This document shows, piece by piece, positions 1 to 32,688 of a stretch of 32,688 bases of DNA. Under the pieces are notes generated by a model that saw only the letters and a program-made list of their open reading frames with translations, was not told the origin of the DNA and searched no databases. Made by a program: the position numbers and the translations under genes. Where the stretch lies: assembly GCA_944368215.1 (NCBI GenBank), contig CALVWX010000017.1:1-32688 (forward strand), written 5' to 3'. The first letter of the stretch is position 1; the number at the start of each line of letters is the position of its first letter. The DNA is from an uncultured Clostridia bacterium (GTDB lineage: Bacteria; Bacillota; Clostridia; Christensenellales; Borkfalkiaceae).

Positions 1-144
1 GTCGTGCCGCCTTCCTCTTCGTCGCCGCCGGGGTTGGTCGTGCCGCCTTCCTCTTCGTCGCCGCCGGGGTTGGTCGTGCCGCCTTCCTCTTCGTCGCCGC
101 CGGGGTTGGTCGTATCGCCTTCCTCTTCGTCGCCGCCGGGGTTG
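1..144. repeat. Four in-frame tandem copies of a 36-bp unit
   Basis: Copies lie at 1-36, 37-72, 73-108 and 109-144. The first three are identical and the fourth differs at two bases (gtcgtat for gtcgtgc). The unit is 12 codons, so copy-number change would keep the lipoprotein frame. The array probably continues left of the window. Confidence 0.95.
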
Positions 145-308
145 GTCGTATCGCCTTCGCCGTCCGTGTTGCCGTCGGTCTGTTCGTTATTGGTGCCGCC
201 GTCGGGTGGATTGGTACTCCCCTCGCCGCCGGCGCAGGCCGAACCGAATACGCAGGCCGCGCTTAAGACGAGCGAGGCCAACATCATTACAAGTTTTTTA
301 GCTTTCAT
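1..308 (-). CDS. Repeat-containing lipoprotein, N-terminal part (runs off the left edge)
   Basis: The first 102 codons are visible; the rest lies outside the window. The ATG at 308 follows a good ribosome site (CAGGAGTGG). The N-terminus is a lipoprotein-type signal: MKAKK, a hydrophobic stretch, and two possible lipidation cysteines, Cys19 (LSAAC) and Cys25 (FGSAC). After about residue 26 it becomes a low-complexity Gly/Asn/Asp/Glu/Thr region, then at least four copies of a 12-residue acidic unit (TNPGGDEEEGGT). Known: such acidic tracts often act as spacers lifting a domain away from the membrane. Any functional domain would be beyond the left edge, so no function can be given. The lipobox plus linker resembles the architecture of the large lipoprotein at 9425-12382. 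Surface anchoring is inferred. Confidence 0.75.
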   Translation of the reverse strand, partial: MKAKKLVMMLASLVLSAACVFGSACAGGEGSTNPPDGGTNNEQTDGNTDGEGDTTNPGGDEEEGDTTNPGGDEEEGGTTNPGGDEEEGGTTNPGGDEEEGGT

Positions 309-385
309 TTATAACCACTCCTGTCAATGCTTAAAAAGTCCGATTTGCGGCAAAAACTCATTACCGCAACCTTTTTACCGATTTT

Positions 386-414
386 ATCATATCACATAAA
401 ACATTTAGAAGCAA
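386..414 (-). promoter_or_regulatory. Sigma-70-type promoter for the repeat lipoprotein
   Basis: On the minus strand a -35 of TTGCTT (414-409) and a -10 of TATGAT (391-386) are separated by 17 nt. This gives a 5' UTR of roughly 70 nt before the ATG at 308. Confidence 0.55.
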
Positions 415-468
415 GCGTTTAGAGCCCGTCAATGTAATCATTTAACAGCAAATGTTTAATTTTTACAT

Positions 469-505
469 AAAAATAGCGGGCGGCGGTAATAAAACCGCCG
501 CCCGC
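469..505 (-). terminator. Intrinsic terminator of the hemolysin III-like gene
   Basis: Perfect 12-bp GC-rich stem (476-487 with 494-505) around an AATAAA loop. On the minus strand it is followed by TATTTTTATG. There is no T tract on the plus side, so it serves the gene ending at 539. Confidence 0.85.
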
Positions 506-517
506 ATTGCAGACTTG

Positions 518-557
518 ATTACATAAACATTAACAGAATTACATAAACATTAACAGA
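518..557. repeat. 20-bp tandem duplication at the 3' end of a gene
   Basis: ATTACATAAACATTAACAGA occurs twice back to back (518-537 and 538-557). The right copy holds the last codons and TAA stop of the hemolysin III-like gene. The left copy lies just after the stop. Confidence 0.95.
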
Positions 558-1237
558 AGAACGCTTACAAACTGGCATACCGAACCCGCGAGCACGAAAA
601 GATGCCATATGCTGTGCATATACGTGTGGTTTTTGCCCAAAGCGAAGAAAATTATGCCGAAGGTATACGCCAGCCCGCCCGCAAGCAGCCACGCAAAGCA
701 AGCCGTGGTGACGGTGGAGATAAGCATAGGGATAGCGGGAATTATCATCCAGCCCATAACCACGTACGCAATCATGGACAGCACTTTAACGGCTTTCCAG
801 CGCATATTTATGGCGTTGAAAGTTATGCCGAGCACGGCCATACCCCACTCTATGCCGAATATCACATACCCGAGCGTCGTGCCCCAAAACGGGATGAGGC
901 AGAACGGCGTGTAGCAGCCAGCAATGAGCACAAAAATGGTGCAATGGTCAAATACGCGGAACACGCGCTTGGCCCTGCCCGCAGGCAGGAAGTGATAGAG
1001 CGCGCTCATGGTGTAGAGCGCGATTATCGAAAACGAATAGACTCCCGCCGCCGCATATTTATTGGCCGTGGGATTGAATGACGCGACGATAAAGAGGGCT
1101 ATGCAGAAGGCAACGCCCAGACCGCCGCCGACTATGTGGGATATTGCGTTGAATAAATCCTCGCCCTTGCCGTAAACGGGTTCGGCGTGACGCAACTTTT
1201 TGCCGCCCGTAACCTCGGCATATAAAGTATGTTCCAT
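539..1237 (-). CDS. Hemolysin III / PAQR-family membrane protein
   Basis: 232 aa. The start at 1237 (MEHTLYAEV) is chosen because AAGGAGT (1250-1244) sits 6 nt upstream; a longer reading to 1306 has no such site. The protein is an integral membrane protein with about seven hydrophobic segments. Family signatures are present in order: SALYHFLP, FDHCTIFVLIAGCYTP, and near the C-terminus HSIWHLFVLAGS. The Ser, Asp and His residues of these motifs are the proposed metal site of the PAQR/CREST superfamily. Length fits the YqfA/hemolysin III family (about 210-230 aa). Known: bacterial members are called hemolysin III but their physiological role is poorly defined; metal-dependent hydrolase chemistry is suspected. 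The gene stands alone with its own terminator. Its extreme C-terminus (LLLMFM) lies in the 20-bp duplication. Confidence 0.9.
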   Translation of the reverse strand: MEHTLYAEVTGGKKLRHAEPVYGKGEDLFNAISHIVGGGLGVAFCIALFIVASFNPTANKYAAAGVYSFSIIALYTMSALYHFLPAGRAKRVFRVFDHCTIFVLIAGCYTPFCLIPFWGTTLGYVIFGIEWGMAVLGITFNAINMRWKAVKVLSMIAYVVMGWMIIPAIPMLISTVTTACFAWLLAGGLAYTFGIIFFALGKNHTYMHSIWHLFVLAGSVCQFVSVLLLMFM

Positions 1238-1374
1238 ATCTGTACTCCTTAAAAATGAAATGGGTTTTTGCAAAATAATGCAAGTGCAAGCTCCTGCGCG
1301 TTTCACTTCCGCACACGGACATTTGCCGCCGTAAAAAGATGAGCGCGCACAGGACGTTGCCTTGTTTCAATTAA

Positions 1375-1403
1375 ATTATAGCCAATCGCCGCCCAAAAAA
1401 CCA
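1375..1403 (-). promoter_or_regulatory. Possible promoter of the hemolysin III-like gene
   Basis: Minus-strand TATAAT (1380-1375). The 17-nt-spaced -35 is poor (TGGTTT, 1403-1398). The 5' UTR would be about 130 nt. Confidence 0.35.
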
Positions 1404-1651
1404 CCTACTTTTAAAATATGTTCTCTCCCCTTTCCTTCGTCCGCTCCACCGCCTGTTTAGCCCGCTCTACTGCTGGAATTTATTACTCTACCGGCGGTAG
1501 AGTTGCCCCGTTTTTGCGCAAAAAGTGCGCAAAAACGGGGCAAAACGGCCGGTATTCCGCCAAACGGCGGAAGGCGGTTTATAATAAAGCCGCAAAGGAA
1601 GCCGCGAACGCCCCGCAAGCGCGACGCAAGCACGGATGCCGTCTGGACGCG

Positions 1652-1692
1652 GCGCGCGGGCGGCATGAAAGCCGCCCGCGCGCACCGATTTT
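1652..1692 (+). terminator. Terminator-like hairpin without an obvious gene upstream
   Basis: Perfect 13-bp stem (1652-1664 with 1671-1683), ATGAAA loop, then ACCGATTTTT. No plus-strand gene precedes it, which leaves room for an unrecognised transcript starting near 1400-1500. Confidence 0.45.
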
Positions 1693-1844
1693 TGCCGTTT
1701 TGCACTTAAAAACCCGATTGTCTCCCGGCACAATTTTTTAAAAAATGAATGTTTAAATGCCTGGCCTTTGCGTTATAAAATAAGCGAACAGACTGATACC
1801 GCCGCTTGAATATACAATTATTTTTTGCGGCAAGGGAGGCATTA

Positions 1845-4421
1845 ATGGACGGAAACAAATTTACCCAAAGCAGCATTCAGGCGATTAACCGCTGCGAACG
1901 GCTAGCCCGCGAATACGGCAACAGCGCGATAACGCCGCTGCACATTTTATATTCGCTTTCCGACAAGGATTGCATAATACCGCGCATACTCATGCGCTCG
2001 GGAATAGATTCCGACGGGCTCATGCAGGCCGCAAAGGACGAAACAGAGCGCCTGCCCAAAGTTTCGGGCCCGGGCAGGGGCGATGTTTACATTTCTTCGG
2101 AGGCAAACGGCGTGTTCGCCTCCGCGGAAAAGATTGCTTCGGGCATGAAGGACGATTACATTTCGGTAGAGCATATTTTCCTCGCCCTGATTGACTGCGG
2201 GGATTCAAAGGTGCAGTCTCTCTTCTCCCGCTTCGGCGTTACGAAGAACGCCTTTCTGCAAGGGCTGAAGCAAGTGCGCGGCAACACCAACGTTACGACC
2301 GACAACCCCGAAGAGACATACGAAGCGCTTGAAAAATACGGTTCAGACCTGACCGCCGCGGCAAGGCGGCACAAGCTTGAACCCGTGATAGGGCGCGACG
2401 AAGAGATAAGAAACGTAATACGCATACTTTCGCGCAAAACCAAAAATAACCCCGTGCTGATAGGCGAACCCGGCGTGGGCAAGACGGCCATTGCCGAAGG
2501 CCTCGCCCAGCGAATAGTAAAGGGCGACGTGCCCGAAGGGCTTAAGAACAAAACGCTCTTCGCCCTCGATATGGGCGCGCTCGTTGCGGGCGCAAAGTAC
2601 CGCGGCGAGTTCGAAGAAAGATTAAAGGCCGTTTTAGGCGAAGTATCCAAGTCCGAAGGCAGAATAATACTCTTCATAGACGAGTTGCACACCGTAGTGG
2701 GCGCGGGCAAGACCGAAGGCGCCATGGACGCGGGCAACCTTTTAAAGCCCATGCTGGCGCGCGGCGAACTGCACTGCATAGGCGCCACCACTTTAGACGA
2801 GTACAGGAAGTATATCGAAAAAGACCCCGCCCTCGCCCGCCGTTTCCAGCCCGTAATGGTTGACGAACCGACGGTTGAGGACACCATTTCCATTCTCCGC
2901 GGCCTTAAAGAGAGGTTTGAAATATTCCACGGCGTGCGCATCCACGACGATGCGCTCGTAGCCGCGGCAACCCTTTCAAACCGCTATATTACCGACCGTT
3001 TCCTGCCCGACAAGGCCATTGACCTCGTCGACGAAGCGGCGGCCATGATAAGGACGGAGATAGATTCCATGCCTTCCGAGATGGACGCGCTAAACCGCAG
3101 GATACTTCAGCTCGAAGTTGAGGAAAAGGCGCTCTCCAAGGAGAAGGACAACGTTTCGGCCGCGCGGCTTGAGACAATAAAAAAACAGCTTGCCGACGAC
3201 AAGGAACAGTTTGCCGCCATGAAGACAAAGTGGGACGACGAAAAACAGGCCATTCACGCCGAAAAAGACCTCAAGGAAAAAATCGATTCCATGAAGGCGG
3301 AGATTGATTCCGCGACCAACAACGGCGACTTTGAAAAGGCCGCCCGCCTGAGATACGGCGAGCTGCCCGGACTTGAAAAACAGCTTGAACAGGCAAAATC
3401 GAAAGTTGCGGGCGACGGCGCCCTTTTGCAGGACGAAGTCACCGAAGAACAGATAAACGAAATAGTTTCGCGCTGGACGGGCATACCCGTTGCGCGCCTT
3501 AAAGAGGGCGAACGCGAAAAGATTATGCACCTTCCCGACGACCTGCACAAGCGCGTTGTCGGTCAGGATGAAGCCGTGAAGAAGGTTTCGGAGGCCATAC
3601 TGCGCTCGCGCGCGGGCATTTCCGACCCGGCAAGGCCGATAGGTTCCTTCCTGTTCCTCGGCCCGACGGGCGTCGGCAAAACGGAACTTGCAAAAGCTCT
3701 GGCCGAGAATTTGTTCGACGACGAAAAGAACATTATAAGAATAGACATGTCGGAGTACATGGAAAAGTTTTCAGTCTCCCGTCTCGTCGGCGCGCCTCCC
3801 GGATACGTCGGTTACGAGGAGGGCGGCGCTTTAACCGAGGCCGTGCGCAGAAAGCCCTATTCCATCGTGCTCTTCGACGAAATCGAAAAGGCCCACCCCG
3901 ACGTATTCAACATTCTTTTGCAGATTCTCGACGACGGCAGGGTGACCGACTCGCAGGGCCGCACGGTTGACTTCAAGAACACAATTATAATCCTCACCTC
4001 CAACCTCGGCTCTTCGGATATAATCGAAGGCATTGAAAACGGCGAAATTTCCAAGGCCGCGCAGGATAAGGTGTATGCAATTCTGAAGAGATCATTCCGC
4101 CCCGAATTTTTGAACAGGCTGGACGAAATTATAATGTTCAAGCCGCTGACCGAAGACAACATCAAGGGCATAGTCGATATCCTCCTCTCGCGCCTTGCAA
4201 AGAGGCTTGAAGCCGAAAACCTGAAGCTTGAAGTAACCCCCGAAGCCAAGGATTATATCGCAACCAACGGCTACGACAACATTTACGGCGCCCGTCCTTT
4301 GAAAAGATTTATTCAGACACGCGCCGAAACGCCCATAGCCAAGTTCATAATAGGCGGCAACCCGCAGGCCGGCACCACCATCACTCTGGACGTCAACGCC
4401 GACGGGCTGTATATAAAATAA
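1845..4421 (+). CDS. clpB: ClpB disaggregase (AAA+ chaperone)
   Basis: 858 aa, a normal ClpB length. The start at 1845 ([10 protein letters not shown]) follows GGGAGG at 5-nt spacing; an ATG 13 codons upstream has no good site. Domains: a Clp N-domain (about 1-150); NBD1 with Walker [10 protein letters not shown] near residue 207 and Walker B FIDELH near 277; a long charged middle coiled-coil (about 400-530) that separates ClpB from ClpA/ClpX; NBD2 with GPTGVGKTE near 606 and the substrate-threading loop GYVGYEEGG near 653; and a C-terminal small domain with NRLDEIIMF and GARPLKR. Known role: a cytosolic hexamer that pulls proteins out of aggregates with DnaK/DnaJ/GrpE; the middle domain binds DnaK. 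The ClpP-binding IGF/L loop was not seen. The gene is monocistronic and ends in a strong bidirectional terminator. Heat-shock control is expected from the family, but no known operator is visible. Confidence 0.97.
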
Positions 4422-4472
4422 TGCATTGACCGCCGCATATATGCGGGGCAATAACTAAAAATATGGAACAAT

Positions 4473-4514
4473 AAAAAAATCCGCGGCGTGGATATCCCCT
4501 CCGCGGATTTTTTT
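4473..4514. terminator. Terminator after clpB, possibly bidirectional
   Basis: Perfect 14-bp stem (AAAAAAATCCGCGG at 4473-4486 with 4501-4514) around a 14-nt loop. The stem carries A7 on one side and T7 on the other, so it can act in both directions. Confidence 0.9.
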
Positions 4515-4556
4515 ACTTAAGCCCCGACATATGCGCCAATCAACGCAATATAAACA

Positions 4557-4754
4557 AAAGGAGCATGGCAAAACCATACTCCTTTATTTTTTTAATTTAC
4601 GTCGCAAGTGAACCCGCGCCTTTATAGCTTCACCTTATTGTAACGCGGCGCAACGCGCCGCGTTCTGAAAAAATTGAAGATGCAAGCAAAATTAAAGGAG
4701 CATAGGCAAAACTATGCTCCCATTTATTCTAAATAAATTAACGGCGCAAGTGAA
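4557..4754. repeat. Two imperfect direct copies of a hairpin module
   Basis: Copy A has a stem at 4557-4568 / 4574-4585 with one mismatch. Copy B has a perfect stem at 4697-4705 / 4712-4720. Both have the form GGAGCAT-GCAAAA-loop-CTCC, followed by an AT-rich stretch and then CGCAAGTGAA (4603-4612 and 4745-4754). Spacing between copies is about 140 bp. Copy A is followed by TTTATTTTTTT and could terminate plus-strand transcripts. Confidence 0.65.
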
Positions 4755-4879
4755 GTCACGCCTTCACGCAGCGCAACCCAATTTGCGAACCCTTTCGCCT
4801 CAGCGAGGTGAATTGCCGCGATTATTTAATCGTGGGCCAAATCATATCGCGGCAAGAGGAGCCGGCTCCTCAGATAACG

Positions 4880-4913
4880 AAAAGTGGATGGCTTCGGCCA
4901 AACCACCACTTTT
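4880..4913 (-). terminator. Probable weak terminator of the SDR gene
   Basis: AAAAGTGG (4880-4887) pairs with CCACTTTT (4906-4913), with GGC-TTCG-GCC as an inner stem. On the minus strand the descending arm ends in TTTT. It lies 11 nt beyond the SDR stop. Confidence 0.5.
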
Positions 4914-4923
4914 GTTAACACTT

Positions 4924-5724
4924 TTATTGAGGCTGTTTGCCGATATAAGCCAGAATACCGCCGTCCACATACAGAATGTGGCCGTTTACGGCGTTGGACG
5001 CGTCGGATGCGAGGAACACTGCGGGACCTGCGAGCTCGTCCGCCTCTAACCAGCGGCCTGCAGGAGTCTTTGCGCAGATGAACGAATCGAAGGGATGACG
5101 GGAACCGTCGGGCTGGCGTTCGCGCAGGGGAGCCGTCTGAGGAGTGGCGATATAGCCGGGGCCGATGGCGTTGCACTGAATGTTGTAGCCGCCGTATTCG
5201 GAGCATATGTTGCGGGTAAGCATTTTAAGGCCGCCCTTTGCAGCAGCATACGCGGATACGGTTTCGCGGCCGAGTTCGCTCATCATGGAGCAGATGTTTA
5301 TAATCTTGCCGTGGCCCTTTTTGATCATTGAGGGCAGAACTGCCTTTGCTACGATGAAAGGCGCGTTGAGGTCGACGTCGATTACCTGACGGAAATCTGC
5401 CGCGGACATTTCGAGCATGGGAATTCTCTTGATGATGCCTGCGTTGTTGACGAGGATATCGATTACGCCCACTTCCTTTTCGATTTTAGCGACCATTTCC
5501 TGAACGGCGGCTTCGTCGCAGACGTTGCATACATAGCCGTGAGCTTCGATGCCGTCGGCCTTGTAAGATGCAATTCCTTTTTCCACAAGATCGGGCTTGA
5601 TATCGCAGAAGGTGATGGTTGCGCCCGCTGCGGCAAGGCCTTTGGCGATGGCGTAGCCTATGCCGTAGGTGCCGCCGGTTACCATTGCGATTTTACCGTC
5701 GAGTCTGAAATCTTCCATTTTCAT
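4924..5724 (-). CDS. SDR oxidoreductase, gluconate 5-dehydrogenase / KduD-like
   Basis: 266 aa. The start at 5724 (MKMEDFRLDG) follows AAGGAGA at 9-nt spacing. It is a classical short-chain dehydrogenase: NAD(P)-binding TGGTYGIG at 16-23, NNAG at 93-96, and the catalytic set Asn120, Ser146, Tyr159 and Lys163 (YAAAK). The pattern over its length (N-terminal FRLDGKIAMVTGG, late GRWLEADELAGPAVFLASD, NGHILYVDGG) fits the group annotated gluconate 5-dehydrogenase or 2-deoxy-D-gluconate 3-dehydrogenase (KduD). These interconvert keto and hydroxy sugar acids in the cytosol. Exact substrate cannot be read from the sequence. No kduI, sugar-acid kinase or aldolase is adjacent, so the pathway is unsupported locally. 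The pectinesterase-like lipoprotein 4 kb away makes uronate breakdown a reasonable inference. It is a single-gene unit with its own promoter. Confidence 0.85.
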   Translation of the reverse strand: MKMEDFRLDGKIAMVTGGTYGIGYAIAKGLAAAGATITFCDIKPDLVEKGIASYKADGIEAHGYVCNVCDEAAVQEMVAKIEKEVGVIDILVNNAGIIKRIPMLEMSAADFRQVIDVDLNAPFIVAKAVLPSMIKKGHGKIINICSMMSELGRETVSAYAAAKGGLKMLTRNICSEYGGYNIQCNAIGPGYIATPQTAPLRERQPDGSRHPFDSFICAKTPAGRWLEADELAGPAVFLASDASNAVNGHILYVDGGILAYIGKQPQ

Positions 5725-5768
5725 AGTTAAAATTCTCCTTAAATGGTAATTTTTTTCTGAACACTTTA

Positions 5769-5797
5769 AGTATATCACATTTGCCGCCAAAATACAA
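5769..5797 (-). promoter_or_regulatory. Promoter of the SDR gene
   Basis: Minus strand TTGTAT (5797-5792), 17 nt, TATACT (5774-5769). It lies about 45 nt upstream of the start codon at 5724. Confidence 0.6.
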
Positions 5798-5894
5798 TGA
5801 AAAATAGTTGAATTTTTGTGTACCTTTTCACAATAATCAAAGCCGGCAAAAATTTTTGGGAGTTGACGAACGTTGTTTAATTTTTATCCCCCTT

Positions 5895-6016
5895 GTCATC
5901 TTGAGCGGAGCACGGAGGGCCTGCCCGACGTGCGCAGTCGAAAGATATTGTTTGATTATAACCAAGCAAGATACATTCGACTACGCAGGGTTTCACCCTG
6001 CTTCGCTCAGTATGAC
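5895..6016. repeat. 122-bp imperfect inverted-repeat element (MITE/REP-like)
   Basis: The left end reads GTCATCTTGAGCGGAGCA and the reverse complement of the right end reads GTCATACTGAGCGAAGCA. Inner segments also match as inverted copies (GCAGTCGAAAGATATTG against CGTAGTCGAATGTATCTTG). The whole element can fold into one long hairpin. It has no open reading frame. Similar GTCAT-CTGAGCG-AGTCGAA palindromic repeats are scattered in many bacterial genomes. Whether it is mobile cannot be told from one copy. Confidence 0.7.
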
Positions 6017-6066
6017 GCTGCGGATTTAGATTACACATCTTTGAATACCTAAAAATTTTATACCGG

Positions 6067-6095
6067 TTGACAATTTGAAATTTTTGGATTATAAT
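6067..6095 (+). promoter_or_regulatory. Consensus promoter driving the Mg2+ riboswitch and mgtA
   Basis: TTGACA (6067-6072), exactly 17 nt, TATAAT (6090-6095). Both hexamers are perfect. The predicted start (about 6102) is right at the 5' edge of the riboswitch. Confidence 0.93.
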
Positions 6096-6100
6096 ATAGA

Positions 6101-6255
6101 CGAAAAATCGTTAGGTGAGGCTATTACAGCGGATACGGACTGTTGCCGCAAAGTGAAGGAGACTTCACGCGTTGGTATGAACAGGTTGCATCGATTCAAG
6201 GTGCAGCATAAAACAGTTTCATTGCCCTGCAAAGCTAAAACTCGGACGGAAAAAT
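6101..6255 (+). promoter_or_regulatory. M-box (ykoK leader) Mg2+ riboswitch
   Basis: The conserved M-box blocks occur in the right order: CGTTAGGTGAGGCT (6109-6122), CTGTTGCCGC followed by a small hairpin with GGAGACTTCACGC, GTTGGTATGAACAGG, and the 3' block TGCCCTGCAAAGCTAAAACTC closing the structure. Known: this RNA binds several Mg2+ ions; when Mg2+ is plentiful it folds compactly and the downstream terminator forms, switching off Mg2+ transporters. The terminator at 6272 and the MgtA-type ATPase downstream agree with that mode. Exact helix ends were judged by eye. Confidence 0.92.
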
Positions 6256-6271
6256 AATTATTTTGCTTTCC

Positions 6272-6309
6272 AGCCGCGCATCGCCTGCGATGCGCGGCTT
6301 ATTTTATTT
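6272..6309 (+). terminator. Riboswitch expression-platform terminator
   Basis: Perfect 12-bp stem AGCCGCGCATCG (6272-6283) with 6288-6299, CCTG loop, then TATTTTATTT. It stands directly after the M-box, as expected for an OFF-type transcriptional switch. Confidence 0.88.
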
Positions 6310-6321
6310 AAGGAGAAATAT

Positions 6322-6408
6322 ATGGAAAGTTGTTACAGTTGTAATCGGATATTTATTCTTCGGGAGAAAAAAACGGGCGGACCGCGCAAAGGCCGCGCCC
6401 GCGCTTGA
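6322..6408 (+). CDS. Putative 28-aa leader peptide before mgtA
   Basis: The ATG at 6322 follows AAGGAG (6310-6315) at 6-nt spacing, and the frame runs 28 codons to TGA at 6406-6408. The peptide begins MESCYSCNRIF and is basic at its end (PRKGRARA). It lies between the riboswitch terminator and a second terminator whose stem starts 14 nt after the stop codon. A ribosome finishing here would sit at that stem's edge. The segment GGCCGC (6391-6396) inside the ORF is complementary to GCGGCC in both arms of the second hairpin, so translation-dependent attenuation is possible. Known parallel: Salmonella mgtA carries a leader peptide (MgtL); no sequence similarity is claimed. Real translation is unproven. 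Confidence 0.5.
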   Translation: MESCYSCNRIFILREKKTGGPRKGRARA

Positions 6409-6422
6409 ACATGCTGCGCTTT

Positions 6423-6455
6423 GCGGCCGCTCCCGACGGGAGCGGCCGCTTTTTT
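6423..6455 (+). terminator. Second, tandem terminator in the mgtA leader
   Basis: Perfect 12-bp stem GCGGCCGCTCCC (6423-6434) with 6438-6449, 3-nt loop, then T6 (6450-6455). It has textbook strength and lies about 160 nt before the mgtA start, so it must be controlled or read through for mgtA to be made. Confidence 0.85.
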
Positions 6456-6490
6456 ATAATATTTTGCAGAAAATAATTAAGGAGGTTTTT

Positions 6491-6772
6491 ATGAATTCCG
6501 GCAACGGCACCCGACGAAGCACACAAACTGCATACATGCATAGCCGCGGCGCCGCGCACTGCGCCCGGGACCGCAATGCAGATGTGCTTCTCCGAAAAAA
6601 CAAGGAGGTACATATGAATGAAAAAGAATCTTACCGCAAGAAAAAAATTTACCGCGCGCAAATTGCACGAAAAGGCATTGAAAAGCGCGCTCGGCAAGCA
6701 GACTTCGGAAATGCTGAAGTACTCCGCAACCCACTCGGCAGAAAGCGTTTTAAAGCTTTTAAACTGCAATGA
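6491..6772 (+). CDS. Possible second leader ORF overlapping the mgtA start out of frame
   Basis: The ATG at 6491 has a strong AAGGAGG (6479-6485) 5 nt upstream, and the frame stays open for 93 codons. It ends at TGA 6770-6772, 155 nt inside mgtA in another frame. An internal ATG in this frame (6614) shares the mgtA ribosome site. The predicted protein is Arg/Lys-rich with no recognisable domain, so it is unlikely to be a conventional protein. Its value, if translated, may be to set ribosome traffic over the mgtA start. It may equally be a chance frame behind a real ribosome site. Confidence 0.25.
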
Positions 6773-9335
6773 AAGGGGCATATGTGCGGGGCAAATAAAA
6801 GAACGCAGGGAAAAATACGGCGAAAATATTATTAAAAGCAAAGCAAAAAAATCGATGGCCGTGCGCGTCTTCGAAAGCTTTGTAAACCCCTTCTCCGCCA
6901 TTCTGTTTCTGCTGGCGATAGTTTCGGCGCTGACCGACATAGTTTTCGCCGCGCCCGAAGAGAGCAACCCCGCAACGGTGATAATAATTGCCGCAATGAT
7001 GTTGGTTTCGGGCATAATGCGGCTTGTGCAGGACGCGCGCTCTGACAATGCCGCCGAAAAACTGGCGCGCATGATAAACGCCACCTCCACCGTCCGCCGC
7101 GAGGGGAAGAGCGAGGAAATTTTTAATGAAGATATCGTCGTCGGCGATATCGTGCTGCTTTCCGCGGGAGACATGATACCCGCCGACCTGAGGATAACAG
7201 GCTGCAAGGATTTGTTTGTAAGCCAATCGGCGCTGACGGGCGAGAGCGAGCCTGTCGAGAAGACGGCAAACAAGGACGATCTGAAAAACAAAGCGCTTAC
7301 CGACGGCTGCAACCTCGCTTTTATGGGCAGCAACGTAATAAGCGGCAGCGGCGAAGGCGTAGTTATAGCCGTCGGCAACCAGACGGTATTCGGAAGCATT
7401 GCAAAAACATTGAACGAAAAACCGCCCAAGACGCAGTTTGAAAAGGGGCTTTCAAAAGTTTCGTGGCTGCTTATACGCTTTATGCTTGTAATGGTGCCCG
7501 TGGTATTGCTTATAAACGGCTTTACCAAGGGCGACTGGCTTGAAGCCCTGCTGTTCGCCGTATCTGTGGCCGTGGGGCTCACCCCCGAGATGCTGCCCAT
7601 GATAGTCGCCGCCGCCCTTGCGAAGGGCTCGGTTGCTATGAGCAAAAAGAAGGTTATCGTAAAAAAGCTCAACGCGATACAGGACCTCGGCGCAATCGAC
7701 ATATTGTGCACGGACAAGACCGGAACGCTGACGCAGGACAAAGTTGTGCTTGAAAAGCATATGAACGTACACGGCGAAGAGGACGACAGGGTGCTGCGCC
7801 ACGCATGGCTGAACAGCAACTTTCAGACGGGATTAAAAAACCTCATTGACATTGCGGTGACGGATAAATTTTCGCGCATTTTCGGCGACAAGTACGACGG
7901 CTACTACACCAAAATAGACGAACTGCCCTTCGATTTTTCGCGGCGGAGAATGAGCGTGATAATCTCCGACCCCGACGGCAAACGCCAGATGGTGACAAAG
8001 GGCGCCGTGGAAGAGATGCTGGAGTGCTGTTCCTACGCCGAATTTGACGGCAAAGTAGAGCAGATTTCTTCAAAGCTGAGGCAGTTCATACTCGACAGGG
8101 CGGACGAGCTCAACGCACAGGGCATGAGAGTTATCGCCGTCGCGCAGAAAAAAGTTACGGGCGCCGCGGGCGCTTTTACCGTCGCCGACGAGTGCGACAT
8201 GGTGCTTATAGGCTATCTTGCCTTCCTCGACCCGCCCAAAGAGACCGCAGCAAAGGCTATCGCGGCCCTTAAAGACAACGGCGTAGACGTTAAAATACTT
8301 ACGGGCGACAACGATAAAGTGACGGCAAGCATATGCCGCAAAGTCGGCCCCGAGGCGGGGAAAATTTTGCTGGGCACGGACGTTGACGGGCTAAACGACG
8401 ACGAACTGGGCGAAACGGCCGAAAAAATAACCGTATTTGCAAAGCTTTCGCCCGAGCAGAAGGCGCGCGTGATAAGCGCGCTGAGAAAGCGCGGCCATAC
8501 CGTGGGATATATGGGCGACGGAATAAACGACGCCGCCGCGATGAAACAGGCCGACGTAGGAATATCGGTGGATACGGCGGTAGACATCGCCAAGGAATCG
8601 GCGGACGTTATTCTGCTTGAAAAAGACCTTACCGTGCTGCGCGACGGCATTACGGAGGGAAGGAAGACATACGCCAACACCATCAAGTATATAAAGATGA
8701 CGGCGTCGTCAAACTTCGGCAATATGTTTTCGGTGCTGATAGCCAGCGCTTTCCTGCCCTTCCTGCCCATATCGGCAATACAGCTCGTGCTTTTAAACCT
8801 CGTATACGACATATCGTGCACCGCCATACCGTGGGACAATGTGGACAAAGAATTTCTGGCCGTGCCGCGCAAATGGGACGCATCGTCCATAAGCAAATTC
8901 ATGCTGTGGTTCGGTCCGGTAAGTTCGCTGTTCGACGTTATAACCTTTGCGGCAATGTACTTTTGGATATGCCCCGCCGCATGCGGCGGAAACTTTTCCG
9001 CGCTGGATGCGGCCGCACATGCACAGTTTGTTGCAATATTCCGCGCGGGATGGTTCATACAGTCGATATGGACGCAGACGCTTGTCATTCACCTGATAAG
9101 AACGCCCCGCCTGCCCTTTATCGCGGGCAGGGCCTCCGCGCCCGTAACCGCCCTTACGGCCGCAGGAATTGCCGTTCTGACTGCTCTCCCCTTCACCCCG
9201 CTCGGCGGTATGCTTGGGCTGAGCCGTCCGCCCGCAATATATTTTGCTTTTCTTGCGGCCACAGCCGCCGCATACATGCTCGCCGTAACGCTGGTTAAAA
9301 AATATTACATAAAAAAACACGGCGGGTTGCTGTAA
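6618..9335 (+). CDS. mgtA: Mg2+-importing P-type ATPase (MgtA/MgtB, P3B type)
   Basis: 905 aa, a normal length. The ATG at 6618 ([10 protein letters not shown]) lies 9 nt after AAGGAGG (6602-6608). P-type motifs are in order: TGES of the actuator domain at 207, phosphorylation site DKTGTLT with Asp366, and hinge [18 protein letters not shown] from about 633. Type-specific marks are the [20 protein letters not shown] membrane stretch before the P-domain and [20 protein letters not shown], both typical of Mg2+ P3B pumps. About ten membrane helices are expected: four before the catalytic loop and six after. It uses ATP to bring Mg2+ into the cell. Substrate assignment is reinforced independently by the M-box riboswitch upstream. 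A strong shared terminator follows. No mgtC or corA is adjacent. Confidence 0.97.
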
Positions 9336-9346
9336 AGACGAAATAA

Positions 9347-9384
9347 GCGGGGCGCAGATAAAATCTGCGCCCCGCCGCTTTTTT
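9347..9384 (+). terminator. mgtA terminator, facing the convergent lipoprotein gene
   Basis: Perfect 13-bp stem GCGGGGCGCAGAT (9347-9359) with 9363-9375, AAA loop, then CGC and T6. On the minus strand the hairpin is followed by TTATTTCG, so it may also serve the lipoprotein gene ending at 9425. Confidence 0.92.
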
Positions 9385-9424
9385 AAGAGACAGCAATTTA
9401 TGCCGCCGCTCCTTTACGGCATAA

Positions 9425-12382
9425 TTACTTGTCCCACGATATGTTCAGACTGCCGAGATAGGTTGCATTGTCGCCGACGGTACCAGCGTGAAGCAGGCAG
9501 AATCCGCCGTACGCATTCGCCGTTATATCTGCGGTGAGGTCTACCTTTTCGGCATAGCCCTTTTCGGCCGCGCCGCTCGTCTGAGGCTGGCTGCTTTCGA
9601 CGTGTGCGTTGAGCTTGCCGTTTTCCGTCCATACGCGGACGGTACATTCGGTGAGATAGCACGAAGACCTTACGGGTTCGCAAATCTCCTTGCTCTTGCC
9701 GTCGGCATACTGCATGAGCACGAAGTCGCAGCTGTCGCCGCTCGTCCTGTAAATCCTGAGGCCGTAGCCGGTGAGGGTGCTGTTGTCGAACTTAATCATT
9801 ATATCCATGTACTGATAGTCCGAACCGAAGCCCTGCGAAGCCGTTTTGCCGGGAGCAACCTTTAAAGTTACGTCCATATCGCCGAAGCTGTCGCCGACGG
9901 GAGTATACCTCAGCCTTGCGCCGCGCGCCGTCTGGTAGAGACCGGAATAGTCGAGGAAGCCGTTCTTGGCGCCCGTGCCGTACGCCCACGCGTCGTTGGT
10001 TACGTGTTCGGGAGTCCACTTGCCGGCGACCTTATCGGAGTACTTGCCGCTGACCTCGGTGCCGTCGAGAGGGATATATCCTTCCTGCGTATCCGCGGGG
10101 CAATAGCCGTCAACCGTCCACATGCCGGCTATGAGCTCGGTCTGAGCCGCCGTCGGGAAGGTCGAGAAATCGGTGGAAAGCGTATCCTTTACGGTTATGC
10201 CCGTCTGGGCCACTGGGGTTGAGCTTGTAACCACGTCTGCGGGTGCATATTCGGAACGGATGTGTTTTCTTTCAATCGAAACCTGCAGATACTTGCCGAC
10301 GTATGCCTGTTCGAGGGTAATCTTCTTTAAAGGCTCGTTGCCGCGTCCGACGGCGATCTGTATAGGATTGGTGCCCTGAGCGTCGTCGCAGACAGACCAG
10401 ATTATTCTGGACATGTCCGCCCTTTCGCCGAGGTCGAGTTCATAGTTGACCTGCGCCGTGCCGTCATCGTTCTGTACGATTACGGGCTGCGAGGTGAATT
10501 CGGGTGCCGGCAGAATTGTAGGCCTTACCGTGAGGGCGACTACGCCTTTGAGTCCGCTCTTGTTCGTTGCGGTGACTATGACGAGCGCCGCTTCCTCGTC
10601 CTGATTGATGCCTTCGACGAGGCAGGTCTTGCCGTCTTCAGAAGGCGTAAGTTTTACGTGCTGTTCGTCATCTGCGGATATGCTCCACTCCACGTCGGCC
10701 GAGGCATTGTAATCCGTGCTCTGGGGACCGAAGATATCATAACCGAGCGTGACGGTGTCCTTGCCCGATTCTATTGTAGCCTCGGTGACATAGGTTGTTC
10801 CCCATGCGCTTGAGTTCTTGCTCGTATAAGCCTTGAGCGAAGTGGGAATATCGGTAGCCTGCGCTGCGGTGACTATGTCCTTCTGATTGAGGGGATCCCA
10901 GTCGTCCGCGCCGCGAAGCAGATTGTATACGTTATAAGTGACGGTGCCGTCGGCGCCGACGAGTTTGTACGCTTTGAGCGCGTCCGTGCCCGTGATGTCT
11001 ATGCCGGCGTCGGGGCTCTTGCCGCCGTCGTCAAAGGTTATCTGTTCACCGTTGTGCGTTACGTTCGAATAATAGCTGCGGTAAGTGTCGCTCAACACAT
11101 CCGACCAACCGATTGTAACGGGAACCTCGTAATCGCTTACAAAGCTGCTGTCAATAACCGTAAAAGGACCCGCACCTTTGGCAAGGTATTGCTGCACACT
11201 GTCGGAAACGTTGTAGTGAACTATTTCCATCGTGCAGTCGAGCAGCGTTACGCCGCTTGATCCGCCCCAAGGTTTACCGCTGTAGAATTCGAAATCGCAA
11301 CCGAGATAAACGGCCTTGGAAGAGCCGTTGAGCGAGTCGTCGGTACTCTCCAGATGGCAGTTTACGTAGAGAGCGCGCTGGCTGTTATTGAACGGCATCA
11401 TATTGAGGCGGCTTATGAAGTTGCAGTTTTCCGCATACAGCTTATCGCCGCTGTATGAAGCTATCTGGCCCTGCGTTACGTTGTCCGTCCTCTTGGGAAC
11501 GTTGAGCGAAGGGTCGAGCGGATATTCGAGGTCGACGTTGCAGTAATCGCCGAACGTCACGTTCTTTAAGGTCAGTCCGTCGCCCTTTACGCTGAACATC
11601 GTCCAGTTGCCGCCGTCGTAACCCTCGTTATGTCCGTAGTTGCCGGCAATAACTACGTTGTAAGGGTCGTCCGTCAGGCCGGTTATGTGCAGGTTGTTGC
11701 ATGTGATATACATGCCGTAAGGGTCGGAAGTAGACTGCGAGTTGGGATTGTGTATCCAGTATACATAGGGCGCAATCCACACCTCCATGGGGTCGGATTC
11801 GGTGCCGTCCACGAGGTGCGACATCGCCTGCTTGAAGGAATTATATACATAATCGTAACCTTCTATCTGCTCGTCGGAAAGTCTGCCGTCTATGTAAATG
11901 GATTTTTCGCCGAGGTCTATGGTCTTTTCCTCGCCCTCGAAGCCGTATGTAACCGTAAGTCCGTCTTTGGAAAGGGTTACGGGATACTGCAGTTCGTCGG
12001 GCGTGGGGTCGGGTTCGGGCTCGGGCTGTTTCTGAGTAAATTTAGCATACAGACTCAGGTTTGCCTTGACGGGCGTGCCGAAGTTGTAAGGCGAAGTCCT
12101 CGCGCTGTCTGTATACCATCCGTCAAAGTCATAATCGGCTTTTTCGGGCGTCCAGTCAAAAGCAAGTTCGCCGTCCTTTACCGTCTGATTTCTTAAACTT
12201 GTGGTGTTATCCGAATCGTAGAAAGTGACCGAATAGTAATTAACCTGCTCTATAGGCATATCCGTACCTCCTCCGTCATCGGGATTTTCCGCAGGCGCAC
12301 AAGCCGCCAGCGTAGACATGCTGAAAACAACGGCGAGCAGTGCGCTCAGCCAGTTCAGCCTTCTCTTTGTCTTGGCCTTCAT
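9425..12382 (-). CDS. Large surface lipoprotein with InlB repeat and pectinesterase-like beta-helix
   Basis: 985 aa. The ATG at 12382 is chosen: AGGAGC lies 8 nt upstream; a TTG one codon earlier is possible. A basic signal peptide ends in lipobox LAAC (Cys28). Residues about 46-115 match an InlB/Listeria-Bacteroides repeat (VTFYDSD, DGWYTDS, LYAKF). A Pro/Glu linker (117-130) follows, then about 150-480 a right-handed beta-helix resembling pectin methylesterases: NVTFGDY, GDKLYAENCNF, YVNCHLESTDDSLNG and SGKPWG. Asp349 lines up with the catalytic Asp of GTVDFIFG, and KPW (370-372) with RPW, but the usual QDTLY glutamine is not evident (RLNMMPF there). Around 570-650 is a bacterial Ig-like segment, and the last 240 residues look like a beta-sandwich (LamG-like) fold. 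Likely an extracellular polysaccharide-acting or -binding protein; true esterase activity is uncertain. No LPxTG is visible. A consensus promoter precedes it. Confidence 0.8.
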   Translation of the reverse strand: MKAKTKRRLNWLSALLAVVFSMSTLAACAPAENPDDGGGTDMPIEQVNYYSVTFYDSDNTTSLRNQTVKDGELAFDWTPEKADYDFDGWYTDSARTSPYNFGTPVKANLSLYAKFTQKQPEPEPDPTPDELQYPVTLSKDGLTVTYGFEGEEKTIDLGEKSIYIDGRLSDEQIEGYDYVYNSFKQAMSHLVDGTESDPMEVWIAPYVYWIHNPNSQSTSDPYGMYITCNNLHITGLTDDPYNVVIAGNYGHNEGYDGGNWTMFSVKGDGLTLKNVTFGDYCNVDLEYPLDPSLNVPKRTDNVTQGQIASYSGDKLYAENCNFISRLNMMPFNNSQRALYVNCHLESTDDSLNGSSKAVYLGCDFEFYSGKPWGGSSGVTLLDCTMEIVHYNVSDSVQQYLAKGAGPFTVIDSSFVSDYEVPVTIGWSDVLSDTYRSYYSNVTHNGEQITFDDGGKSPDAGIDITGTDALKAYKLVGADGTVTYNVYNLLRGADDWDPLNQKDIVTAAQATDIPTSLKAYTSKNSSAWGTTYVTEATIESGKDTVTLGYDIFGPQSTDYNASADVEWSISADDEQHVKLTPSEDGKTCLVEGINQDEEAALVIVTATNKSGLKGVVALTVRPTILPAPEFTSQPVIVQNDDGTAQVNYELDLGERADMSRIIWSVCDDAQGTNPIQIAVGRGNEPLKKITLEQAYVGKYLQVSIERKHIRSEYAPADVVTSSTPVAQTGITVKDTLSTDFSTFPTAAQTELIAGMWTVDGYCPADTQEGYIPLDGTEVSGKYSDKVAGKWTPEHVTNDAWAYGTGAKNGFLDYSGLYQTARGARLRYTPVGDSFGDMDVTLKVAPGKTASQGFGSDYQYMDIMIKFDNSTLTGYGLRIYRTSGDSCDFVLMQYADGKSKEICEPVRSSCYLTECTVRVWTENGKLNAHVESSQPQTSGAAEKGYAEKVDLTADITANAYGGFCLLHAGTVGDNATYLGSLNISWDK

Positions 12383-12474
12383 CAATTTTCGCTCCTAAAA
12401 TAATTTTATCGGGGAAAACCAACCCGTTACGTTTGCCGGCCGAACGGGAAATACACTTCCCCCGACCAACTTCA

Positions 12475-12502
12475 ATTATATCCAGAGCAAATCTTTTGTC
12501 AA
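12475..12502 (-). promoter_or_regulatory. Consensus promoter of the large lipoprotein
   Basis: Minus strand TTGACA (12502-12497), 16 nt, TATAAT (12480-12475). Both hexamers are perfect. The 5' UTR is about 85 nt. Confidence 0.88.
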
Positions 12503-12744
12503 TAGATTTTTAAAAAAATTTTCATTTTGTGTTATCAGCAACCGTTGATTTGTTAATTAATACCTTGTTTTACCTGACTATTTGTGATTATTTAACAATT
12601 TTAGCCAAAATTGGCCTACATATATTTGCCGCTGATTATAAATGAAAAGAGGAAAAGCAAATACACCTTTACACACATCAAGTATTTGTCGCTCTTCTTA
12701 TTCACTGACTCATGTCGTTCCGGCAACATTGAACCGATATTTGC

Positions 12745-12775
12745 AAAAAAGCCCGGCAGACACAATGTCCAGGCT
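12745..12775 (-). terminator. Terminator of the polysaccharide operon
   Basis: On the minus strand AGCCTGG (12775-12769) pairs with CCGGGCT (12756-12750), one G-U pair, followed by T6. It lies 7 nt after the last gene's stop. Confidence 0.82.
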
Positions 12776-12781
12776 TTAATA

Positions 12782-13678
12782 TCAATCTGAATTTTGCAAA
12801 ATTGCGCTGATTCCATCTGCAAAACTTGTCTGCGGACACCAACCTATTACACTGATCAGACTTGAAATATCAGGATCGAGGCTGACCATAGGCTTTTTAT
12901 CGGGCGGCGAAAACTCACAAACAGCATTTTTGTCAACAATATTTCTAAGCTCAAGTATAAAATCTTTCAATACTCTTGTATCTGCGGAAGCGACGTTGTA
13001 AACGCCTGAAGGCACATCTTTTTTACCGAGCAGATAAAAAATTTTGCCCGCATCCTTTTCGTACAGATAATTCCAGATTTGCATAGCGGCAGAAAATCTC
13101 GCGGGCTGCCCTGCACGGAACTGTCGGATAGCATACTTTATCATTGTCTGCTCACTATCATACTCTCCGTAGATACTGAAGATTCTAGTCCATATACATT
13201 TTACACCAAGGCGCTCGCATAATTTTGCACTGAATTTACCGGCGGCATATTTTGCGACACCATACGACGTAACAGGCTGCACACGAGTTTCGGGATAAAT
13301 TTTATCTGTGTAAATGCCGTACTCTGCCTGAGAGCCGGCGCCGACAAACATTTTACAGCCGCAACGCTGAGCAAGTTCTATTGCATCCAAAGTGTACTCA
13401 ACGTTGTTTAAATGGGTGCGGGGGTCGTCGCGGTTGTCCTTGGATGTGCCGGCCCACGCGAAATGATAAAACACGTCCGCACTGCCGCATATGTTCAGAC
13501 TTTTTAACTTGTCGAGGTCACATTGCACAACCTCGACAAGTTTATCCGAAGGTATGCGCCCGCTCTTATCAGAGCCATTTCTTGACACGGCCACAACTTT
13601 CACGCCGTTGGCTATACATTCTTTTATTAGCGCTGTTCCCAGCATACTGGTCGCACCGGTTATTATTACTCTATTCAT
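12782..13678 (-). CDS. NAD(P)-dependent sugar epimerase/reductase, YerF-like
   Basis: 298 aa, last gene of the glycan operon. The ATG at 13678 overlaps the TGA of the ThDP gene by one base and follows GAGG at 7-nt spacing; a GTG one codon upstream is the alternative. It is an extended-SDR protein with Rossmann motif TGATSMLG (7-14), Ser116 (GAGSQAEYG) and Tyr139-x3-Lys143 (YGVAK). Later it has SIYGEYDSEQ and GVYNVAS typical of nucleotide-sugar epimerase/dehydratase relatives. In the yersiniose A pathway of Yersinia, YerF reduces the ketone of the two-carbon branch added by YerE. Adjacency to a YerE-like enzyme and RfbH supports that role here. From sequence alone it could be any NDP-4-ketosugar reductase, so the specific assignment is inference. 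Confidence 0.68.
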   Translation of the reverse strand: MNRVIITGATSMLGTALIKECIANGVKVVAVSRNGSDKSGRIPSDKLVEVVQCDLDKLKSLNICGSADVFYHFAWAGTSKDNRDDPRTHLNNVEYTLDAIELAQRCGCKMFVGAGSQAEYGIYTDKIYPETRVQPVTSYGVAKYAAGKFSAKLCERLGVKCIWTRIFSIYGEYDSEQTMIKYAIRQFRAGQPARFSAAMQIWNYLYEKDAGKIFYLLGKKDVPSGVYNVASADTRVLKDFILELRNIVDKNAVCEFSPPDKKPMVSLDPDISSLISVIGWCPQTSFADGISAILQNSD

Positions 13679-15522
13679 CACTTTTCCTCAATCGGGGGAA
13701 TAAACATATTGCTCAAAAATTCGTCGCGCGGAAGGAAAGGCGCAAGGTCTTCGAGAGGCGGCGAAACGAGAGTGCCGTCCGCAAGGCGCTTTGTGCTGCT
13801 CTTGGGTTCCCATACCTGAGAAGTATCGGTAAAAATTTCACAAATAGCGTACCCGTCGGCCGACAAAACATTATCTACAGCCTCCCTCATCTCCACGTTG
13901 CTGTGCGCGCAGAAATAGGGATAACCGAATGCGGCGGCAATTTTTGAATAGTCGGGGAAGGACAAATCACCCGACTCCTCGCCTATGCCCACCTTTTTGT
14001 GCTGTGAAAAGAGATTGTTCTGTGTTATCCTTATGCTGTGGTATCCCTGATTGTTTATAAGGAAAATTTTTATCGGCAACTTGTTTGTAACGATTGTCTG
14101 CAACTCCTGCAGATTCATCATGATTGAGCCGTCGCCTTCGAGGCAGATTGTGTTGTTGCAGCCGCCCGCATAGCATAAACCTATCGCCGCGGGCAGGCCG
14201 TATCCCATACTTGCAACTGCGCTGTTGATTATAAAGCGCGTGCCTTTTTTGATAACATAAGTCTGATGTCCCGCAACACAGCAAGCTCCGTTTGAAACGG
14301 CTGTCAGACTATTTTCGGGAAGCTTTGAACTGAGGTAATCGATAAACGCATATACATTCGCATACTCCTCCGTCCCCTGCTTGTGTCTCGGCAGGCATAC
14401 GGGATATTTTTTCTTCCAGTTCAGGCAGGCGTCCGCCCAGATTTTATTTGCAAAAATCGGCGCAGTTATATCACCAAGCTTTTTATTGAGTGCGGATAAA
14501 AAATCTTTAACATCCGCCCATATAGGCATATCGACATGAATGGTATGCTTTTTCATCTCGGCGCGGTCGATATCTACCATAATCACCTTTGCCGCCCGGG
14601 CCCATGTAGAGAAGCTGTAACCCGTCTGGCGGATGGATATGCGCGTGCCGATGGCCAGAACGAGGTCACTGTTCTGCACGGCGAAATTGCCCGCGCGGTC
14701 ACCCATATTGCCGCCTCTTCCCACATATAACGGGTCTTCAGTCGATATTAAATCTATACTGTTCCAATAGGTGACTACAGGCACGCCGAGCTTGCGGATG
14801 ACTGTACAAAATTCGTCATACCCGCCCGAGAGCCTTATGCCGCCGCCCGCATATATAACGGGGCGCTCCGCAGCCTTAATCAGCTCTATTACCTCATCTA
14901 CGGCATCTTCATTCACCTTGGGAGGAAGTCCCTTATCATCCTCTGCCGGATTGTAACCTTTAAGGTCGTCAGTTTGAATATATCCGCCCTGAAAATTGAC
15001 GGGGATATCCACCCACACGGGGCCGGGGCGGCCCGTGGTTGCAAAATGCCACGCCTTTTCCAAAATATAGCGTATATCATTGGGATCTTCCACCATGACG
15101 GCATACTTTGTCATTGGCGTGACGCTCTTTACTATGTCATATTCCTGATCGCCGACGGCTCGCAGGGGAAGGCCGCCAGTAAAGCGGCTCGCATATCTGG
15201 CCGTCGTGTCGTAGCGCACCTGCCCGCTTATTATGAACATGGGAATAGAATCGAGCCATCCTCCCAGCACACCCGTTATGGCGTTTGTACCACCTGGGCC
15301 CGTGGTAACGCAGACGGCGGCTATTTTATTTTCAAGACGGGCGTAGGCTTCAGCTGCAATGGCGCAAGCCTGCTCGTGATGGTTATATACAACTTTAAGC
15401 TCTTCTCTGTGCCCCAAGGCATCATTGAGGTGCATTGCGCCTCCCCCCACCACGCTGAAGCAGTGGGTTACGCCCTTTGATATGAGAAAATCAGCAACAT
15501 AGTCGGCAAGTCTTTGCTTCAT
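13678..15522 (-). CDS. ThDP-dependent acetyl-transferring enzyme, YerE-like
   Basis: 614 aa, in the acetolactate synthase / pyruvate oxidase superfamily. Three domains are expected: Pyr (about 1-175) with activating Glu50 in NHHEQACA, a central Rossmann-like domain (about 205-335), and PP (about 390-570) with the ThDP/Mg2+ motif starting GDGS at 463 and closing at NNQG. Known: YerE in Yersinia uses pyruvate and ThDP to attach an acetyl unit to C4 of CDP-4-keto-3,6-dideoxyglucose, forming the branched sugar yersiniose. The gene sits 9 nt behind rfbH, which makes that substrate, and overlaps a reductase matching YerF. This context favours YerE over acetolactate synthase: no ilvN or ilvC is near, and the operon is purely glycan-related. 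Other ThDP carboligases acting on ketosugars remain possible. Confidence 0.7.
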   Translation of the reverse strand: MKQRLADYVADFLISKGVTHCFSVVGGGAMHLNDALGHREELKVVYNHHEQACAIAAEAYARLENKIAAVCVTTGPGGTNAITGVLGGWLDSIPMFIISGQVRYDTTARYASRFTGGLPLRAVGDQEYDIVKSVTPMTKYAVMVEDPNDIRYILEKAWHFATTGRPGPVWVDIPVNFQGGYIQTDDLKGYNPAEDDKGLPPKVNEDAVDEVIELIKAAERPVIYAGGGIRLSGGYDEFCTVIRKLGVPVVTYWNSIDLISTEDPLYVGRGGNMGDRAGNFAVQNSDLVLAIGTRISIRQTGYSFSTWARAAKVIMVDIDRAEMKKHTIHVDMPIWADVKDFLSALNKKLGDITAPIFANKIWADACLNWKKKYPVCLPRHKQGTEEYANVYAFIDYLSSKLPENSLTAVSNGACCVAGHQTYVIKKGTRFIINSAVASMGYGLPAAIGLCYAGGCNNTICLEGDGSIMMNLQELQTIVTNKLPIKIFLINNQGYHSIRITQNNLFSQHKKVGIGEESGDLSFPDYSKIAAAFGYPYFCAHSNVEMREAVDNVLSADGYAICEIFTDTSQVWEPKSSTKRLADGTLVSPPLEDLAPFLPRDEFLSNMFIPPIEEK

Positions 15523-15531
15523 AAATGCACC

Positions 15532-16875
15532 TTATAAATTGCAGGCCTCGATGATTACCTTGGCCATATAGTCTATCATATCGTCGGTCATGCCGGGATA
15601 AACGCCCACCCAGAAGGTGTTATTCATTATGAAATCGGTAGCAGTCAGGTCACCTGCTATCCTGTAAGCATCCGTGCCGCGGATGGAATCGAAACAGGGG
15701 TGTTTTATGAGGTTTCCGCTGAATAAAAGGCGGGTTTGCACGTTGCGGGCTTCAATATACTTCGTGATTGCATTCCTGTCGAGTCCGCTTTCGGGGCGGA
15801 CTGAGATGAGGAAGCCGAACCACGAAGGATTGCTGCCCTCGGCTGGCTGAGGCAAAATAATCTTATCCTCTATGCACTCAAGCGCTTTATGAAGCCTTGC
15901 CCAGTTATGGCGGCGACGCTCGATGAACGACGGAAACTTTTTAAGCTGTTCGCATCCTATTGCCGCCTGCATATCCGTGACTTTTAAATTATAGCCGAAG
16001 TGGCTGTAAACATATTTGTGGTCGTAGCCGGCGGGAAGTTCGCCGTACTGGCCGTCGAAGCGGTGACCGCAGAAGTTGTCGCGGCCGGAAGGGCAGATGC
16101 AGTCCCTGCCCCAATCTCTGTAAGACAGAATAAGCCTGTTAAGTTTAGGGTCATTTGTGTATACGCAGCCGCCCTCGCCCATAGTCATATGGTGGGGGGG
16201 ATAAAAGCTGGAGGTTCCGATGTCTCCCCATGTTCCCGTATACTTTGTTACGCCGTCAATGGTATATTCGGAACCCAATGCATCGCAGTTGTCCTCCACA
16301 AGCCAAAGATTGTGCTTATCACAAAACTGCTTTACAGCCTTTAAATCGAAGGGATTGCCCAAGGTGTGCGCCACCATTACGGCCTTGGTCTTATCGGAGA
16401 GAGCGCTTTCGAGCTTTGAAACATCTATGTTATACTGAGGAACTGACACGTCGACAAACACAGGCACGGCGCCATACTGAAGAATGGGCGTGACTGTTGT
16501 CGGGAAGCCGCAGGCTACCGTTATTACCTCATCACCACGCTTAATGCGCCGCTCCCCTAATTCGGGCGCGGTAAGAACGGAAAAGGCAATCAGATTTGCA
16601 GAAGACCCGCTGTTGACAAGATGGGCAAACTTTACACCTATCCATTTAGCAAACTCTCTTTCAAACTCGTCAGAAAATCTCCCCGTAGTAAGCCAGAAAT
16701 CAAGAGCTGCATCCGTTAACGCGCACATTTCCTTTTCGTCATACACTCTGGCGGCATACGTTATTCTGTCGCCTTCTTTGAAGGGCGCCTTCTTCTCCTT
16801 GTATTCATGATAATATCCGGCCACCATAGCCTTTATTTGCTCCCTTGCTTCCTGTTCGGTTTTTCCCTTAAACAT
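15532..16875 (-). CDS. rfbH: CDP-4-keto-6-deoxyglucose 3-dehydrase (RfbH/DdhC, E1)
   Basis: 447 aa, close to the family's about 437. The start at 16875 (MFKGKTEQEA) follows AAGGAG at 12 nt and overlaps the end of wzx by 8 nt. It has the DegT/DnrJ/EryC1 aminotransferase fold with the diagnostic change: the PLP lysine is replaced by His (FYPPHHMTMGEGG, His228/His229). It also carries the cysteines of the [2Fe-2S] cluster: Cys197, Cys259, Cys261 and Cys269 (C-x61-C-x-C-x7-C; the Yersinia enzyme has x57). The enzyme makes PMP-bound 3,4-glucoseen, and a reductase (DdhD/E3) passes electrons through the cluster to give CDP-4-keto-3,6-dideoxyglucose. Substrate is supplied by RfbF and RfbG in the same operon. 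No E3 gene is in the window. Confidence 0.93.
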   Translation of the reverse strand: MFKGKTEQEAREQIKAMVAGYYHEYKEKKAPFKEGDRITYAARVYDEKEMCALTDAALDFWLTTGRFSDEFEREFAKWIGVKFAHLVNSGSSANLIAFSVLTAPELGERRIKRGDEVITVACGFPTTVTPILQYGAVPVFVDVSVPQYNIDVSKLESALSDKTKAVMVAHTLGNPFDLKAVKQFCDKHNLWLVEDNCDALGSEYTIDGVTKYTGTWGDIGTSSFYPPHHMTMGEGGCVYTNDPKLNRLILSYRDWGRDCICPSGRDNFCGHRFDGQYGELPAGYDHKYVYSHFGYNLKVTDMQAAIGCEQLKKFPSFIERRRHNWARLHKALECIEDKIILPQPAEGSNPSWFGFLISVRPESGLDRNAITKYIEARNVQTRLLFSGNLIKHPCFDSIRGTDAYRIAGDLTATDFIMNNTFWVGVYPGMTDDMIDYMAKVIIEACNL

Positions 16876-18451
16876 TCTTATCTTCATCTCCTTTATTTTT
16901 ACTTTCTGTTGTAGCCTGTTCATCTTGCTGAACACATGTTGATTTTTTACGGTTCAGTTTGTCCTTTACGGAAGTTAGTATATTGTTTATAAGAGATATA
17001 AAAAATTTATCTCTGAGAAGAAAAAGCGCCACAAAGTAGGCAAGCGCTCCTGCTGCAGTTATAAGGATGAATGTCCATATCGAATACCCGAGATACATTT
17101 GCATGAAGAATATCGGCAAGAACATAACTGCAGCGGCAACAATATACTTCCAGCTTGAGACAATTACTTTTTTAATCGACAGAAATTTATATTTCCATGC
17201 AAAAATTGCCAGCACCGTCGTAACCAGAACTTCGCAGACCGCCGTCGCAATCGCCGCACCCGTCGCTCCGCAGACGGGAATCAGGAAATAGTTTAATAAA
17301 ATATTGACAACCGCAGCACAAAGCGTTGCGATAGTCGGATACTTTTCTTTGCCGATAGCGATAAACAGTTGGTCACCGAATACTACTCCGAAACCGCTGA
17401 CGATAAAGCGCACAGACATGACCTTCATCAAAAGAGGAACTTCGGCATAACCTTCGCCTAAGAACCAACTGCTTAAATTTTCAGACAGTACCGCAAACCC
17501 GACAATTAGCGGCACACCTATCATCCATACATAGTTGCATGCAAAATACAGATGATTTTCAAGACTTTTCTTGTCGCCAACCTTATAATCATGCGCATTG
17601 CGTGAAATCATTACTGAGGATATTACCGTAACAAGCAATAGCGCCACGCTGTTGAGTTTATATGCCTGTTCATAACAACCGTTTTCATAGTCAGGATTAT
17701 CAGCAAGCAAGCCTATCATGGTCTTGTCAAAGACAGAATAAACAGTAACCGCAAGCGTTGGCAAAAATATAAGGAAAGCGGGTTTTATGTGGTGCGTCAG
17801 TTTTAGTTCGGACGGCTTAACGAAGGAAATCCGCCTTGCTATGGCCGGCCACATAATCAAATTTGCACCCAATGTTGATGCCGCAGTAAGCAAGGCATAA
17901 ACCCATAGGTCGCCCTCATCTTTTACAAATACAAAAATACAGACGAGCGCCACAACCTTCATAATGATCGTTCTTATGGCTATTGATCTGAAATCCTCAT
18001 CTCCGCGGAACAGGAACTGGATATCAAACGGGATGGCAATCACCTGAAGCGACATTATCAATACTAAATAATTGTAACTCTCGCCAAACCCGACCGAAAA
18101 AGCTATTGCATACAAAACGATAAGCGACACGGCCGTAGTAAGGCACTTCAGAATGAACAGTTCCCAAAACACTCTGCTCTTATTGTATTTATCGTCCTGA
18201 TACCGTGCAATTTGCCTTTGTCCGTACACGTCAAACCCCATATTTGCAAACAGCGTGAAATATGTAATTATCGACGATGCATAGCTGTACTGGCCGTTGC
18301 CTACCTCATGCAGTACTCTCGCAACATACGGTGCAGTTATAAGGGGCACAATCAATATTAATATCTGCCCTATAAAATTGTATATAAAATTTGATTTTAA
18401 CCCGCGTTTTTTAACGGGAGGCTGATTTATTTCAGGTTGAGAAAGCTCCAT
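16868..18451 (-). CDS. wzx: Wzx flippase (polysaccharide unit transporter)
   Basis: 527 aa, polytopic with about 12-14 hydrophobic helices, PST/MATE-like. N-terminal marks include SNFIYNFIGQILILIVPLITAP and YVARVLHEVGNGQYSYA, typical of Wzx. A charged tail of about 30 residues is cytosolic. It is expected to move undecaprenyl-linked repeat units across the membrane for Wzy to polymerise. It overlaps rfbG by 25 nt at its start and rfbH by 8 nt at its end, so these genes are translationally coupled. The ribosome site AAGGAG is only 2 nt from the ATG, an unusually tight spacing, but no other start with a better site was seen. Confidence 0.9.
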   Translation of the reverse strand: MELSQPEINQPPVKKRGLKSNFIYNFIGQILILIVPLITAPYVARVLHEVGNGQYSYASSIITYFTLFANMGFDVYGQRQIARYQDDKYNKSRVFWELFILKCLTTAVSLIVLYAIAFSVGFGESYNYLVLIMSLQVIAIPFDIQFLFRGDEDFRSIAIRTIIMKVVALVCIFVFVKDEGDLWVYALLTAASTLGANLIMWPAIARRISFVKPSELKLTHHIKPAFLIFLPTLAVTVYSVFDKTMIGLLADNPDYENGCYEQAYKLNSVALLLVTVISSVMISRNAHDYKVGDKKSLENHLYFACNYVWMIGVPLIVGFAVLSENLSSWFLGEGYAEVPLLMKVMSVRFIVSGFGVVFGDQLFIAIGKEKYPTIATLCAAVVNILLNYFLIPVCGATGAAIATAVCEVLVTTVLAIFAWKYKFLSIKKVIVSSWKYIVAAAVMFLPIFFMQMYLGYSIWTFILITAAGALAYFVALFLLRDKFFISLINNILTSVKDKLNRKKSTCVQQDEQATTESKNKGDEDKNV

Positions 18452-19488
18452 ATCTCCTTGTCCATTTCTTTGGGAATATCCGCTGGACTTTTAAAGTAAA
18501 CATGAGTCCAATCGGCTATTTTTTGGATAGTTTCATCTATATGCCATCTCGGTTTCCAGCCGAAAACATTTTTCAGTTTACTATTGTCAAGCTTTAAAAA
18601 GGAAGCCTCGTGCGGACCACCGTCATGTTTATTTATCCATGAGGCGCCGTCTCCCCATACATTGCAGAATTTAGTTACGAGGTCACCCGTATTAATGCAA
18701 TCGCAATCATCCGGTCCAACATTGTAATATCCCTCATACTTCCTGTCATTCCATTGTTTTTCAGCGATATCGAGATAGACAAAAAGAGGTTCTAAAACAT
18801 GCTGATACGGGCGCGTAGAATAAGGATTGCGCACAATAATCTTTTCGCCCTTTTCAATAGCGCGTATGCAGTCCGGAATAATTCTGTCTTCAGCAAAATC
18901 TCCGCCGCCGATGACATTGCCCGCACGCGCTGTAGAGACAGCACACCTGCCGTCCGTAAAAAAACTTTTTTTATAACTGTGGGTAACCAACTCGCTGCAC
19001 GACTTCGAATTGCTGTAAGGATCATATCCGTCCAGCGGTTCGTCCTCTTTGAATGGGTGGTCGGGAATGTCGTCGTTTAAATACACCTTGTCGGTTGTGA
19101 CGTTCAAAAAGCTCTTTACGCTGTCGCACAAACGCACACATTCAAGCATATTGACCGTACCCATCACGTTTGTTTCATATGTGTATCGGGGTTCACGATA
19201 AGATACCCTTACTATGGGCTGAGCCGCAAGGTGCAAAACTATTTCGGGCTTAAATTTATCAAATACTTTTTTTAATTTGTCATAGTCCCGTATATCGCCT
19301 ATGACCGAGGTCATATTGCCTCCCACGCCTGAAATTTCAAATAAATTCGGAGTTGTAGGGGGGTCCAATGCATAACCGTACACATCCGCACCTGCATTTA
19401 TTAATATCTTGCAAAGCCATGCGCCTTTAAATCCCGTGTGACCCGTCACAAGCACCCGCTTGCCGTTGTAAAAACTCAAATCTATCAT
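18427..19488 (-). CDS. rfbG: CDP-glucose 4,6-dehydratase
   Basis: 353 aa. The ATG at 19488 overlaps the rfbF stop by 4 nt (ATGA) with GGAAGGA upstream; an ATG five codons earlier is less likely. It is an extended SDR: NAD-binding GHTGFKG at 16-22, active-site TTDK at 131-134, and Tyr158-x3-Lys162 (YSNSK). GNVIGGGDFAEDRIIPDC and RPYQHVLEPL are hallmarks of the CDP-glucose (RfbG/DdhB) rather than dTDP-glucose family. It converts CDP-glucose to CDP-4-keto-6-deoxyglucose, feeding RfbH. Coupling to rfbF, which makes its substrate, strengthens the assignment. Confidence 0.95.
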   Translation of the reverse strand: MIDLSFYNGKRVLVTGHTGFKGAWLCKILINAGADVYGYALDPPTTPNLFEISGVGGNMTSVIGDIRDYDKLKKVFDKFKPEIVLHLAAQPIVRVSYREPRYTYETNVMGTVNMLECVRLCDSVKSFLNVTTDKVYLNDDIPDHPFKEDEPLDGYDPYSNSKSCSELVTHSYKKSFFTDGRCAVSTARAGNVIGGGDFAEDRIIPDCIRAIEKGEKIIVRNPYSTRPYQHVLEPLFVYLDIAEKQWNDRKYEGYYNVGPDDCDCINTGDLVTKFCNVWGDGASWINKHDGGPHEASFLKLDNSKLKNVFGWKPRWHIDETIQKIADWTHVYFKSPADIPKEMDKEIWSFLNLK

Positions 19489-20273
19489 TGCTTGTCCTTC
19501 CATACCATCCAGGGGGCATTATTTGTTGCAATCAGTTTTTCAAGCATATCCATTTCACGCTTGGTATCCATGCACTGCCAATAACCTTTGTGACTGTATG
19601 ACATAAGCTGTCCTTCTGCGGCGAGCCTCTTAAGCGGCTCCTTTTCAAACACGGTATCATCGCCGCCTATATAATTAAAAATCTGCGGCTCAAGCACCAT
19701 ATATCCCGCATTTATCGGCACGCCGTCGAGCGCGCTTTTTTCACGGAATGAATGCACGGCATTATCGCCGCCGATGTCCAACACACCCTTCTGTTGTTCA
19801 AGCAAAACCGATGTGAGCGTAGCAATTTTGCCATGGTTTTTGTGAAACTCGACGAGTTCGCTTATGTTTACGTCGCACACACCGTCGCCATATGTCATCA
19901 TAAAGGTTTCGTTGCCGACGTATTTCTGTATGCGTTTAATTCTGCCTCCGGTCATAGTGTTTAACCCGGTATCCACGACGGTAACTTTCCACGGCTCGCA
20001 ATATTGATCGTGAATAATCATATCATTGCGCCCGTGCGTAAAATCAAAAGTCACATCGCTGTTATGAAGAAAATAATCGGCAAACCATTCCTTTATCACG
20101 TGCTGCTTATAGCCCGCACAAATTATGAACTCATTGAATCCATAATAAGAATACTCCTTCATAATATGCCAAAGAATGGGCTTGCCGCCTATTTCTATCA
20201 TGGGTTTAGGCTTAAACTGACTTTCTTCCGAAATGCGGGTTCCAAAACCGCCTGCTAAAAGTACTACTTTCAT
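19485..20273 (-). CDS. rfbF: Glucose-1-phosphate cytidylyltransferase
   Basis: 262 aa, normal length. Nucleotidyltransferase signature LLAGGFGTRISEES with PKPMIEIGGKPILWHI; YGDGVCDV supplies the metal-binding Asp; GGRIKRI and the C-terminal GYWQCMDTKREMD are typical of RfbF/DdhA. It makes CDP-glucose from CTP and glucose 1-phosphate, the entry step for 3,6-dideoxy sugars. The ATG at 20273 is one base after the preceding gene's TAA, with AAGGA upstream. It overlaps rfbG by 4 nt. Confidence 0.96.
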   Translation of the reverse strand: MKVVLLAGGFGTRISEESQFKPKPMIEIGGKPILWHIMKEYSYYGFNEFIICAGYKQHVIKEWFADYFLHNSDVTFDFTHGRNDMIIHDQYCEPWKVTVVDTGLNTMTGGRIKRIQKYVGNETFMMTYGDGVCDVNISELVEFHKNHGKIATLTSVLLEQQKGVLDIGGDNAVHSFREKSALDGVPINAGYMVLEPQIFNYIGGDDTVFEKEPLKRLAAEGQLMSYSHKGYWQCMDTKREMDMLEKLIATNNAPWMVWKDKQ

Positions 20274-20274
20274 A

Positions 20275-21255
20275 TTACTTTTTCCTTTTTATCCTTTTTA
20301 ACTTTTTATATACTGCGCGAACAACCATAACAAGAGGCAATAAAAATCTTGGCAAATATGCCGCAAATATTGCCTTGAATCGTAGCCAGGGATATCCTTT
20401 CAGATTACGTAGATACTTTTTGTCCCAATTCTTCGATGCCTTAACTTTCCACCTGAAATAAAATATTGCCCTAATGGTAGAATTTTGATTTTTCCAAAGC
20501 TTTTCACTTACTTCCTTGCTTACGCCAATCTCTGCGCCCGTCTCAAAAAGAAGTTTACGGTACTGTTCAAACCATACATTATAAAAATCATAACCACAAC
20601 CAAGATTCGCGCCTGCAGCAACACAGTTATCGCGCAAAATTATATTCTTCTTACTCCCTTTTAGCGTAAGCATCGCCAAATGAGTCTGGAGAAAAAATGT
20701 ATTTATATATGATTCCCTGACATCGTGCGGAATAGCATCGAAACGCTCTTTTTTAAACACAAGCGATGAAAGAAACGTCATCCTATGCCCTATCTTTTCA
20801 AATAATTCATCGATATCTTTAGGGATATACGGCCCTGTTGCATTATTAAAATCAACATAAGTTTTTCCCGTCTCTACAGGATTGAGTTTCAATAGCGGGG
20901 AATAATTTAAAAACATAAAGTCCGGGTCTTCGGCAAGACAAGCCATAATCTTTGGAAGAATGCCATTCATCAAGATGTCATCGCCCAACATCAGCACATA
21001 TTGCCCTTCTGCAATTTCAAGACACTTAAGAAAGTTTCGATCAGGACCTATATTTGTTTCGTTGCAGATACACTTTACATTCGGATACTGTTTTTCATAT
21101 TCTTTGGCAATTTCAACAGAATTATCAGTTGAGGAATTATCCACTACTAGTACCTCTACAGAATCACCCCCCTCCTGGCTGAGGACGGATTCTATAGACG
21201 TTTTCAATGTCCTTTCAAGATTATAGCACGGCAACGCTATCGTTAATTTATACAT
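20275..21255 (-). CDS. Family 2 glycosyltransferase, candidate dideoxyhexosyl transferase
   Basis: 326 aa. GT-A fold N-terminus: TIALPCYNLE, then VVDNSSTDNS around 38-46 and acidic LGDD at 90-93 for metal and nucleotide binding. NIGPDRNFL (68-76) recalls the abequosyltransferase (RfbV) subgroup of GT2 enzymes. Its position directly upstream of rfbF-rfbG-rfbH suggests it may add the CDP-activated dideoxy sugar; this is inference from motif and neighbourhood. The C-terminus carries a hydrophobic stretch and a Lys/Arg-rich end, so membrane association is likely. Ribosome site AGGAG lies 11 nt before the ATG. Confidence 0.82.
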   Translation of the reverse strand: MYKLTIALPCYNLERTLKTSIESVLSQEGGDSVEVLVVDNSSTDNSVEIAKEYEKQYPNVKCICNETNIGPDRNFLKCLEIAEGQYVLMLGDDILMNGILPKIMACLAEDPDFMFLNYSPLLKLNPVETGKTYVDFNNATGPYIPKDIDELFEKIGHRMTFLSSLVFKKERFDAIPHDVRESYINTFFLQTHLAMLTLKGSKKNIILRDNCVAAGANLGCGYDFYNVWFEQYRKLLFETGAEIGVSKEVSEKLWKNQNSTIRAIFYFRWKVKASKNWDKKYLRNLKGYPWLRFKAIFAAYLPRFLLPLVMVVRAVYKKLKRIKRKK

Positions 21256-21274
21256 TTACCAACAGTCTCCTAAG

Positions 21275-22519
21275 TTATATTTTAGCAAGCATATAACTGT
21301 GCTTAACTACGGATTTTTTTTCTTTGTAATTATTGATTGAGATTACTGCAAACAATGCAAATATTCCTACGTTCGAGAACATATATAGCATAGGCAGATT
21401 GATATTTGCAATAAGAAAAGCAACCATATAGCAGAACATTCCGCAATAAACGGGAAATATCTTCTTGTCCTTATTAATTTTTCTTATAATACTTCTGCAA
21501 GCCGCAACAGCTATAAATGCAAACACATAGAATATGACAAGTTGTAGAATTCCGCCGTGATAAATCAGCGATACAAGCCCTGATTCCATCTGCCTGGGAG
21601 CAGGCACAAAGCCAAGCAAAGTCAATACAGATATTGAGCTCAGGTCAAAGCTGTCCAGATGTCCGTAAATACTCCCCATCTTTCCTTGTATAAACGAATT
21701 TATCGAAGAATACTGCCACACATACACCAACACAGCCAATGTTGTAAACAGAGCCACTACAACAAGAATTTTTACAAATTTTCTTAATGTATATTTTTTA
21801 TAATTTATTGCTTTATTCAGCAACAGAATTATCATTAACGCAATGAATGAAAATATCCCTGTCAACGACCATGTCAGTATCAAAAAAATTGAAAGTAACG
21901 CGACATAAACTATGCGCTTCACAGAACGGAATTTGCAAAATGCATACGGTATAAAAAATGCCAGCATAACCGAAAAACCGTTGGGGTCATCCCATGCCCC
22001 CCCGAACCGAACATCATAGAAATATCCTGTATCATAACCCAGCGCAGGCAATCGTCCATTTATAAAATACAACCCGAGCTGAATCAATTCATAAACTATC
22101 GTAAAGCACATAAAGAAGTGACACACTTTATCGATAGTTATTACATTTATATTGCCGGAGAACGACATAACCAGCACAGCCGGACAAAAACATATAATTA
22201 GAATCAAGTCATCGATATCTTTACATAAAATAAAGGAATATACGCTTTGAATTATTAAAACCCACAGCAATACATAGGCCAACTTTGATGACGGATTGAG
22301 CTTCTGATTTAGAATCGAACCAAAAGCACCTAAAATCAATAAAATGAGAATGATATATTTTGCAAGCTGAAAAAACAACGGCGTATCGCTATATGTCGGG
22401 GACGTCATTTCAGCATTGTAGCGAAACACATAGCGATAAGAGTAGTAAAACAAATAAAGAATAAGCATCGCCACAATCCAATTTGTCAGACTTTTATTCG
22501 CATATTTCTGTTTTGGCAA
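21275..22519 (-). CDS. wzy: Wzy-like O-antigen/capsule polymerase
   Basis: 414 aa with about ten to twelve hydrophobic helices and little else in common with named proteins, as is normal for Wzy. The soluble stretch around RFGGAWDDPNGFSVM resembles the conserved outer-loop segment of O-antigen ligase/polymerase (Wzy_C/O-Ag_lig) proteins. The start appears to be TTG at 22519, preceded by a GGGGGGTGAT ribosome site at suitable distance; a downstream ATG would lose the first membrane segment. It polymerises lipid-linked repeat units outside the membrane with Wzx. AT content is clearly higher than in the flanking housekeeping genes, common in such loci. Confidence 0.78.
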   Translation of the reverse strand: MPKQKYANKSLTNWIVAMLILYLFYYSYRYVFRYNAEMTSPTYSDTPLFFQLAKYIILILLILGAFGSILNQKLNPSSKLAYVLLWVLIIQSVYSFILCKDIDDLILIICFCPAVLVMSFSGNINVITIDKVCHFFMCFTIVYELIQLGLYFINGRLPALGYDTGYFYDVRFGGAWDDPNGFSVMLAFFIPYAFCKFRSVKRIVYVALLSIFLILTWSLTGIFSFIALMIILLLNKAINYKKYTLRKFVKILVVVALFTTLAVLVYVWQYSSINSFIQGKMGSIYGHLDSFDLSSISVLTLLGFVPAPRQMESGLVSLIYHGGILQLVIFYVFAFIAVAACRSIIRKINKDKKIFPVYCGMFCYMVAFLIANINLPMLYMFSNVGIFALFAVISINNYKEKKSVVKHSYMLAKI

Positions 22520-22561
22520 TGAGAATCACCCCCCTTTAATAATTATTTAATAATACGCCTG

Positions 22562-23590
22562 TTAATAATACACCTGTATATTTTTTACCAATGCTTCAGC
22601 AAATAAAACGTAACTGTATTTATCTGCCCTTGAAAGTTTCTTTGAATCTATGAATTCAGGCGCTTGTAAAAGCTTATCTTTCAAATCATCCTTATCACCG
22701 CATTTGAAAAATATAACAGGCAAATCTCCGTAAATTTCTTTAAATACGGGAATATCAGAAATGATGGGCTGAGTTCCTAAATGCAACGCCTCTAAAGGTG
22801 GAGCACCGAAGCCTTCGTAAAGAGACGGCTGAACTAGAAATGAAGCGGAAGCTATTTCGCTAAGCAATGCCTCGTCACTTATATAACCGGTAAAAACCAC
22901 ATCGTCAGACATAAGGTCTTCCGTATTCATACCTGTAATAAAGCCATCTTTTTCCCCTATAATTTTCAGCTTATATTTACCCTCGGGAATCATATGAAAG
23001 GCATCGATTAAAGTTTTAAGTCCCTTATGAGGCTTGACGTTACCTACATAAATAATAGTGTCAGTCTTTTTTATGCCGTTCGTATTAAAACCGAGCACTT
23101 CCTTTGAAAGGCCGACATAATTCACATAACACTTATCGACATATTTCGGAAAATAATAGCCGCAACGTTCCCTCGTAAAATCCGAAACACAGGCAATTTT
23201 TACCGACTTTTTCATACAACGCTTCAACAGCATCTTTTTTATGCGATAGTCGATAAATCCTTTGGTGGTAATTTTGGGCATATCGAGAAAAATTAAATCG
23301 TGCACCACCGAATATACGGGGATTTTTATGCCGTAAGGTATTATAAAATTAGGAATTATAATGCAGTCACATTTCTTATTGATATGTTTATGAAATGAAA
23401 ACAAACCTTTTGCCGAAAACGGACTTGTGCTATCAGATACGATATGAGCCTCAGAATACTGCGCAAGTTTTTTTTCATCACCTATAAGGTAATATTCGTG
23501 GGCTTTGTAATCGATATTATCCAGAATGCCCTGACATACCCTGCCTATACCCGATTTCCCGAGATATCTGCAATCGATTGCTATTTTCAT
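22562..23590 (-). CDS. GT4-family glycosyltransferase
   Basis: 342 aa, GT-B fold. N-terminal MKIAIDCRYLGKSGIGR is the usual GT4 acceptor-domain start. The C-terminal domain begins at YVGNVKPHKGLKTLIDAF (about 181-198) and carries the EX7E motif EGFGAPPLE (259-267) that binds the sugar nucleotide. ATG and the upstream gene's TAA share a base (TAATG), so translation is coupled. Donor sugar cannot be deduced; GDP-heptose or GDP-mannose are plausible given neighbours. A 42-nt gap separates it from wzy. Confidence 0.88.
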   Translation of the reverse strand: MKIAIDCRYLGKSGIGRVCQGILDNIDYKAHEYYLIGDEKKLAQYSEAHIVSDSTSPFSAKGLFSFHKHINKKCDCIIIPNFIIPYGIKIPVYSVVHDLIFLDMPKITTKGFIDYRIKKMLLKRCMKKSVKIACVSDFTRERCGYYFPKYVDKCYVNYVGLSKEVLGFNTNGIKKTDTIIYVGNVKPHKGLKTLIDAFHMIPEGKYKLKIIGEKDGFITGMNTEDLMSDDVVFTGYISDEALLSEIASASFLVQPSLYEGFGAPPLEALHLGTQPIISDIPVFKEIYGDLPVIFFKCGDKDDLKDKLLQAPEFIDSKKLSRADKYSYVLFAEALVKNIQVYY

Positions 23591-24726
23591 TATGAATGCT
23601 CCCGCAAGTCGCTGAATAATTGAGTTACGCTTTTATTGAACTGTACACCGGAAAAAACTTCTTCGGCGCGAGTTTTTGCATTGTCTCCGTACTTTTTGCG
23701 CAGATTTTCATCCTCGCCTAAAGTTTTTATGGCTTGAGCATATTGTTTAACATCACGGTTATCAACCTCAATGCCGGTCTGCCCGTTTAATGACACATAA
23801 TTTACGCCCGACCCGGGAATAGTGAATGTGACAGCCGGTTTACCGCACGCCATGGCTTCGGCAAGAGCAAGTCCGAACGCTTCGTTTTTAGTGATGGACG
23901 GAAAACAAAAAATATCACAGGCATACAAACGACTTTTTAATTCCTCATCGGAAAGTCTGCCGAGAAAACACACCTTTTTATCGCCACCGGCGAGCGCCTT
24001 AAGTTCGCCGGTGAGCGGGCCTTCTCCTCCTATCCATATTACATATTCCGGGCCGAGCAGTTTGCTCGCCTCGACTAAGTACTTCAGCCCCTTGTATTCA
24101 ACGTGCCTGCCCACGGCGAAGCATATGATCTTACCATTTTCTTCACGCTTCAGCTGCTCTGCCCGTGTAACCACTTCAGAAGTTAAGCTCACGCGCGAAT
24201 TATTTATGCAGCTCGGAATTACTATACACTTATTCCTGACCGACTGTAACATATCGCTGCCTGCTATATAATTTGGGCTTGTAGCGACGACCTTACATGC
24301 ATGTGACAACAGCCATTTAGATTGCTCAGTAAAAAAGTTTTTTAATAACTTCTGCTTTGTTATGTCGAGATGCCACCATAAAATCAGATGGCACGACGGA
24401 TGCTTTTTTAATTGCTTCTTTAAAAAATGGGCGGCAAAGGGATTTGGATAATGGAAAATGACCGCATCCGGTCTAAATTCATCAAAAACTTTTTTTAATA
24501 TTTTCCCATAGGAAAAGGATAACGATTGCGACGCAACCTTTGCAAAGCACTTGGTGCGTATAATTTCGACACCATCCACTATATCGGACGAGTTCTTTTT
24601 TTCGTGGTTAAAACAGAAAACTTTTATTTCATGCTTGTCTTTCAAAGCATTAGCAATATCTCTTGAAGTCTGTTCTATGCCGCCGATATGCGGATAATAA
24701 TAGTTGCTTATTTCTAAAATTTTCAT
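23590..24726 (-). CDS. GT4-family glycosyltransferase
   Basis: 378 aa, starting at ATG 24726 (MKILEISNYYYPHIGGIEQ), with a weak GGTTGAT ribosome site and 5 nt after the gmhA stop; an in-frame TTG three codons earlier is possible. It is GT-B: the acceptor domain opens with YPHIGGIE, the donor domain with AVGRHVEYKGLKYLVEA, and NEAFGLALAEAMACGKP is the EX7E motif. It follows the GDP-heptose gene set directly, so a heptosyl or mannosyl transferase is a reasonable guess, no more. Cytosolic or membrane-peripheral. Confidence 0.88.
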   Translation of the reverse strand: MKILEISNYYYPHIGGIEQTSRDIANALKDKHEIKVFCFNHEKKNSSDIVDGVEIIRTKCFAKVASQSLSFSYGKILKKVFDEFRPDAVIFHYPNPFAAHFLKKQLKKHPSCHLILWWHLDITKQKLLKNFFTEQSKWLLSHACKVVATSPNYIAGSDMLQSVRNKCIVIPSCINNSRVSLTSEVVTRAEQLKREENGKIICFAVGRHVEYKGLKYLVEASKLLGPEYVIWIGGEGPLTGELKALAGGDKKVCFLGRLSDEELKSRLYACDIFCFPSITKNEAFGLALAEAMACGKPAVTFTIPGSGVNYVSLNGQTGIEVDNRDVKQYAQAIKTLGEDENLRKKYGDNAKTRAEEVFSGVQFNKSVTQLFSDLREHS

Positions 24727-24731
24727 AAAAA

Positions 24732-25382
24732 TCAACCAAAGAATTTTTCTTCAAGCATTAAGCAAATAGTGTGATATACGGGCAAATGAAGTTCCTGAAC
24801 CATGTATGTTTCTTTTGAAGGCACTTTTATTGCCACATCTGCAACTCCGGCAAGTTCACCGCCTTTGGCACCTGTTAAGCCAATAACTTTAAGCCCTTTT
24901 GCCCGTGCTACAACTGTTGCATACATTACGTTTTTTGAATTGCCCGAAGTGGATATGCCGAGGAATACATCCCCCTCTTTACCATAACCGTTTATCTGCT
25001 GGGCATACATTAACAGCCCGCCGTTAGGCACATCGTTGATAAAAGCCGTATTCAGTCCCTGATGTCCGTCCAGCGCGATAGCCGGCAGCCCGCCCTGCAA
25101 TCTTTCGGCGAGCTCTTCGCCTCTGACGGGGTCGATTGATTTAAGCCTCGCGGCATAATCTTCGCCGCACTTGCGGGGAAGTTTGAATCCTTTCATAAGT
25201 TCGCCGACTATATGTTCGCTGTCGGCGCAGCTGCCGCCGTTGCCGGCAATCAGCAGTTTGTTTCCGCTTGCAAAACACTCCTCTAAAATATTATAAGCCT
25301 GGATAATCGACTGCTCGCATTGCTTAAGCGCGGGATATCTTTGAGTTAATAAGTCGATATGTTTTTGTAATTTTGCGTCCAT
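24732..25382 (-). CDS. gmhA: Sedoheptulose-7-phosphate isomerase
   Basis: 216 aa, slightly longer than the usual 190-200. SIS fold with LLIAGNGGSCADSEHIVGEL (44-63), the phosphate and Zn region of GmhA, GISTSGNSKNV in the middle, and a conserved C-terminal VQELHLPVYHTICLMLE helix. It converts D-sedoheptulose 7-phosphate to D-glycero-D-manno-heptose 7-phosphate, the first step of both heptose pathways. With hddA and the hddC-gmhB fusion immediately upstream, the GDP-heptose branch is meant. It starts 4 nt after the fusion gene's stop, with AGGATGA as ribosome site. Confidence 0.95.
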   Translation of the reverse strand: MDAKLQKHIDLLTQRYPALKQCEQSIIQAYNILEECFASGNKLLIAGNGGSCADSEHIVGELMKGFKLPRKCGEDYAARLKSIDPVRGEELAERLQGGLPAIALDGHQGLNTAFINDVPNGGLLMYAQQINGYGKEGDVFLGISTSGNSKNVMYATVVARAKGLKVIGLTGAKGGELAGVADVAIKVPSKETYMVQELHLPVYHTICLMLEEKFFG

Positions 25383-25386
25383 AATA

Positions 25387-26673
25387 TCATCCTAATATTT
25401 TATTTACGGCGTCCGACAGACTCGCGCACCGCAAGTCCGCTCTCTCATCGTCGCCTATAACCGCAGTCTTGCATCCGCCGTTTATGCCGCACAGGACGTC
25501 GTTTTCACCGTCGCCTATCATCCAGCTTTGAGCGAGGTCGATATTAAAATCTTTCGCCGCTTCAAACAGCATGCCCGCCTTGGGTTTGCGGCACCCGCAA
25601 TCTGTTTTCAGTTCGGGTATTTCGCCTTCATATCCCTTGTGCGGATGATGGGGACAATAATAAATACCGTCCACATATGCGCCGTCCAACCCCAAAAGCG
25701 TCTCCATCTTATTGTGTATTTCGTCGAGCTCTTCCACCGTCACTTCGCCGCGGGCGATAACGGGCTGATTGGTGACAACAATGGCGAGATAACCACTTGA
25801 ATTAATTCTTTTTATTGCTTCCGAAACACCGTCAATCAGCTCGAAATCGTCTATGTCTCTTAAAAAACCGACATATTTATTAATTGTGCCGTCGCGGTCG
25901 AGAAATATGGCTTTTTGTTTCCTTTGAAGGTTTTTGCCCTGAACTATGCCGCATTTAAAATCGCGGCACACGCTTTCATACCTGTCGGGCGTACCCATAT
26001 CCTTGACGTATTCGGAAGAATCGTAAACAAACATCTTGCCCGTTCCCGAGAGAGGCTTTAAAATCTGTCTGTCGAGGTCGACCTTTGCCGTTGTGATCTC
26101 CTGCTCCAGAACTACGGGGGAAATTACATGCAGGCCGGCATTGACGCGGTTTTTATAATACGCGGGACGGACATCCTCTTTAGTAAGCCATTGTTCGACA
26201 GCGCCGTTTTTACCGGCGATTATCAGCCCGCTGTCGTAAGGGTGAGAATTCGGGTGAGTAAACAGCGTGACTAGGCCGCCCTTGGCTTTATGGTAGTCTA
26301 CAAACCTGTTGAAATCTATATCGAAGACGGCGTCCGCGTTGAGAAGAAGAAAGTCTTCCGTCAGCCTATCCTTGAGCCTGAACAATGCTCCCGCGTTGCC
26401 GAGAGGTTCGCGTTCAAAATAATATTCAATATTGACGCCGAAGGGCTTGCCCGTTGCCGGAGATACGCCGCGTCCGTCGCCGAAGTAATCCATTATTATA
26501 TTGCCGAGATGGCTGACTGTCAGTATGAGATCGGTAAACCCCTGCGAGCGCAGGCATTCTATTTCGCGCTCGAGCACGGGCACGCCGTCTATTTTTATCA
26601 TAGGCTTGGGGATATCGCTGGCGACAGACGAAATTCGCGTACCCTTGCCCCCGGCCATTATAACTGTTTTCAT
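25387..26673 (-). CDS. HddC-GmhB fusion: heptose-1-P guanylyltransferase plus heptose-1,7-bisP 7-phosphatase
   Basis: 428 aa, two enzymes in one chain. Residues 1 to about 235 are a nucleotidyltransferase (MAGGKGTRISSVASDIPKPM, LLLNADAVFD, YVKDMGTPDRY), matching HddC. Residues about 253-428 are an HAD phosphatase: FLDRDGTIN with Asp259/Asp261, TNQPVIARG, the GmhB-type Zn site Cys340, His342, Cys359, Cys361, and IGDGENDV. The C-terminal half removes the 7-phosphate from heptose 1,7-bisphosphate; the N-terminal half then forms GDP-D-glycero-alpha-D-manno-heptose. These are consecutive steps, so fusion makes sense for channelling or balanced expression. It stands 3 nt after hddA with only a weak ribosome site, suggesting coupling. 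A strict ADP-heptose path is less likely because HddA, not HldE, is present. Confidence 0.9.
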   Translation of the reverse strand: MKTVIMAGGKGTRISSVASDIPKPMIKIDGVPVLEREIECLRSQGFTDLILTVSHLGNIIMDYFGDGRGVSPATGKPFGVNIEYYFEREPLGNAGALFRLKDRLTEDFLLLNADAVFDIDFNRFVDYHKAKGGLVTLFTHPNSHPYDSGLIIAGKNGAVEQWLTKEDVRPAYYKNRVNAGLHVISPVVLEQEITTAKVDLDRQILKPLSGTGKMFVYDSSEYVKDMGTPDRYESVCRDFKCGIVQGKNLQRKQKAIFLDRDGTINKYVGFLRDIDDFELIDGVSEAIKRINSSGYLAIVVTNQPVIARGEVTVEELDEIHNKMETLLGLDGAYVDGIYYCPHHPHKGYEGEIPELKTDCGCRKPKAGMLFEAAKDFNIDLAQSWMIGDGENDVLCGINGGCKTAVIGDDERADLRCASLSDAVNKILG

Positions 26674-26676
26674 AGG

Positions 26677-27690
26677 TTACTTTTCGCGCCTGGCGTTGGG
26701 ATCGTAAAATTCAGCGGAATAATAAATTACGCGCGTACCGCTGTTTTCAAATTCAAAGGGGACATGCAAAAGATTATGCATGGCTTGCAGAACAGCATTG
26801 CGTTTTTCGGGCTGGACATAGAAAAGCAGGAACCCGCCCCCGCCCGCGCCGAGAAGCTTACCGCCCAATGCGCCTGCATTTACGGCCTTTTCGTACAATT
26901 CATCGATGGAGCCCGTCGAAATTTTACTTCCGGTCTGGCGCTTCAGCCGCCATGTTTCATCGAGCAGTCGGCCGAAATCGTCAAGATCACGGCTGTTGTT
27001 CGTAAGCACTTTTTCTGCTTCGTCCACTAAGGCGAGCATTTCCCTTAACTGCGTTGTTTTATCTTTTATCGCGGCGCCGGTGGCCTGCTGAATTTCAGAA
27101 GAAAATCTTGTAAATCCGGTAAAGAACAACAAAAGATTGTCGTTCAGCATCTTCTTGCGTTCGGGCGAGATAATTACGCGGTTTACCTCGTAGTCGTCGC
27201 CGTTGAAAGTAATTTTATTAAAACCGCCGAAAGATGCGGCAATCTGATCCTGCCAACCGCCCGCCTCGTTGCAAAGCTTTCTTTCAAGGAATATAGCATC
27301 GTCTGCAAGTTTCTTTTTATCTGCATATCTGCCTTTGAGGCAATAGAAAGCGTTCAGCAATCCTACTGCAAACGAACTGCTTGTCCCGAGCCCCGTGCGT
27401 GCGGGGAGATCGGCTTCGTAAGTGATGCGCAGCTCGTGCATATCCAGCATTTTCATTGCGTTGCGTATGAGCGGATGCTCAATATCGTCGACCGCGGTCA
27501 CGCGTTCGATTTTAGCATAGCTGGCTTCGGTGGTATAGTCGAAAAAGGGCGGCAAATGACGCACGTTTACATAACAATATTTATCGAACGTCGTCGACAA
27601 AACGGCCCCGCCGTTTTCCCTGAAAAACTGCGGCATATCCGTTCCTCCGCCAAAAAAAGACATTCGGAATGGTGTTTTGGTAATTATCAT
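26677..27690 (-). CDS. hddA: D-glycero-alpha-D-manno-heptose-7-phosphate kinase
   Basis: 337 aa GHMP kinase. N-terminal KTPFRMSFFGGGTDMPQFF is typical of HddA; the ATP loop LPARTGLGTSSSFAVG lies at 95-110; a late GALGGKLLGAGGGGF closes the site. It phosphorylates C1 of the heptose 7-phosphate to the alpha 1,7-bisphosphate, the step that commits to the GDP-heptose route. Ribosome site AGGAGAT lies at a good distance from ATG 27690. First of the heptose genes, 18 nt after the initiating transferase gene. Confidence 0.94.
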   Translation of the reverse strand: MIITKTPFRMSFFGGGTDMPQFFRENGGAVLSTTFDKYCYVNVRHLPPFFDYTTEASYAKIERVTAVDDIEHPLIRNAMKMLDMHELRITYEADLPARTGLGTSSSFAVGLLNAFYCLKGRYADKKKLADDAIFLERKLCNEAGGWQDQIAASFGGFNKITFNGDDYEVNRVIISPERKKMLNDNLLLFFTGFTRFSSEIQQATGAAIKDKTTQLREMLALVDEAEKVLTNNSRDLDDFGRLLDETWRLKRQTGSKISTGSIDELYEKAVNAGALGGKLLGAGGGGFLLFYVQPEKRNAVLQAMHNLLHVPFEFENSGTRVIYYSAEFYDPNARREK

Positions 27691-27708
27691 GTGATATCTC
27701 CTGCTATC

Positions 27709-28440
27709 TCACTTTGCTCCGTCGCGTTTTATGACGGAGATTATTGTTTTGAAAATTATTTTTAAATCGAACCAGACCGAACAATGATCCACATAATAGA
27801 GCTCAAGCTTCTGACGCTCACCGCTTTCGTAAGTGACGTTGCTCCTGCCGTTTGCGCCCCACCAGCCAATCATTCCCGGCTTAACCGAGAGGAGCTTAGA
27901 TGCCGAATGACCGTATTTCTCTATGACTTCTTCCTCCATCAGCGGGCGGGGGCCGACGACGGACAATCTGCCGACGAAAATATCCCATACCTGAGGCAGC
28001 TCGTCAAGCGACGTCTTGCGCAGAAATTTACCTACTTTTGTGATGCGCGGGTCGTTATCTATTTTGAATTCACGCTTATACTGTTCAAGCTGTTCAGGCG
28101 TAAGCATATCTTCAAGCTTGTCTGCATTTGGTTTCATGCTCCTGAACTTGGATATAAAAATATGCTTGCCGTTTTTGCCCATGCGCGGATGTTTATATAT
28201 AACCTTGCCGCCGTCGCTGAACTTGACGACAAGCGAAAGAATTATAAACAGCCACGAGAAAATTATTAAAAACAACCCGGACGAAACTATATCGAATGTT
28301 CTTTTTATAAAAAGATATCCGCATCTTTTTTTGAATTTTTTTTCGCCTGTCTCATTCCCGCAAGCAGTAGCGATAGCCTGAGCCCCCGCCTCCGTTGTCG
28401 AAGCGGCAACTTCATCCTTATTTAAATTTTCTTGCATCAT
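27709..28440 (-). CDS. Initiating undecaprenyl-phosphate sugar-phosphate transferase
   Basis: 243 aa. The start at 28440 (MMQENLNKDE) follows AGAGG at a normal distance; a reading from 28488 has no ribosome site. After a polar N-terminus of about 45 residues comes the bacterial sugar transferase domain (PF02397): KRTFDIVSSGLFLIIFSWLF is the re-entrant membrane helix, then FRSM, TSLDELPQVWDI and RLSVVGPRPL, ending near the C-terminus. It loads the first sugar phosphate (often galactose, glucose or N-acetylated sugars) onto undecaprenyl phosphate at the inner membrane face. As first gene of the operon it marks a Wzx/Wzy-type pathway. The lack of extra N-terminal helices places it with the short PglC/WbaP C-domain type. 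No clear promoter was found just upstream. Confidence 0.92.
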   Translation of the reverse strand: MMQENLNKDEVAASTTEAGAQAIATACGNETGEKKFKKRCGYLFIKRTFDIVSSGLFLIIFSWLFIILSLVVKFSDGGKVIYKHPRMGKNGKHIFISKFRSMKPNADKLEDMLTPEQLEQYKREFKIDNDPRITKVGKFLRKTSLDELPQVWDIFVGRLSVVGPRPLMEEEVIEKYGHSASKLLSVKPGMIGWWGANGRSNVTYESGERQKLELYYVDHCSVWFDLKIIFKTIISVIKRDGAK

Positions 28441-28533
28441 ACGTAACCTCTTAAATCTTTCATAAATAAAAAAGCGCACATTTAACAACTATGCCGCAAA
28501 ATAAGCTTTCACGGCGATATATTAAAGTACGCT

Positions 28534-28558
28534 AAAACGCCCGCGCGTGCGCGCGAGC
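28534..28558 (-). terminator. Possible terminator between the small membrane gene and the glycan operon
   Basis: GCTCGCGCG/CGCGCGGGC stem on the minus strand (28558-28550 with 28547-28539, one G-U pair, tight loop) followed by GTTTTAG. The short T run suggests leaky termination, so the upstream promoter may feed the operon. Confidence 0.5.
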
Positions 28559-28572
28559 AGGAATATAATGTT

Positions 28573-29049
28573 TTAAGAGTTTTGCCTTACAAAAAGGCGG
28601 AGAACAGACGGAACGACGGAACAACGCTCCCGATCGGATGTACCCCCTCGGCCGATAGCGTCCGGGCACGACAAAGCGGCGCTTTTCTCCGCGCATATGC
28701 AATCATCGGGACGGCAACTGCTTACGGCAAAGCCGAATACCGTAATGGCAAACAGAACCGTGACCTTTATTGTCTGTTCAATATCAGCAAATAAGCCATA
28801 TTGCGCGACAAATCTGAAACCGCCGGCCGCATTGGCGCGCACGAACTTATCCGAAATTTCGCACATGGGGGAGGAATTTGACATTATGCAGGCAGTGCAA
28901 AGCAACCAGAATGCCAGAAAATAAAACACGCCTACAAGAGTGCGCTTTATAACTTTTATGCGCACCTTAATCCTGTCTATGGCCAGACCTATGCAGACGC
29001 AGAGAATTCCCGCTGCGACAGCGATAAGCATCGCAACCATTTCTACCAT
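28573..29049 (-). CDS. Small membrane protein of unknown function
   Basis: 158 aa; I do not recognise the family. The start at 29049 (MVEMVAMLIAV) is chosen for its strong GGAGG site 5 nt upstream; the region farther upstream in frame is occupied by the gene's own promoter. Three hydrophobic segments are visible: about 1-24, about 35-55 (GVFYFLAFWLLCTACIM) and about 94-110 (VTVLFAITVFGFAV). The C-terminal 45 residues are polar with several cysteines. It lies upstream of the initiating transferase on the same strand, with a partial terminator between, so a role in polysaccharide assembly is possible but unproven. It could also be unrelated. Confidence 0.6.
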   Translation of the reverse strand: MVEMVAMLIAVAAGILCVCIGLAIDRIKVRIKVIKRTLVGVFYFLAFWLLCTACIMSNSSPMCEISDKFVRANAAGGFRFVAQYGLFADIEQTIKVTVLFAITVFGFAVSSCRPDDCICAEKSAALSCPDAIGRGGTSDRERCSVVPSVLRLFVRQNS

Positions 29050-29137
29050 TGCATCCTCCACAAATTTACCGAAAGTCCCTGACGGACTGCCGAAAGCGGC
29101 GTGTAATATCGGCTTACCATATTTTACCGCTGAGTAT

Positions 29138-29166
29138 ATAATACTACCAAATCCAACCTTTGTCAA
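29138..29166 (-). promoter_or_regulatory. Promoter of the small membrane protein and perhaps the glycan operon
   Basis: Minus strand TTGACA (29166-29161), 17 nt, TATTAT (29143-29138). It leaves a 5' UTR of about 80 nt before ATG 29049. Confidence 0.8.
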
Positions 29167-29370
29167 TAAATGTTAAAGCAAAAGGTCGAAATATGCAAAC
29201 ATAAACTATTTTTGTCGGATTTTGTCGGCAAAGTTTTGCCGGAAACGGCCGTTTTCTGCCGCCGAAGGCAACTATCCGTTATATTTCAGTTTGTGAAAAA
29301 TTTATATTATTATCAGCTTTGCCGCCTAAAGCCGCGAATGGCGCGGCTCGGCCGAAATTTGCGATATGAA

Positions 29371-29399
29371 TTGCCAATTCTTATAAAATCATGTATAAT
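29371..29399 (+). promoter_or_regulatory. Promoter of the lysR pseudogene
   Basis: TTGCCA (29371-29376), 17 nt, TATAAT (29394-29399) with an extended TG two bases before. It lies about 35 nt before the ATG at 29434. Confidence 0.75.
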
Positions 29400-29433
29400 A
29401 CTTCCGAACAGACATTTGCGCGGAGGTTTTTTT

Positions 29434-30312
29434 ATGGAATTCAGGGTGCTGAAATATTTTCTTACAGTCGCACGCGAGGAAAACATGACCAAGGCGGCGG
29501 AGATATTGTACATTACCCAGCCTACGCTTTCGCGGCAGATTGCCGAACTTGAAGAAGAAATAGGCACGCCGTTGTTTGTGCGCAGCAACCGAAACGTGAC
29601 TCTTACGGACGCGGGGGTATTACTGCGCCGCAGGGTGGAAGAACTGCTCGCCATAGAAGAAAAAATCAAAGACGATTTCAGCAAACACAGTCAGACCTGC
29701 GGCAACGCTTCAATAGGCATGGCGGAAGCCACGTCGGCCAATACGGTGGCGGATATCATTGAGATATTCCGCCGGAAGTACCCTCAGGTCAAATTTGATT
29801 TGTATACGGCGATGGCCGATCAGGTTCTGGAGCGCATCGATAAAGGCATCACAGATATCGGCTTTTTACTTGAGCCCATAAACGTAGATAAATACGATTT
29901 TGTGCGGCTGCACGACTGAGAGCGCCTCGGCATCCTCATGCGGGCCGACTCCCCCCTCGCCGCCAAAAAGGAACTGATGCCTGAAGATTTGCTCGGCCTT
30001 CCCCTGATTGTTCCCATGAGGCGCGAGTTGCAGCAGAATACACGCAGCGCCCTCGGCTCCGTCTATGACGAATATGATATAATCGCCACATTCAATGTGG
30101 TCAACAACGCACTGTTGCTTGTTGAACGCGGCATCGGATATGTATTGCTCGTTGAGGGAGCCGCGCAATATCACCGCAATCCCGACCTTTGCTTCCGTCC
30201 CCTGAAAACGGCTCCGCCCATGCACTGCGTTGCCGTGTGGAAAAAATACCAGCCGTCCAATCAGGCGGTATCGCGCTTTATCGAAGAGCTTGCAATGCTC
30301 GGGGAGCATTGA
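29434..30312 (+). pseudogene. LysR-family regulator interrupted by an in-frame TGA
   Basis: The ATG at 29434 (MEFRVLKYFL) follows CGGAGG. The winged helix-turn-helix is intact: MTKAAEILYITQPTLSRQIAELEEEIG. The effector domain begins normally, but codon 162 (29917-29919) is TGA. The same frame then continues for 130 codons with good family sequence (ERLGILMRADSPLA, GIGYVLLVEGAA) to TGA at 30310-30312. Family members commonly have Trp, Lys or similar at that spot, so one base change (for example TGG to TGA) explains it. The whole frame would give 292 residues, a normal LysR length. Other genes here use TGA as stop and TGG for Trp, so recoding is unlikely. The first 161 residues could still be made and could bind DNA. 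A sequencing error is the alternative. Confidence 0.85.
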
Positions 30313-30324
30313 CGCCATAAAGGA

Positions 30325-30361
30325 ATAAGCATTTCACTTTTGCACAGACTTTATATATAAT
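30325..30361 (+). promoter_or_regulatory. Promoter with shared upstream motif, copy 1 (pap2)
   Basis: ATAAGCATTTCACTTTTG (30325-30342), with TTCACT (30333-30338) 17 nt before TATAAT (30356-30361). The same 18 nt and the same spacing to TATAAT recur at 31083-31119. Confidence 0.65.
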
Positions 30362-30363
30362 GC

Positions 30364-30397
30364 GGGTGTAACCTTTAAAGGTTGCGCCCGTTTTTTT
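30364..30397 (+). terminator. Intrinsic terminator between lysR and pap2
   Basis: GGGTGTAACC (30364-30373) pairs with GGTTGCGCCC (30380-30389), two G-U pairs, TTTAAA loop, then T7 (30391-30397). It begins just after the -10 box of the pap2 promoter, so it should stop read-through from lysR while pap2 transcripts, starting inside the left arm, escape. Confidence 0.75.
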
Positions 30398-30408
30398 GGA
30401 GGAGCAGG

Positions 30409-31042
30409 ATGGGCATATTTGAAATATGGGACAGGACCGTTGCCGGTTTTGCCCACGGCGTACTGCAAAGTTGCGGCGCTTTTGCCACGCCGTTTTTTAT
30501 GCCCGTCAGCGTTCTTGGAAACGGCGGAGCCGCATTTATTGCCGTTGCAATAATTCTTTTGCTGTTCCGCAGAACCCGCAAAGCGGGAACGGCGGCGCTT
30601 TTCGCCCTGATGTTCGGTGCAATATTGACAAACCTCATACTCAAAAACATAGTCGCAAGGGAGCGTCCTTTTACCGATGAAGGTTCAATTTATTACATTT
30701 ATTGGCAAAATGCGGGCGGGCAGTCTGGCGGCGGGCGGATATTCCTTCCCGTCCGGGCACACAACGGCGGCGACGGCCTTTGCCGCGGCGCTGTTTATCG
30801 AGGGAGACAAAAGATATTCATGACTGTTTCTGTTCATCCCGCCGCTGATGGGTTTTTCCCGCATATATTTTGCCGTGCACTACTTTACCGACGTGCTGGC
30901 CGCCTTTGTCGTCGGCGCCTGCGCCGCCGTTGCGGCCGTGTTGCTTATAAAACTGCTGACAAAATCCGCATACTTTTCGGCTTTTCTCAACGCGAAAGGA
31001 ATTATCGGATTTATTCAATCGACACGCATGAGGAAACAATGA
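30409..31042 (+). pseudogene. PAP2-family membrane phosphatase, frameshifted and with a stop
   Basis: The ATG at 30409 (MGIFEIWDRT) has GGAGG upstream. The first frame gives a membrane protein up to motif 1, KNIVARERPF, and YIYWQNAG. At about 30711-30722 (TGCGGGCGGGCAG) an extra base shifts the frame. The family continues one frame over with motif 2 (FPSGHTTAATAF) and, after an in-frame TGA at 30821-30823, motif 3 (SRIYFAVHYFTDVLAAF) to the end at 31042. All three phosphatase motifs are therefore present but not in one frame. A TGG to TGA change fits the stop (RYS-stop-LFLFIPP). Functional relatives dephosphorylate lipid phosphates such as undecaprenyl pyrophosphate or phosphatidic acid. At least two lesions make sequencing error less easy than for lysR, but not excluded. 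Confidence 0.85.
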
Positions 31043-31082
31043 GCTCGCCGCAATGCCCCGCCGGCATGGCAGCTGCCGCAAA

Positions 31083-31119
31083 ATAAGCATTTCACTTTTG
31101 ACGGACGATGATTTATAAT
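31083..31119 (+). promoter_or_regulatory. Promoter with shared upstream motif, copy 2 (merR)
   Basis: ATAAGCATTTCACTTTTG (31083-31100), with TTCACT 17 nt before TATAAT (31114-31119). Identical in layout to the copy at 30325-30361; the sequences between are otherwise different. Confidence 0.65.
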
Positions 31120-31148
31120 ATTGGCAGACAGGTTAAGAAGGTTGTTGT

Positions 31149-31483
31149 ATGACTTTGCAGGAAATGGAAAAATTTACGGGACTGCCCGAAGACGAGCTGG
31201 AAAGTTATTATTCGGAAGGTCTGATAGGGCGCGAAAAAGAAGGCATCGCGGTTTTCGATTGGCAGGACGCGAAAGATACAGGTCTGATACGGACGCTGAA
31301 GGGTTGCGAAAGACCGCCGCAGAGCTGCGCGATTTTTTCTGCCTTGTGCGACAGAACCAGATTTTACAGGCGACAAAACTTTTATGCGGGCTCCGCGCAA
31401 GGTTGCTGAAGAGCATTCATGAAGGGCAGTCTTCGTTGGATACGCTCGACTCCATCATCCGCGTAACCGAACATAAAGCCTGA
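31149..31483 (+). pseudogene. MerR-like regulator with a frameshift
   Basis: The ATG at 31149 opens MTLQEMEKFTGLPEDELESY, a MerR-type helix-turn-helix start, then GLIGREKEGIAVFDWQDAKD and LIRTLK. Near 31297-31306 the frame must slip by one base; the family-like sequence then continues in another frame (LRKTAAELRDFF, RQNQILQATKLL, LDTLDSIIRVTEHKA) to TGA 31481-31483. Joined, it is about 111 residues, the usual size for small MerR proteins next to oxidoreductases in Clostridia. The effect looks like one lost base. The ribosome site is weak. It may once have controlled the downstream flavodoxin and alcohol dehydrogenase genes. Confidence 0.75.
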
Positions 31484-31494
31484 GGAGGATGATT

Positions 31495-31677
31495 ATGAAA
31501 GAATGCACAGTTGAAACTCGTCCTACGCAGGAGGTTGCGCAGGACAAGGAGGGACTTATGACAATGTATAACCTCGGCAAAAACATGGCATGGCTTCTCA
31601 GATGCATCGAACTCAGCAGACAGAACGGCATATCCGTTCCCCAAAATAAAAAATTATTGACAAATTTTATACGGTAA
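31495..31677 (+). CDS. 60-aa ORF resembling a flavodoxin-reductase C-terminal tail
   Basis: The ATG at 31495 has GGAGG (31484-31488) at 6-nt spacing; the site overlaps the merR stop. The sequence has the segment MYNLGKNMAWLLRCIE and ends LLTNFIR. From memory, this pattern is seen at the C-terminus of clostridial flavodoxin-like NAD(P)H-dependent FMN reductases, which often sit between a MerR gene and an iron alcohol dehydrogenase. Here the flavin-binding part is absent, so this is either a remnant with a good start or an independent small protein. The TAA stop overlaps the ribosome site of the next gene, as in a tight operon. Confidence 0.55.
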   Translation: MKECTVETRPTQEVAQDKEGLMTMYNLGKNMAWLLRCIELSRQNGISVPQNKKLLTNFIR

Positions 31678-31689
31678 GGAGGCAAGTTA

Positions 31690-32637
31690 ATGGAAAATTT
31701 TGTTTTTGAATATCCCACAAAAGTATACTTCGGCAAAGGCGCGGCAAAGCAGTACCTTGCTGCCGAACTTAAAAAATACGGCGATACGGTAATGCTCGCC
31801 TACGGCGGCGGTTCGATAAAAAAGAACGGCATATATGGCGAAGTTACCGCCATTTTGCAGGAGAGCGGAAAGAAGATTGTTGAGTTCGGCGGGGTGATGC
31901 CCAACCCCACTTACGCCAAAGTTCAGGAAGGCGCCCGCCTTGCAAAAGAAAACGGCGTTGACCTAATTCTTGCGGTAGGCGGCGGCTCGGTTACCGACTG
32001 CTGCAAAATAGTCGCCCTGCAGGCAAAGACCGATGAGGACGTCTGGACGGCAGAACTTCAGGAGGGCAGATTTCCAAAACCGGACGGCGCGCCCATTCCC
32101 CTCGGGGCAATCGTCACCGTTTCGGGAACGGGCAGCGAGATGAACGCCGGAGGCGTAATAACAAACGAGCAAAAAAATATAAAAACGGGACTTTTCGGCG
32201 CCGCGCCCAGGTTTGCCGTACTCGACCCCGCATATACGATGAGCGTTCCGTTTGCACAGGTAATGTCGGGCGCGTTCGACACCCTCTCCCACGCGATGGA
32301 AACGTACTTCGGCTATACCGACGAGGATAACGTGTCGGACGATATAAACGAAGCCGTAATGAAGAGCACCATTCGCAATATGCGCACGCTTTTAAAGGAC
32401 CCTAACAATTATACGGCGCGCGCCAACCTCATGTGGGATTCGGCCATGGCGGAAAACGGCCTTTTGAAGCTCGGAAAAAAGACGGATTTCCATGCGCACA
32501 TGATAGAGCACCAGCTCGGCGCATATACCGACTGCAACCACGGCATGGGGCTCGCAGTTATTCAGCCCGTATATTACCGCCATATCGTAAAAGAAGGTCT
32601 GCCCAAGTTCGTGCGCTTCGCCCAGAAACACCTTTGA
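31690..32637 (+). CDS. Iron-containing alcohol dehydrogenase (YqhD/butanol dehydrogenase type), C-terminally short
   Basis: 315 codons to TGA at 32635-32637, while family members have about 385-390. AAGGAGG (31676-31682) lies 7 nt before the ATG. The N-terminal domain is complete: FEYPTKVYFGKG, YGGGSIKKNG, and NAD(P)-binding VGGGSVTDCCK at 97-107. The metal ligands of group III dehydrogenases are all there with normal spacing: Asp197, His201, His270 and His284. The normal text runs to KFVRFA (about 311) and then stops, losing the C-terminal helices. The following 51 bases give no clear continuation in any frame before the window ends. The chain probably cannot fold normally, so it may be a pseudogene. 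Intact relatives reduce aldehydes to alcohols with NAD(P)H in fermentation. Confidence 0.82.
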   Translation: MENFVFEYPTKVYFGKGAAKQYLAAELKKYGDTVMLAYGGGSIKKNGIYGEVTAILQESGKKIVEFGGVMPNPTYAKVQEGARLAKENGVDLILAVGGGSVTDCCKIVALQAKTDEDVWTAELQEGRFPKPDGAPIPLGAIVTVSGTGSEMNAGGVITNEQKNIKTGLFGAAPRFAVLDPAYTMSVPFAQVMSGAFDTLSHAMETYFGYTDEDNVSDDINEAVMKSTIRNMRTLLKDPNNYTARANLMWDSAMAENGLLKLGKKTDFHAHMIEHQLGAYTDCNHGMGLAVIQPVYYRHIVKEGLPKFVRFAQKHL

Positions 32638-32688
32638 ATATGGCGGCAGGAACTGCGTTGCCATGCGGTCGTTGGCCAATCCCAGATA

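Follow-up and report, generated by a model that had tools for sequence, protein, structure and literature searches.

A compact clostridial operon predicted to supply a yersiniose-like C-branched sugar and a heptose to a surface glycan

The window analyzed here (the whole stretch of 32,688 nucleotides) carries 14 genes on the minus strand, from position 28440 to 12782, which form one compact operon. The promoter and the genes, in the direction of transcription, are as follows.

29138–29166, minus strand: probable operon promoter, sigma-70-like (TTGACA-17-TATTAT, 11 of 12 consensus positions), upstream of the operon
27709–28440, minus strand: PglC/WbaP-type polyprenyl-phosphate hexose-1-phosphate transferase, predicted to start the repeat unit (PF02397, 6.9e-59; WbaP model 245 bits, under its cut-off)
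26677–27690, minus strand: HddA-like heptose 7-phosphate kinase (GHMP kinase domains; HddA model 134 bits, cut-off 600)
25387–26673, minus strand: HddC-GmhB fusion, sugar-1-phosphate guanylyltransferase plus heptose-1,7-bisphosphate 7-phosphatase (NTP_transferase at 2–215, HAD at about 253–406)
24732–25382, minus strand: GmhA-like sedoheptulose 7-phosphate isomerase (SIS domain; TIGR00441 132 bits, under the cut-off of 209)
23590–24735, minus strand: GT4 glycosyltransferase a (PF00534, 4.3e-32)
22562–23590, minus strand: GT4 glycosyltransferase b (PF00534, 7.8e-24)
21275–22519, minus strand: Wzy-like polymerase, proposed from topology and place (about 11 hydrophobic stretches, some overlapping)
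20275–21255, minus strand: GT2 glycosyltransferase, candidate for branched-sugar transfer (PF00535, 2.3e-22)
19485–20273, minus strand: RfbF, glucose-1-phosphate cytidylyltransferase (TIGR02623 362 bits, cut-off 300)
18427–19503, minus strand: RfbG, CDP-glucose 4,6-dehydratase (TIGR02622 418 bits, cut-off 278)
16868–18451, minus strand: Wzx flippase (PF01943, 2.7e-28)
15532–16875, minus strand: RfbH/E1-type CDP-4-keto-6-deoxyglucose 3-dehydrase, [2Fe-2S] and PMP (NF011936 716 bits, cut-off 423)
13678–15522, minus strand: YerE-like (JanthE-clade) ThDP carboligase, proposed to add the C4 branch (JanthE 8rph 452 bits versus AHAS 240)
12782–13681, minus strand: SDR ketoreductase, candidate for reduction of the branch ketone (PF01370; linkage to two kinds of ThDP enzyme)

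The genes, strand, order and tight spacing described in a first-pass annotation of this DNA were all recovered, every gene it named being found in place on the minus strand. Intergenic distances range from 42 to -25 bases, or, with the GTG that is listed as the rfbH start, to -68 at the wzx/rfbH junction; the start is likely the ATG overlapping the wzx stop, which gives a protein of 447 residues (15532–16875). For the first gene, 28440 is an internal ATG of a mechanical ORF that begins at a TTG (28488). The sigma-70-like pattern ahead of this gene occurred once in the window against 0.02 matches expected. The earlier claim of a single operon was supported. The gene downstream of the operon has its own promoter (12502–12475).

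RfbF, RfbG and RfbH all scored above their curated cut-offs, supporting the route to a CDP-3,6-dideoxy-4-keto sugar that the annotation had proposed. When RfbH was aligned with E1, the four [2Fe-2S] cysteines (217, 279, 281 and 289) and the active-site histidine that takes the place of the PLP lysine were found to be kept. The three proteins are presumably the counterparts of ddhA, ddhB and ddhC in the yersiniose A route (ddhABCD-yerE-yerF). That route has the same proposed acyl transfer to C4 as the window pathway, but it includes ddhD (E3), whereas no E3 domain was found in the window's genome. Pfam searches of this genome, which is 92% complete, detected no FAD_binding_6 protein (control positive in 8 of 14), indicating that a classical E3 reductase (FAD_binding_6, NAD_binding_1 and Fer2) is lacking. 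E3 was present at three of 57 RfbH loci within 91 ThDP loci, a non-random set because relatives had been sorted by similarity to JanthE and only the best 80 of at least 568 retained (see below). The E3 queries were drawn from four Bacteroidota loci, the very ones that then proved to contain E3, and remoter E3s in the other loci could be missed by them; a separate motif scan returned only these four loci. The genome encodes a pyruvate:ferredoxin oxidoreductase (847 bits with TIGR02176, against a whole-protein cut-off of 911, over a 673-residue part of a 1188-residue frame), and RfbH probably draws its electrons from a general ferredoxin or flavodoxin, by analogy with SpnQ. SpnQ of spinosyn biosynthesis performs E1-type chemistry without a dedicated E3 (PMC8987622); its substrate, however, is a dTDP-2,6-dideoxy sugar, and for RfbH such an electron donor is suggested by this likeness.

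The ThDP enzyme contains the three domains of its class (PF02776, PF00205 and PF02775) and keeps the catalytic Glu50 and a GDG motif; the catalytic glutamate was retained in all 82 JanthE-clade rows of the active-site alignment. In one tree it grouped with JanthE in a 34-row clade (support 100/99.9), and in the other it lay in an 84-row clade with JanthE (support 100), with AHAS outside in both. The tree with the 34-row clade left out two rows, own_C18 (the longest frame of L004, taken to be the C18 ThDP enzyme of the genome; poor alignment, branch 7.8 in the other tree) and L111. Identity to the window enzyme was 39% for JanthE, 29% for PpYerE and 27–30% for AHAS, and JanthE was the closest assayed relative among those found. 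PpYerE (5ahk), the structurally solved YerE homologue, fell outside the JanthE clade and no nearer to the window enzyme than AHAS, and its grouping with the window's six-row group was rejected (p-AU 1.7e-5; the group was picked after the first tree and the branch is long). Judged by these comparisons, the window enzyme is not an orthologue of PpYerE and is predicted to be a ketone-accepting, YerE-like carboligase of the JanthE clade. The profile and tree comparison that the first-pass annotation had proposed hence sets it apart from AHAS and places it with YerE-like enzymes through JanthE, but not as an orthologue of PpYerE. A plasmid search with the window enzyme gave zero matches, and one with PpYerE gave 82 records, all below 60% identity, of which the 30 listed are acetolactate synthases where annotated.

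JanthE, from Janthinobacterium (8rph, 8rpi and 8rpj), shares the ThDP region and the C-terminal PPLEDL region with the window enzyme, but has a CDG motif and a proline where the latter has GDG and arginine; alignment columns were read by AHAS or window positions. DmpF/DmpG accompany JanthE's closest relatives in their loci but were not detected in the window. JanthE is an assayed, ketone-accepting 'YerE-like' lyase with physiological substrates not identified (PMC12188165).

A C4-branched 3,6-dideoxyhexose is well supported by these predictions as the product, and a reduced two-carbon branch on C4 would be its likeliest form. The annotation's 'CDP-yersiniose A' is too specific, since PpYerE lies outside the clade of the ThDP enzyme and no E3 was found. 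Among 47 loci of at least 10 kb with RfbF and RfbH, 18 had the SDR only, 20 a donor gene only, five both and four neither; candidate genes for making keto acids (the donor genes) are thus rarer where the SDR is present (Fisher 3e-5, kinship ignored, with donor-gene set and score thresholds chosen by the authors). In the window, which has the SDR, none of these candidate genes was detected, and the only HpcH/HpaI-like match in the genome (the full frame of L175) is a pyruvate kinase (TIGR01064 558 bits, cut-off 306); an 83-residue piece of this frame gave no match in a family scan. Together these observations favor pyruvate as the acyl donor. Pyruvate is not established by them, because the keto acids that JanthE accepts include both short and long ones (PMC12247030).

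It is unlikely, but worth serious consideration, that the branch is instead longer or functionalized (erwiniose- or caryophyllose-like), the donor being a 4-hydroxy-2-oxo acid or some other keto acid produced elsewhere in the cell. Besides the donor range of JanthE, the need of ErwE for long donors (PMC12247030) would fit such a branch, as would the donor genes found in the 91 non-random ThDP loci (HpcH/HpaI-type in 14, DmpF in 12, HMGL-like in 12, DmpG in 11 and NeuB-type in 10). Seventeen other loci encode a ThDP enzyme with at least 65% identity to that of the window; six of them have the HMGL-like aldolase-type gene and eight have the SDR. However, in addition to the window and the pyruvate kinase match, the available stretches around L063, which has the closest relative (91%), and around L018, from the same genus, likewise showed no donor genes.

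The predicted structure of the SDR has an extended-SDR fold (pLDDT 94.9), and a structure search with this model returned extended SDRs of many kinds, with 14–22% identity among the 50 matches listed. Its family adjoins YerE-like enzymes or, in three genomes (G001, G045 and G068), split transketolases. In the SDR tree, 30 of 31 rows had one of these two partners in the locus, and the remaining row was at a contig end. This gene linkage suggests that the SDR follows branch addition as such and probably reduces the branch ketone. By another explanation, two CDP sugars are made, the SDR reducing C4 in part of the pool (abequose- or paratose-like) and the ThDP enzyme taking the rest. Two distant SDR relatives (L167 and L168) adjoin RfbF-RfbG, their available stretches yielded no ThDP enzyme, and they may themselves reduce C4. 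We consider this explanation improbable for the window, because these two separate from the 31 other SDR rows, the window's included (support 100/98), and a single operon with three glycosyltransferases would leave small room for an extra sugar. The annotation had also named grouping of the reductase with abequose/paratose-type C4 enzymes as evidence against its reading; the two relatives that may act at C4 lie outside the SDR clade of the window.

The GDP-heptose gene set recognized in the annotation was also supported. The GmhB half of the fusion passed its cut-off (TIGR00213, 152.8 bits versus 149.6), and the best solved relatives of the HAD half were heptose bisphosphatases (2gmw, 126 bits). 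Those of HddA were sugar/heptose-type kinases, namely 4usm (137 bits; sugar kinase, presumably WcbL), 3k85 and 4n3o. Three of the four heptose functions (GmhA, HddA and HddC) were below strict curated cut-offs, and the HddC half (82 bits, cut-off 300) scored best against mannose-1-P or UTP-type transferases. This, with the low HddA score, could mean that the product of the nucleotidyltransferase-kinase set is a different GDP or NDP sugar and not D,D-heptose. Such an outcome seems quite improbable given the GmhB score and the structural relatives of HddA, and HddA, HddC-GmhB and GmhA were side by side in all five other mapped operons (G277, G256, G246, G158 and G140, from 15 other genomes with a fusion match). 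The known GDP-heptose route comprises the GmhA, HddA, GmhB and HddC steps (PMC10680097), for which the window carries the predicted enzymes. C. jejuni HS:2 has its gmhB apart from the capsule cluster, whereas here HddC and GmhB are fused and all heptose genes are inside the glycan operon.

A reading of the ThDP enzyme as a misplaced acetolactate synthase that serves the making of branched-chain amino acids is very hard to sustain: although NCBIfam acetolactate synthase models do match it, the two best fall far under their cut-offs (335.5 versus 738 and 328 versus 538 bits), AHAS lay outside its clade in both trees, the AHAS tryptophan is replaced, a separate AHAS-type enzyme on contig C7 of the genome clusters with AHAS, and the relatives lie near RfbH in 57 and near RfbF in 54 of the 91 non-random loci (the SDR being present in 29). 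The column of this tryptophan, presumably Arabidopsis W574, holds threonine in the window enzyme, tryptophan in the plant, yeast and the genome's own AHAS, and glutamine in E. coli AHAS I. The first-pass annotation had itself named grouping with acetolactate synthases as evidence against its reading, and neither tree showed it.

For glycan assembly, the Wzy-like protein had no match in family searches, and the GT2 was the sole protein of the 14 in the operon to match the model of a cassette-linked GT2 family (50 bits). With regard to anchoring, searches of the genome for LpxC (PF03331, marker of LPS O-antigen; control positive in 4 of 14), the LytR-CpsA-Psr ligase (PF03816, wall glycan; 7 of 14) and the SLH domain (PF00395, S-layer glycan; 4 of 14) found none of them.

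Across 297 genomes of the order, the ThDP enzyme was present in 12, all of which also had an E1-type RfbH (14 genomes), and the HddC-GmhB fusion was present in 16. Both sets occurred together in only two (G000 and G277, same genus), and the pairing as a unit selected across the order was therefore rejected. Half of the sampled genomes of the genus (5 of 10) had the heptose fusion. In another genome, G147, the ThDP enzyme and RfbH were present, but the available stretch contained no SDR, which speaks against the proposed link of the SDR to branch addition. Many Clostridia were among the best 80 of at least 568 relatives, and YerE-like cassettes in Clostridia are widespread but sporadic. The annotation had called the combination unusual in a Gram-positive lineage; this does not apply to the YerE-like cassettes, but does to their pairing with heptose genes, which was seen in one of the 91 related ThDP loci besides the window. 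From this gene distribution, the pairing of the two sets reads as a mosaic.

Taken together, it is rather probable that this operon directs the synthesis and export of a surface glycan of the Wzx/Wzy repeat-unit type that contains a yersiniose-like sugar and heptose. The system is probably an uncommon joining of two known pathways and not a new kind of system. In the proposed pathway, RfbF would convert glucose-1-phosphate to CDP-glucose, RfbG would convert this to CDP-4-keto-6-deoxyglucose, and RfbH, with electrons presumably from the general ferredoxin or flavodoxin, would yield CDP-4-keto-3,6-dideoxyglucose. At the C4 ketone the ThDP enzyme would then attach an acyl carbanion, most likely a two-carbon unit derived from pyruvate; the resulting tertiary alcohol would bear an acetyl-type branch, and reduction of the branch ketone by the SDR would give a yersiniose-like CDP sugar of either side-chain configuration. 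The PglC-type enzyme would begin the repeat unit and the three glycosyltransferases would lengthen it, in a sugar order in which the GT2 is the candidate for adding the branched sugar; Wzx would flip the unit and the putative Wzy would polymerize it.

More broadly, and tentatively, CDP-3,6-dideoxy and CDP-6-deoxy sugars in anaerobic Clostridia may be C-branched by interchangeable ThDP modules (a JanthE-clade lyase or a split transketolase) that feed one SDR family, with an E3-free E1 running on centrally reduced ferredoxin; the window would then be such a cassette behind a genus-typical GDP-heptose front half. A literature search on clostridial branched sugars found nothing, and for most in silico YerE-like enzymes no sugar structure is known (PMC12247030). 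There is demand for C-branched sugars and their ThDP enzymes as catalysts that yield chiral tertiary alcohols. Because the cassette at this locus is compact and has few accessory genes, its product can be tested; the locus also points towards C3 deoxygenation of an E3-free kind. The split transketolases found in this position would widen a class reported from Streptomycetes only (PMC12247030).

The fourteen minus-strand genes from 28440 to 12782 form a compact one-strand operon, as the first-pass annotation had proposed, with intergenic gaps of at most 42 bases and several overlaps. They encode, in order, a PglC/WbaP-type protein, HddA, an HddC-GmhB fusion, GmhA, two GT4 glycosyltransferases, a Wzy-like protein, a GT2, RfbF, RfbG, Wzx, RfbH, a ThDP enzyme and an SDR. 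A sigma-70-like promoter (good match) lies upstream, and the gene downstream of the operon has its own promoter. The window is an entire contig, 32,688 bases long, from a genome of 1.67 Mb that is 92% complete. The G+C content was 0.36–0.45 at about 17–26 kb of the window, against 0.46–0.57 in nearly all other stretches; such drops are a common feature of glycan loci. Neither this sugar pairing nor clostridial cassettes of this type appeared among the open-licence titles and abstracts listed; the Krug 2024 survey, cited by a review (PMC12247030), may contain some.

The top-scoring solved relative of the ThDP enzyme, at 452 bits, was 8rph, named as JanthE in PMC12188165; the best acetolactate synthase (AHAS) reached 240 bits. 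In a 39-row tree the window enzyme and JanthE fell within a 34-row clade (support 100/99.9). The four AHAS rows, one of them the AHAS-type enzyme of this genome, lay outside this clade, an 89-row tree was concordant, and identity as an acetolactate synthase was rejected. The structure 5ahk, which we take to be PpYerE because it has Val at residue 479, also fell outside the clade, and was 29% identical to the window enzyme, compared with 27–30% for AHAS. The PpYerE residue mutated in the review is at position 479 (PMC12247030). Forcing PpYerE, which has a long branch, into the window's group was rejected (p-AU 1.7e-5). The initial assignment as YerE thus stood in part: by sequence it is a YerE-like enzyme of the JanthE kind, not of the PpYerE kind, and yersiniose A is not necessarily what it makes. 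The closest named sequence among the matches listed was from an uncultured Clostridia bacterium (locus L063; ThDP enzyme 91% identical). Five other loci (L049, L050, L051, L052 and L055) carried YerE-like frames of 854–940 aa with different recurring neighbours, and no RfbF, RfbG or RfbH was detected in them; the acceptor sugar there may be different.

The predicted 3,6-dideoxy sugar route was supported, with RfbF, RfbG and RfbH each above its curated cut-off. RfbH matched the 3-dehydrase E1 (3bcx) with 516 bits, and the His replacing the PLP lysine was aligned; a second E1 chain, presumably the H220K variant, has Lys at this position. The [2Fe-2S] cysteines of the window RfbH are 217, 279, 281 and 289, and the four-Cys pattern was present in 47 of 57 RfbH-labelled reading frames of relatives. 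Seven of the ten without it were at most 35% identical, and are thus probably other aminotransferases; one was cut short, and the others were in L044 (48%) and L047 (44%).

FAD_binding_6, the core domain of the classical reductase E3, had no match in the window's 92% complete genome, while the control search was positive in 8 of 14 genomes. It was also absent from 4 of 11 relatives having the ThDP enzyme; in the other seven, the matches lay in open frames of 263–412 aa distant from the cassette. Among 91 loci around ThDP enzyme relatives, which include the best 80 of 568, E3 proper (FAD_binding_6, NAD_binding_1 and Fer2) occurred in 3 of the 57 bearing RfbH, all Bacteroidota, and in one more locus, also from Bacteroidota, whose covered stretch has no RfbH. 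According to PMC8987622, the 3-dehydrase SpnQ runs on general ferredoxin or flavodoxin pairs and not on E3, a situation that the window RfbH would share. Together with the pyruvate:ferredoxin oxidoreductase encoded in the genome, this suggests that a ferredoxin-type donor supplies electrons to RfbH in place of E3.

Genes that could provide an unusual keto acid as acyl donor were frequent in the 91 loci.

Candidate keto-acid genes in the 91 ThDP loci (including the best 80 of 568 relatives)
HpcH/HpaI-type aldolase: 14/91
HMGL-like: 12/91
DmpF: 12/91
DmpG: 11/91
NeuB-type: 10/91
AroB-related: 12/91
PfkB: 3/91

The HMGL-like aldolase part belongs to a protein of about 525 aa (L024 11119–12744 and 11 other loci) with weak resemblance to 4-hydroxy-2-oxovalerate aldolase. 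The AroB-related protein is a 'sugar phosphate phospholyase (cyclizing)' (TIGR04425) or a relative (L106 15090–16145, with 469 bits against a cut-off of 400, and 11 others).

SDR-bearing loci tended to be without donor genes. Among 47 loci of at least 10 kb with RfbF and RfbH, 18 had the SDR only, 20 a donor gene only, 5 both and 4 neither (Fisher 3e-5, relatedness ignored); for all 91 loci the numbers were 21, 41, 8 and 21 (p 7e-4, relatedness ignored). Close homologues of the window enzyme may use a donor other than pyruvate, as an HMGL-like gene was present in 6 of the 17 other loci with a ThDP enzyme at least 65% identical. The window itself has the SDR and none of the seven gene types tabulated, which favours pyruvate as its acyl donor.

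The window SDR is an extended SDR (YxxxK motif at 140; predicted model pLDDT 94.9) with generic structural neighbours. Its family is tight, with 32 other members at E <1e-30 and the next match at 6e-11 among the reading frames searched. Twenty-six of the 33 rows (window included) accompany a YerE-like enzyme, three a split transketolase and one both; in two no ThDP enzyme was detected in the stretch covered, and the remaining one is at the end of a contig. Because one SDR family accompanies two unrelated branch-adding enzymes, its likeliest task is branch ketone reduction, which would follow the ThDP enzyme step. In Gram-negative yersiniose routes branch reduction was still termed uncharacterised in 2016 (PMC4753412). 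L167 and L168, the two rows in which no ThDP enzyme was detected, branch off with support 100/98 and adjoin a mutase or 3,5-epimerase; they may act at C4, in which case C4 reduction may be the older role of the family. The SDRs of the window and L063 lie in one subclade and that of the same-genus genome G277 belongs to another, a difference that might, as a guess, reflect side-chain configuration.

Four genomes of the same order as the window (G001, G045, G068 and G294) have a Pfam-confirmed split transketolase pair in the slot that the YerE-like enzyme otherwise occupies.

Split transketolase gene pairs beside RfbF, RfbG and SDR
L162, 8197–9923
L165, 3024–4768
L166, 7232–8949
L026, 6919–8729

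For ketone-accepting split transketolases, 13 putative sequences have been listed, exclusively from Streptomycetes (PMC12247030). In G294 (L026 8626–10412) the YerE-like gene is broken into two fragments that together lack part of its middle. The transketolase pair follows, and the arrangement looks like a replacement in progress.

The proposed GDP-heptose gene set was likewise supported. The best-scoring solved relatives of HddA were heptose-type kinases, the phosphatase half of HddC-GmhB matched heptose bisphosphatases (above the TIGR00213 cut-off), and GmhA, HddA and the fusion match step by step the C. jejuni heptose route described in PMC10680097. The fusion (part of it in a few) was matched in 16 of 297 genomes of the order; of ten sampled from the window's genus, five had the fusion and two the ThDP enzyme. 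Heptose and branched-sugar sets occurred together in one of the 91 loci (including the best 80 of 568 relatives) besides the window. The front half, PglC-HddA-HddC/GmhB-GmhA-GT4, stands without the ThDP cassette in two genomes (G256 and G158). L063 carries the back half, RfbF-RfbG-Wzx-RfbH-ThDP-SDR, and the 5.2 kb covered upstream of it contain no heptose genes; G277 has both halves. This distribution is best explained by a mosaic operon, in which a mobile cassette joins a front typical of the genus.

The PglC/WbaP-type start, three glycosyltransferases, Wzx and Wzy-like protein would be consistent with a repeat unit of roughly four sugars. The GT2 encoded upstream of rfbF is a candidate transferase for the branched sugar, since it alone among the 14 operon proteins matched the model of a cassette-linked GT2 family (39 loci). 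LpxC, LCP and SLH proteins were absent from the 92% complete genome, suggesting that the glycan is neither ordinary LPS nor attached in the usual Gram-positive way. One Wzy_C-type protein is encoded elsewhere in the genome (contig C40).

Immediately past the operon, 9425–12385 encodes an apparently secreted 986-aa protein with its own promoter and one Listeria-Bacteroides repeat, otherwise without a family match. Near the contig end (29170–32637), the reading frames of LysR, a PAP2-like protein and an iron alcohol dehydrogenase are all short or interrupted, through either sequence errors or decay; the PAP2-like protein had no family match and was recognised by eye. At the other end (3–308), the start of a reading frame rich in repeats, with tandem GGDEEEGGTTNP-type units, runs off the contig.
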